Shown piece after piece: positions 1 to 64,000 of a stretch of DNA of 64,000 nucleotides (its first letter is position 1; each line of letters begins with the position of its first letter). The DNA lies in assembly GCF_029873635.1 (NCBI RefSeq), contig NC_080428.1, forward strand, positions 67,203,601 through 67,267,600. The letters run 5' to 3'. This DNA comes from Malania oleifera (taxonomy: Eukaryota > Streptophyta > Magnoliopsida > Santalales > Ximeniaceae). The position numbers were made by a program, and so were the translations under genes. The notes under the pieces are model-generated. The model saw only the letters and a list, made by a program, of their open reading frames with translations. It did no database searches and was not told the DNA's origin.

Positions 1-642
1 ATTCACTCTACTGTGAGAGTTCTCTTTTGTACACATACTTCGTTATCTTTCTTAAACGATTCTGAGTTGTTGAATCGTTGAATCAAATAAGGGGTTGTTA
101 TTTGGAGAGGCAGACTCTAGCCTAATTGAAGGAGTGCATTGTAAGTTGGTATTATTCCACCAGGTAAAGGAACTGAGATAGTGAAATCCTTTGGTGTTTT
201 TGCCAAAGGCGAGAACGTAGGTTGTGTTGAAGCCGAACCTCGTAAAAACTTTTGTCTTATTCTCTCTACTTTAATTTACATACTTTATTCGCTTTTGTTA
301 TAAAATTTATGAGTGTAGGTTGCAGGATTTAAATTAAGTTCTTGATCAATAGAAAGTACGTTTTGATTAATCTTTTGCGGAAACCCAAAAGGGGAGTACG
401 TTGATTAATTTGCGGAAATATTAATCAAGTAAAGTGAATAATAAAAGGTTACAGGGAAAGCAACGGAAGCCTAAATGTTATTGATTGATTGATTACATTG
501 ATTGAATTATTATTTTAAATTCCAGTTTTCTTAAGTGTTGTTATATATTGTATTTTGCTGGGTTATTAAAATTAGTAAACTTAAAAATCAAATAAAATTA
601 AAAGATTTCCAATTCACCCCCCTCTTGGGAAGCTATTCTTCA
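1..642 (+). mobile_element. copia-type LTR, 3' part (cut by window edge)
   Basis: This is the right end of a long copia-type LTR in plus orientation. It carries the R-U5 block seen in several LTRs here (GAACGTAGG, then GCCGAACCTCG near 205-245). It ends with the AATTCACCCCCCTCTTGGGA block at about 611-630, which sits just inside the LTR end. The same layout recurs at 44.4-44.77 kb, 47.3-49.5 kb (+) and 40.2-40.7 kb and 58.6-60.9 kb (-). No primer-binding site follows, so it is a solo or 3' LTR, apparently lying inside the gypsy LTR to its right. The left end is outside the window. Confidence 0.6.
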
Positions 643-2160
643 TTTCAAAATCTATCTGTTTTACCTTGATTCTGTATTTCTGTATTTACCATGATCCTGT
701 ATAAACTGTATAGCCATGATGCTATAATAACTGTATATCTGAATATCTGTATATTCTATAATTCTGTAACTATAATTATGTATTCTTTATGTCATGGTTC
801 TATATTCTGTATAATCTGTATTTCTGTATATCATGGTTCTATATTCTGTATAATCTGTATTTTTGTATATCATAGTGCCACCCTTCTTTAAAAAAAAAGA
901 TTGGTTCTATATATATCTTTGTATAATCATGGTAAATAAAAACACTGTATAATCACTTTGTAAAATACTGTACAATCATGCTCTGAGATTTACTATGAAA
1001 CCACAATTCTTTAAAATACTGTATAAGCATGATTTTGTAAAATACTATATAATCATATAAGCTGTATTTCTGTATAGTCGTAGCTTTATATATAAAACTG
1101 CATAAGCTGTGTTTCATAATTTTGTAGGCTATATAATCAAGCTTCTGTAAAATTGTATAACATATTCTATAATATTCTAGTATTTCTCAAGCCACACAAT
1201 TCAATAAAACTCTATACATATGTTCCGTAAAACTGTATAAATTTTCATGCTCTAATCAAATACTATATCATACTGATAAAACATCTAATAAGGCGTGCAT
1301 AACATATATTCCCCTTACCTGGTTATTTAGTTCTAAATACTGCTCGTAATTTCACGTATACAGCATCGTTCACAATTTTCAATTTCCTTAAATAACACCC
1401 ATATAATTCCCAATCAAACAACTGAATTTATCGTAACAACTATCACATCCACATTTTCCCCAACTCCACATATTCAGCATTTCTAAACTATAATTTACCT
1501 GAGTTCCTGGAAAAATACCTACTGGGGTCCTCAACCCATATCCGTAGAGTCACAAAAACACCCTAATCCTGAAAACATAATACCCTAGTTTTACTCCACA
1601 AAATATCAGTATATTTCCACACGACACAAAATCTAAACTTAGACAAACTTGGTAATACTAAAAAAACCCAAATATTCAACTTACCCTGATTTTGGGATGG
1701 TGCGCAAATTGGCCTAACCAACAATTTACTCTAGTAGACTTGAAGAGAATCTTCACAGGAGTAGCGTGGTGGCTTCCGATCATCGAATCGGTGAAGAACA
1801 AAGTCAAAATCGTAAAGAGAAGGGAAGAGGGATGGGTTTTAAAAAGAGAAGGGGTTTCCTGCATGAATTTCTCGCTGAAAAACCCAAATTAAGCATATTT
1901 ATAAACCTGGATTCATCGACGAGTCCATGAAGGGAGTTCGTCGACGAACTCGTAACCCTCGTCGACAAACTTTAGGCTTTGCTAAACCCCTCTTGATAAG
2001 TTCTCGTCGACGAGACACGTGTCCACGTCGACGATCCCAAGAAGGATACTCATCGATGAGCGCCCTGTGTTCGTCGACGAGACCTTGTGAGTCCCTTTTG
2101 AAATTTTTTTTTTATTTTTCTTTTATTATTTAATTACTATAATTCTTTAGGTCTCTATAA
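643..2160 (-). mobile_element. gypsy-type LTR, partial (LTR 'A')
   Basis: Minus-oriented LTR of the family whose LTR starts TGTAGAGACC; the reverse complement of 2125-2160 closely matches the LTR start at 15873. U3 carries about seven GTCGAC-centred palindromes (1913-2085) immediately upstream (minus sense) of a TATA box at about 1896-1905. The interior at 660-1300 is a degenerate run of 'ctgtat' phrases also seen in the LTR at 30.0-31.7 kb. The left end is missing where the copia LTR abuts. No polypurine tract flanks its right end, so it may be a solo LTR. A fossil fragment. Confidence 0.6.
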
Positions 2161-2267
2161 CATGGTTCGACAATACCTACATCCACGGGAGCAATCAACA
2201 ATGATTTCTTACTATCTTGTGTCAAAGAAATGAACAACCTTACAAGTACATCATATACAACGTATAT
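2161..2267 (-). mobile_element. copia LTR R-U5 fragment, inverted
   Basis: Read on the minus strand this stretch resembles the R-U5 of the neighbouring copia LTR (compare 2690-2775): it has CCCGTGGATGTAGG followed by CGAACCATG. It appears to be a short piece of a related copia LTR in opposite orientation, squeezed between the gypsy LTR and the copia element. Confidence 0.4.
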
Positions 2268-2874
2268 TTTTATTTATGGCTCTTATACTTGGATAGCACA
2301 GCATAGCAGGATAGACTCATCGACGAAGCCCTGTGTTCGTCGACGAAGAGATGGCAGAGGCTCGTCGACGAAGACTCTGAAGTTTGTCGACGAGTAATTA
2401 CCGAGAGCAGGTGTTTTTAGATTTCTGGGTTCTTTGACGAAGCCATGTGTTAGTCGACGAAGTGTCTTCTTGGTCTCGTCGATGAAGCCCTGTGTTAGTC
2501 GATGAAGTGTCTTCTTGGTCTCGTCGACGAAGCCCTGTGTTTGTCAACGAGAGACGCTTGGGCTGCGAGTAGTTTTCAGAATTTTAAATTTTTGAATGTT
2601 GGGTGGTTGGGCAAACGGGAGGAAACCTCTGAGAAACTTTTATATATGTTATTTTGGGCATATATGAGAGTGTGGTTGATCATTTTGAGAAGTGTATTGT
2701 GTACATCTTGATTTCTTAGTGAAAAATCTGTGTGCCATTGCTTCCATGGATGGAGGCGTTGCCGAACCATGTTAAATCTTTGTGTTGTTGATTCTGGTTG
2801 TGTAGTTTTATTCACTTGTTGTTTTATTTCCGCTGTGCATTTGTCATTATCCAATCCGATCAACTAGTACAACA
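2268..2874 (+). repeat. 5' LTR of the copia element
   Basis: 607 bp. It contains about ten copies of a GTCGAC-centred motif, TCGTCGACGAAG and variants (2311-2555), several within a longer phrase ending in 'ccctgtgtt'. A TATA-like box lies at about 2636-2648. The R-U5 block with CGAACCATG is at about 2765, and the end is ACAACA before the primer-binding site. Confidence 0.85.
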
Positions 2875-2877
2875 AAT

Positions 2878-2891
2878 TGGTATCAGAGCCA
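2878..2891 (+). other. primer-binding site (initiator tRNA-Met type)
   Basis: TGGTATCAGAGCCA lies three bases after the LTR end. This is the standard plant copia primer site, complementary to initiator methionine tRNA, and it fixes the LTR boundary and element orientation. Confidence 0.9.
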
Positions 2892-2898
2892 GGTTGTT

Positions 2899-5800
2899 AT
2901 GGCATCGGGATCGTCTTCTGCAAGGTTTGACATCGTTAAGTTTGATGGAATCGAAAACTTTGGTTTATGGCAAAGGAGAGTGAAGGACATTCTTGTGCAA
3001 CAAGGGATGGCTAAGGCTCTTCTTGATACTCAACCGGAAGGAATGGATGAGACAACATGGGTAGATTTGAAAGCAAAGGCAACGTCTATAATACACTTAT
3101 GTTTGGCTGACGAAGTTCTCTATCGAGTGATGGAGGAGGATTCTCCAGCGGCTATCTGACGAAAGTTAGAAAGTCGGTACATGTCTAAATCCCTTAATAA
3201 CAAACTTTTTCTTAAGCAGCGTTTATATTGACTTAAGATGGTAGAAGGATCTAGTCTAGATCAACACATCAATGCGTTTAATCAAATCATAAGTGATCTT
3301 ATGAGAGTTGATGTGAAATTTGATGAGGATGATAAGGCTTTGATATTGTTAAATTCTTTGCCCTCAACTCATACTTATGAAAATCTTGTGACCACTCTTC
3401 CGTGGGGAAAAGAAACTCTTGATTTAGAAGAGATAACAAGTGCCTTGTTGAATTTTCATCAAATATTAAAGATTTGTGATGAAGGAGAAGGACTTGTGAT
3501 AAAAGGTAGTAATGAGCGAGGCAAAGGAAAGTTTAAGAATGGGTTTAATCAGAAATCCGAAATCAATCCAGGAAGAAAAAGGAAATCCGGTGTTATAAAT
3601 GTGGTAAAAAGGGGCATGTGAAACTAGAGTGTCCAGATTGGAAGAAGGGAAATGCTAATAAGCATGAAGGGATTTCAAAATCTATGAATATTGTTTAAGA
3701 AGAGGATTCAGTAGATGGTGATGTTCTATTAGTTTCATCAGAGTCGGATATTCTAATGAACTCTTGGATACTTGACTCAACATGTTCTTATCACATGACT
3801 CCAAACAAGGAGTGGTTCAACACTTATAGGTTAGTAAATTCTAGATCAGTTCTTATGGGTAATGATGCTTCTTGTAAGATCGTTGGCATAGGAAGTGTAA
3901 AAATAAAAATGTTTGATGGTGCTGTAAGAACATTGTGTAATGTAAGACATATACCTGAGTTGAGAAAGAGTCTGATATCTCTTGGTACTTTGGATTGTAA
4001 TGACTTCAATTACAAGTCTAAAGGTGGAATCTTAACGGTTTTTCAGGGTAATATGATTATAATGAAAGGGCAGAAACTGGATGGAAATATCTACACGTTG
4101 TAGGGAACTACTGTTGTAGGTGAAGTTGCAGCGGTGGATGCTGAATCAGATGAGACTGTTTTATGGCATATGCGTCTTGGTCATATAGGAGAACATGGCA
4201 TGAAAGAACCACACAAAAGAAATTTTTTGAAAGGTTTGAAATCATGTCAGTTGGAATTTTGTAGATTTTGTGTTCTTGGAAAATGGAATAGAGCAAAATC
4301 TAGTTCGACTACTCATAAAATGAAAGGAATTCTTTACTATGTACATTCAGATGTTTGGGGTCCAGTAAGAATTGCATCAAAGGGTGGACATGTGTATTAC
4401 ATGAGTTTCATTGATGATTACTCACGAAAGGTTTGGGTTTACTTCATGCGTCACAAATCTAGTACGTTTGCCAAGTTTAAGATTTGAAAGGCTGAAGTGG
4501 AAAACCTGACAGGGAGGAGAATCAAATACTTAAGGTCGGATAACGGGACAGAGTACGCTAATTCTCGGTTTATGGAATTTTGTGTGGAGCAGGGCATCAA
4601 GAGACATTTTACAGTTCGTCGGACACCTCAGCAAAATGGTGTGGCAGAATGGATGAACCAGACTCTTGCTGATAGGGCTCGGTGTCTTAGATTGAATGCA
4701 GGGCTACCAAAGAATTTTTGGGCCGAGGCAGTTAGTATGGCTTGTTTTTTGGTAAACCGATCACCAAGGGCATCACTAGCAGGTAAAGTGGCGGAAGAGG
4801 TTTGGACAGGAAATGCAGTAGACTACTCCAGATTGAAGGTATTCGAGTGTGCAACCTATGTCCACGTGTCTAGTGAGGAGAGGTCTAAGCTTGATCTGAA
4901 GTCTCGTTATTGCATCTTCTTGGGGTATCCAGAGGGTGTAAAGGGATATAAGCTGTGGGACCCAGTGGCAAACAAAGTGGTGACCAGTAGAGATGTAGTT
5001 TTTGATGAGAAGGCTATGGTGAAGCGTACTCAAGAGTTTGATGATTAGAAACAGGAGCTAGAAAACTGGGGCAGTGATGAACATGTTGTGCAGGTGGAGT
5101 TGGAAGCTCAGGGTAACGGAAATGATCATGGTCACGTGGTTGCAGGGAGCTTTAGCTCGAAAAACCAGCAAGTCGACAATATTCCTGTACGGAGATCTGG
5201 ACGCACTATCAGGCCTCCATCAAGATATGGTTTTGATGAATTAGTATCTTATGTTTTCCTTGTTGCAACGATCCAACTACCTTTCAAGAGGTAGTGCACG
5301 GCCAAGAGAAAGATAGGTGGATGGGAGCGATGATTGAGGAGATAGAATCTTTGCATAAGAACCAAACTTGGGACTTGGTGGAACTTCCAGATGGAAAGAG
5401 ACTGATAGGATGCAAATGGGTGTGTAGGAAGAAGGAAACAATTTCAGAAAAGGAAGGAGAAAAATTCAAGGCACTGTTGGTGGCAAAAGGATACTCACAA
5501 AACAAGGGAATAGATTATGGTGAGATCTTTTCTCCAGTGGTACAACATACTTCTATTAGAATTGTGTTGGGGTTCGTAGCTCATTACAATTTTCATTTGG
5601 AACAAATAGATGTGATGATGATGTTTCTTCACGGTGACTTGGAGGAACAAATCTATATGGTACAAGCGGAGGGTTTTGTTGAATCAGGAAAAGAAAATTT
5701 TGTTTGCAAATTGAAGAAGTCTCTTTATGGGCTGAAACAGTCTCCAAGGCAATGGTGTAAACGGTTTGATTCCTACATGATCAATATTGGCTACAAATGG

Positions 5801-6838
5801 TGTGAGTATGATTGCTACGTTTATGTGAATAAACCTGAGGATGGTTCTCTTATTTTCTTGTTATTGTACGTCGATGACATGTTGATAGCTGCAAAGGATT
5901 TAACTGAGGTGAATCAATTAAAGGATCTGTTGCATAAGGAATTTGACATGAAGGATCTTGGTTCAGTCAAGAAAATACTTGGGATGGAGATTCGCCGTAA
6001 CAAGACTGCAGGGAGATTATGGTTATCTCAGGGTGGTTATGTGCAGAAGGTGTTGGAAAGGTTTAGCATGACTGATGCAAGACCAGTGAGTACACCTTTA
6101 GCGAATCATTTTAAGTTGTCTACTGCAGATTGCCCAAGTTCGAATGAGGAAATTTGGGACATGTCAAAGGTCCCCTATGCTAATGCTATAGGGAGTTTAA
6201 TGTATGTCATGGTATGTACATGGCTAGATTTGGCGCATGCGGTAAGCGTCGTGAACAAGTTTCTCTCTAATCCAGGAAGACAACATTGAGAAGTCGTTAA
6301 ATGGATATTTAGATACTTGCAAGGTACATCGGGATATGGCATCATGTTCAGCAAGAAATAGAGTTGTCCCATAGTTATGGGGTTTGTTGATGCAGATTAT
6401 GCTGGAGATATGGATGAAAGAAGGTCTACAACGGGATATGTGTTTACTCTTGTAGGAGGACCAGTATGTTGGAGATCCATGGTACAGTCTCCGGTTGCAT
6501 TATCCACGACTGAGGCGGAATACATGGCAGTTATCGAAATTGCAAAGGAAGTCTTATGGTTTACTGGTTTAGTTAGAGAGCTGGGAGTACAACAAAATGG
6601 TGTGGTGCTGCATTGTGATAGTTAGAGTGCTATTTACTTGTCGAAGAATCAGGAATATAATGCTAGAACCAAGCATATTGATGCGAGATTTCACAAGGTT
6701 CGGGAATTGATTTCTTTGGGTGAACTTGTGTTAGAGAAAGTTCATACATTTGATAATGCCGCAGATATTCTGACCAAATCAGTTACTTCGGAGAAGTTCA
6801 GCTATTGCTTGGACTTGCTTCATGTCTCCAAGTGATTG
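2899..6838 (+). pseudogene. copia gag-pol remains
   Basis: Fossil polyprotein in the usual copia order. Gag begins with MASGSSSARFDIVKFDG and is followed by a CX2CX4HX4C knuckle region near 3586-3630. The protease region is near 3756-3800. Integrase has its zinc-binding part near 4150-4290 and its catalytic core near 4340-4720. The copia RT spans about 5290-6020 and includes YVDDMLIA near 5866. RNase H lies at about 6377-6838 with [15 protein letters not shown] and TKHIDARFH. It is not expected to be functional. Confidence 0.9.
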
Positions 6839-6954
6839 AAGGGAGACAAGCCCAAACCTAATGTTTTCAAGTTCAAGGTGGAGCTGTTCATATTTTTGGG
6901 GACTTTCCAATTTTGGGGACTTATTAAGGGACGTATAATCGCCAAGGTGGAGAT

Positions 6955-7354
6955 TGTTATGTATGACTCTTATACTTGGATAGCATAGCACAGCAGCACA
7001 GACTCGTCGACGAAGCCCTGTGTTCGTCGACGAGAGATGCCTAGGCTGTGAGTAGTTTTTCAAAATTTTGAATTATTGAATGTCGCGTGGTTGGGCAAAT
7101 GGGGGGAAACCTCCGAGAAACTTTTATATGTGTTATTATGGACATATATGAGAGTGTGGTTGATCATTTTGAGAAGTGTATTGTGTACATCTTGATTTCT
7201 TAGTGAAAAATATGTGTGTCATTGCTTCCGTGGATGCAGGCTTTGTCGAACCACATCAAATCTTTGTGTTGTTGATTCTGGTTGCGTAGTTTTATTCACT
7301 TGTTGTTTTATTTCCGCTATGCATTTTCATTATCCGATCCGATCTAGTACAACA
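6955..7354 (+). repeat. 3' LTR of the copia element
   Basis: 400 bp, starting TGTTATGTATGACTC after a purine-rich tract. It matches the 5' LTR at both ends but holds only two copies of the TCGTCGACGA motif (6994-7035) against about ten in the 5' LTR, which accounts for the length difference. It is followed by AATTGGTAT, the same bases that begin the primer-site region after the 5' LTR. Confidence 0.85.
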
Positions 7355-7360
7355 AATTGG

Positions 7361-7660
7361 TATATATAAAGGTTTCTTGGAGGCTTTCCCTCCAAACCCC
7401 TACCAACCTAATGTCCCAATTCAAATTTGAAAATCTGCACTGAGTTCTCGAGTCAAATCGTCGACGGTTTGCAGACATACCATCGACGGTTTAATATCAA
7501 GAATAAAACCTCTCTGAATTTTGGACTAAACTGTCGACGGATCAGGGCAAATTGTCGACGGTTTCCTTAGTAAACATCAGCATACTATTTTCCCCATATT
7601 TTTTCTTTGTGCATGCTTTCCATTCAGTATATGAGCCACATATCACAACAGAGGTCCTCC
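7361..7660 (-). mobile_element. LTR-like fragment with CCGTCGACGG motifs
   Basis: Four copies of the ATCGTCGACGGTTT type (7449-7562) lie next to a TATATATAAAGG box (7361-7372; minus-strand sense CCTTTATATATA). The arrangement matches the U3 of the minus-oriented gypsy LTR ending at 31717. Neither end of the LTR can be defined, and no coding sequence is present. Confidence 0.4.
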
Positions 7661-8390
7661 CGTCAGACCTTGTCATCCAACAAAAATACCCCAAATAATG
7701 AGAATATGTGGGATCCTACCATGTAATACTTACTATTTAATATGTTTTTATCAGATGAGAGGGTCTAATAGGAGAACCACATAAAACAGACATCACAGTT
7801 TGAAAGTGTCTACTTATATCATCAATAAAAAAAAGTAACAATATATGCATTCTTTGTTCTAAATGTTGTGTTCGAAAGTATGAATTTCAGACCTTAGATT
7901 TGGATTTGGATAGATTTAGACAAGTGATTTACATTTTATGATAAATGATAGAGTGAATTTAGATACAATTTTATATTATATCTTATTTAAATTCAATACT
8001 ACTTCAAACCCAACCCTTTGCAAACATAGTGAAAGAGGTATTGTTTGTAAGGCAAACCCCAAGAGAGAATATATAACCATACACTTCCTCCTAGTAGCAC
8101 ATAGTGTTATTATCTTACCCTGTTATATATCTTCTTACATTGTAATATACATATATTATTTTCTATTTTGGTGCAAAAATTGAATAAGACTACCTAAGAA
8201 TTTACAGAACATGGTTAACAAGAGAGTTAAATTCTTTTCTTTTTGATGATCGGGAGTTTGAAGTGGCTAGCGTCATCTCCTTATTGAATTGGTGGTAAAT
8301 TAATTGCACCCGTCACAACTAGCGCATGATAATTTAAAATTTGAAACTTATTAATTACTTAGCAAGCCCTTACATCTACGTAATTAACAA
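7661..8390. other. intergenic DNA downstream of the CML gene
   Basis: AT-rich, with no credible gene. At 7866-8022 there is a segment opening GTGTTCGAAAGTATGAATTT and closing with a partly inverted counterpart. It resembles the Tourist-like MITEs at 32.4 and 37.9 kb, but the ends are too diverged to be certain. The last about 60 bases probably include the CML 3' UTR. Confidence 0.35.
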
Positions 8391-8879
8391 TTATTTGCAG
8401 AAGCAATCCTCCATAAACTTCAAGAACTCATTGGTGTCGATCATCCCATCTCCATTCCGATCAAAAGCACTGATCATCCTCCTGCATTCCTCGACTCCCA
8501 ATCCTTCCTTCACGCCCAAACAACTGGCAACTCTCTGCAACTCACTAGCATCTATGAACCCATCTCTGTTCTCATCAAACACGTCAAAAGCTTCCTTCAC
8601 CTCCTCCAAAGTTGGCTCCTCCTCCTCAAACAACTCTGCAGCCTCAACAGCACCAAAGCTCTCCTGAAGCTCCCCACCATCTGGGTCACAACACATTCCA
8701 AGCCTCTCCATCACCACCTCCAACTCTCCCCTGCATAGACCCACTTTGTTTATGCACAAATCTCTGTTTATGGGCTTCCAAATCTTCAACTCGGCGAAGA
8801 TATATCTCACCAGGGACTGCAGAAATAGCAGAAATAATGAGAACCCAGATGCAATCCCGGCCTTTCGCTTTTCCTCCAT
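8391..8879 (-). CDS. CML: calmodulin-like calcium sensor (CML45/46/47-like), 162 aa
   Basis: A calcium-binding sensor protein that would relay Ca2+ signals by binding targets when its EF-hands load calcium. The ATG chosen is at 8877-8879 (MEEKRKAG); the frame stays open further upstream but without an earlier ATG, and the stop is at 8391-8393. The single exon is usual for CMLs. Two canonical EF-hand loops are visible: DENRDGFIDASE (residues 102-113) and DRNGDGMIDTNE (140-151), both with Asp at loop positions 1, 5 and 9 and Glu at 12. Ahead of them is an acidic stretch (ELFEEEEPTLEEVKEAF, about 82-98). The N-terminus has a hydrophobic run (ASGFSLFLLFLQSLVRYIF, about 10-28), which could be a membrane anchor or signal-like segment. 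Two EF-hands plus a hydrophobic N-terminus fit the CML45/46/47 group; exact orthology is inferred. No frame damage is seen, and it stands alone between repeats. Confidence 0.88.
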   Translation of the reverse strand: MEEKRKAGIASGFSLFLLFLQSLVRYIFAELKIWKPINRDLCINKVGLCRGELEVVMERLGMCCDPDGGELQESFGAVEAAELFEEEEPTLEEVKEAFDVFDENRDGFIDASELQRVASCLGVKEGLGVEECRRMISAFDRNGDGMIDTNEFLKFMEDCFCK

Positions 8880-9116
8880 TTCAGAATTCAACAATGGGGA
8901 GAGACAGAGAGAGAGAGATGCAAAGCCCCACTTCGTTTCTGCTCAATGCTCTGTTTTTGCATGCTTCACTTAGATGTCAAGAATGGTTGTAGATATAGTA
9001 GGCAATTGGCTTATGCTGGAAGGCGAGTGGGGAAGCAATTGTGACTTTCCTTGAGGGGAGTTGGAAGGTTAAGAAAAGCTTCTTGCAATTTTCCTAGAAA
9101 ATGTGTCATGTCAATC
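8880..9116 (-). promoter_or_regulatory. 5' flank of the CML gene
   Basis: A pyrimidine-rich (minus sense) leader with a (CT)n tract at about 8904-8920 lies directly upstream of the ATG, typical of a plant 5' UTR. No clear TATA box was recognised. Repeat-derived DNA begins at about 9117, so the unique promoter is short. Confidence 0.35.
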
Positions 9117-10195
9117 TCGTTTTAAAGTTGGGAAATATTTTTTTTACTTTTAAATTTTAACTTTTTAAAAAATTTAGCTTATTTTTAATTTTTCAAAAAT
9201 TTTAATAAAAAATGTATAAAATGAAGAGTTTGTTTAAATGTGAGAAATAATTTTTCATTTTCTATTTCTAAATTTCAAAATAATTATAAAACAAGACAAG
9301 TTATTTTTAAAATTTTTCAAAGATTATTTAAGTTAATATTTGAAATTATGAATTTTGGAGTTTGAATTTGAATTTATATAAATTTAGAAGAAACTCTATC
9401 CATAATTTATACAAGTTAAAGCTCAAGATAAGAATTTCATGTGTTGGTATGCAAAGTAAGAATTACTAATTTTAAAAATAATAAAAAGGATGTTTTCTAA
9501 ATTTTCTATATAATTTTAAAAATTGAAAAAAAAATAGTGTGCATTTTTGTAATTATATGAAAATTTTAAAATTAAAAAAAAAACTATTTTCACAATCAAA
9601 TATTGCAAAAATTGTTTATTGTTCATTAATTTCATACAATATTAAAAAATAGAAAATAAAAGTTATAGGTCTATTTAGTTATGAAAAATATTTTTATTTA
9701 TTTTTATTTTTTCAAAGAATTATAAAAAAATTAGCTTATTTTTTAGTTCTTAAAAATTCATATTAAAAGGTTAAGAAGTATAGAGTTTGTTTAGATGTGT
9801 AAAATAATTTTTTATTCTTTATTTCTCGATTTCAAAATAATTATAAAAAAGGCAACTTGTTTTTAAACTTTTAAAAAATTATATAAGGTAACATTCAACA
9901 TCATAAATTTCGAGACTCGAATTTAAATTTCTGTATATTTGAAACAAAGTTAACACATAATTCATACGAACTAGAGTCCAATACCCGAATTCAATACTCG
10001 CATATCAAAAATTTAGAAAAATAATAAAAAAGATATTTTCTTAATTTTCTATATAAATTTAAATGATTGGAAAACAAGGTTCATTTTTATAATTATCTAA
10101 AAAAAAAAATATTAACTAATTTTATTTTAATTTTTTTAAAAAATAAAAAAAATAAAAAAATAAAAAATAGTTTCCATACTAAAATAAGCCATATA
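9117..10195. repeat. two direct copies of an AT-rich element (about 0.5 kb each)
   Basis: The copies at about 9117-9666 and 9667-10190 share the same order of phrases: TTAGCTTATTTTT, GAGTTTGTTTA, ATTTCAAAATAATTATAAAA, then a Cys-free AT-rich tail with 'aaataataaaaa'. The second copy starts GGTCTATTTAGTTATG and ends CATACTAAAATAAGCC, an imperfect terminal inverted repeat, so the unit may be a non-autonomous DNA transposon inserted twice. No coding potential. Confidence 0.45.
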
Positions 10196-10691
10196 TTTTT
10201 CATTTATATTAATTTCTCTATAAAGAGTAGAACAGTGGGCAGAGTCGGTGGGTAAGTGAGAATCCTGCAATAGCAAGGATTCTTTTGTTTGTACAAAAAC
10301 ATGCACCGTCCGAGTGGGATAAGGCCTCTTTGGGTTTGCTAGTCCTCCGAATCCTTCCGAAAGCTCTAGCTATGTGGAGTCTTGAAAAATATTTAAAAAA
10401 TAAATAAATATTAAGTAATTAATATTTTTATATTTAATTATTAAGAAAAGTGAGAACAAAAAAATAAAAAATCTATCAAATTCATGGGTAAAATTATAAT
10501 TTTACAAATTATTACTATTTAAATTTATCCAAAATTTTAATTATATTAAATCAAACAAACAATCGTTGGTAGATTTATGAATCATTTTTCGTCAATTTAT
10601 GTGACCACATCTAAACAAACTCACTCTTACTACCCCTACCCCTTTTACTACCACTCACGGTAACAAATTCACTCTTCCTCACTAGTACAAG
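10196..10691. other. unassigned intergenic DNA
   Basis: No gene recognised. A more GC-balanced patch (10235-10380) holds short inverted phrases (AATCCTGCAATAGCAAGGATT), and the remainder is AT-rich. Phrases such as AATCAAACAAACAATC and CATCTAAACAAACTC suggest more decayed MITE ends. Confidence 0.3.
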
Positions 10692-11180
10692 TTACAAGTG
10701 TACAAACCATTTGAGTCGTTCATCTTCTATAGAAGATACACCTAATTTACTGTAAATATATTCATTCCTTAATTTATCTTTTAATGTTATACCACTCATC
10801 CATTTAAGCATTTTCATCTCAACAACTTTTATTTTTTGGTTATTTTGTTTTTTCGTTGCCCAACATTTTGATCCATATAGAATAGTTGATCTTATAGCCA
10901 TTTTATAAAACTTTATTTTAAATTTTAAAGATTATTTTACGATCACAGAGCACACTTGAAACACCTTTCCATTCAATTTCTCTTTCAATTTGCATAATAT
11001 ATCCAAGGTATTGAAATCTACAAGTGCTATTTATTTTTCATAATTAAGTTTAACTTTTTCTCCAATATTCCTGGTACCATTGCGAAAATTATATTTCATA
11101 TATTCAATCTTATTTTTACTTATCCTAAAGCCTCTGGATTTTAAAGTTTCTCTCCATAATTCCAATTCAATCATATTAAA
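10692..11180 (-). pseudogene. RTE-type LINE remnant, C-terminal part of reverse transcriptase
   Basis: On the minus strand, translated segments match the conserved tail of plant RTE-clade LINE polymerases. First comes LELWRETLKSRGFRISKNKIEYMKYNF (near 11165-11080), then FRYLGYIMQ (near 11005), then STILYGSKCWATKKQ and MLKWMSGITLKDKLRNEYIYSKLGV (10890-10740). The reading frame is interrupted between blocks, and both the upstream palm motifs and the endonuclease are absent. It is a short 5'-truncated, decayed copy, typical of dead LINEs. Clade assignment rests on the YGSKCWA...W..G...KD..RN pattern. Confidence 0.75.
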
Positions 11181-12244
11181 ACAAAATTTTATTTTTAATA
11201 GTGTTTTATATATAAAGAAAATATAATAAAAAATGAGTTTTTTTTTCTCTCTTTCCTTTTCTTTTCCTAAGCAAAGTCCTTGATCCAAACAGGTTCTAAG
11301 GATTTTGATTGGAAAAGTAAAGGAAAAGAAAATAAGTTAGAAATTCATTTTCCATTATATTTTTCTCTTTGTATCAAATAATACTAAAAATAAAAATTTG
11401 ATCCAATGCAATTAAAAAGTAAGAAAAATCACATGTTAATGATACTTTAAAAGTCTCATTTTATTCATTGATTTGATATATATATTTTTATATTTTTTTC
11501 TTATTTTTCTTAATAACTAAATATGAAAAAATAGAATCCTCTATATTTTCCTTTCCTTTTCCGCCATGTTCCACACAAGGCCTTAGGATCCATTTGGATC
11601 AAGAACTTTCTAGGAAGAGAAAATAAGAGGAAAATATTAAAGAAACTAAACCCAATTTTGACCCAAACAAAAAACAAAAAAGTATGGATCTTTTTAGTTA
11701 GTTCATTGCATTCCACTTCTATATTAAATTTTATTCAAAATAAATTCTTATTTTTTATAATTAAAAATTTTAAAAAAAGAAAATATTTATGATGTATGAA
11801 AATAAATTTTTATTGATAAATTTATTATAATTTTTTGTTTTTTTAATAATCAAACATAAAAATACAAATTATATATATATATTTATATTAATTTTTTTTT
11901 TCGAATTTTAAATGGGCCTTAACTAGCTACATATAGGATGTATCTGCATGGAAAGTTCTGGAGATGAATTCTCCTGGGTGGCATCAATGGGAACTTAAAT
12001 TATAATTGCTATGAGGTCGTTGACGCTCTGATGGAAGTTGACCCTGACTAGCATAAAAGAATATTATCCCATTTTTCCGCAGCGCCGTGTTGGAAAACTG
12101 AGTTGGCGTGTGAAGTGTGGGCATCATTGTCCAGAATTTCTAAAATCGCCGTTTACGCACCATCTCCAAGGAGTTTTTTCCTAATTTAATTTAATTTTAA
12201 TTAAAAATATTTAAAAAAAGTTTAGATAAAACTTTATTTTTAAT
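11181..12244. other. unassigned AT-rich DNA with MITE-like ends
   Basis: No gene. GATCCAAACAGG (about 11282) and GGATCCATTTGGATC (about 11587) look like outward ends of small inverted-repeat elements. 11925-12180 is a less AT-rich stretch without an ORF or recognisable feature. Confidence 0.3.
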
Positions 12245-12595
12245 ATTTTTTAAAGAAAAAATGTTGGATAATCTTTGAGTCTAGGGATCAATTGATAGTT
12301 GTGGTACGAGTTTACCATGCTTGAACGCACCATGACTTTTACGTGGTACAATCTAACCCATACTTATGGATTGCTAAATGTAAAGAGAAGTCTGAATGCG
12401 TATGGAGATTGCGTGCAATTTTATCGCGTTGCACATTATTTCAATAGCCAACGAGAGGTTGCTCATAAGACAATTACTGCAGGAAATGCATTTACTCTAC
12501 ACATATTGTTAGCCATGGAAAAAGGGAAGCTCAAGGCGACTAGACATCGAGTCACGACGTTCAACAGGTCCATCGGTACATTTAGCATAACAACT
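12245..12595 (+). pseudogene. possible transposase-like fragment (uncertain)
   Basis: An open frame of about 109 codons covers 12299-12628. It has a pattern faintly reminiscent of the N-terminal zinc-binding region of MULE/FAR1 transposases (GDCVQFYRVAHYFNSQREVAHKTI, then FSITTV). No diagnostic Cys/His set or catalytic triad is visible, and the frame runs into an LTR-like sequence at 12596. It may equally be a chance ORF. Confidence 0.2.
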
Positions 12596-13116
12596 GTTGA
12601 CACCCTAATTTTTACCAGGGCTTCTTGAGAAGACCCAGTGTGATAGAAGTCGACTTCAAATCCCAAAAATTGGAAGACCCTTTTTGAAAAATCTGATCTT
12701 CTAAGTTGAGTCCCTGTGTTTCTGCCGAATCCCAATTTGTTTCCAATGAGTCCCGATTGTTTTTAACAGAGTCTCAGTGTTCTTATTTGAATCCTGGTAT
12801 GTTTTAAATTGAGTCACGGTATTTTAAAATTGGGTCCCGATGTTTTAATCGAGTACCGGTGTTCTTAATTAAGTCTCAATGTTTTAACCGAGTCCCGTTA
12901 TTTTCAAAAATAAGTCTCTTTTGACTTTAAAATTGAATCTTCCAATTTGAGCATTTTCAATTTTAAAATCTAGTTTTTCCAAAATTTTCAAATTTTTAGG
13001 AGTCAAGTCGTTTAATTTTTAAAATGAATATTTACCAAGTCATCTTTTCGAGTCTAGATCCTTCCAATTTCCGGGAGCCGGGTTTTTCAAACCCGAGTTC
13101 TTCCTTTTGCCAGACA
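12596..13116 (+). mobile_element. LTR-like fragment with iterated GAGTCCC phrases
   Basis: It begins TGTTGACACCCTAATTTTTA, similar in layout to the LTR start at 17928 (TGTAGACACC). From 12700 to 12910 an imperfect unit of about 22-25 bp recurs around ten times (GAGTCCCGATGTTTTAA and variants). The sequence is interrupted at 13117 by a solo LTR and seems to continue at 14785-14940. Large Tat/Ogre-type gypsy LTRs can look like this, but no coding part is present. Confidence 0.4.
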
Positions 13117-14784
13117 TGTCACGCCCCGAACCTGGAAATGGGACCCGATGGTGAAAATATAATCTAACATATCCCTGTATCATAGAAATCATCACAGATA
13201 CAGTACAAAGGATGAGGATCCGATCCCCTGGGGTTCCTAGGCATCATAAATACATCCAATCATAATCATATACGCAGCGGAAAATGTTATTCTATATCAA
13301 CATATGTAGTACCATACTAGAGTCTATACAAGAGCAGAACATGACTCTAACAAAACGTACAAACTGGATGCCCAAATACAACTCAAAATGGCAATCCAAC
13401 AAAACTACAATCCTAGCACTTACCCAAGCGTTAACGCAGTACACCGGTCACTACGCTCCCTACACCAGGACGCTAGTTCCGATTACCCGAAGGACCTGTA
13501 AAAATGTATGTACAGTAGGGGTGAGACACCTCTCAGTAAGGAAGAACACAGGTTATATCGGTGTGTGGCATTTGAGTGTTATCATGATACAACATACACG
13601 CAGTTAAATACATTCTAGTACTAATTTACACAGTGCATACATGCACACATATGACGACCATTTATACGTAGCCTCGTCACAATACATACACATGATCAGT
13701 AATCCTCAGTGTCATCACACTCTTCGGCCCGAAGCCGGCCTGCGACATACGGCATTGGCCTGTAGCCAACCCGTGAACATGGCGTCACGGGCACATGGCT
13801 AGTCCCCGACTCCCATGGCATCGTACCAGCGCTAAACTAGTGGATCCACACCCTTCGGCCTGATCTGCCGGAATAGGCTCACGCCCTCGGATATAGAGCC
13901 GGACACTCTTGCCTACATGGCAGGTGATAACACGCCCTCGGATATAGAGCCGGACACTCTCAGTACCTGGGACAATTTCGGAACCGCGTTCCTACTAGCA
14001 TTTCAACATATCACACACACTTGCTTGCTCATATAACCAAACAAACCACACTCATTTGGTAATCTAAATCATGGTTTTCTAAAAAAATACAATTTAAACA
14101 AACTCAAGGCACGACCATCCCAATATCATAGTATAAATCACACATATACTCGATTTTCAACAAAACCCTGGATTGAGCCCGTCGCCCCCTTTTTCCCAAA
14201 ACTGTAATAATGAAAAACCCATAGTTTTTCCCGTTAGATCCCCTCAAAATGAGTAGCCAAAACACACACAGGACCGTGGACCACAGTTCCACCAAGTTCG
14301 ATTTCAAAAATAACCAATATAAACATAATTTCCCTTACCTTAACCCCGTAAGCAAATCCTGAACTCCAAGGTCCCTAAACAGCGAACTGAGTTCCAAAAC
14401 CTACAAATTACAGTACAGAATATGTTCACAAGACAGTTACCTACAAATCTACCGGATCAAAATTGAAAACCGAGCCTTACCTCGATTTTACGTTGAAACC
14501 CGAAAATCTCTGAAACGAGATTCTGATTCATAGAAATTGTAGAGAATCCTTCCACGATCCTCGTGGTAGCTTCCGTTTTCCGATTCCGTCAACGATCGGT
14601 GAAGAATTCTAGAGAGAAGGAGTAGGGAGAGGTTGAGAGAGAGAGAGAGAGAGAGATAAAAATTTAAGTTTGCTTAGCTTGGAAGAAATGAGAATTTTCT
14701 TTTATAGCCCTTTGACCCGGGCAATTTCCAATTTTGCCCCTCTCTTAATATTTAAACCCATTTTTCATTTTTCGGGTTCTTACA
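13117..14784 (-). mobile_element. solo gypsy-type LTR (LTR 'B')
   Basis: 1668 bp, from TGTCACGCCCCGAACC to GGGTTCTTACA on the plus strand, minus orientation. It is flanked by AGACA (13112-13116) and AGATA (14785-14789), a near-perfect 5-bp target duplication. No primer site or polypurine tract adjoins, so it is a solo LTR from LTR-LTR recombination. Inside is a direct duplication of a 30-odd-bp phrase (ACGCCCTCGGATATAGAG, at about 13880 and 13931). Unlike related LTRs here it lacks GTCGAC palindromes. A (GA)n tract lies at 14635-14656. Confidence 0.65.
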
Positions 14785-14940
14785 AGATAAAATTGGACCA
14801 AAAAAAAAAAAAACAAATAAAATAAAATAAAAAATAGGAAATTCAAAAGGGAAAAGAGAAGCATGTGCGTGGGAAATTATTCTCCTATCAAACCACGTGT
14901 GGCAAGGGAAATATGTTTTTGTTTGAATTTTTTTTTTTTA
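14785..14940. mobile_element. continuation of the split LTR-like fragment
   Basis: A-rich sequence following the target duplication of the solo LTR, probably the continuation of the element seen at 12596-13116. It has no features beyond poly-A and poly-T runs. Confidence 0.3.
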
Positions 14941-15872
14941 ATGTGTTATCAAGTTAGTATCGGCATGATACCTTACGAGGCACTTTGTGGTAGGAGGTGT
15001 CGTTCTCCTTTATACTGTGATGAGTTGGGTGAGAGATGAGTTTTGGGGTCAGAAATAGTACAGCAGATGTACGATAAAGTCTGACTTATTAGAGAGAGAA
15101 TCAGTGTAGCTCAGAGTCGGCAAAAAAGCTATGCAGATAATCGTTGCCGGGTATTGAAATTTGAAGTGGGTGACCACGTATTTTTGAAAATAGCATCACT
15201 AAAGGGAGTCATGAGATTTGGGAGGAAGGATAAGTTGAGCCCTAGGTTTATTGGCCCCTTTGAGATACTTGAGAAGGCTGGGTTAGTTGCCTATCGGCTA
15301 ACTTTACCACGTACTTTGTTCAAAACACATGACGCATTTCATGTTTTTATGTTAAGGAAATATGTCATAGATCCTTCCCATGCCATCAATTATGCAGAAT
15401 TGAAATTCAGTGATGCTTTAGCTTATGAGGAAACTCTAGTACAAGTCTTAGACTGGAAGGAACATGAATTGCGTAGTAAGAAAATTCAGTTAGTAAAAGT
15501 CTTGTGAAGAAATCATGCCATGGAAGAAGCTTCATGGGAGCTTGAGGAAAAAATCAGACAGAATTACTCACACCTGTTTAGTGGGGGACTGTAGTGATCT
15601 GTATATTCAAATAATGACAGTTTTATTTTGTTTAGTATAGAGTGACAAATGAATAATTGTAATTTAGAATATAAGATAGGTATAGTTTTGGTTTTGGGAG
15701 AATTTTCTTTCATGAGTATATTTGTAATCTTTCAAAGCTGTTTATGTAACCACGGTATTTTTTTCGTCATAAGTGAGGGTTAGTAATTAAATAAGTAGCT
15801 ATTTTTCTTTTAGGATGGTGTACAATATAGATAGTAAATTTTGAGGACAAAATTTTTATAAGGAGGGAAAAA
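14941..15872 (+). pseudogene. chromovirus (Tekay/Del-like gypsy) integrase C-terminus and chromodomain remains
   Basis: The segment reads YEALCGRRCRSPLYCDELGE (near 14975-15030), then the integrase tail KFEVGDHVFLKI...GRKDKLSPRFIGPFEILEKAG...LRKYVIDPSHAI. A chromodomain-like end follows (about 15420-15590). This is the 3' end of pol of a Tekay/Del-type chromovirus. A polypurine tract (AAGGAGGGAAAAA, about 15860-15872) leads directly into the LTR at 15873. Everything upstream of the integrase end is absent. A broken fossil. Confidence 0.8.
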
Positions 15873-17228
15873 TGTAGAGACCCTAAGAATTATAGTAAAT
15901 AAATAATAAAAGAAATGAGAGAAAAAAGAATTTTTATAAGAGGGTGCAACAGGGCCTCATCGACGAGTGTAGAAGTGCTCGTTGACGAGCAGACTCTTGG
16001 GCTCGTCGACGGGGACGTGCGTCTCGTCAACGAGAACTTATCGAGAGGCCTGTTTGAGGGTCTAAAACTCGTTGCCGAGGAGACAATGTTCATCGACGAG
16101 ATTGCTCCATTGACTCATCGACAAGGCGACGTTTCTCATCAACGAGTCCACGTGGACCGTACTCTATATTTATAGCCAAAACGGATTTCAGCGAAAGAAT
16201 TTCTCTCTCTCTTTCTCTCATTTTCTCTCTCCAAAAAATGGGTTTCTCTCCCTTCTCTCTAGGTTTCCGGCTTCGTCTCTCCCCGGTTCGATGGTCGGAT
16301 GCTACCACGGTGATCCTGGGGAGATTCTCTACAACATAACCGGAGCGAAATGTTGATTTGAGAAGTTTGGGAATCATCCCAAAATCAGGGTAAGTAGAAT
16401 GTTTGGATATTGTTAGTATTACCAAGTTCATTTGAGCCCAAATTTTTTATTATAAGAGAATATATTGGAGTTTTGTAAAGTAAAATCAGGGTATTATATT
16501 TTCAGGAATATGATGTTTTGGGTCCTTACAAAAATGGGTTCAGGATCCCAGTGGATATCTTTTCAGAAGCCCAGGTAAATAATGAATAGTTTATAATTCC
16601 GAAGATGGAAAAATGAGGAATATTCTGGGTATTTAATTGATTGGCAGGAGATATATACATAATATATTTAGGGTTATGGAGTTATAAATGCTAGAGGTGT
16701 AATTTAAAACGTTAGTAGATGAGCTTAATTACAAGGTAAGAGAAATATGCTATGCGAGATAAATTAGAATTTTATCAGTAAATATAATATAAGTTTATGG
16801 GTGTTTTTCAGAATAAATATGATATAGTTTTACAAATTATATTTGATGAGTTATCAATTATTATGTGGCATGAGTGATATGAGTACAATATTAATTTTAT
16901 ATAATTTTTATAGAATTATGATATATAGTCATTTACAGAGTAGATTATACAGTATTTATTTCAAAGATACGATTATCCAATATTTTATAGAATTATGTAT
17001 TTACACAATTTAACATGGTTTAATAGAAAACATAATATACAGTTTTACAGTAAGCATGTTATATACAAATCCCAGGGCTATAACAGTTAGTTATACAGTT
17101 TTATAGATCAGTTATTACAGTTTATGTTCAAAACAGACAGTACTGTTTATACAGAATAATTATTATAGTGTTATGGCTATTACAACATAAATAGAATAAT
17201 GGTAAACAGTAAAATACATGTATATACC

Positions 17229-17232
17229 AGAG

Positions 17233-17262
<30 letters not shown>
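17229..17262. repeat. (AT)n microsatellite
   Basis: About 16 AT units within the chromovirus LTR. Confidence 0.9.
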
Positions 17263-17266
<4 letters not shown>

Positions 17267-17927
17267 TCCGATCTTGATGGACCATTACAAATCAGATAGC
17301 AGAGCACAATACCGTAACTATATAGTGGATAGAATGCAACCACACATCTCAGTTAAAGTGTGGCATTTTATGATCGATTGTGCCGTTGGAGAGACTGCAG
17401 ACTCCTTGGTAATCTGGTCTAGGTGGAAGGGAGCGATTACAGTGCTCCCTAGACAGACCCAAGTTGAGAGACCAATCGTACCTTAGTGGAGCTATAGTTG
17501 ACTAATCCTGGAGGACCGACCAAGATAAAGTCCTATCTTCGGGTCGCACAACCTTGTCATGAGGGGATTTGAATCATGACATCCAATTATCCATCTAGGG
17601 AAGTTTTCACAGCTATTATATATGTACAAGAAACGACAGAATTACTTATAGTTATTAAAAGTATAATCAAATAGAAAGTTCAGCAACAGATATATTTTAA
17701 GAAACACAGGTGTAAGTTACACGGTATATTACTATTAGATGTTAATTTAGATTTACTTAATTACAATATATGTATATAGTTTAAAGAAACTCATATGACA
17801 CACACTGGTAATAACATATTTCGTCTTACGGAGTGTTGTCTCATCCCAGTAATTTAATATTTTTCAGGTGATCTAGTTAGACGGGCAAATTAGGCTCGTA
17901 GATAGAGGAGATATCAGTTCTGCCCTG

Positions 17928-18020
17928 TGTAGACACCATATTTTTTCCCAAATCAAATATATCAAAGGAGTTATCATATTAATTTATTATTATTATTATT
18001 AGTATTAGTATCTTATTTTG

Positions 18021-18061
<41 letters not shown>

Positions 18062-18125
18062 CTTTATTTTTATTAGTAATGTTATCATTATTATTATTAT
18101 TATTAATTATTACTTTATTTACTAA

Positions 18126-18160
<35 letters not shown>

Positions 18161-19940
18161 TGGTATTAGGTTTAGGGTTTTGGGGAGATGCATTTTAAAA
18201 AGGCACGTTCGCAGAACCAAAGGGGGAGGAGCAAAAGCAAAAATAAGAAAAGAAAAAAAACGGCTCCTTCTTCTTTTTCTTCTTCCCGAACCCTGCTCCA
18301 CCGACCCAGAGCCACTTAAACCACCCTCCGTCTCCGGCAGCCAATCACTATCGCAAGATTCGCAACACACTGCTGTTCCGCCGCCGGTCCCCCAGCAACC
18401 TCCAATTCGACCACCCTCTGCTCCACGAACCTGCTTATCCAGCACAGGCTACCCCTTCCTCTGAAGCTCCAGCCGAACACTCCACCAGCCCCCTGCCCCA
18501 ACCAGACTCTCAACAACTCCACAGCACCAGCCGAAGCCTTCTGTGAGCCACCGGACCTCTGTAATCGGCCACCAACCAGCCAGGCCACCCTGTTCCTCTC
18601 CTCTTCCGCCAGACGCTGCTGCTAGCTCTTCTCTGCTGCCCCTCTCCCCTGTTCCAGCCACAGCAGCAACCACCGTCACCGTCCGTCAACTCCAGCCCCC
18701 TGCTTCCTCCCACGGCCAAGCCACCTGCACGGCGACCACGACCCAGTTCCGGCGGTATCCCCAGGTTATCCTCTTCATGCCGGCCACAGCACACACACGT
18801 GCACGAGTCCCTGTTTATTTTGGTTTCACTGTGAAGATTTTTTTTTTTTTTGCTATCACCCTTTTGTTTTTTTATTATTAACGTAAATATTAATTGGTTT
18901 GCACTCTGTTTTGTAGGATTCTTTTTAGGGGCTTATTTCAATGTTCAAAGGTTGAATCTTGTAGTCATGATTTTATTGTATATATTAAATAAATTAATTT
19001 TATGATATTTGTTCATGTTTATTTATTTATTCATTTATTCTTAAATATTAGACATGATTGTAGAATCTTTATGATTGAAATTCATTTTAACAGTTAAAGT
19101 TTAAAATCTTGTTGCATTAATCATATTGATATGGGAAGTTATAATATAAGTTTTGGTATTTAAATGTTGTATATATTTGAGTATATAATTTTCAAGTCGC
19201 ATACCTAATATTAGGGTTGTGGTTGTATTTATTAAAATATAAATGTTCATGTTATAAGGTGTATGTTGTTCATAATGTTTGATACGAATTTCTAGGGTTT
19301 TTGTTTCTTTGCGTCCATTATGTGTTTAATATTTTTATTATCATAGTACTTATTTACTAAATGGCGTTATCGTTTGTTATTTATATGTTTAGGCATGTTA
19401 CACGTAATGTTCACAATGAGGTTATATCCAAAATTAGAGTTTAGGTTTTTTTTTTTTTGTCATAATTAATGTTCACATGTAGGGTTATTATTGTTCATAT
19501 TTAGTGTTTATATTAAAAATATGATTATATTTTAATACTATGTCGTTTTTAGTATTTCGTTCTAGATTACATATTACTATTATGATTATCTTTATTATTT
19601 AGTGTATATTTGTTAGTATCCTGATATTTATGGTATTACGTTCTATTTATAGTATCTTTAGTGTCTATATGATATTTTATTACCTATTTCGACATTTGTA
19701 ATATTTTAGTAGATATGTGTTATTATTATTGTTATTATAGGCATTGTGATAGTTTAATATCTTAAATTATTATCCTATTACTATATATTTAAACCTCCAT
19801 ACTACTACTTTCTTGTAAAAAGTTTCTATACAATTTCAAAATTTGAGAGTTTATTTCTTAAATATTTTCTTGATTTTTATTCTTATGATTTTAATGCGAG
19901 GGTATGAGCTTTCGGGCTTCACGTATTTTTAGTTCTAAGG

Positions 19941-19986
<46 letters not shown>

Positions 19987-20343
19987 CGTATACTTTTGTA
20001 TTATTTATTTATTTATTTATTTTGCATGTGTATTTTAAAAAATTCACTAATACGGAGTAATTTTAAAGACTTTTTAAATTAACTTAAGGATAATTCCAAA
20101 TTAATTAGGTACCGTTCATAAGAACGGGCGCGTTGGGGGTGCTCGTACCTTCCCCTCGCGTAACCGAACTCCCAACCCCAGTTTTGGTAATGCAGACCAA
20201 TTCTACCCTTAATTGGGTAGTAATCATGTGTTCTAACCACACTAAAAGGTTAGTGACGACTCTGATATTCCTGTTTTTTTTTTTAAATAAAAAAAAAAAT
20301 ATTTCGCCACCCCGGGTCACATGCGCTTCGAGACGTCGCGACA
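17928..20343 (+). repeat. 5' LTR of the large non-autonomous element
   Basis: It contains a long (TTA)n tract (about 17985-18165), a TATA-like TTTTAAAAAGGCA (about 18193), a GC-rich C-rich leader (18255-18790) and an AT tract (19947-19982). It ends with a block (20108-20343) conserved in the 3' LTR, including GTTAGTGACGACTC and ACCCCGGGTCAC. Confidence 0.8.
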
Positions 20344-20365
20344 GCTTGGCAGCTCCGCTGGAGAC
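20344..20365 (+). other. primer-binding-site-like sequence
   Basis: GCTTGGCAGCTCCGCTGGAG immediately follows the LTR end. The general form (TGGC..CTCCGCTGG.GA) recurs on the minus strand at 63880-63899 and resembles tRNA-derived primer sites of Tat/Ogre-type gypsy elements. The exact tRNA was not determined. Confidence 0.5.
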
Positions 20366-20519
20366 TTTTGAGAGTGAAGCCAATAATTAATTAGAAATTA
20401 TCCCAATTTAAATTTATTGAGTCTTTTAATTACTCCACTTTATTTTGTAAATATAATTCTCCCATATTTGCATAAAATAGTTTGTTAAAATTATAACACG
20501 TTTGACTTAGTAAAGACAT

Positions 20520-21375
20520 ATGTTTCCATAGTCGTAGATATCTTTAAGTTAATATTCGTAAATATCCTTGAATAATATTCCCATATATGTAGATATCCCT
20601 GATTAATGAGAGTAGTTAGTTCACATATAGGTAGGCATCCTTGATTAATATAAATACTTTGTTTTCATATGGGTAGATATCCTTAATTAATGTGAATATT
20701 TGATTACCATATAGGTAGATATTCTTGATTAATGTGAATTAATGTTCCCATATACTTAGACATCCTTAATTAATATAAATACTCAGTTTCCATATAAGTA
20801 GATATCCTTAATTAAAGTGAATATTTGGTTACCATATAGGTAGATATCCTTGATTAATGTGAATTAATGTTCCCATATACTTACACATCCTTTATTAATA
20901 TAAATACTTAGTTTCCATATCGGTAGATATCCTTAATTAATATGAATATTTGGTTACCATATAGGTAGGTATCTTTAATTAATGTGAATTAATGTTCCCA
21001 TATATGTAGACATCCTTAATTAATGTGCATATTTAGTTTCCATATAGGTAGATATCCTTGATTAATGTGAATTAATGTTCTCATATATGTAAACGTCCTT
21101 AATTAATATGAATATTTAGTTTCCATATAGGTAGATACCATTTATTAATGTGAATATTCAGTTATCATATATGTAGATATCCTTCCTTATTGTGAATATT
21201 TAGTTCTCATGTACGTAGATATCCTTGATTAATGTATTTAGCCCCCATATATGTGAATATATTTGACTTAATGTGAATTCTTGTTACTATATTTGTAAAT
21301 ATTCCGAATTTAATGTAAACATTTAGTTTCTATATTTGATAATATCCTTGATTTAGTGAAAATATTTGTTTCCAT
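20520..21375 (+). repeat. tandem array 1, unit about 42 bp
   Basis: About 20 imperfect copies of a unit built around CATATAGGTAGATATCCTTG followed by ATTAATGTGAATATTTAGTT. Units vary in sequence and slightly in length. It lies inside the coding-free interior of the LTR element. Confidence 0.8.
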
Positions 21376-22715
21376 GGGTGTTTGAATAAGCATGTGATTA
21401 ATTGTGAATAAGCGTGTGACATGCATGTGGGATAGCGGGATTTGGTTAAGCTTTGATTCACACACTTTCATGCTCTATACCCGGCCTTTCCCTCCTAAGA
21501 TTAGATAGGAGTGTAATAGTGTCAGTTCCTTCGTGGCAGAGTTTGATGGGACCCGCGAACCACTCCGCTCAGTGCGGGTTTTATCCGGACCCCTATAGGG
21601 GAGGATGAAATTCCAAACTAGGAACCTTTTTATCAATAGAGATTAGAGCCTACCCACACATACTTGTATATAGCTTTCATTAACTAGGACAAAACCATGA
21701 AGAACCCTATATATACATACCTTAACTTGGGTCGGGACAGGAGCCACATCCTTCTCCATTTATAGTCTTTTTTATATACTTTTTGAGATACTTTGTATTA
21801 TGTCATGAATTTTACATCCATTTTAGACGTGCATACTACTTAGCTAGCATTCTGAAAAAGCCCAATAATGAGATCATGATCCATCCTTTCAAAAAATAAA
21901 GCACATGGCCTAACCATTATAAAATATGGGTCGGTCCAACCCTTTTCAATTAACTCAGGTCCAATTTTTTTTTAAAAAAAAAACAGACCTAGGCCCGACC
22001 TTTTTCTAAGCAAAGACCTAATTTTCAAAACGGGCCAAATCCAGATTTCAAAAGTGGGCCTCGACCCTATTACCTAAAAATTGAGGCAAATATTTTCTAA
22101 ACAATTCAAGCCCAACTCCTTTCAAATTAGGGCTCGATCCCATCATAAAATAGCTTAAAACCCATATTTTAAAATACTTGAGGTCCAAGTGCACATTAAA
22201 GTCCATAAGCCTGCATTGAACAAATCCAATGGATTGACTAGTCTGGGTAAACCCAACTCAGATCATGATCTGACCCTTTATAGGATCTATGGTACATAGA
22301 CCATCATCAGGGAAAGGAATGGTTGATGGAAGAATTGAATTGAAATTGTGGTCTATCAATGGTTGTCTTAATCTTGAAATCTTTCATTAGTGGGATTTTT
22401 CCAGAATTCTGGAAAAATAGTTATTTAGGTTATATTGCATCCATGCATTCACGCATAATTTCACACATATCCATACACGATAGGTTGCACACATGTTCAT
22501 ATCCCTATCAGTTATAGATCCATTCAACTGGAGCAGATTTTGTGATCGAATTTCATTTGAGCCAAGCCAATCACCTCCATGGCCGGATGAATCAAGAAAA
22601 TTGAGCCAAGATCAATTACAAATCCATTCAAATGCGACAAGTTTCATGTAGAAATTTGAAAACCTGGCCAAGATAAAAGATAAGGTTATTGACCACAGGC
22701 ATGTTGGGAGAAAAG
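21376..22715 (+). other. unique part of the LTR-element interior
   Basis: Spacer between tandem arrays 1 and 2. It has no ORF of substance. A moderately GC-rich block (21475-21600) includes short inverted phrases such as CGCTCAGTGCGGG, and 21880-22240 is a run of short GGGCC(T/C)-type phrases. No domain can be recognised. Confidence 0.4.
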
Positions 22716-23278
22716 ATTCATGCATTGCCATGCATTTCATGCATTACCCTATATTTCATGCATTGTCATGCATTACCCTACAGTTCACGCATTACCATAC
22801 ATTTCACGAATTACCATACATTTCATGCATCATGCATTACCCTACATTTCATGCATTGTCATGCATTTCATGCGTTACCTTACATTTCACGTATTACCAT
22901 ACATTTCACGCATTATCATACATTTCATGCATTACTCTACATTTTATGCATTACCCTACATTTTATGCATTACCCTACATTTCATGCATTACCTTACATT
23001 TCACGCATTGTCATGCATTTCTTACATTACCCTACATTTCATGCATTGTCATGCATTTCATGCGTTACCCTACATTTCACGCATTACCATACATTCCACG
23101 CATTACCCTACATTTCATGCATTGTCATGCATTTCATGCGTTACCCTACATTTCACGCATTACCATACATTCCACGCATTACCATACATTCCACACATTA
23201 CCATACATTCCACACATTACCATACATTTCATACATTACCATACATTTCATGTATCATCATGCATTTTATGCATTGCA
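22716..23278 (+). repeat. tandem array 2, unit 19 bp
   Basis: About 30 copies of CATTTCATGCATTACCCTA with single-base variants. Because 19 is not a multiple of 3 and the unit has no stop in any frame, three overlapping open frames of about 190-200 codons (His/Tyr/Phe-rich) arise automatically. They are not genes. Confidence 0.9.
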
Positions 23279-23532
23279 CAAAAAATAAAAATAATAATAA
23301 AAAAATAAAAAATAAAAAATAAAAAAGAATGCATACATATCCCTGTGTTCTGGTATCATATCAAACAACATGCATGCACCCTTGCATTCTAGCATCACCG
23401 ATAGCAACATTCATCCATCATATAACATCATCCAGTCATATTCGTCTTATCGTACATCTCTTTTCATCATATTCCAAGCAGCCATTGTTTCATTAATGTT
23501 TGAATATTGGGGCAAATGGCCCGAATTTATGT

Positions 23533-24425
23533 CAAGTCATTGTTGTGTGTTTTAGTGCTCGGGTTCTCAAACCTAGTGCAAGTTATTATCATATGCTTTG
23601 GCGCTCAGGTTCTCAAATCCAATGCAAGTCGTTATCATGTACTTTGGCGCTCGGGTTCTCAAACCCAATGGAAGTTAGTCTCATATACTTTGGTGCTCGG
23701 GTTCTTAAACCCAGTGCAAGTTAGTTTCATATACTTAGGCGCTTGGGTCCTAAAACCCGGTGCAAGTCATTCTCATGCACTTTGGCGCTCAGGTTCTTAA
23801 ACCTAGTGCAAGTTATTTTCATGTACTTCGGTGCTTGGGTCCTCAAACCTGGTGCAAGTCATTTTCATGAACTTTGGCGCTCAGGTTCTCAAATCCAGTG
23901 CAAGTTAGTCTCATGTACTTTGGCGCTCGAGTTCTTAAACCCAGTGTAAGTTAGTCTCATGTACTTTGGCGCTCGAGTTCTCAAACTCAGTGCAAGTTAG
24001 TCTCATATACTTAGGCGCTCGGGTTCTCAAACCCAGTGCAAGTTAGTCTCATATACTTTGGTTCTTGGGTTCTTAAACCCAGTGTAAGTTAGTCTCATGT
24101 ACTTAGGCGCTCGGGTTCGCAAACTCAGTGCAAGTTAGTCTCATATACTTTGGCATTTGGGTTCTCAAACCCAATGCAAGTTAGTCTTGTGTACTTTGGC
24201 GCTCAGGTTCTCAAACTCAGTGCAAGTTAGTCTCATATACTTAGGCGCTCGTGTCCTCAAACCCGGTGCAAGTCATTCTCATATTGTTTGGCACTCGAGT
24301 GCTCAAACCCGGTGCAAGTCATCATCATTTGCTTCGGCACTCGGGTTCTCACACCCGGTGCAAGTCACCATCATATACTTCGGCATTGGGGTTCTCAAAC
24401 CTGATGCAAGTCATCCTCTTTAGTT
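23533..24425 (+). repeat. tandem array 3, unit about 46 bp with hairpin
   Basis: About 19 copies of a unit containing GGCGCTCGGGTTCTCAAACC followed by CAGTGCAAGTTAGTCTCAT. Each unit holds a small inverted repeat (GGGTT...AACCC) that could fold in RNA or single-stranded DNA. The paired bases co-vary only partly between units. Confidence 0.85.
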
Positions 24426-24737
24426 TCTATTGACCCTTTAAAAAATATCGATTGGATTACCTTGTTCATTCAAGAAGTCATATTCCAGAGAATCGCATTG
24501 AACATTCCTATATTGCCTTGTTATCCATGATTGGTAGAAGTGAACAGTACCTGATCGAAAAGCTTTAAGCAGTTGTGTGGCCTAACTAAAATAAGTGTCT
24601 TTTATCTTTTGCAGGTTTGTTGCTATAAAAAACATAGGAGAGTTCCTATCGTTACATTGAAGCAACAAAACTTACAAAGAGGGGTAACTGTAGACATCCT
24701 ATTTTTGTCCAAACCAAATATAACAAATGAGTTACCA

Positions 24738-24781
<44 letters not shown>

Positions 24782-26227
24782 GCATTAGTATCTTATTTTG
24801 GTTATTATTATTATTATTATTATTATTATCTTTATTTTTTTTAGTAATGTTATCATTATTATTATTATTATTATTATTTGGTATTAGGTTTAGGGTTTTG
24901 GGGAGATGCCTTTAAAAAGGCATGTTCGCATAACCAAATGGGGGAGGAGCAAAGCAAAAATAAGAAAAGAAAAAAATGGCTCCTTCTTCCCGAACCCTGC
25001 TCCACCGACCCACAGCCACCCGAACCACCCTTCGTCTCCGGCAGCCAATCACTGTCGCAACACACTGCTGTTCCGCCGCCGGTCCCACAGCAACCTCCAT
25101 TTCGACCACCCTCTGCTCCACCAACCTGCTTCTCCAGCACAGGCCACCCGTTCCTCTGCAGCTCCAGCCGAACACTCCACCAGCCCCCTGTCCCAGCCAG
25201 ACTCTCAACGACTCCACAGCACCAGCCGAAGCCTTCTGTGAGCTACCGGACCTCTGCAATCGGCCACCAATCAGCCAGGCCACCCTGTTCCTCTCCTCTT
25301 CCGCCAGACGCTGCTGCTAGCTCTTCTCTGCAGCCCTTCTCCCCTGTTCCAGCCACAGCAGCAACCACCGTCACCGTCCGTCAACTCCAGCCCCCTGCTT
25401 CCTCCCACGGCCAAGCCACCTGCACGGCGACCACGACCCAGTTCTGGCGGTATCCCCAGGTTATCCTCTGCATGCCGGCCACAGCACACACACGTGCACG
25501 AGTCCCCGTTTATTTTGGTTTCACTTGGAAGTTTTTTTTTTTTGCTATCACCCTCTTGTTTTGTTTTGTTTTTTTTTATTATTATTATTAACGTAAATAT
25601 TAATTGGTTTGCACTCTGTTTTGTAGGATTCTTTTTAGGGGCTTATTTTAATGTTCAAAGGTTGAATCTTGTGCTCATGATTTTATTGTATATATTAAAT
25701 AAGTTAATTTTATGATATTTGTTCATATTTATTTATTCATTCATTTATTCTTAAATATTAGACATGGTTGTAGAATCTTTATGGTTGAAATTCATTTTAA
25801 CAGTTAAAGTTTAAAATCTTGTCACATTAATCATATGAATATGGGAGTTTTAAAGTTATAATATAAGTTTTGATATTTAAATGTTGTATTTATTTGAGTA
25901 TATAATATTCAAGTTGCATACCTAATATTAGGGTTGTGGTTCTATTTATTAAAATATTAATATTCATGTTATAAGGTGTATGTTGTTCATAATGTTTGAT
26001 ACATATTTCTGGGGTGTTTGTTTCTTTGCATCCATTATATGTTTAATATTTTTATTATCATAGTACTTATTTACTAAAGAGCGTTATCGTTTGTTATTTA
26101 TATGTTTAGGCATGTTACACGTAATGTTCACAATAGGGTTATATCCAATATTGGAGTTTAGGTTTTTTTTTTTTTTGACATAATTAATGTTCACATGTAG
26201 GGTTATTATTGTTCATATTTAGTGTTT

Positions 26228-26244
26228 ATATTAAGAATATGGTT
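26228..26244 (+). repeat. LINE target-site duplication, left copy
   Basis: ATATTAAGAATATGGTT, identical to 28888-28904. The 17-bp length is typical of target-primed reverse transcription. Confidence 0.92.
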
Positions 26245-26519
26245 TTTTTTTTTAAAAGAAGGACGGCACCTCCATTTATTTATTGATAAGCCCTCACTTC
26301 TGGCAGAGGAATACCGTGGTTACAAGACAATCAATGGGAGATAACAAAAGACAACATGTTAAGAACCTCCTAAAGAACAAACTCAACATTCAGCCAAAAA
26401 CCAGGTTACAAGTCCAAACGAAACAAAACAAAACAGGACCCATAAAACAAACCTCACGCAACAAAACAAAACAAAAGATAAACAACATAAAGCGTAAGCT
26501 AAAATCAAAAGGAAATCAA

Positions 26520-27308
26520 CTAAACGTACCTCATATAAGTCGTACTCATTTTCTTCAATTTATACAAACCATTGCTAACTCTAGGGAATTGACTACTATT
26601 TATAAACAAACTATTCCTCCCCATAGCACCTTGTCGAGTCAAGGCATCTGCCGCTTTGTTCCCTTCTCTATACCAATGATTTATCGAAAAATCTACTCCC
26701 TCCAATAAACCAATAAGTTGCTCCCAAAAATCCCACAAATAGCACAAAGAGCACTTCCTGGCTCTTATCCAAATAACTACAATATTCGAATCACTTTCAA
26801 TATCGATACAGGTATGACCCAAATGTTTGCAAATCTTTATTCCCTCCAACACAGTTCTCAATTCAGCTTTATTATTTGAACAATAACCAAAATATTTTGA
26901 AAAACCAATCACAAAAGAACCTGTATGATCTCTAAGGATGCCACCACCACCACCCGCCGGCCCTGGGTTCCCTAAGCTACTCCCATCCACGTTTAGTTTC
27001 AACCTCCCTTGCCTCGGTTTTAGCCATCGTACATTTTGCATAGTTTTAATTCTTTTATTCACAATTTGCACTTCCAGATTCTGTAATACCCGAAAATCAG
27101 CATCCTTTAAGTGAACCATTTCTGTCATGTTCCTACTCAAAACCCCCACCCAATACTTAATGGAAAGCCACACATCAGTACTACTCTCTAATTTTCCTCC
27201 CATTCTAGCCACACATCTCCTTCTCCACAGCCTCCAAACTACTAAACAAGGAATCAAACCCATCAATGAACCCAGTTGAGAGAACCTAGAAGCCCTATTA
27301 AACCACAT
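26520..27308 (-). pseudogene. LINE RNase H domain (C-terminal part of ORF2)
   Basis: An open frame of 262 codons. The RNase H fold starts at about residue 102 with KLNVDGSSLGNPGPAGGGGGI. The acidic residues expected in the catalytic site are present: D108 (NVDGS), E149 (KAELRTVLEGI), D173 (ESDSNIVV) and D221 (NKAADALTRQG). In plant L1 LINEs this domain removes the RNA strand of the hybrid during insertion. It is uninterrupted here but lacks the upstream ORF2 parts needed for a working protein, so it is treated as a remnant. Confidence 0.85.
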
Positions 27309-27323
27309 TTGAACTCTTTCTTT

Positions 27324-27824
27324 TTAACTTTGTTGCCTAAGGAAAGGAACACCGACCTCCATCGAAACCATCCCCCAAACCTCAGAAGCAAGGTCTCCCT
27401 TATTTAACACATGCTCCAAATCTTCTGATTGCCTTATCTCACAACAATTACACGCCGAAACAAGTGAAACCCCCACCATTCTCACATTTTCATCAACACT
27501 TAGGTACTCAAAAGCAGCCTTCCACATACAAACAAAAATTTTCTTCGGTAACCATTTGTTCCAAACCCACTTAACCCAATCAAATTTTGGAACTTTAACT
27601 TTGATAACAACCCATGCGGACTTTGTATTAAAGCAACCATCCTTTTCCGGGAGCCATAATAGAATGTTCGAAGAATTTCTAAGATTTCCCACCTTTTCCA
27701 TTACTTCATCCGCTTTACTAAACCCCATAATCCTCTGCAAATTCTCCACATCCCACGCATTATTGATAACCAAATATTTTAATTTGACATGAGATTGTAC
27801 ACCATTTGGACAATCTGCAAACAA
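27324..27824 (-). pseudogene. LINE zf-RVT zinc-binding region
   Basis: The frame contains FNTKSAWVVIKVKVPKFDWVKWVWNKWLPKKIFVCMWKAAFEYLSVDENVRMVGV followed by a Cys-rich segment (SACNCCEIRQSEDLEHVLN). This is the pattern of the zf-RVT domain that sits between RT and RNase H in plant LINEs. It is separated by a frame interruption from the RNase H segment. Confidence 0.75.
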
Positions 27825-28086
27825 AGGTCCTGAATTTAGAAACTTATCATATCACAATTTTACATCTCCTTCTCTAACCTTCCACTTAGATTTACTTAAC
27901 AGTTCAAGCATACCCTGTAGAACTTTCCTCCAAAAGGAAGAATCTGATCCATGTGATGAGCAAAGAGCAATATGTCCTCCTTTCACATATTTAGCTTTAA
28001 AAAATCTAGCCCATAAAGAATTTTGTGTTAATAAATGTCAACCATCATGAACAAAAATCGTTGCACTTCCGAAATGTCCATTACTC

Positions 28087-28887
28087 CTATGCCCCCCCTC
28101 CTCCACAGGAACACACAATTTCTTCCAAACCCTCCATTTCATTTTTTTCTTTTCCATCCTTAAATCCCTGGAAAAAAGAAGCAAACATACCTTGTATCTT
28201 TTTAATCACTAGTTTTGGTACATTTAGAACAGCTAAGAGAAGCAATGACATACTTGAAAGCACATGTCTCAACAAAACAAGACGACCTCCTTGAGACAAC
28301 AATCTACTTTTCCAGCCCTCAACTCTCTTACTGATTTTTTGGATTAAAGGGTCAAAATGACAACCTTTCAATTTACCATCCACTATCGGCACACCCAAAT
28401 ACGTAAAAGAAAATTTACCCTCAATAAAACCAGTCTCTTAAAGAATTTCTCCTTTCCTCTGAACACCCAACTTGTTTGAGAAAAAAATAGCTGATTACCT
28501 TTATTCACCGTTTGGCCAGTCCAGTTTTCATATTCCTTAATCACCTCCATTAACTGACTAACAGATTTTTTTCCAGCATTAGCAAAAATAACAACATCAT
28601 TCGTGTACATTAAATGTTATATAATAGGTGCACCACACGGGTGTGCAAATGGTAAAATCTGTTTCTCAGACAACTTTTTTTTTAATTAATTTAGAAAGAA
28701 TTTCTTCCATGATGATGAAAATATATGGCGACAACGGATCCCCTTACCTCAAGCCCCTTTTTGACTTGAGGAAACCTCTATAAGTGTCATGTATCATAAC
28801 AAAAAATCATGAAGTTGAAATACAATTCTAAATCAACTTACAAAACCAATGTGGAAAACCAAGAGCCTGAAAAATCTTAATTCTCTC
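28087..28887 (-). pseudogene. LINE reverse transcriptase, C-terminal remnant
   Basis: Segments read KRGLR.GDPLSPYIF (near 28760-28715), YTNDVVIFANAGKKSVSQLMEVIKEYENWTGQTVNKG (28610-28490; YTND stands where YADD is expected) and KISKRVEGWKSRLLSQGGRLVLLRHVLSSM (near 28345-28250). These are conserved RT blocks of plant L1 LINEs. The frame is broken several times and the catalytic box is altered, so it is inactive. Confidence 0.8.
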
Positions 28888-28904
28888 ATATTAAGAATAT
28901 GGTT
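28888..28904 (+). repeat. LINE target-site duplication, right copy
   Basis: Second copy of ATATTAAGAATATGGTT. Beyond it the host LTR sequence resumes and matches the 5' LTR near 19517. Confidence 0.92.
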
Positions 28905-29111
28905 ATATTTTTAATACTATTTCGTTTTTAGTATTTCATTCTAGGTTACATATTACTATTATAATTATCTTTATTATTTAGTGTATATTTGTTAGTATCC
29001 TGATATTTATGGTATTACATTCTGTTTATAGTATCTTTAGTGTCTTAATAATATATATATATATGGTATTTTATTACCTATTTCGACATTTGTAATATTT
29101 TAATAGATATG

Positions 29112-29163
<52 letters not shown>

Positions 29164-30002
29164 GGCATTGTGTTAGTTTAATATCTTAAATTATTATCCT
29201 ATTAATATATATTTAAACCTCCCTTACTAGTACTTTCTTGTAAAAAATTTCTATACAATTTCAAAATTTGGGAGTGTATTTTCTTAAATATTTTCTTGAT
29301 TTTTATCCCTATGATTTTAATGCGAGGGTATAAGCTTTCGGGCTTCACGTACCTTTAGTTCTGAGAGAATATATATATTATGTATATTTTGGTATTATTT
29401 ATTAATTTATTTATTTATTTTGCATATGTATTTCAAAAATTCACTAATAAGGAGTAATTTAAAAGACTTTTTAAATTAACTTAGGGATAATTCCAAATTA
29501 ATTAGGTACCGTTTGTAAGAACGGACGCATAGAGGGTGCTTGTATCTTCCCCTCGTGTAACCAAACTCCCGACCCCAGTTTTGGTAATGCAGACCAATTC
29601 TACCCTTAATTGGGTAGTAATCATGTGTTCTAACCACACTAAAAGGTTAGTGGCGACTCCGATATTCCTGTTTTCCCTTGAAAATAAAAAAAAAAAATTA
29701 TTTCGCCACCCCAGGGGACACGCGCTTCGGGATGTCATGACACCCTATTTACAGGGTAAGTAGTTTTTTGGGTGAGATGTATTTTTGTATAGATCCTAAG
29801 GAATCTGGACTTTTAAACTAGAGTGATGTACATAAGTGGTGAAAATTCTGGTATTGTGTTTCTGGTTGCACACTTTATGTTTTCCGCTGCCTAGGTATTA
29901 TGTTTTTGGGTATCAGAGAACATGATATATTTACCAGTTAGTATTATGTTTATTATTGTTATGATTATAAAAAAAAATGACATGAAAAATCGGATTGTTA
30001 CA

Positions 30003-30778
30003 ACACATGCCCATAAAAATACTTTTCATATTATATACCTTTCGTTCAAATCATGCTATGAGTAAAATAAGTATCTCAAATCATACTCTGTATAAACTAG
30101 TATCTCAATTCATACTCTGTAAATAATATAAGTCTCAATTCATACCCTGTATGAAATAAGAATCTCCGCATAAGTAAATGCGCATATATGTATAGAAGAA
30201 CTGCCTTGGATGGATAATACTGTAACGTCATGAATTAACCACATAATTCGGGTTGTGCGGCCCAAAGGTTGGACCTAGCCATGGTTGGCCTAACAAGACT
30301 TGATCAACTATGTCTGTATCTGTAATTGTATCTGTAACTATGAGTACGATTCGCCTACCTAACTTGTCTGTACTCTAGGGGTAACTCTACACTTCAAAGG
30401 CAGAATCGACTTGGCCACTAACACCCTATCAAAGAAGTGTGGCTGCACTAGCAACTATGGGGCTACGATACCATGCCTAACTATGGTCCATCAGCGTTCT
30501 TAAACCATATAATGTGATTTCCAAAATAATATATAACCAGGTATCATACACACATTTTTGTTAAAAACTGTTATACTATATATATTTGTATAAAATCACT
30601 GTAATTCTGTACAAATACTATACTATAGTTTCACTTAGGGAACACTGTAATTCTATAAAATATGTACTGTAGTCCCACTCGGGGAACGTTGTAATACTGT
30701 AAAATATTTGTATAAAATCCGTCATACTGTAGCTTTAAGTAAAGCAGTATCTTACTATAATACTGTATGGAATCATAT

Positions 30779-30822
<44 letters not shown>

Positions 30823-31717
30823 TTTTCCATAAAATTGATAAAAATAATTATACTTTACTTTTAAACTCGTGCCACATAGATTGAGTAATACTTTAAATAT
30901 AATATTCTGCAGAAACTATTGTAACTATTTCTAGGGTTTTTCTCAACCCAATATTCCAACTTTCTCAAAATATATATATCATTTCAAGTTTCCATTTCAT
31001 ATGTTTGTATACCTAGGCAAACTCATACATTATTTCTGAAATCACATGTTATAATTTATTCAGTTGACTTTATAAAAGCACCAGACATAATCTATTTTCC
31101 TTACGTGCTACTAAGAAAAAGCCCGCAAGGATTCTAAAATAGCATCTGCGACAATTGAAGTTCAAAACCCTGTAAACATATATCCTAACTTAATCAGCTC
31201 AATCCCAGAATTATAACTATTTAAACATCCTTAGGCTCACACACTCTAATTAACCAATTAAATTCTACATAGTTAACACATTCATAATTCTTACTTCAAC
31301 TTTGGAGTGGTATTTAGAAAACCCAAAACACAAAACTGCCTTGATTAAACACAGAGAAACTATGCCAGAATCCCGAAATGACGTTTTCCAACTGATTTGG
31401 GCTTGATTCGGGAGAGAAATCGAAGAGAGAAGGAGGGAGGGTCGCAGCCCTAAAGAGAGAAAATGAGGTTCTAATTTTTCTTCCAAAAAAAATAACTTAG
31501 ATGCCTTATATAGCCCTCTGACCCGCAGCAAAACCATCGACGGTTTGATCTTTAACCAAACCTATTTTCACCATTTTACCCTTACCTAACTGTGGCAACT
31601 CAAAATCGTTAACGGTTTTCTGGCCTCCCATCAAACCGTCGACGATTTGGTCTACACTAAATCATCTTCCATATTTTCTTTATTTTTTTTATTATTTAAA
31701 TTTTCTAGGTCTCTACA
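30003..31717 (-). mobile_element. gypsy-type LTR, partial (LTR 'D')
   Basis: Minus-oriented relative of the chromovirus LTR family: its right end GGTCTCTACA is the reverse complement of TGTAGAGACC. Three CCGTCGACGG-type palindromes (31533-31655) lie upstream (minus sense) of the TATA box at about 31505-31513. Internal landmarks shared with the LTR at 41592-44115 include TTGTGCGGCCCAAAGG (about 30254). An AT tract lies at 30783-30820. Its left end is cut by the chromovirus LTR that ends at 30002. No polypurine tract adjoins its right end. Confidence 0.65.
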
Positions 31718-32432
31718 CTTTTGGCTTTTAAAATTCTATGAGAATTAATGGGGAAGTGGAAGGGTTTTTTCTTATTAATGCATACTTTTATAAGAAGTGG
31801 GATAATGGTTATATATATAGGGTTAGAAATTGTCCTTTTGCCACCAATCTTTGTCTCATCAGTTTACCCATATGATCTAGTGAACAATAGACATAGAAAG
31901 AGGGTTAAGCGAGAGAAACGATTCCTAATCTTCTTCAAAGACTGGTTTACGTTATGACCGATTTTGGTATGATTTTCTTGAAACTTTTATTTTCTGTATG
32001 AAGCTAATACATGTGATGATCATGATAGTTAATGGTCCTAATTCAGCAAATGAAAATACAGAAAATTTATTATAAAAAAAACTAAAAAATAAAATAATTT
32101 TTTTATGTCATAACAGTCTTGTAGTGGTTATATAGAGGCCTTTATGTAACGTTCCGTTTCGCAATAGCCAACAACCATGACTTTTTTTTTTTTCCCACGA
32201 TTTCATGGTGCCGTAAACCCAAAAAACCCTAATGTAACAGTCATAACCCTATAAAACGATGTTCCACATGCCAACTTATTAGTGGTCTTCCTAAAACTGT
32301 TTTTTGGATAACCACCTACATCATAATTAAGAGGTGATGCTACCACCAAAAAGGAGTTGTACTCTAAGCATAACCACAAAATGAAGAATTAAGGCTAGGA
32401 GAAGTCAAATAATTATGCTTGATGTGAAGTAA
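31718..32432. other. unassigned intergenic DNA
   Basis: AT-rich and of unknown origin. An open frame of 69 codons (31748-31957, +) starts MGKWKGFFLLMHTFI with no recognisable domain. Nothing else was identified. Confidence 0.3.
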
Positions 32433-32585
32433 GGTAATGTTTGAAAATATGAATTTTTTACTTTAGATTTAAATTTAGACTTGTGTATAGTTATACGAAA
32501 ATTAATATAAATATGTATTCAGGTTTGATCAAATTCACAAAAATTAAATTCGAAACTGCAAATTCTAAACTTTCAAATGAAGGGT
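32433..32585. mobile_element. Tourist-like MITE (degenerate)
   Basis: About 153 bp with imperfect terminal inverted repeats: GGTAATGTTTGAAAATATGA at the left and the reverse complement of TTTCAAATGAAGGG at the right. The flanks are TAA on both sides (32430-32432; 32586-32588), as for PIF/Harbinger-type insertions. The inner phrases (GATTTAAATTTAGAC) resemble the MITE in the CDF intron at 37930-38072. Confidence 0.45.
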
Positions 32586-32938
32586 TAATTTGTAAAATGT
32601 CAAAGTCCTTAAACTTTTTGGGCAAAATGGTTATGAAGAAATATATATGAACAAACTCCTTTGCCTTTTTTTTTTTTTTCTAACAAACATATTTGCTTTC
32701 ATGTAAAAGCAATAGACAAAAAAAAAAAGAAAAAGAAAGTGGAGAGGAAGGAAGCCAGAGAGCAAGACAAAAGCTTCATGCAGCCAAATGCATTAGGTCC
32801 CATTACGACGTGCTCTGCGGAAAATGTGGTTTCCCTTTGCTGATGGTCACTCTGATATATCTAATGTTTCCTCTTGGCTGATAAATCAGAGACACACACT
32901 TCAATCTGATTTTGAAATCTCAATCAAATACAAAACAA
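32586..32938. other. unassigned intergenic DNA
   Basis: Poly-T and poly-A runs (32669-32682, 32719-32730) flank a less AT-rich patch at 32740-32890. No ORF beyond about 62 codons and no recognised domain. Confidence 0.3.
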
Positions 32939-33624
32939 TGAAAAGTTGAAATACAAAAAACAATGGTATTTTTATTCAATAGAACCGTGACGTTATGTAC
33001 TTTAGAGATGATACAAGTATGTGTATTTATACATAATTACATGACATAAGAAACAATAAATGAAAAATTATAAATCTCATGATTTGGGATAAAATTTGAA
33101 CTGTTGTCATATATCCTCTTTTTTGAATTAATAGGCTTTGATTTGTTGACATATATGATTCACCGACAATTGACTTTGAATCATTGACGTTCGTTAGTTT
33201 TTATTGTGATAACTTGTCTCGGATCTTCGTCATTTAAATCTAAAGCGGACAAATGTGACCGTCGACGGTTTGGTGTAACTGTCGATGGTTTTGCTTCAGA
33301 ATTGTTTTCTGAGTGTGTCAAGTTGTGATACATTGTTAATATCCTCCTGCAAACTTTGTTGGGATTGGAGGCAAAGTTTGTTACAAAAATAATAATAATG
33401 AAGAACAAGCTTTGAGGGTGTGGATATGTTCGGCTGTTGTTGTGTGATCTTCTTTCCGAAAGGTAGTTGATCGGTTGACGACTTTTCCATCTATAATTGA
33501 GAATTGATGTTGACGAATTTGATCCATCCTCGAAGAAAACGGTCAGACTTCCCCCATGCTAAGATGTAGCATTGATATGTATGGATAATAGAATGGTAAA
33601 ATAAATAAATAAATAAATAAATAA

Positions 33625-33660
<36 letters not shown>

Positions 33661-34120
33661 GGATAATATAGGAGCTGAGATGTTTTTTTGACATAGTGTT
33701 CACAATGGCTCTGATACCATAACGAAAAATTAAAATATGAAAAACAATGGTATTTTTATTCAATAGTTGAACCGTGAACACTACCTACTATAGAGAGGAC
33801 ACAAACATAAGTATTTGTACATAATTACATGAGATAGGAGACAATAAATAAAAAATTATAAATCCTATAATTTGAGATAAAATTTGAATTTTTGTCATAT
33901 ATCATCTTTTTTGAATTAATAAGCTCTGATTTGTTGATATATATGATTTTCGGACAATTGACTTTGGATTATTGACGCTTCTTAGTTTTTATTGTGATAA
34001 TTTGCTTCAGATATTTGTCATTTAAATTTGCCGCCGACAAATATGACTGTCCATGGTTTGATGTAACTGTTGACGATTTTGCTTTGAAATTGCTTTCTAA
34101 GTATACCGAGCTGTGATGTA
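32939..34120 (-). mobile_element. TRIM: miniature copia-type LTR element
   Basis: Two direct repeats of about 395 bp (32939-33332 and 33723-34120) flank only about 390 bp. Next to the right-hand repeat is GGCTCTGATACCAT (33707-33720). It is the reverse complement of the copia primer site ATGGTATCAGAGCC, so the element is on the minus strand and the right repeat is the 5' LTR. A purine-rich TTTGCAGGAGGATATTAAC stands before the 3' LTR. The interior has no gag or pol; it holds a (TTTA)n/(AT)n tract (33600-33660). Size and layout are those of terminal-repeat retrotransposons in miniature. The LTRs carry two GTCGAC palindromes each, one set strongly decayed. Ends look nearly whole. Confidence 0.75.
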
Positions 34121-35590
34121 TTGTTAATAAATAAATAAATAAATAAAAGGGGAAAAAATAGATCAACTTGTTTGTGCAGTTAACTAATACTATTTTCTCT
34201 TTCAGTTCAATATGCATCCTCCGCAACTTTTGGTGGCGATGGACAATTTTTCAAAAGTTGCGGACAATTTTTTTATTATTTTTTTGAAAGTTTAGCTAAA
34301 AAAAAGTGTGAAAAATAGAGTCTCAATTGACGTGCCTATCAATTTAAAGTCTTCTTTTAAATATGAATTGTAGAAAAAGAAAAGGATTTGTAACAATATG
34401 GGAAGAAAAAAATAAAAAAAGACAAGTCTGAAAATTGCTTCAGCTTCACTTTATGAATAGTAGAGATAAGTGGCTGTGAACAAAAGAAAAAAAGTGTTCA
34501 AAAAGTAGAGAGCGAAAAGAAAGTTTCTTTTTGAATTTTTTCAAAAGCTTAGGTACAAGTAGTTGGGACCTAAAAGCTTGAAAGGGAAAGGTGCTTGTCA
34601 CCTTTCTGATATGAATTCAAGCTGATCTGCAGGCATATGGGTCTCCTCCACATATTTAATGTGCCCTTTCTACTGTATTGTTTTTAACCTACATCATCTT
34701 AAATTGATTCATCGGTAAGCGTGTTACCAAGGCATCGAGATTATGTTATAATCATTCTCTTCGACAAAGGAACCATGGAAATAAGACTGCACATCTCGCC
34801 TTTTTCAGATTTCAAAAGCGTGGAAGATTTGTGTATTGGGTGTCCCTTTGACATGATAAAAATTAGGTGTGCAGCAAGCACTGATTTGAGTTTCATTGCA
34901 AAAGGCAAAATGGAAAGCTGCCAAACCCACGTAATTGCAGCCTTGGAGATTTCTAAAAGATCCATTAGCCCATCTGCCTAATCTTGTTGATATCCATGTC
35001 TAATATCTTTCTAAGTAATATCCAAACATTGTGGCAACCAGTAAAGCCGTGCGAGACAAGGTGCCCAATTCCAAACTATGCTGGCAATGCTTTCTGATAA
35101 TTTTGTCTTCGATCAGATTAGAAACCCAAACAGCAGGTTATGGAGGATATTGAAAATTATTTCTTTCCGAAATGTTTGGGTGGGGGCGGGGGGGTGTTAA
35201 TTGGTCATATAGTCCCTCAAGTATCACCAAAGTTGCAGGTTGGTCCTTGAATTTTAATTTGTTGCACTAGCAGCCCCAAAACACTTTTGCAAAAGTGATT
35301 GTGAATCCCCCACCCTGGTGGTGAATCCCAGAAGCATGAGCATGTGCCTTGCATGCGCAACTCCGGCAGATGTGCTACGAATGTTTTTTGCTGATTAGGT
35401 TGGCAAAAATTGAAAGGCTACGCTGGAGTAACTCATATGGTCTGGGACTGTCGGTCTTTAGCAAATTAAAGGTTTGGGAGAAGTGGTGCTTTGCTGAGAA
35501 TTTAAGGATGTTGAACACAATTTACTGGAGAAAAAACAAGAATTTGAGAAAGATTGAAGTAAAATACAAATAATTTCATACTTGGATTGG
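34121..35590. other. unassigned intergenic DNA
   Basis: Two open frames without recognisable domains: 34721-34981 (+, 86 codons, contains HISPFSDFKSVEDLCIGCPFD) and 35349-35573 (+, 74 codons). 34690-35150 is less AT-rich than its surroundings and could be a decayed gene or transposon piece. 35205-35300 has the AGTCCCTCAAGTATCACC type of phrase common in plant dispersed repeats. A G-rich run lies at 35183-35198. Confidence 0.3.
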
Positions 35591-35872
35591 CTAGTATATT
35601 CTACAACATTTGGATTTCATGTCCAAGAATCTCTCTTTGGAATGGTGTCTCCCTATATCCTATATGGTTATGTACATAAACACTTGGCAAAGTACTAAAA
35701 GCAAAAAAGACCTATTCTCACTCTTACAGGAAAGTATAATAACAGCAATCTGAGCAAATTGGTGGAAGTGCTGATCCCCTCCGAAGATCATCCTAGTGTC
35801 AATTGGATTGCTTTGCCGATTGGTACTTGCATTGAGATATGCAAACCATAATCACCTGGACCGGGGCGGGGA

Positions 35873-35903
35873 GGGGGGGGGGGGGGGGGGGGGGGGAGGG
35901 GGG
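35873..35903 (+). repeat. poly-G tract (24 G, A, 6 G) in the CDF 3' flank
   Basis: On the CDF coding strand this is a poly-C run beginning about 100 nt after the stop codon, probably within the 3' UTR. CATTCCATTCCATTCCATTT repeats stand next to it (35950-35969). Confidence 0.85.
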
Positions 35904-35997
35904 TGTGGTGTTGGCACAACTTTCGTCAGCAGCGAGAGTTTGGGAAACTCCATTCCATTCCATTCCATTTCCCGGCGCTCAAGTTTAGATTACATTC

Positions 35998-38942
35998 TTA
36001 GCTCTTATTATGCACTCTCATGGAAGTTTCATGGAAGTTCAGTGATCGACACAAGGCTGCAGGATTAGCTTGCAGCACTGGAGATGTCTCAGCTATGTGA
36101 TTTTTCCCATCATCCTTGAGCTGAAAGGCCTTGAGTAGACCTCCCCCATTGAGACAACTGCTTTTCTCGTTCTTTATCCCTAATGTGGTCCATATAGAGC
36201 TCTTGGCAGCTTCATCGGGATCATCAATTCTCAGTGTCTTTGGAATCAACACACCTCTTTCTGAATTGTTCTCTTTCTCTGAGTTCGCTGGATTAATGAT
36301 GGTTCCATCCCTCAAATGTTTTCCCAAAATTGGGGATGAGGTAGACCTGGAGCTTGTGGCACAAGAATTGGGAGAGGAAGGTGTAGGGGAAAACCATTGC
36401 ATATTCCAAGAGCCAGGTACATTGCAGCCCCAATAAGCTGGTGCGGGATAGAAGGATACCGGAAATCCAGAAGGACAGAAAGTGCGGGGAGGCATAGCTG
36501 CAGAGTTCCACTGAGCTGAGTTCCACAGATGAGGCAACGGAGGCCCAAGGAAGCATGGTAATTGAGGAGAGAGCCCATGACAGTTCTCTGTCACTGGTTC
36601 TTTTGGACGAGCATCACCGCCCTTTTCTGCTGAATAGGAAGCTGTGGTACAAGACCCACTTGAGTAATCATCCCCATTTTCTCCCCTTCCAGAAGAAACA
36701 GGAGTTCTCTGTTCGGGTTGATGAAACCCATTTTGGACATGGTTTTGCGTTTTCTCAGCAAGGTTTAATGCAGAAGCAATGGATTCACAAACAGGAGCAT
36801 TTGAGCCAAAGGTGAGGACAGTACCATTGCCTCCCAAATGGGAGCTGTGAATTCCATTTGCAGCATTGACTCGAGCTAATTGGTGAGCTTCGGAAACCAT
36901 TATGTGATGATAATGTGAAGCAGAGGAATTCTTGCTCTTGCGACGACCAGCACCCACAGGCACATTTCGCATGGTTCCTCCAGCAGTCCAGTATCTCTGA
37001 CACTTTTTACAGAAATGACGGGGCTGGTTGACATTGTAATTGTTGTAGTAACAGAACTTGGTGTCCATGCTATTACATCGGGGACATTGAAGTATCTTGT
37101 CAGGTTTCTTCAGAGTCTTCTCTTGTGACATACTTGTTTCGCTCTGCTCATCGTTCTTCATAGTTTTCGATGAAGAAGTTTCCTTGTCAACAGGAGATGT
37201 TTTTGGGTTTTCACTGATGACAGATGATGTTGTAGGATCCTGGAAGTCCTCTGAGATATGATGATCACATGAACCATCTTCCTTTTTTTCCTCTTTGTGT
37301 TCTCCTTCTGAAGTCTTCTGAAACATTAAATAGGGGTTCAATAAGAAGTGGGAATGGCTATAACACAGCAAGAGATAAACATTAGAAAATACACAATGCT
37401 TGCCTAACTATACAATAACCATAATGATCAACCCTATTGTAAAGGAAATGGAGGAAAGATGCAGAAGTAGTTTGAGGATTCAGGTTTATTATTAAGTTTC
37501 ATAATTCTTTGTTTATGAACATAGTTAAAAATCTTCAGTTTTGGCTTTTGTGGCTACACATGCCCAGAAGTTTACTTACATGGACAAAATCTTTATTCAT
37601 TAAATGGAAACATCTCAAATAATTACTAACTTTTTCTAATCAACAGAATGTTAATTCGTTTACCATGCCAAGTTCAAAGTAGTGAGTGAAAAAAACCCAT
37701 CTCTCTAGACCCTACTCCCATAAACGCACAGATGGAAGCAGAGAATTAGTCCAAGAAAACTTCAGTCACAATGAAAATGATCTAAAATTTTCAGAAAAGT
37801 CACTGGAAAAAAGCCACAAAATGCATCTTGGTACAGTAAGAAAATCACAAAGTCTGCATCGATCTCTAAATCTAAGAACAATAGAGCATATTATATTTGA
37901 CACCTATCAATTTTATCGTGTTTCATTTAGGTCGTGTTTGGAAGTATGGATTTCAGGATTTGGTTTTGGATTTGTGCGACTTGGATGAAACCCAGTTCAA
38001 TTTTGTGTTGCATTTTATCCAAATACAAACCATCTAAATCCAAGTTCTCAACTCCAAGCTTCCAAACAAGGGTTAGCACCGATTGGATTCTAATCTTAAA
38101 AAGAAAAGAACAAAAAAAGTATAATGAGATGAATTCTATTAAAAAAAAAAAGAAAAAAAAAAAAAAGAAGGAAAAAAACTGTTGAGTTTTCAGTGATGAA
38201 GCGTTGATGGTTCTGTGATAAAGCACGTAATCAGAGAGCAACTTGCATAGAGATTGAGATGGGGGAAAAAAAAAATCTCAGCATAAATTTAAGGGTCCCC
38301 TCAAATTTTCAAAAACGCAAAACCTGGAATTCGCATCAGAAATTGCCAACTTCAGCTACCCTCCATCAAAGAGAATCGATAGAAGTTTAAAAAATAACTG
38401 ATTGACATAATTCTACTAACCAGGAAGAGAACACGCACTCTAGTTCGTCATTTACCAAAAACAAAATCTGCTATTTCCAAAAAAATTCTTTGTTTTTTTT
38501 TTTAATCCCAAATCCAAATACCGGAGCAAGATCAAACCCAACTCCTAGAAATTAAAACCTCTGCAATCGCGAGGGTGTCCTGCAAATATAGCACCCAAAG
38601 AAAAAAGGAAATTGAACTTAAAATCTTAGAATCTAGGAAAAGCACGACCAACCCATTAACAATTCGGGCATCCTGAGAATTGGGTTGTTCTCAAAATCGA
38701 ACATGAATTGAACGGCAGAAAATCAATAAGAACGCACACAGACACGCTACCTTCTGTTCTCCCTGCGCCACTCCTGCCCCTGCTCCGTTCTGCAGAGAAC
38801 CGATTGAAGACACAGAACTGCGATCCGAAACCTTATCGCGAGGAGAATCAGACGAAGGAGGCGAGGAGTCATCGGTCGACGGCAGCTGTATCGTCTTCCC
38901 AAAGAGCTTAATCGCCGGGTCTTTCGGCTCCAACAGTCCCAT
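35998..38942 (-). CDS. CDF: cycling DOF factor (Dof-type zinc-finger transcription factor), 503 aa, two exons
   Basis: A nuclear transcription factor of the CDF group. Known members bind AAAG/CTTT sites, repress CONSTANS and FT, and are degraded through FKF1-GIGANTEA, timing flowering. Exon 1 is 38751-38942 (64 codons, ATG at 38940-38942, donor AAG|GTAGCG); intron 37318-38750; exon 2 is 35998-37317 (acceptor TTTCAG|AAGACT, 439 codons plus TAA). The exons join in phase 0. The Dof finger CPRC-X21-CKKC uses C142, C145, C167 and C170 and continues into [24 protein letters not shown] (about 171-194). The N-terminal [11 protein letters not shown] (8-18) matches the CDF motif linked to TOPLESS binding. 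The C-terminal [27 protein letters not shown] (420-446) and [19 protein letters not shown] (476-494) match the FKF1/GI-interaction region. Two exons and this length are normal for CDFs. It is closest in feel to CDF2/CDF3. No damage seen. Confidence 0.95.
37930..38072. mobile_element. Tourist-like MITE in the CDF intron
   Basis: 143 bp flanked by TTA on both sides (37927-37929; 38073-38075), the target duplication typical of PIF/Harbinger elements. The imperfect inverted ends are GGTCGTGTTTGGAAGTATGG and the reverse complement of CCAAGCTTCCAAACAAGGG. No ORF. It sits mid-intron, well away from both splice sites. Confidence 0.65.
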
Positions 38943-39899
38943 TTCTTCCTCTGACCCTCTCTCTCTCTGTCTCTAGAAACAAGAATCAGTGTGATTGTGG
39001 GAATTACTCTTTCTTCTCAAGGTGGGCGATTGCATTTTTGAAAAAAATGGATAATTTTGGAGAGGATTTAATAGGGAGGAGGTGGGAATCATACAGGCCA
39101 GGTCATCAGTTGAGGAAGGTTTCTCAGCCACAAGTTTGCTCTGTGGTCTTTGGGATCTTTCTTTCTTTCTCGCGCATTTGATTCCACAACTTCTATGAGA
39201 GAAGAAAGTCCGATTGTGTCCACTTTTTCGTCCCACGTCAGCATCCTCCCGATTACTCGCCCTCTCAGTTCGCATCGGCTGATACTCCACGGTCAGCTGT
39301 TTGGACTCTCATCATCTCTTATTTGTAATAATCTTGGCTGGCTTAGTGAAGTACTGCCTGCTCTTAACCCTCAACTTTAATGGAAGGCTCCTAATCTCAT
39401 GAATTTGTTTTACAAAGACCGCTCACATGGTTAGAGTTTAAATTATTTTTGTAAGTTTAAGATTTTCTTAGCACACATTTACTTTGGAATTGTAATACTA
39501 TTCACTTTGAATCCGTTTCTTTCTTTTACTATTTTATTTAATCAGAATTACTTTACATTCTTTATGAATAAACATAATTGGAGTTCAATGATTGTACCTA
39601 TTTTTTTCTCTAAATGGAGACCTAATTACCTATACTTCATATAATATCGCAATGTTTATTATTTTGTTCAATTCCAAAGCTGTTTTATTAGCTTTGTTAG
39701 AGTTTTTTACATGCATGGTACTCCTAAAACTTATTTAGATTCGATGTATTTTTGCATCAATTAATAGATCTCTCTCTCTCTCTCTCTCCCCCCTCCCCCA
39801 GGTGTGTGTGTGTGTGTGTAGAAAAATAGAGAAAAGAAGCAGAGGAGATTGAGCCGGACATTAATAATGTACATTGGTAGCACAATAACACATGAAGTA

Positions 39900-39953
<54 letters not shown>

Positions 39954-40156
39954 GTTTATTATCATGTCATACTTCTATTTGTCTCTCTCTTTCTCTTTGA
40001 GCTTAGGTTTTTCCTCTCAAAAATTTTGTCTAAAGCAAATGGTAGAAATAGAAATATAAGTAGAAGTGCAGGAGGAATCTGACCATGATCTATTTACATA
40101 GTCGCATTTATCCTTTGTTGTTGTTCTTTCTTTTCGTTTTCATGCTAAACTTGACG
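38943..40156 (-). promoter_or_regulatory. 5' UTR and upstream region of CDF
   Basis: The minus-sense leader just before the ATG is GA-rich (about 38956-38977). An ACGT core (CCCACGTCAGC) lies at about 39232. Two (CT)n tracts lie at 39769-39788 and 39902-39952, about 0.8-1.0 kb upstream, with (GT)n at 39803-39819. I saw no clear evening element. The region ends at an LTR fragment starting at 40157. Confidence 0.4.
39902..39952. repeat. (CT)n microsatellite
   Basis: About 25 CT units in the distal CDF upstream region, likely polymorphic. Confidence 0.95.
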
Positions 40157-40707
40157 TGAATGGTGTAATCCGAAGAAGGAAGGTGAATTGGATATTTAAA
40201 AAAAAATTCTTCCTAGGTCAGGTGTATTCAATTTCAAAGATTAGCCACTATTACACAACCTAGGGTCTTTTTATGCAAAATCAAATCCCCAAATAATTAA
40301 AGCATGTATGTAAAACAATTAATCATAATAAATAATCAAACATGCATGTGCAGAAATTAAATAGCATAGAGAAAGAGATAGACACAATATTTGTTATCGA
40401 GATTCGGCCAATACTACATACGTCCCTGCCTTAAGCCACCACTCAAGGATTCCACTAAGTGCTCACTTAACTAGGAGGAGCAACGCCGTTTACAATACTC
40501 CTTACAAGGCAGAGTCTCCTTAGCTCAATTACGGGACCGAGTCACAACCAGTTCTCTTTATGAGGCGGAGTCACCTCACCTCAATTATAAGGCTGAGCCA
40601 CAACCAGTTCTCCTTATGAGGCGGAGTCACCTCAGCTCACCTAACCGGGTTAGAGCCAAACCGGTATACCTTACAGGACAGTGTATACCTCTTCAGGCCA
40701 CACCTGG
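40157..40707 (-). mobile_element. copia-type LTR, 3' part
   Basis: Minus-oriented and closely similar to the first 550 bp of the LTR at 58565-60856. Shared blocks include the reverse complement of AATTCACC..CTTC, the R-U5 block TTATCGAGATTCGGCC (about 40396) and repeated GAGGCGGAGTCACCTCA phrases. It is cut at 40708 by a gypsy LTR. No internal sequence adjoins. Confidence 0.65.
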
Positions 40708-41486
40708 TGTAACGCCCCGACCTGCCACGTGGGACCTGAGGTGCTACTTTAGTAACATCTGTGTACCTGATACCATATTCATCATTAAAAAAAAAACAGC
40801 GGAAATAAATGATACATTCCCCAAAACATATTACCAAAGTTCTAAACTACTCCCCAAATATCTATATTACGGGCCCTAATATAATGCAAAAACCATCTCA
40901 GCCCATACATGCCCTAATACACATCCAAGGACTTCCAACAAAACTTAAATACATTAGAATTCTCACAGACACTCTCAAAAACTGAATCTAGCTACCACCC
41001 TTCCCTGGAGCTTATTAAGCTTTATCTCGATATGGTCCTGAAAAAATGATTTGTATATTGGGGTGAGATACTTCTCAATAAGGCAGATTAAGTTAATATC
41101 AGTGTGTGGCCAACGTGCGTTTGATTGTATATAAAATATTATCAGTTGTTAATTAACCACAGTTATAAAACCATCCTCAAACCATACCCACATACACACA
41201 CACAATTATTTATTAGCAAAAGTTCTCGTTGATAGGGGAGATTACAGGCTCATACATGTAGTTCCCCTCTGCTCTAATACGTTATGCAACCTGGTATGGG
41301 TGCAACTGATACTTATCAGGGTACTCGTCTTTCTCAGCAAACTCTCGGGCAGAGAGTTTACTTTTCCATAAACATTTATGCATTTAAATCATTTGAAAAT
41401 GCTCACACCTTTACAGTTAGAACATATGCATTTACTTCCTTAGCATAAAGCAGTTCAATACATATTAACACCATTTACATAAATTA

Positions 41487-41530
<44 letters not shown>

Positions 41531-41591
41531 ACTCCCTGGGTCCAACGACATGTTTAACCCCCATGATGGGTTGTGCGGCCCAGAGGCTGGA
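40708..41591 (-). mobile_element. gypsy-type LTR, left part (LTR 'J')
   Basis: It starts TGTAACGCCCCGACCTGCC on the plus strand, the end of a minus-oriented LTR of the chromovirus-like group. It shares landmarks with its neighbour at 41592-44115: AGGGGAGATTAC, CTCATACATGTAG, AACTGATACTTATCAGGG and GGTTGTGCGGCC. It is interrupted at 41592 by that neighbour. A (CA)n tract lies at 41490-41524. Confidence 0.65.
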
Positions 41592-44115
41592 TGTGACGCC
41601 CCAATTTTCATACAATTTTTTTCTTCAATAAATAATAAATATTAATCAAACACCGGCCACGTCAAAAAATATGATACCATTTAAACATAACCCGATCCAA
41701 AGAGGGTGTCGGGTAAAAAATCATACAAACAGCCCTAACAGCGGAAGTCAATATTTATAAACCATTCAAAAAACAAATAACCAGAGTTCTATACATTCAT
41801 ACACATCCCAAAAACCCATAACATACTTTAAGAGATTACAAAAACTCATCCCCAACACAAAACACTTATCACGTATATCAAGGTACTAGCTCCCTTCTAT
41901 CTCGAAGCTCTATCACCTGGCCTGTTACGGTTCCCTAAAATATTTAGATATTTGAGTGAGACACATTTCAGTAAGACGAAATAAATTATTTAGAGTGTGT
42001 GGCAGTATGAGATTCGTTATATCATAATATACTCATTTCAGTGATAATACTATCTGAAAAAAATATACTAATTATACTTATAATCATATAGATATAAAAC
42101 ACAAGCTTTTATAAGCTTTCATTCAATTTTCAAACTCATTCACATGCAACTCATATTTATCAATGAAAGTTCCCTAGGATAGGGGAGATTACACGCTCAT
42201 ACATGTAGCTCCCCTTTGTTCTGATATCGTTTGTAACCTTACTCGATTAATTCGGGTAAGGTTGCAACTGATACTTATCAGGGCACTCATCTTACTCAGT
42301 AAGCCATCAGACGGAGAGTTTTACTTTGCCTTAAATATTTATGTCATTAAACTCACGCTTTTTCATTTATCATTTCCATTTCATATCTAACTTATGAGTG
42401 TCCTCAATAACCAATCCATATGTCGTCTATAACTCATGGCTGCCCTAAGGATATTCTCCATGTCATACTTCCCCCCATGGTCAAGATTGTGCGGCCTGAA
42501 GGCTGGATCTAAATCGCGGTTGGCTTACCGAGTTAGATCAAGATAAAAACTCTACTTGTCCGTTTGTAGTACGATTGACCTACCGCAGCCTAGTCTGGAC
42601 CCAGGGGTAGTCAACATCTCTTCGAAGGCCCAATCGACTATCACGCCACACTCTCCACGAGATCGTGTGGTTCCACTAACACCTCACTAGCAATGGTACT
42701 GTGCTCTATATCAACAACCGCCCATCAGGGTTCTCATTTCCACATTTCATCATTCACATTTTGTATTCACATTTCAGTATTCACATTGTGTATTCTCATT
42801 GCAATATTCACATTTTCACATTCACATTTCAGTATTCACATTGCAGTATTCTCATTGCAATATTTACATTTTCACATTCACATTTCAGTATTCACATTGT
42901 AATATTCTCATTACAATATTCACATTTTCACATTCACATTTCAGTATTCACATTGTAGTATTCTTATTGCAATATTCACATTTTCAGTATTCATATCTCA
43001 TCTCATAATTGTATATATCACATTTCAATATTCCCATCATTTTCTACTTCTTTCTCATTTTTCAATACACATTCCATTCTCATAATAGTATATATCTCAT
43101 TTCGCGAATTTCATCATTTCTCAATAAACATATCATCATTTCATATTTCCCCAATTATCATAGAAAATATTTCTATATTCATATTTTATGTTTCATCACT
43201 TCACAGTAAAATACACGTTGGTATAATATCATTTATCATTTTATATATTTCAAATCTCAAAACATCACAATTCAGTTTAACTCATATGCCACACAAATTT
43301 TATCCGATTAACGTATCATAATAATTTCAAGCAAAATATCATATCCTCATTTTCACATATTAATTCAACCAGCAGTTCTCAAAATAACTGTAATAATTTA
43401 TTCCCCTTACTCGACTTATTGAGAAACCCATAAAAACCCAAATCCTACACCTACAGCGTCCGAAACTCAAAATCCTAAAATTCACATTTTTCCCAAATTA
43501 ATCAACTCATCTCCCAAAATATTACTCATTTAGCACTTTCTAGGCCTTATATATTCCAAATAAACATTTAGACCCTAAAATACCCTACTTACCCTGATTT
43601 TGGAGTGGTGCCCAAGGACTCCAAATCAATAATCCGTTCTAACTAAGTTGTAGAAAATCTCTCCACGAACCCCGTGGTAGCTTCTGATCATCAAAATAGG
43701 TTTAGACGGAGTGAAAATTGAAGAGAGAGGGAGTGTTGGAACCTTTGGGTAAAGAGAGAAAACGAGAGGAGAGAAAAGATTTTGCTAGAAAATGACAGAA
43801 AAGCTATTTATAGGCCTGGCTTTGTCGATGAGTTAAAGTGATTCGTCGACGAGCCAATGAAGAAAGTTCGTCGACGAGGAGGTTGGTTCGTCGACGAACC
43901 TGAAATTCTCCTAATTTCCCTGACTCTCGATATCTTCTCGTCGACTAGACGTGTATACTTTGTCGACGAGACCTAGAGGTACATTCGTCGATGAAGACCA
44001 TTGGTTCATCGACGAATCCCTGCTGATCCCTTTTTTTTTTTTTTTTTCCTTTTTCCTTCTCTTTCATTTCTTTTCTTTTATTACTTTTATTAATTAAATT
44101 TTATGGGTCTCTACA
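41592..44115 (-). mobile_element. gypsy-type LTR, full length (LTR 'C')
   Basis: 2524 bp, from TGTGACGCCCC to GGGTCTCTACA on the plus strand. Immediately right is TTCTCCCATCCTTATAAAAT (the polypurine tract in reverse), so this is the 3' LTR of a minus-strand element whose interior is lost except for about 45 bp. U3 holds about eight GTCGAC palindromes (43823-44025) directly upstream (minus sense) of the TATA box TATTTATAGG (about 43804-43814). It is inserted into a closely related LTR. Confidence 0.8.
42745..42985. repeat. minisatellite inside LTR C
   Basis: A unit of about 57 bp made of ATTCACATTTCAGTATTCAC and ATTCTCATTGCAATATTCAC phrases, about four copies. It is open in several frames, giving spurious Ser/His/Ile/Phe-rich ORFs. 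Confidence 0.75.
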
Positions 44116-44160
44116 TTCTCCCATCCTTATAAAATTTCGTCCTCGAAATTGCTATTTATC
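44116..44160 (-). other. polypurine tract and end of gypsy interior
   Basis: The reverse complement reads ATTTCGAGGACGAAATTTTA and then TAAGGATGGGAGAA before the LTR. This is the standard end of plant chromovirus interiors, and nothing further of this element remains. Confidence 0.75.
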
Positions 44161-44177
44161 ACCTTTTCATTCTTAAA

Positions 44178-44290
44178 AAAAACATCCCAATTTTATTAAT
44201 TACCCCCTTTTATGGCGGAAGAATACCGTGATTACAGAAAAAGGGTTCTGGGAGATTACAATCACGTACATCAAAAGAAAAAAAAAACTT
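44178..44290 (-). mobile_element. L1-type LINE 3' end fragment
   Basis: On the minus strand the sequence TAATCACGGTATTCTTCCGCC followed by a short A-rich tail parallels the 3' UTR of the LINE at 26245-26330 (GTAACCACGGTATTCC). Only the terminal about 100 bp are recognisable. Confidence 0.5.
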
Positions 44291-44399
44291 TGTTATTCTC
44301 TTTCTCTTTTCTAGTTCAACCCTGGGTCTCACTGAATAGGTATGGGTATCTCTGGAGCATATGTTCCTCTAGTTCCCAGGAAACTTCCTCTACTGTATG

Positions 44400-44767
44400 A
44401 TTGGGTAAGGATAATGTAATCCTTTGGGGGTATGCCCAAGGCAAGGACGTAGGCTGGTTTGACCAAACCTCGATAACAAATATCGTGTGTCACTCTCTCT
44501 CTCTCTCTCATTTAATTACTTCACTTTAGTTTCCATATGTCTATGCTTGCTTATTTACTGTTATAATTATTTGTATGCACACATTTAATTTAAATAAGAT
44601 ATGTTGCACACATTATGTCTGCATTGATTGCCTAATCGTTTTACATACACGCTTTTAATATTGAATGGGATATGATATATGGTGAATTGGTGAAATGTTT
44701 AAATTAACCAAAAAGTCGTTAAAACCCAATTCACCCTCCCCCTATTGGGATCAAACCAATCCTAACA
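44400..44767 (+). mobile_element. copia-type LTR, 3' end
   Basis: It has the R-U5 block (CAAGGACGTAGGCTGG, then CCAAACCTCGATAACA at about 44465), the TTCACCCTCCCCCTATTGGG block and the end CAATCCTAACA at 44767. It resembles the other long-LTR copia ends here. No primer site follows. A (CT)n tract lies at 44491-44506. Confidence 0.55.
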
Positions 44768-45785
44768 CTCAAGTTTGAATGGCCTTGAATTTTAACTGCA
44801 TGTGCATAGGTTTCCTTGAAATTTGTTTCTTTATTTAAATTGAAACCTAGTGCAATCATTTTATCCGTTCAACTTCATTTTAAGGAAATAAAGCTCTAAT
44901 TGATTAGATATAAAGAAAAAAGCTTATAAAGTGAATAAGAATAAATACTATTAAAAGTTAAACCATTAGTAAGTTTAGAAGAGTATTTAAAAGTGAGCGT
45001 CAGTGGACAATATTTAGAATATTTTGTGCTAGCGAATATGTCCAAACAGATTGTGCAAAGAGCAATTAGGAATATATGGATATTTTGAACAATGCTCTTT
45101 GTTCATTACAAATCTACCGCAATTGGAGGGTATCCTTTGAATATGATCATATTTTAGAGCAAGGATAAAAATCAAGGAATAGGATGAAACTTTACCGAAT
45201 GTGATCGTGGTTGGTAAAGAATTCCTATGGAGGAAAAGGTGAACCAAAATTAGGAAGTTTTTACATTTAAAGCTCAAAGAGAATATTTTGATTTTAACAA
45301 TAAAACTTGAGTCCCTTAGTGGATGCCTCTAATTTTGATTACGAGAAGGATGTTTTTTAATAAGCACTTAATGATTTGGAATTTATGAAAGACAAAGCTT
45401 ATGACCAAAGTGATGACTACATTTTGACCACACATATTAGGCTCTAAGATGAGTTTAGGAATAAAAGATATAAGATATAAGATTGAGTTCCTAAAGCTCA
45501 AACTTATGCAATGGACAGAGTATGCTTAATTTAAGATATACATTAAAGCTCAAACTTATGCAATGGACAGAGTATGCTTAACTTAAGATATACATTTGAG
45601 CATGAATTAAACATTAAGAGTTATTAATCAAGCAGAGATGCTTTTGTCCATTTAGAAGTGGATTTTATTCCAGCATGCTTCTGAGATATTATACAACATA
45701 ATGATTTAAGGTTTTTATCTTAGAAAAATAAGGTTCTAGACATTTTAGTTAGATATGCTCTCAACTTTTACTTTGAACATTTCAA
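44768..45785. other. unassigned DNA with a 52-bp tandem duplication
   Basis: AT-rich with no recognised domain. 45493-45544 and 45545-45596 are near-identical direct copies of a 52-bp unit starting AAAGCTCAAACTTATGCAAT. It is possibly decayed transposon interior. Confidence 0.35.
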
Positions 45786-47278
45786 ATGAATGAAATGAGT
45801 GATGGTGAGACTAGTGTCCACGCCTTAGCACCAAGCCAAGGATTCCACAATCCACTATCAACGCTCCTTCCCCAGCGGGGCAAGCCTTACAACTTGGGTA
45901 CACAACCCTACACTTGGGAACAAATCCCTACATGCTCAAAAAGAGCCTTTACCAAGTGGTCCACCAAGAACCCTCACAATGGTTCACAAAGAACCTTACA
46001 CAAAGTTGATGATTACAATGAGAATGCTCCTTGAATGAGCAAATATTAAATACAAGCAAATCTCATACTTCTCTCTCAAGAATTGTATTAAACAAGATTG
46101 GAGGGCAAGAGAGATGAGCACTTGTGAATATGAACTAAGATGAAATGTGCTAGGTTTTGGAATCAAGGATATTTTTCACTATAAGCTTGTATAAATCATC
46201 AAAACCATTTCTAAACAAGTCTAATAGCTTGTATTTATAGCCAAAATACCCAACTAGCCGTTATTGGACCGTTTGGAGAAATTTCCAAATAAAACTAGTC
46301 GTTTTTCCTGTTAGCGTCATTCTGCTTGTTGGGCTCGTCGACTAGTGTCATGCACTCGTCGATAGTGTTAACTAGTCACTGGTCAATAAATCCCCTATTT
46401 TCATCAATGATTTCCCGGAATTAGAAAGATTCATCAAAATGAAAGTTGTGAGATTTTTTCTTAGTTTTCCAAGGACACCAAAATCGTCATTTTTGAACTT
46501 CTCTAGCAAAGGTTATGCCTCAAATACCGAATAGTGTTCAGGACTCAAGGCTGCACTACGTCAGTCAACGATTGCTCTGTTTTACCTTGACAAAAAGCCT
46601 TTTAATGACTTAAAACATTCTTGGACAAAATTATATGAAATATATTAAGTCTAATAAAGTTTAAAACTTGTCCAAGTGAGTTTTCACTTAAATATAAGAT
46701 ATCTTGATTTATGAAAACATCTTTGAAAGATCAAATAATATCTTATATGCTTAGAATGTCCTTTATAAAAAAGTATTTGACTTCTTTTAAGCTTTAGGAC
46801 ATTAATCATGCTTTGAAAAAACCGGGACCAAGTATAAAATTGTTTTTAAAATTAGGATGTTAAAAAATCGTCTCTTTGAAAACATATTTTGAGTTTCGGA
46901 TTGTTTTTGACAAACTCTTTGAATTTAAGTTTGAAAACCATGAATGTGAGTTTGTGACTTTAATGCAATCCTATAAACTCAAGTGTCCTAGTATGCATAT
47001 GCAATGCTCAACTCTTACTCAGAAATCATGTAAGAAACACACCCGCAAGAGTTACAACATAGACTACCTTAAACGCTTCGCAAATACATATAAAACTACA
47101 TTAAGCTTCCTTTGGTCATGCATGGGTCTTTCTGAGTACGTTTCCATTTGATCTTTCCTTATTGATGTCTACTCAGTCCGATCTTTGCCTTTGATCCAGT
47201 TCTTCATATATAAGTACCTGAACTAAACATGATCTGTAAAGATAGGAAAACAATAAGAACAATATATAGGTTAATATC
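45786..47278 (-). mobile_element. copia-type LTR fragment, continued at 49476-49530
   Basis: On the minus strand it has a U3-like part, two GTCGAC-type motifs (46333-46385), a TATA box (about 46232-46240) and an R-U5-like end (CTTGGTGCTAAGGCGTGGAC, about 45840-45815). The sequence to its right is split by the solo LTR at 47279. Beyond that, TGTTAGCCTTGGTGGC (minus) preceded by AAAAAGGGAGAG at about 49530 could be the LTR start with its polypurine tract. Whether it belongs to the same element as 57273-60856 is unresolved. Confidence 0.5.
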
Positions 47279-49475
47279 TGTTGACCTTATTGGTCACGCT
47301 CGGTTTTGATTATGACAAATACTCATTGTATCTAATGAGCGTTTGAGTTTTTGTGCAGGAATCAAGAATGATAAGATCAAGATATGCACAAAAGCAAGAA
47401 AGGCTTGAAGACAATTTCATAACTCTTAATTGTAATAATTTTCAGTAAAATTGTCTGTAATAGTAATTAGGGTTCTTCGGTTTGTAATAAGCACACACAT
47501 CACAAACATGATTAAATTTGCAAGCTCAAACCGAACCATAGAAAGACCTTAGGGTGAACCTTCGGTCGACCGACACCGGACTTTTTCGGTGATCTCAAAT
47601 TGGACCCCAAGTGACCTTAGGACACTCACCTTTGCACTTGTATGTAATAGGCACTTGAATAGGGTTTATATGTTGCAAGAACGGACCGAAATGCACACTT
47701 GGTGCACTTTCGGTCGACTGGCCAACTCAATTCAATCTGGCCTGGTCGACCAAAACTGGTCCGGGTCAACTATTTGACCCAGGCCCGGTCGACCTAGCCC
47801 TTATAGGTCATTTGACCTCGGTCAACCGAACCACCTGGGAGTCAACAGTTTGACCTCCCAGTCGACCGACCAGATTTGTACTCCAACTACCTGGTCGACC
47901 GAGGGGTCTTGGGAGGATTCCCAACGGTCTGGTCGACCGAACCATACAGTTCAAAAAGGCCCCGATCGACCGAACCTCGGTATTTTTGAAAATCGTCCTT
48001 TCCCGGTCGACCGAGCTACTTGAGTCCCGGTCGACCGAAACACTTTTGGTCGACCGGACCTCTCGGGTTGTTCCCATTTTTACCGTGATTAATATTTTTC
48101 TAAACAGGGTCAAAATGCCTTAAACATCATTAAACTTTTCTAAAAATACCCTATAGGTCCCCAACGGTCATATTTTCTCCCTTGCCTATATATAAAAGTT
48201 CATTTGAGAAAATTAGACAGGGGATTAGCCACTTTGATTAGGGAAAATTCTTTGAAAAATAAAAACCCTATAATACTCATATTCAATCCCCATTCACTCA
48301 TGCTTACATTCTTCGATCTCCTAAATCCTCTGTAAGTCGATTGAGTGTTTTTATTTAGTAGGTTTGCTCTCCCATTCATATTTGATTGTTTTATTTTCAT
48401 TGAGAGCTAAACCCAAGTATTCTTAGGAGACTTTGTTAATAAGTCTATCCTAAGAAGACATTGATAGATCTTCTAAGATTTGCACCTTCATTGCAACATC
48501 TTAAGAAGATTGTATTTGTTTTTGGTTGCAAAAACATTTTCAAATATCTACTATGTTTTTATCTTGAAAATATTTGATGAGATATTTGTTAGTGTGATAA
48601 AATCTTTGTTGCAATATTTTTTTCACTCATATATTATTTGCTGAATACAAAGATTACACGTCTTTTGCAAACCAAGCATATACATCGTTTAATACATACA
48701 TGCTTGAGATATCTTAATGATTGAAATACATAAGACTTGACATCTTTGTGTGAAACTATTTGTTGAATATCTTGTGATACAAAGATTGTTTGTTTGCACT
48801 CTCACGCACTCATTACAATGATAGTAAATCTATTTGAGAGTTGACATCTTAGACCACATTGAGCTTACATATTGAATCATATTGTGGTGTATATTATTGC
48901 GCGCATCCGGGTACATATCTGCTTTACACGAAAGCACAATCACTGTACCGTTTGATTGTAATACGCTTTGGTTGTATTTCCAGGCACGGGCCTGAAGAGG
49001 GAGACTAGCCCTGGAATAGTCCCGGATTGGCTTATACCCGGTTAGGAAAGCTAGGTGCGTCGTCCTGTTAAGGCTTGTAGGTTGAGGTCAGCCCCGCTAA
49101 TTGACCTGGTTAAGGTTGAGGTCAGCCCTGTGATAATTTGACCTGGTTGTAAACGGTGTTGCTCCGCCCTTAAGTGAGCTGTTAGTGGAATCCTCCTGCT
49201 TGCGAGTTAGAGGCGGGGACGTAGGCACAGTTGGCCGAACCCCGATAACATATCTTGTGCTCATTTACATTTCCGTACCTTATATTTACCGCACATGTAT
49301 ATTATGGGTGAATGATGCGTATAACTTAATTTCCATATTATATTTATCTAGACACTTGGAAATTGCATAGATAGGCCCTAGGTTGTGCATATACTGTCGC
49401 TGAATATATTAACCTAGGAGAAAAAGTTTAAAATTCCAATTCACCCCCCCTCTTGGGAATACACCAATCATAACA
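47279..49475 (+). mobile_element. solo copia-type LTR with ATATC target duplication
   Basis: 2197 bp, starting TGTTGACC and ending CATAACA, flanked by perfect 5-bp duplications ATATC (47274-47278; 49476-49480). No interior is present, so it is a solo LTR left by recombination. U3 contains twelve CGGTCGACCG-type palindromes (47570-48058), followed by a TATA box CTATATATAAAAG (about 48185-48197). R-U5 carries repeated TTGACCTGGTTA phrases and GGCGGGGACGTAGGC...CCGAACCCCGATAACA (about 49210-49250), then AATTCACCCCCCCTCTTGGG. Confidence 0.88.
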
Positions 49476-49480
49476 ATATC

Positions 49481-49577
49481 ATCAAAGCACTTTAAACAAT
49501 GATGATGTAGCCACCAAGGCTAACATTCTCTCCCTTTTTGATGATGTCTAACCTATTACTAATTTACTTAATCTTTG
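49481..49577 (-). mobile_element. short piece of copia interior or LTR between two insertions
   Basis: About 100 bp left between the solo LTR and the Athila-like element. The minus strand shows CATCATCAAAAAGGGAGAG (a copia polypurine-tract style sequence) and then TGTTAGCCTTGG. The last five bases CTTTG (49573-49577) are the left target duplication of the Athila-like element. Confidence 0.5.
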
Positions 49578-50747
49578 TGATTACACGCTAAACTGCGTAA
49601 TTAGGTGTTTTAATTCTTGCATTGGAGCTTATATTTTTAATTAAATACCTAATTATTCTCAATATTTTAACACGGCTATTTGTAATATTTGAATTTTATT
49701 GAGAAATTTATGAATTTTTGACATTTTTTTATCGCATGAAAATTATCAGAAGTTGAAACCGGCATCAGTTTGTAATTCGTGCATATTTTTTCGTCTGAGC
49801 TCTGATTAAGATGATTCAAAATTTTATAGAAAGATGAGAAGATTATCTACAACTTCCGTGTTTAAAGTTTTGAGATAAATAGCCTATAGGAAGGTCAAAA
49901 TTGGCCTCGTTTGCAGAAAAAAAAAAATGAGAAAAAGAAAAAAAAAGAAAAAAAATATTAAACTTGCCTTGATGTGACCCGGCCATGCAGCCGGGTCTAG
50001 ATGGTTCCGGGGTCCGGGTCTCCTTTGCTGGGCGTAGGGTTGCCTCTCCCTTCTCCTTTATAACCCTCTTCTTCCCAGCACAGCCCCCAAGCACTTCCCT
50101 TCTCCTTCCTTTCTCTCCCTTCCCCTTCTCTTTTCTTCTCTTGCTCTTGGTCACACAGCAACCTACCTGCTCCTCTCTTCTTCCTCTCGGTCTCTCTCAG
50201 TTTTCCTTCTCTCTTCTCCTTCTCTAACTCCCAAACTCTTCTCTCTCTTCCTTCCCTTCCTTTCTTTCTCTTGGCCTGCTGCCAGACCCGTTTGTCCCAG
50301 CTCTCTCTCTCTCTCTCCTCTCCCTTTCAACTCCCCTCTCCTCACGGCTATCTTGCTGCTGCTATGAAGGAGATAGACCCGAGAGCTGCTCCACCACTTC
50401 CTCTACTGCTGGTGCATGAAGGAGAACCTAAGGCCACTGCTTCTCCTGCTGCTAGTGTCTCCTACGGACTGCTCTGTTCCCCACTACTGCCCAACCAAGA
50501 GTTCCCCACTGCTGCCTAGCCGAGAGTTTCCCCTGCTGCCTCTGCTGTGTGTGGCTGCTACCACTGTGTCCCTTTTGCTGCAACTCTCCTCCTGCCATGC
50601 TCTGTGCTGCCATGAAGACCAGCTGCTGTTGGAGTTGTGGCCAGCCAACCCGAGAACCTGCTGCGGTAATTAGATCTTCACCAACCGAGAGCTTCCACAC
50701 CAAAGAGGAACCCGGGGCTGCTGCGGCTTCAACCTGCTATGGACTTG

Positions 50748-50811
<64 letters not shown>

Positions 50812-51634
50812 TCTCTTCTATTTCTTTCTTTTTTCTTTCCTTTCCTTTTTAGTTAGTTTTTTTTTTTTTTTTTGCTTTATTTTTTCTTTTAAATAATTAA
50901 ATGAATCTTGTTATTTTTCATTGAGTTTTAGTTTGAAGCTTTGAATCTTGTTAGGGTATTATTATTCAAGCTTATTTATTTATTTATTTATTTATTTATT
51001 TTCTCTCAATTAAAGTTATCATTAGATTTAATTATTGTTTGAGTTTTTAATTATTTATCATTAAAAAAATATATTTTTTTTAGAACTTAAATTAATTGTC
51101 TTTCTTAAAATTTAAATTTTGATGAGTTTGATCTTATTAAAGTCCGATTTTTTTTGTGCTCCGTTTATGGTTTATGTTTTTGAAGTCTCGGATTCCTGTT
51201 TTAGTTTTTGATTGCATTTAAATTGGTGTTATTTAAATTTGTGATTAGATGCGTTATCAGTCTTACATGCTTTAATAAAGTAGGAAAGTTATCGCCTTTA
51301 GTTTTTATCCCGAAGTTCACGCGTGTTTCAATTCTTGTTTGGTTCGGAATTTTAAACATAGGATTTCCTTTTCTCGTTATTTAATTCAGTGCATGCTAGG
51401 GATTAGGATTTAAATTGCATGTTCATTTAATTGATCAAAAGAAATTTCAAACAATCCTAAAAACCCTGAATCTAAATTGAGTTCAATAACTTTTCATTTT
51501 CGATTGGAAATACATAAAATTTGAGATTAAACTGTATTCCCTGAAAAGATGATCTGGCCTTTGGGCTGAATATTACACGACAAAACTCCTATACTTGGGA
51601 TACCTTCTCAGCTACTCATTTTTAGAGTGAGTCG
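49578..51634 (+). repeat. 5' LTR of the Athila-like element
   Basis: It contains a TATA box (CTTTATAACC, about 50056-50065) followed by a strongly CT-rich leader (50070-50730), a (CT)n tract (50752-50815) and (TTTA)n (50971-51000). No GTCGAC array. Confidence 0.85.
50752..50815. repeat. (CT)n microsatellite in the Athila-like 5' LTR
   Basis: About 30 CT units. The 3' LTR has a shorter tract at the same place (56407-56436), so tract length has changed since insertion. Confidence 0.9.
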
Positions 51635-51640
51635 AGTTTT

Positions 51641-51658
51641 TGGCACCGTTGCCGGGGA
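51641..51658 (+). other. primer-binding site (Athila type)
   Basis: TGGCACCGTTGCCGGGGA lies shortly after the LTR end. Plant Athila elements have TGGCGCCGTTGCCGGGGA here, usually assigned to tRNA-Asp. Confidence 0.75.
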
Positions 51659-51759
51659 ATGTCGGTCTTAGTTTCAAATTAGTGTTTTTCCCATCATTTT
51701 AATTAGTCTCATGAAAAAGAAAAAGAATAAAAAAAAGAAGAAGTGTGCTTTGAAAAAAT

Positions 51760-53510
51760 TATGGCTACACCTGCACCACGCACGCTTATGGATTTTTTGT
51801 AGCTTCAATACACCACTGCATCATCTTACACTCCTTTACCTAATAACGATCTTAGTTTCATGATGCAGAGTGGGAGGAAGTCATTGTTATACGGGACGGA
51901 ATTTGAGTGCCCTTATCGGCACCTGACGGGGTTCGAGTTGACTTGCAATTTTTTTTTTTTCTCTCGTGCTAGAACTAATGAATCTACTATACTGCGTTTA
52001 TTTCTTGCCTCTTTAAAGGATAAGGTGTAGATGTGGTTTAATTCTTTGAGACCTCACTCTATCTCTAATTGGGCTTATATGGAACGTGAATTTTTACGTA
52101 GGTTTTGTTCCTCATAGAGAACTCAATTTTTGCAAGAACAGATCATTCAGTTTATGCAGAAGGGTGACGAGACTTTTTGGGCTTGTTGGGAGAGATTCAA
52201 TTATCTGCTAAGTACTTGTCCACATCACGGGTTTGAATCATAGAGGTTAGTTAATTGTTTTTATACAACTCTTACTCCTGATTGCAAGCACTTTGTTCAG
52301 ACCATGTGCAATGGAGAACTCTTCAGCAAGGAACCGGACCAGGCACTATCATTCTTTGATTACCTAACTGAAAGTATCCAACAATGGAATATACGATACA
52401 ATCAAGCGCCCATGACAGTACAACCTATCAGCACAATCAGTGGTGGAGATAAATATGAGCCAACATATTACCTAGACACTCTTCCACCTCAGTATCAGCC
52501 ACAATAGATCCCTCAGAGTTGTGCGCCATCAAGATTTCAATCTAATGTAGCACCTACTCCACTAGGGAGGTCTCTTGAGGATGCCTTCCAGTAGTTCATG
52601 CAAATTCAAATCAATCAGTATACTCAGGCCATAAATGAATTACTGGACACCGCGAATACGATGAGCACGTAGTTGGATATCTTAGAAAAAAGGGAATTTT
52701 CGGTGGAACTGCAGCCCAGTCCTCAAAAATACCAGCAGCAACAATAACAAACGCATAATGTTTCTCTTGAGACAACAAAGGTTGTCATTACTTTGAGAAG
52801 CGGGAAACAAGTTCCCCAACCTGAGATGCTCATCGAGAGACAACCAGTTGTCTCGACACCTGAAGTTACGGCTGAGACAGATGAAGTCAAAGAAAAACTA
52901 GAGGAAGCGGGCCTAGAAGTGTAGTGGTCAGTTAAGGAGGAGGCTGATACTAGTAAAGAGTACCAACCTGTGGTACCTCACCCTCAGAGATTGATAGTCG
53001 TGGAACCGTCACTCATGACTAGAATAAATGTCAAGGAGTCCAATGTTAAAGCAAATTCCCGTAGTGGTAAGATGATTGGTACACCCGATAATGAGGGTGA
53101 ACAGAATGGTGAATGTTTAACTTTCAAGGAATCAAGTAAAACTTTTAATGCTAATACTTCTGAATAACTAAAGGTAATTGTTCCAACAACTTTTTCTTAA
53201 AAACTAGTTCATAAAGAAGTAAATTTCTTGAAAAATATGTTGAATAAAGATCATTTCTTGCTAAAATAAGAAAGTCAATATGCACATGAATTGTCTAGTA
53301 TTTTGAAGAATATTAATTCATTTGAGGCTGACTTTCGTGTAGGTATGCAGACTGATTCATTGTGGTGGCTCAAATTTGGAGACTCGCTAGTTCAATTTAT
53401 AGACCTGCACCCACTAGACGAAATTCCTCTAGAGCCTTCGCCAGACAACTGTGTTGTTTTTCTTTCCCTTTTTTTTCATTTTGTTTTACCTTATTTTATT
53501 TTTGGTTAAC
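51760..53510 (+). pseudogene. Athila-type gag remains
   Basis: Translated pieces match the retrotransposon gag domain of Athila elements: a region with LFLASLKDK...WFNSLRPHSISNW, then FVQTMCNGELFSKEPDQALSFFDYLTESIQQW (near 52290-52390). A Gln-rich stretch and a charged C-terminal part follow. Broken in several places; a fossil. No pol domains follow. Confidence 0.75.
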
Positions 53511-55244
53511 TTTTAGGTACATTTTTATTTAGTTTTAGTTTTTCTTTTCCATTACTTCTCCACCTAGGTACGCCTTACTTCTCTCGTGCACATCTTTTCT
53601 ATCTCTCTTATGCTTTCACATTAAGGACAATGTTCTACTTTAGTTGGGGGGTGACAATTTGCATGTGACACTGTGCACGTTTACTTGCTGGGTTTTATAT
53701 AAAAAAAAATAAAGAAAAGAAAGAAAGAAAGAAAGAGTATTGAGGATAAACAATTATGCATGTGACACTGTGCATGTCTACTTGCTGGGTTTATATATAA
53801 ATGAAAAAACGAAAAAAAAAAAAAAAAGGAAAAAAGAAAGAAAGAAAGAAAGAGTATTGAGGATAAACGATTATGCCATGATTAACATTGACATATACCC
53901 TTCACATACTTACATATAACCTAAGAATTACACACTCGAGTTATTTATGTGTAGTTTCTCTTTATATGACTTTGTAACTCCATGAAAAATTAATTAGTAG
54001 TACACTCGTGCTAATCTGGCTATATAAACTCTTGTATTTACATGGCATCTCATGAGACTGAATAGACACATTCACATGATTCATTGCGCTTAGGGTTCCT
54101 TGTGAGCACTGAGAGAATACCCGTGGCGACTATGACACCTTATGAGATATCCTTGAGCTATTTATCGCCTTTTTGAGTGTTAACATCAAATCAGAGTTCA
54201 TGAAACTCAATTCTCCTTTCTTTTGGATGATTCTTTGTACACTAGTCTATGTTTTTGACTTACTAGCCTAGAGGTGACATCTAGTGCGGAGATAGAAACC
54301 TAAGTCTTGTAGCCTACTCAAGATATGAAGGCTGAATCACCCCTAGAAATAGACTTAGTTCATGGACCACTGTTTGAGCTTAATTCCCATTGGTAGTATG
54401 AAGATAATGAAAGAAGTGTAATAATTGTTCTAATCAACCAAGAAAAGACAGAAATTGAAGAATGAGCAAAAGAAAGAATAAGAAATAGGAATGCACATGA
54501 AATGAAATGCTAATGCCTACTTTACAGAAAGACCACAAAAAGTCAAGGACACGACACATGTTCTCCACGTATGAAGATTCTTCAACCGTTTAATGCTTGA
54601 GATGTCTTCACGTCAAGTTTGTGAATAAGTTGATCTAGGATGGTCTCGGTTGGACATGGCGAGTAGGTGAGAAGATGTTAAGGTGAAGAACCCGACACCT
54701 CATAAATAGGTTAGATCCTTTTCAGACTAGTCAACTCCATATACTTAGCGTTTGTTCATTGCAATATGAGGGATGTTTGATCGCGACACTCCTCCTCACA
54801 TATGATGAGTGAACCCATTTTCTTTAAGTGTTTTTGAGGGTATACCAGTTGGGCCGAGTCAAAACGATCGTTCTGTAGGTGACCACTGGTATCTTAGGTG
54901 TAATGAGTCACACATATCACACACTCCTCGAGATTTCACCTGTTTATACTCGAACTTTATATGACCGCATTAACTCTGAATTGTACCACTAGTTGACTTC
55001 ATGTGAGTACACTGTCCTTAAATGCTATATAATGATGAAATTTGCATGAGTGACATGCTTCAGAGTTGGGTGCATTAAATATGAACGAGCTTGTGTGAAA
55101 TTCAGTTATATTCTTGTATGTGAAACGATATGATTGTGTTGCATGAGCATTAATTTCATGTTTTCTAGAATTAGTAATTGTAGATACTGCCCTTGAAATC
55201 ATTTATGTTATTTGCTAGAGACTAATAAAACGTTAGTTAGGGGG
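53511..55244 (+). other. non-coding 3' interior of the Athila-like element
   Basis: Long untranslated stretch as usual 3' of Athila coding regions. A TTAAGGACAATGTTCTACTT...GTTGGGGGGTG motif lies near 53621-53650. A tandem duplication of about 110 bp, each copy with CATGTGACACTGTGCA and an A-rich (GAAA)n tail, spans about 53660-53880. No ORF of interest. Confidence 0.6.
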
Positions 55245-56404
55245 TGAGATTACGCACTTAAACTGCGTAATTAGGCGTTTTAATTCGTGCATTGGGGATT
55301 ATATTTTTAATTAAATATCTAATTACTCTCAATATTTTAACACGACATCCTATTTGTAATATTTGAATTTTATTGAGCAATTTATGAATTTTTGATATTT
55401 TTTTATTACAGAAAAATTATCAGAAGCTAAAATCGACATTAGTTCGTAATTTGTGCATAATTTTTTCGTATGAGCTCCGATCGAGATGATTCAAAATTTT
55501 ATAGAAATATGAGAAGATTATCTACAATTTCCATGTTTTGAGTTTTGAGAGAAATGAGCTCCAAGAGGATCAAAATTAGCCTCGTTCGCAAAGAAAAAAA
55601 ATAAGAAATATATATTAAACTTGCCCTGATGTGACCCGGCCATGCATCCAGGTCTGGATGGTTCCCGGCTCCAGGTCTCCCTTGCTGGGCGTTGGGTTTC
55701 CTCTCTCTTCTCCTTTATAACCCTCTTCTTCCCAACGCAACCCCCAAGCCCTTCCCTTCTCCTTCTCCTTCCTTTCTCTTCCTTCCCCTTCTCTTTTCTT
55801 CTCTAGCTCTCGGTCACACAACAACCTACCCGCTCCTCTCTTCTTCCTCTCGGCCTCTTTCAGTTTTCCTTCTCTTTTCTCCTTCTCTAACTCTCAAACT
55901 CTTCTCTCTCTTCCTTCCCTTCCTTTCTTTCTATTGGCCTGCTACCAGACCTGTTCGTCCCAGCTCTCCCTCTCCTCTCCCTTTTAACTCCCCTCTCCTC
56001 ATGGCTATCTTGCTGCTGTTGTGGAGGAGATAGAATTGAGAGCAGCTCCACCACTTCCTCTGCTGCTAGTGCGTGAAGGAGAACCCGAGGCCACTGCTTC
56101 TTCTGCTGCTGGTGTCTCCTACGGCCTGTTGTGTTCCCCACTTCTACCTAGCCGAGACTTCCCCACTACTGCCCAGCCGAGAGTTTCCCCTGCTGCCTCT
56201 GCTGTGTGTGGCTGCTACCACTATGTCCCTTTTCCTGCAACTCTCCTCCTGTCGTGCTCACTGCTACCGTGAAGACTAGCTGCTGTTGGAGCTGCGGCCA
56301 GCCAACCCGAGAACCTGTTACGGTGATTTGATCTTCACCAACTCGAGAGCTTCCACACCAAAGAGCAACCCGAGGCTGCTGCCGCTTCAACCTACTATGG
56401 ACTT

Positions 56405-56438
<34 letters not shown>

Positions 56439-57267
56439 GTTTCTTTCTTTTTTATTTCCTTTCCTTTTAGTTAGTTTTTTTTTTTTTTTTTTTGCTTTAT
56501 TTTTTCTTTTAACTAATTAAATGAATCTTGTTATTTTTCATTGAGTTTTAGTTTGAAGCTTTGAATCTTGTTGGGGTATTATTATTCAAGCTTATTTATT
56601 TATTTATTTATTTATTTATTCTCTCAATTAAAGTTATCATTAGATTTAATTATTGTTCAAGTTATTTAGTTATTTATCATTAAAAATATATTTTTTTAGA
56701 ACTTAAATTAATTGTCTTTCTTAAAATTTAAATTTTGGTGAGTTTGATTTAGTTTGAGTTTGATCTTATTAAAGTCCGATTTTTTTTGTGTTCCGTTTAT
56801 GGTTTATGTTTTTGAAGTCTCGGATTCCTGTTTTAGTTTTTGATTGCATTTAAATTAGAATTATTTAAATTTGTGATTAGATGGGTTCTCAGTCTTGCAT
56901 GCTTTAATTAAGTAGGAAAGTTCTCTCCTTTAGTTTTTATCCCGAAGTTCACGCGTGTTTCAATTCTTGTTAGGTTCGTAATTTTAAACATAGGATTTCC
57001 GTTTCTTGTTATTTAATTTTGAAGCATGCTAGGGATTAGGATTTAAATTGCATGTTCATTTAATTGATCAAAAGAAATTTCAAACAATCCTGAAAACCCC
57101 GAATTTGAACTGAATTCAATAAGTTTTCATTTTTGATTGGAAATACATAAAATTTAAGATTAAACCGCATTCCCTAAGGAGACGATCTGACTTTTGGGCT
57201 GAATATTATACGACAGAACTCCTATACTTGGAATAGCTTCCGTGTTGCTCATTTTTAGAGTGAGTCA
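55245..57267 (+). repeat. 3' LTR of the Athila-like element
   Basis: Same block order as the 5' LTR: TATA box at about 55708, CT-rich leader 55720-56000, (CT)n at 56407-56436, (TTTA)n at 56596-56622. It ends GAGTGAGTCA before CTTTG. Confidence 0.85.
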
Positions 57268-57272
57268 CTTTG

Positions 57273-58564
57273 CATTCGTATTTATACTTACTTTGGCTCG
57301 ATATGCAAAGATATGCTAACTTAGAACCACTAATGGGTTGTTATCATTAAAAAAAGACAATTAAGTTTACATAGCCTCTAAGGCTAACAACCTAGATCAT
57401 CTTTTTATCCATGCCTCTGGCACTTTTACATAGACAAGTAAACCTAGTGTGCCCTTTTATTTTATAATATAAGCAAGCTTTATGTGCATGTGAAAGAATT
57501 TGCTTATTTGTTCCATTTTTACTTGATGATGCATGATAGTTGGTTTGATAAAACAACATGAACTCTTTTTGAAAATATTCTTCTTTTTGACTCTAAGGGG
57601 TTTATTATGATTATTCTTTTTATTTTTGAAAATATTCTTCTTTTTTACTCTAAGGGGTTTATCATGATTATTCTTTTCATTTTTGGCTTTGGATGATATT
57701 CTGGAATGATCATTCATTTCATCCTCCAAATAGGTAATTTTCAAAACTTTCTCAATCTTTTTCTTCTCTAGGATAGCATGCTAATCTTTTAGATCTTCTA
57801 ATTGTTTTGGTAACCTTTTATTTTCATTTTTCAAGAAAGTTTTATGCTTAGACATCCTAACTAGAATCTTAGGCATTTTAAATAAAACTTTTTCTAGTTT
57901 TTCGGAGGAGAGCATGCTCTTAACAGCAAATTCATTACATGATTCATTATCAGATATATCACAATTATCATATGAATCATTGCATGCATCATTTTCAGGA
58001 TAATCACATATTTTATCAAATGATTATGACATAATATGTAGCAGGAATCAACAGGGGAATCGTCACATGATACATTTAATGAAAGAGGTTGAGATACGAT
58101 TACCTCCTTGTTGACTACAACCAATATCTCATGATTCACCACAACATTGTTTGAACATGATTCTTTAGGAGTTGTGGTCTCTTCTTTCTTAGACTCTCCA
58201 TATTTCTTTTCTAACTCCTCCCATATATCACTCATACATTTACATGTCATAATTTCATATAAGATATTAGAATCTAAAACACAATATAATATGTCCATGG
58301 CATATGAGTTTGCATGCATTAAGCTAGTATCATTTTCATTCATTGGCATACAAATTCCTTTATCAATCACCTGTCAGACCCTCCAGTCCATTGATTTTAA
58401 AAATATGCAAATTCTTTGTTTCCAGGTGGTGTAATCGACACCACAAAATAATGGAGTCCTAACACATGATTGTCTCCCACCAAATGGGGATATATCAAAT
58501 TGAGCCATTGCGATCTTTAACATAAACGATTAAGTTTTTTGCAATGAGATTCTGATACCAATTG
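57273..58564 (-). pseudogene. copia gag remains (minus strand)
   Basis: On the minus strand, next to the primer-site sequence AATTGGTATCAGAATC (58547-58562 region), gag begins at the ATG 58506-58508 (MAQFDISPFGG). Pieces such as YTTWKQRICIFLKSMDW and IWEELEKKYGESKKEE follow. A CCHC-like KIKGHTRF segment lies near 57460. This is the 5' part of a copia interior; protease, integrase and RT are absent. The left end is cut by the Athila-like insertion. Broken fossil. Confidence 0.7.
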
Positions 58565-59703
58565 ATGTAAATGGTATAATCTTAAGAGGGGGGTGAATTG
58601 GATATTTAAAAAACTTCTTCTTAGGTCAGGTGTGTTTAATTTCAAACAACAGTCATATTACACAACCTAGGGTCTTTCTATGTAAACTCAAATCCCCAAA
58701 TAATTAAAGCAAGTATGTAAAGCAATGAATCACAATAAATAATCAAACATGCATGTGCGGAAATTAAATAGTGTAGGGAAAGAGAGAGAGACACAATATT
58801 TGTTATCGAGGTTTAGCCAATATTGCCTACGTCCTCGCCTCTAGTCATAGCTTAAGGATTTTACTAAGTGCTCACTTAACCAGGCGGAGCGATGCCGTTT
58901 ACAATACTCCTTACGAGGCGCAGTCTCCTCAGCTTAATTACAGGGCTGAGCCACAACCAGTTCTCCTTACGAGGTGAAGTCACCTCAGCTCAATTACGGG
59001 ACTGAGTCATAACCAATTCTCTTTAAAGGGCGGAGTCACCTTAACTCACCTAACCAGGCTAGAGTCAAACCAGTACACCTTACAAGACGGTGTATTCCTC
59101 TTCAGGCTATGCTTGGAATACAAAGATAATAATATTTTTGTACAAATAAATGCTTCTGAAAATAAGTGGAGATGTACACAATGAAACTCTAAAATGCACT
59201 CTCAGATGATATGAAATAAGAGCTCAGTAGAGTATGGGTATTTTCTCAATCTAGTTTATGCAATCTTTGAATAAGACATATATAATAAACACTCCAAAGA
59301 TCTAACCCCAACAAATATTTCTCTCAAAAATATTTTCCAATAAAAGTGCAAGAGAACTAAGGGTTTTTGCTTTCAAATAATTTTTTGCACAAATGATTAT
59401 ATATGATCTTTGATTAAAAATGGAGTATGGAATAAATATTTCAAAGATCTTAAACCCTTAAGGCATTTTCCCAATAATGATAAAACAAAATAGTGCAAGG
59501 GGAGTAAGGATTTTTGCTCAAAATAATTTTGCAACAAAGAACAGTGAGCTTTTGAAATCTTGCAATAGATGTGCAAAGATTCACAAGTAATAGAAAGTTT
59601 TCTCCCAAAGATATTTATCAAGACAAAATATGTGGGAGAAACTATAATTTTACTCTCAAGAATGATTTTGAAAAGAAAAGAGTGAATGGGAGTAAATGAT
59701 TTT

Positions 59704-59747
<44 letters not shown>

Positions 59748-60856
59748 CCCCAAATGAATGATTCTTTCAATAACCTTCAAGTGCAATCAATTTGAAAATG
59801 AAAGAGATGAAAGAAAAATTAATGATCTCTCAAAAATATTTTTAAAAAGATAAGTGTAGGAGAGTATAAATGAATAAAGCTCTAAAATATTTTCAGAGAA
59901 TTTTCAATTTTAATCATTGGTTAGGAAATGAGTAATAAGGGGCTATTTATAGAGTTCTTAAAAAATATGACTGTTTGAGACTTATTAGGCATTAATTAAT
60001 TTATTTTATTAAAAAAAAATGACTATTTAGCATTGAAATTTTACCAAACCCGAGTGGTTTGGTCGATTGGCGCCAACATCAGTTGGCTGGCCTCTGTATA
60101 AAATTCATTTTTCAAAAATGGTTGGTTGACTGTGGAGACCGCCGGTCAGCTGGTCAATGGGCAATTTTCAAATCGTGAGAATTAACCTGCTGGGCCAAAC
60201 TACCGGTTGGCTGAGCTTGAGAATCGGTCGGTTGAGGGCCTTTTATGCTTAATTTAGTCGGTTGGCCAAGCTTTGAAAGTAGGCCAAATACAAAGGGCAA
60301 GTCGGCTTAACTCACGATTTGGTCGGCCTGACCTAAGGTTGGTCGGCTGGGCACTTCAAGTGTAAAAATGGTCAGTCGGCCGAGCCTATGTAAACAAGCC
60401 AAATATTAAGGGGTCGGTCAACTGAGCATATTTAAACGTGAAAGGGTTAGTCGACTGGGCCTAATTAAAATGTAAGTTTGACCCTATTTTGACCCTAAAA
60501 TATTTATATGATTTTAGAATTTTTAGAAAAAGGTTTTTCTTTACAGTGTTGGGTGTCCTAAGGTCAGTCTATGGTTATTCTAAGTTTAGCATTATATCAT
60601 GCAGAGATATGCATTATTACAGACCAAATATTAAAGCTAAATGAAATTACAAATAAATAACATGTCTTCTTTCTTTTTTGCTCTTTTGTCTTCAATGGAA
60701 TACGTCGGAATGAATAGCTTTTAACTCGTTCAGGCTTCTATTCTTCTTTTCCCTTATGTGTGTACTGAATAAAAGACCTATTAACATACTGATTGCACAC
60801 ATAAGATACTTGTATTTTGTCAGTATCAACATAGAGATCAAACTCAAAAGTCAACA
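58565..60856 (-). mobile_element. 5' LTR of a minus-strand copia element
   Basis: 2292 bp: minus-strand start TGTTGACTTTTGAG at 60856, end CCATTTACA at 58565, next to a copia primer site. U3 carries about eleven degenerate GGTCGACC-type motifs (60055-60470), most changed to forms like GGTTGGCTG. A TATA box (CTATAAATAG, about 59943-59952) follows in the minus sense. R-U5 has repeated GAGGCGGAGTCACCT phrases (58900-59060) and CGAGGTTTAGCC (58807). An (AT)n tract lies at 59705-59746. Confidence 0.75.
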
Positions 60857-62640
60857 AAACTATTTTTTATGTTACAAAAATGAATTCATGGGTCGCCAAA
60901 AAAAAGTTGAAAAATGCAAGTGATAAAAATAAGAGGAGAAGGAAGAAGAAAAAGGCATCCACTCATGCATGGTTGAGTCCTAAAGCTACAATGTTCACAA
61001 AAATCTTTCTATGTATAGTGAAGTTGTCTTGATGTAAAGATAGAATGACAAACACTAAAATAGTATTTGATGTATAATAATTGTAATAAACAATTTAAAA
61101 TTTAATGACTTCAAAGAAATTCAGTTAAAATTTCATTAATAAAGTTTGCCTTGTAACCTTTAATAATTTTAAAAATAAAATATTTGTAAAATTGTGTTCA
61201 ACTCTTGCATCATGCTCACATTGACACCACTATTTCATTTTATAATCCTAAAGGTAAAGGTTGCAGTCATCTTGATTTTGTAGTAATCTTTAATTTAAAC
61301 AAAAGCTATCAAATATTTTGCAAACTATTTGGCATCATTTCTATTTTTTATTTTCTATTTTCATTGTGCAATGAAAAAAATTGGTTATGACAACTTTTTT
61401 TTTTTTTTTAAACTTCTTTAGATCTTTCTTTTCATTTTTATTTTCAACTATTATGTTAGAAATTAAAAATCAAAATTTATGACTCTCAAGTATCGTGGTT
61501 AATTTGAAGTTAAAAATCTTATGCTAAGATGAAAGGGTGGAAGAGGACAATCAATGTTTCTGGAAGTAATCAAATTAAGGAACTTCCAACAAAGACAATA
61601 ACAAGTCTTAAGTACTGTATGACTATGCGTGTTCAATTATATGAAAAAAAATTTCCACTAATTCATATTATTAAGGACATTTTCTTTGATTAACTTAAAA
61701 GCTATTAATTTCTTTCTAAACATGTAATTCCAACTAATTTTAGGTCTACCTTTATCTCTTCTATTTTAGTAACATAACTATCTGATCTTTCTCCCTAGTG
61801 TATAAGTTTCTCTACATTTCAAATAGGGCAAGTGACCTGTTACTTGCCAAATTAAATGGGTTTGGACCTAGAGGGGTTGAGCAATTTATAACTAAGCTAA
61901 CTCCAACCCAAGTCAATTAATAAATGGTTAGCTGGGTGACTCAGTACCTATTGAATAATCTGTTTAATAGAGATACGCTATAAGAGTTATACAATTATAT
62001 TTTTTAAAGTATTTGAGAGGAAAAAATAATAAATAGATTGTAGGTGCTAGTTTTTTTAAAATTAAATTACTTTTTAAAGAAAAATAAATTAAACAATAAA
62101 TAAGTGTTATTAACTCACATATGTTAATATATTAACAAGAAAAGAATAAAATGAGTGTTATTTTTTAAAAATTTTAACTCATTTGATAAAATTTTAAATT
62201 AATGCACGTACTGTATATTTCTTAGTAGGTGCTTAATAAGCACCTGCTTATAACCTGTTTTTTAGTTGGACGGTTTGTGCTTATGATTTGCTCACTCAAT
62301 TATAAATGGGTTAATCCAAACCCAATCCTTTTAACTTCTACCCATTTAAAACCCAACTTAAATTGAACACGTCTACTTATTTTATCATCCCTAGTTTCAA
62401 ATGACCAAACAATCTAAATCGCCCGTCTCTTAATCTTATCTTGTACTAGTGCTATGCTTAAAGGAGTATTAAAATATTTAATCTTAGTCATAACTATCTT
62501 AACTAAGGATTAGGCCGATCACTACAACCCATTAATACTTTAAAATTTTTAATCTTGCTAGGAAGTTCGCTTTATTTTCTAAAGATTAGTGTATTTTTTT
62601 AAAATAAGAAAGGAACAAATTTTCTCTTGGCCGATTTTTT
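60857..62640. other. unassigned AT-rich intergenic DNA
   Basis: No gene recognised. 61790-62400 has repeated and partly inverted phrases (AAATGGGTTTGGACC; GGGTTAATCCAAACCC; TAAAACCCAACTT) that suggest a decayed inverted-repeat element. A poly-T run lies at 61396-61410. Confidence 0.3.
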
Positions 62641-63060
62641 GCCGATTTTTGCGTAGTGGTCAGGGGACCATGTCAAGCTCAATTCATTGAATTCAAGCTC
62701 TCCTCCATTTCTTGTACGGTTGTCATGGTCGAGTGGCTCTCACCATGTGGCACTGGGGCCCAGCAGTGGCCCTGCACAGCTAAACAATGAAGCTCCTGCC
62801 ACGTCAGCCCGAAGTCCAGGGGCGCCTCGCCTGCAAAAAGTGAGTAAAAAGGTTTTGACAATATCCCCGCCGTTCATCCGGATTTTATCTTGGCTCGCCA
62901 CGTGTCACCTCAGCCTCCGTATCTCCACTGATTTTAGATTTCATGGGGGCATACCTTGTCCCCACGCTGGCACACTCTCGTTCTAGTTCAAGGACACGTG
63001 TCCAATTAAGCAGGAGATGAGACCGGAGCCGTATCTTTTTCCCTTATCCGGTAAATCTCG
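62641..63060. promoter_or_regulatory. G-box/ABRE-rich, GC-rich block (promoter-like)
   Basis: Distinctly GC-richer than its surroundings. It contains GCCACGTCAGC (62798-62808), GCCACGTGTCAC (62897-62908) and GGACACGTGTCC (62992-63003). These are ACGT-core elements bound by plant bZIP and bHLH factors, two of them perfect CACGTG palindromes. No clear coding exon is adjacent. A minus-strand frame at 62679-62861 lacks a convincing ATG, although TTTTTGCAG precedes a possible exon at about 62835. Confidence 0.45.
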
Positions 63061-63879
63061 ACGAGCGTTTTCGGATTTTTTTTTGCACTTACATAAAGTG
63101 TTTTGTTAAGAAATTCTATCTTTTTTCTTATCACACAAAAAATCTCATAACTTAAATTATTTAAAATTATTTTTGGATCCTTTTTAAGTATGGCACAAAA
63201 AATCTCATGTTCTAAACTATTTAAAATTATGTTTATAAATATTCTATAAAAAAATTATTTATTTTTTTATTCTGTGTGCATAGCTTAAATATATTTATAT
63301 TTTGTTTTTTGTAAGAAATTTTGTCCTTGCTAAATGGACAAAGTTTGTACTGAAGGATGAGGCTACTGTTCCAATTCAGGTGGGTTTGCTTATCATGGGG
63401 TTAGTTATGAGGTTCTATCCTAAGAGAGTAAATTAGAATTAAGTATGTGTGGTTCAAACTCTGATCAACAAAAGGTCCTCAAAATGTCCTCAACCCTCCC
63501 CCTTGCATGGCTTAGGAAAAGATACAAACTAAGAGGAATAATTCACTTCCCCTGAAGACTCATGCCTCACAGGAGCTAACGCTACTATACACATATTTTC
63601 TCCTAGAAGGGTAAACACTGGTATAAGGCTTGTGAAAGTGTGTGATGGGAGTAGACAAAAAAATAACGCATGAAAGAAAGATAACTTTTAAAAAATAAAA
63701 GAATAGCAGATCTAGAAAAGGAGAGGATCCATAAATGTAAAACAATAACACATACAAACTACAAAATTTATGGGGTATACCAAGCTAATGAAATAAAGAT
63801 AACTGCCAATATGATCATACAACTATTTACAACAAAAAGAAGAAAAGTAACATATAAAAGTAGCTAAACTCTCTTATGG
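63061..63879 (-). mobile_element. probable 5' interior of a gypsy-type element
   Basis: Non-coding DNA to the left of a minus-strand primer-site sequence. No gag frame is visible, and the left limit is not defined. Phrases at 63580-63650 (AAGGCTTGTGAAAGTGTGTG) may belong to its leader. Confidence 0.3.
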
Positions 63880-63899
63880 TCCCCAACGAAGTTGCCAAA
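63880..63899 (-). other. primer-binding-site-like sequence
   Basis: On the minus strand: TTTGGCAACTTCGTTGGGGA, directly after the LTR end CATTGACA. The form parallels the primer-site sequence at 20344-20365 and that of Tat/Ogre-type gypsy elements. Confidence 0.55.
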
Positions 63900-63900
63900 C

Positions 63901-64000
63901 TGTCAATGTCAAGTTCTATTTGGAGGATTCACCGAGGAGGGAATGATCTAAACAAGAAAAGGAGGAGGTTTTTATGAAAAAAAGGTAAAATAGTTAAAAA
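63901..64000 (-). mobile_element. start of a gypsy-type LTR (cut by window edge)
   Basis: The plus-strand TGTCAATGTC begins the 3' end of a minus-oriented LTR next to its primer-site sequence. The remainder is outside the window. Confidence 0.45.

Follow-up and report, generated by a model that had tools for sequence, protein, structure and literature searches.

Why do so many LTRs in this 64-kb stretch of DNA (the window) carry clusters of a palindrome with the core GTCGAC, and did these clusters arise by common descent, by exchange or by convergence? The sequence-only reading had described ten such stretches, lying just upstream of TATA boxes in what it took to be unrelated LTRs. To these, with bounds slightly adjusted, we added the copia 3' LTR at 6990-7060, which holds 2 sites, giving 11 LTR stretches of 2,177 bp in total. 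A site was counted as near-exact when it had at most one mismatch to TCGTCGACGA, CGGTCGACCG or CCGTCGACGG. The 11 stretches contain 45 of the 46 near-exact sites in the window, against a mean of 0.5 and a maximum of 2 in 20 Markov resamples of the window, and 35 of its 38 GTCGAC cores, of which about 3 were expected under a Markov model. The arrays are thus real rather than background, as had been claimed; the 46-kb stretch and the TRIM hold one near-exact site each, and the 60-kb LTR, with none, is outside the module.

The excess is found well beyond the window. GTCGAC has the highest observed/expected ratio among the 64 six-base palindromes in a 264-kb sample composed of the window and four other blocks, b1-b4 (81 vs. 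13.8 expected, with 38 of the 81 coming from the window itself and 43 vs. 10.6 expected in the four other blocks). Across the 1.49-Gb genome there are 132,361 exact copies of TCGTCGACGA, compared with 433 copies of a control palindrome matched in composition and CpG pattern, and copies that are intact or one step decayed number in the hundreds of thousands in this one genome. An origin by chance or CpG background is ruled out by the matched-palindrome and backward controls. Since related LTR families inflate site counts, the independent units are lineages and not sites, and about three pol lineages were resolved. Many LTRs are without the motif, as the sequence-only reading had also observed: only 6 of 37 direct-repeat pairs in the 264-kb sample, some of which are not LTRs, hold GTCGAC in either copy, and some Sirevirus-type LTRs are nearly or wholly free of it (0 and 1 core in the b3 pair 37400/44654, none in the b4 pair 30160/36781).

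Features of the window that bear on the GTCGAC arrays, in order of position (intervals are between successive sites)
Feature	Position	Strand	Sites	Intervals (bp)	TATA or remark
LTR A array, gypsy	1913..2080	-	7	21,25,21,45,21,25 (promoter order)	TATA ~1898-1905
Copia 5' LTR array	2317..2550	+	10 within 2 mismatches	20,25,22,47,20,25,20,25,20	TATA ~2639-2646
Copia reverse transcriptase (RVT_2)	5240..6289	+			Same element as the 5' LTR array
Copia 3' LTR array	7004..7033	+	Reduced to 2		
LTR fragment D	7458..7561	not assigned	4 within 2 mismatches of CCGTCGACGG	22,51,21	
Ty3/gypsy integrase end, SH3_Tf2-1 domain	15085..15504	+			Pfam E 2.5e-23; upstream of the 16-kb LTR
16-kb gypsy LTR (start 15873, TGTAGAGACC)	15957..16145	+	8, decayed	22,24,21,45,21,25,21	
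LTR starting 31717 (TGTAGAGACC)	31534..31645	-	2, CCGTCGACGG-type		TATA ~31507
TRIM (repeats 32937-33341 / 33721-34129)	33259..33268	-	1, CCGTCGACGG		None in the other copy
44-kb gypsy LTR (start 44115)	43822..44015	-	8	21,25,22,50,20,25,21	TATA ~43805-43812
Single site	46335..46344	not assigned	1, TCGTCGACTA		
Sirevirus-type LTR (start ~47280, TGTTGACC)	47563..48056	+	12, CGGTCGACCG-type, within 2 mismatches	Own spacing	TATA ~48187-48195
LTR proposed by the sequence-only reading	60055..60470	not assigned	No near-exact site		One GTCGAC core with other flanks

The LTRs are less unrelated than had been supposed, yet they do not all belong to one homologous U3 family. LTR A and the LTRs at 16 and 44 kb, which are 66-70% identical to one another (69-73% with the sites masked), are, judged by sequence, one Ty3/gypsy family; the SH3_Tf2-1 domain makes the 16-kb LTR family gypsy, and LTR A and the 44-kb LTR have that status via LTR homology only. 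A related element in b1 encodes RVT_1, RT_RNaseH, Integrase_H2C2 and SH3_Tf2-1 domains, so that the family has, by way of this relative, the gypsy-type reverse transcriptase, RNase H and integrase expected of Del/Tekay elements; the fragments scanned for domains yielded no report of a chromodomain. When its LTR start TGTAGAGACC was set against the published Del U3 att sequence TGTAACACCC, bases 3, 9 and 10 agreed and base 6 differed. The 31-kb LTR has at least its first 45 bp in common with the 44-kb LTR (86.7% identity). Most of the arrays that we call gypsy-type, including all of loci L041-L060, were assigned via LTR likeness or TATA side and not from a pol of their own.

Among the other carriers are copia elements of two kinds. 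The reverse transcriptase of the window's copia element is just 28% identical in amino acids, over 254 residues, to the copia reverse transcriptase flanked by the two Sirevirus-type LTRs of b2. The LTR at 47-48 kb has the CGG-CCG core (CGGTCGACCG is exact in 3 of its 12 sites) and multiple copies upstream of a TATA box, with TATATATAAA following at ~48187. Its b2 sibling carries the polypurine tract AGGGGGAG at 31704, 32082, 32165 and 32224, and the sequence after the last copy is AA/TGTTGACC and not the AT/TG junction of Sireviruses; AGGGGGAG was not found beside the 47-48 kb copy in the window. Arrays of this type have spacings of about 33/40 bp and end with 32, 22-24 and 19-21 bp in b2 and L001, and with 41, 24 and 19 bp in the window. 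The TCGTCGACGA arrays, in contrast, have the flanks TC/GA around GTCGAC in place of the CGG-CCG core, and the gypsy pol domains of one group and the low reverse transcriptase identity of the other place them outside the Sireviruses. A module in gypsy LTRs, Sirevirus-type copia LTRs and another copia lineage is what stands of the claim that unrelated LTRs share it.

Whereas the sequence-only reading knew of no described counterpart, the available text of Bousios et al. (2010; PMC2829016) lists CGGTCGACCG as the repeated LTR motif (RM) of a Vitis Sirevirus, upstream of the TATA box, with at least 8 RM boxes per Sirevirus element. Those boxes, like the arrays described here, are high-copy, palindromic and CpG-rich and stand before the TATA box, and the Vitis RM is identical to the 47-48 kb motif; the TCGTCGACGA arrays differ in that they occur in Ty3/gypsy and non-Sirevirus copia elements, lack the CGG-CCG core and have an eight-site spacing. 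Palindromes of the LTR cis-regulatory region linked to small RNAs were reported for maize Sireviruses (Bousios et al., 2016, as described in PMC5311732), whereas the arrays here come from another genome. The Del LTR CpG islands of Cruz et al. (2014; PMC4029996) likewise occupy a CpG-rich 5' part of gypsy LTRs but, according to the text at hand, are absent from the eudicot Del elements examined there, and the main text of that paper gives no match to GTCGAC or to "palindrom". Host-factor sites repeatedly gained across LTR families are known from the COPIA heat-responsive elements (Pietzenuk et al., 2016; PMC5059998), which differ in being nGAAn clusters for HSFA2 in Brassicaceae, with no grammar common to gypsy and copia seen in the portion available. 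In a literature search, with subscription papers outside it, the matches listed gave no account of the eight-site array in gypsy or copia elements beyond the papers named, and among the matches listed for the exact word TCGTCGACGA none was about LTRs by title. The CGGTCGACCG Sirevirus array is thus already published, and the eight-site TCGTCGACGA array in other families appears to be new.

The full TCGTCGACGA array lies in U3 and consists of eight sites at intervals of about 20-24-21-48-20-24-20 bp, the last of which starts 174-184 bp after the first; a CGAGAG-like word follows site 4, inside the central gap, both in gypsy-type LTRs and in the copia family far from Sireviruses. The listed plus-strand pairs of exact sites separated by 11-40 bp number 83 and come from 53 arrays, all within the first 3 Mb of C1; 58 of these pairs have a distance of 19-21 bp and all the other 25 one of 24-26 bp. 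A complete run of eight at the common spacing was present in 7 of 13 gypsy-type arrays, in 5 of 20 further loci hand-picked from a listing for clustered sites, and in 6 of 12 copia copies (taken from 40 matches listed, two being the window's own). Over 12 spacing vectors the short intervals have an SD of 0.4-1.0 bp and the central gap measures 45-51 bp. A single template, derived from part of the same arrays on which it was tested, fits 204 of 219 sites within 4 bp (29 arrays with at least five sites), while random placement fitted a mean of 127.6 and a maximum of 139 sites in 200 trials. Five arrays depart from the template at 1-3 sites (L046, L048, L054, L057 and L058), and two others (b3_12.6 and b1_47.6) consist of two sites only, 41 and 52 bp apart. 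In alignments of four gypsy-family U3s, 10-mer identity is 8.7/10 at sites vs. 5.4/10 elsewhere; the spacers diverge, and the sites and their spacing persist. Mobile-element enhancers are usually thought tolerant of loose site order; in these arrays the spacing holds to within one or two bp while the spacers randomise, across retrotransposon superfamilies.

Placement relative to the TATA box is one-sided. The genome-wide scan proposed by the sequence-only reading showed strong enrichment upstream of TATA, with TCGTCGACGA 10-39 bp upstream of TATAAATA at 12,255 places vs. 92 downstream. In 50 listed genome matches, from a search that itself restricted the range, either 9-12 or 19-22 bp separate the end of the last site from TATA. 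The earlier wording "just upstream" holds for gypsy LTRs A and 44 kb, where the gap is 9 bp, but not for the copia family, where 11 of 12 copies have a gap of 82-90 bp and one has 134 bp, nor for the Sirevirus-type LTR (~130 bp). In all 12 copia copies the array nonetheless precedes TATA, and the stretch from TATA to the LTR end holds 0 sites.

We consider that the array probably serves as a promoter-proximal enhancer of LTR retrotransposons, read by a host DNA-binding protein. The TCGTCGACGA excess, the TATA-side bias, the fixed spacing, the sites outlasting their spacers and the CpG-transition mismatches all speak for this function. Such a protein would bind each palindrome as a homodimer, presumably with cooperation between paired sites some two turns of the helix apart, and would then activate LTR transcription; after insertion the sites would be methylated and decay from C to T, while selection on active elements would keep theirs intact. 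GTCGAC fits RYCGAC on both strands, which makes the AP2/DREB class a possible lead to the binder. A motif called DREB1D is associated with plant LTRs in the accessible text of PMC11656987. Observations that we counted against the enhancer are the mild protection of the central CpG, strong RNA folding, the off-template arrays and the Sirevirus-type LTRs free of the motif.

The suggestion that many variants reflect C-to-T decay at CpG was borne out, since CpG transitions make up 104 of the 118 mismatches in 23 gypsy-type arrays and, in the copia family, 73 of 78, a near-exclusiveness that is expected if sites were exact at insertion. The central CpG is mildly protected genome-wide (64.0k decayed vs. 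a mean of 80.9k per outer CpG); the 264-kb sample, with 5 central decays vs. 37 over the two outer CpGs, had pointed to a strong protection that shrank to this genome-wide difference.

Decay of this kind also resembles that of methylated DNA, and it could be read as a sign that the palindromes work chiefly by forming hairpins in RNA or DNA, or by giving rise to siRNAs and being targets of silencing. Self-complementary neighbours would then pair in U3 read-through transcripts, supply small RNAs and draw methylation. The array strands do fold far below their shuffles (z -7.2, -5.0 and -2.7, and -8.5 for the Sirevirus-type array; 60 shuffles each). Pairing in sense RNA, however, would favour C>U through G-U wobble, and C>T changes on the sense strand are no more numerous than G>A changes (44 vs. 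60 in 23 oriented arrays; 28 vs. 45 in the copia family). Flank complementarity between sites gave no clear partner scheme, and selection for sense-RNA hairpins is supported by neither result. The opposite lean is compatible with antisense pairing, so the strand bias is not decisive against hairpins; a hairpin role would, however, require neither a fixed TATA gap nor a core common across lineages, and we regard it as unlikely.

VANC proteins, the anti-silencing proteins of VANDAL DNA transposons, have as their signature short motifs much repeated in non-coding regions of mobile elements. The repeated short motifs here match that signature and the sites are CpG-rich, so the array might be a landing pad for an anti-silencing protein of the VANC kind, element-encoded or host, which would bind the motif and strip methylation. 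The core is, however, common to elements with unrelated coding regions and occurs in a TRIM as well, which favours a host factor and leaves this alternative improbable. Most improbable is that the motif is confined to a single high-copy gypsy family, whose copy number alone would produce the enrichment. The multi-site T-type arrays of the 264-kb sample do belong mostly to gypsy-type LTRs that can be aligned with one another, but the motif is also in the copia family, which refutes this as a full account, and in Sirevirus-type LTRs, and gypsy sites outlast their spacers.

With a host-read enhancer as the preferred function, there remains the question of how the copia element came by it, most likely through exchange or convergence. 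We give about even weight to exchange with a gypsy U3 by recombination or template switching, which would make the module homologous rather than convergent. Copia and gypsy arrays have an identical spacing order and orientation relative to TATA. The first 14 nt of the copia central gap match the eight gypsy-type arrays at 9.9/14 on average, a value that 0 of 5000 shuffles reached in a test run after the likeness had been noticed, and a 9-base spacer word is common to the copia array and LTR A, a length attained in 16 of 500 shuffles. Against exchange, the short spacers of copia and gypsy agree at 0.36 in register vs. 0.33 out of register, the copia 3' LTR, once its sites are masked, has no match among the gypsy LTRs at E 1e-8 over 80 bp, and L001, the sole U3 found to be a gypsy/Sirevirus hybrid, has a junction that occurs only once in the genome. 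That hybrid was rejected as a spreading chimera, its two 3-mismatch matches being without the gypsy side, and a transfer of the gypsy array into copia in inverted orientation was not supported (in-register inverted 0.30 vs. 0.32).

That copia and gypsy have the spacing and the central word in common speaks for a single ancestral module rather than for independent gains. It is conceivable, and we put it forward tentatively, that one enhancer of fixed grammar passed between Ty3/gypsy and Ty1/copia elements and that a large share of the retrotransposon promoters in this genome thereby came to depend on a single host protein complex that reads both spacing and sequence. If true, this predicts one host factor with sites covering the genome, and it would make the enhancer grammar directly testable, along with convergence vs. 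the trade of control regions among unrelated mobile elements. As to the internal symmetry of the array, neither a mirror nor a repeat arrangement is favoured: the summed interval differences, with L043 left out, are 20 and 26, respectively.

GTCGAC occurs 38 times in the window, C12:67203601-67267600, against about 3 expected, and 45 of the 46 sites within one mismatch of any of three 10-bp palindromes fall inside 11 LTR stretches totalling 2,177 bp (the ten listed by the sequence-only reading and the copia 3' LTR), where Markov resamples of the window average 0.5 such sites. The 60-kb stretch holds zero sites at this threshold. This LTR (60055-60470) instead carries repeated GGTCGG/CGGTTGG words, which may represent another Sirevirus motif or a decayed one. 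In the 264-kb sample (window and four 50-kb blocks) GTCGAC tops the six-base palindromes for observed over expected counts (81 vs 13.8), and in the four blocks, window excluded, 43 were observed vs 10.6 expected. Scanning the assembly (1.494 Gb, 510 contigs) resulted in 132,361 copies of TCGTCGACGA vs only 433 of TCGACGTCGA, a control palindrome equal in base composition and in its three CpGs, so the enrichment is genome-wide; CGGTCGACCG and ACCGTCGACGGT were counted 37,462 and 2,868 times, vs 256 and 43 when read backward. Single C-to-T decay forms contribute an extra 63,985, 106,086 (TCATCGACGA) and 55,701 (TTGTCGACGA) genome copies, the latter two differing by unequal decay of the two cytosines within one outer CpG.

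The placement of the arrays before the TATA box likewise extends to the genome, with a site 10-39 bp upstream of TATAAATA at 12,255 places and downstream at 92, a tally in which a single TATA may count for several sites. The gap from the end of the last site to the TATA box was 9-12 or 19-22 bp in the 50 matches listed for the site-before-TATAAATA search. In 17 of these 50 an ACGTG word (bZIP or G-box-like) lies between site and TATA, and in 9, of another class, GTCAAAGG, a possible W-box. Among 40 matches listed for the copia family, all 12 copies examined carry the array upstream of TATA, with zero sites in the 280 bp that separate TATA from the end of the LTR.

The carriers had been taken for unrelated LTRs, which fails for LTR A, the 16-kb LTR and the 44-kb LTR, since they form one family with 66-70% identity (69-73%, over shorter stretches, with the sites masked). 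The latter two both start with TGTAGAGACC, a gypsy integrase end is located upstream of the 16-kb LTR, and gypsy-type domains for RT, RNase H and integrase occur in a related element of sample block b1. RVT_2 identifies the 2.3-7.4 kb element as copia; its RT has 28% identity to the copia RT that the two Sirevirus-type LTRs in block b2 enclose. The 47-48 kb LTR carries CGGTCGACCG, and its start resembles that of the block b2 LTR, which is preceded by four AGGGGGAG polypurine tracts. A third palindrome form, CCGTCGACGG, is found in the TRIM, the 31-kb LTR and fragment D. Many LTRs do lack the motif, as had been stated: the core is present in only 6 of the 37 direct-repeat pairs, not all of which are LTRs, and of two further pairs of Sirevirus-type LTRs one has a single core (b3 37400/44654) and the other zero (b4 30160/36781).

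Sireviruses have been known since 2010 to carry palindromic boxes ahead of the TATA box, and PMC2829016 gives CGGTCGACCG as the motif of a Vitis Sirevirus, identical to that of the 47-48 kb LTR, for which the suggestion of no described counterpart is not supported. CpG islands were reported in Del LTRs in 2014 and were absent from the eudicots examined there (PMC4029996). The parts of the literature searched do not describe such palindromes for gypsy elements, palindrome arrays common to different superfamilies or fixed eight-site spacing; relative to the known Sirevirus boxes, these are what appears to be new.

Pairs of exact TCGTCGACGA sites separated by 11-40 bp occur at 20,629 places in the genome. 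Spacing in the 83 plus-strand pairs among the matches listed (53 arrays, all from the first 3 Mb of contig C1) was 19-21 bp in 58 and 24-26 bp in 25, with zero others. The full array has eight sites at intervals of ~20.1, 24.3, 20.8, 47.9, 20.2, 24.4 and 20.2 bp (12 vectors, decayed sites included), where the standard deviation is 0.4-1.0 bp in the short intervals and 1.9 in the central gap. This run is complete in 7 of 13 gypsy-type arrays, 6 of 12 copia-family copies and 5 of 20 further loci hand-picked from a listing, and arrays without it are mostly portions of the same series. Across 29 arrays with at least five sites each, 204 of 219 sites fell within 4 bp of one template, derived partly from the very arrays scored against it (random placement mean 127.6). 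Off-template sites occur in L046, L048, L054, L057 and L058, array loci among the 20 further ones, and b3_12.6 and b1_47.6 are two-site arrays only, 41 and 52 bp apart. Fragment D (7458-7561) has four CCGTCGACGG-type sites spaced 22, 51 and 21, like a piece of the eight-site grammar with a different flank. A CGAGAG-form word starts eight bases into the central gap; it is exact in both copia copies compared and in 3 of 8 gypsy-type arrays, and has one mismatch in the remaining five gypsy-type arrays. By a simple pattern, a CGAGAG-like word lies 7 nt past a site in 11 of the 20 further loci and 5 nt past in one. After the last Sirevirus-type site (window 48047-48075, and L001) stands CTCTCGG (reverse complement CCGAGAG), resembling the central word but inverted.

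That the copia array was acquired by exchange with a gypsy U3 has in its favour the spacing grammar common to both and the alike central word, for which 0 of 5000 shuffles scored as high (tested once the likeness was noticed). This reading is unaided by the short spacers, which show scarcely any in-register match between families, and by a hybrid junction that occurs once genome-wide. At that locus, L001 (contig C1, ~92-95 kb), the start of a gypsy-type LTR with its TCGTCGACGA array breaks off inside the TATA box and is joined directly to Sirevirus-type U3 sequence bearing CGGTCGACCG-like sites.

Sites were 8.7/10 identical vs 5.4/10 for the rest in four gypsy-family U3s, a comparison in which the aligner may favour sites. 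CpG transitions make up 104 of the 118 mismatches at the 165 sites of 23 oriented gypsy-type arrays, 12 of them oriented by TATA alone and called gypsy-type by LTR likeness or TATA side, and 73 of the 78 mismatches at the 87 sites of the copia family. Because these transitions dominate, most site divergence looks like decay after insertion, consistent with the C-to-T decay at CpG proposed from sequence alone.

Taken together, the palindromes, their paired spacing, the set relation to TATA, a core common to about three pol lineages and the identical grape Sirevirus form make it likely that the array acts as an enhancer recognised by a host protein, in which each palindrome would be a site for a protein dimer and site pairs would be spaced about two turns; binding and then activation are both predicted steps. 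Action of the palindromes via hairpins or small RNAs retains some weight, since the arrays fold strongly and maize Sirevirus LTR palindromes are reported in PMC5311732 as small-RNA hotspots, but the decay is without the bias that sense-RNA pairing would require.

Other features in the window
Feature	Coordinates	Remark
Tandem-repeat blocks, three	20511-21375, 22717-23276, 23533-24427	between parts of an apparent nested LTR element
Dof zinc-finger protein, likely host gene amid repeats	35998-37407 (-)	
EF-hand protein, likely host gene amid repeats	8391-8942 (-)	

The second tandem-repeat block is open in three frames.
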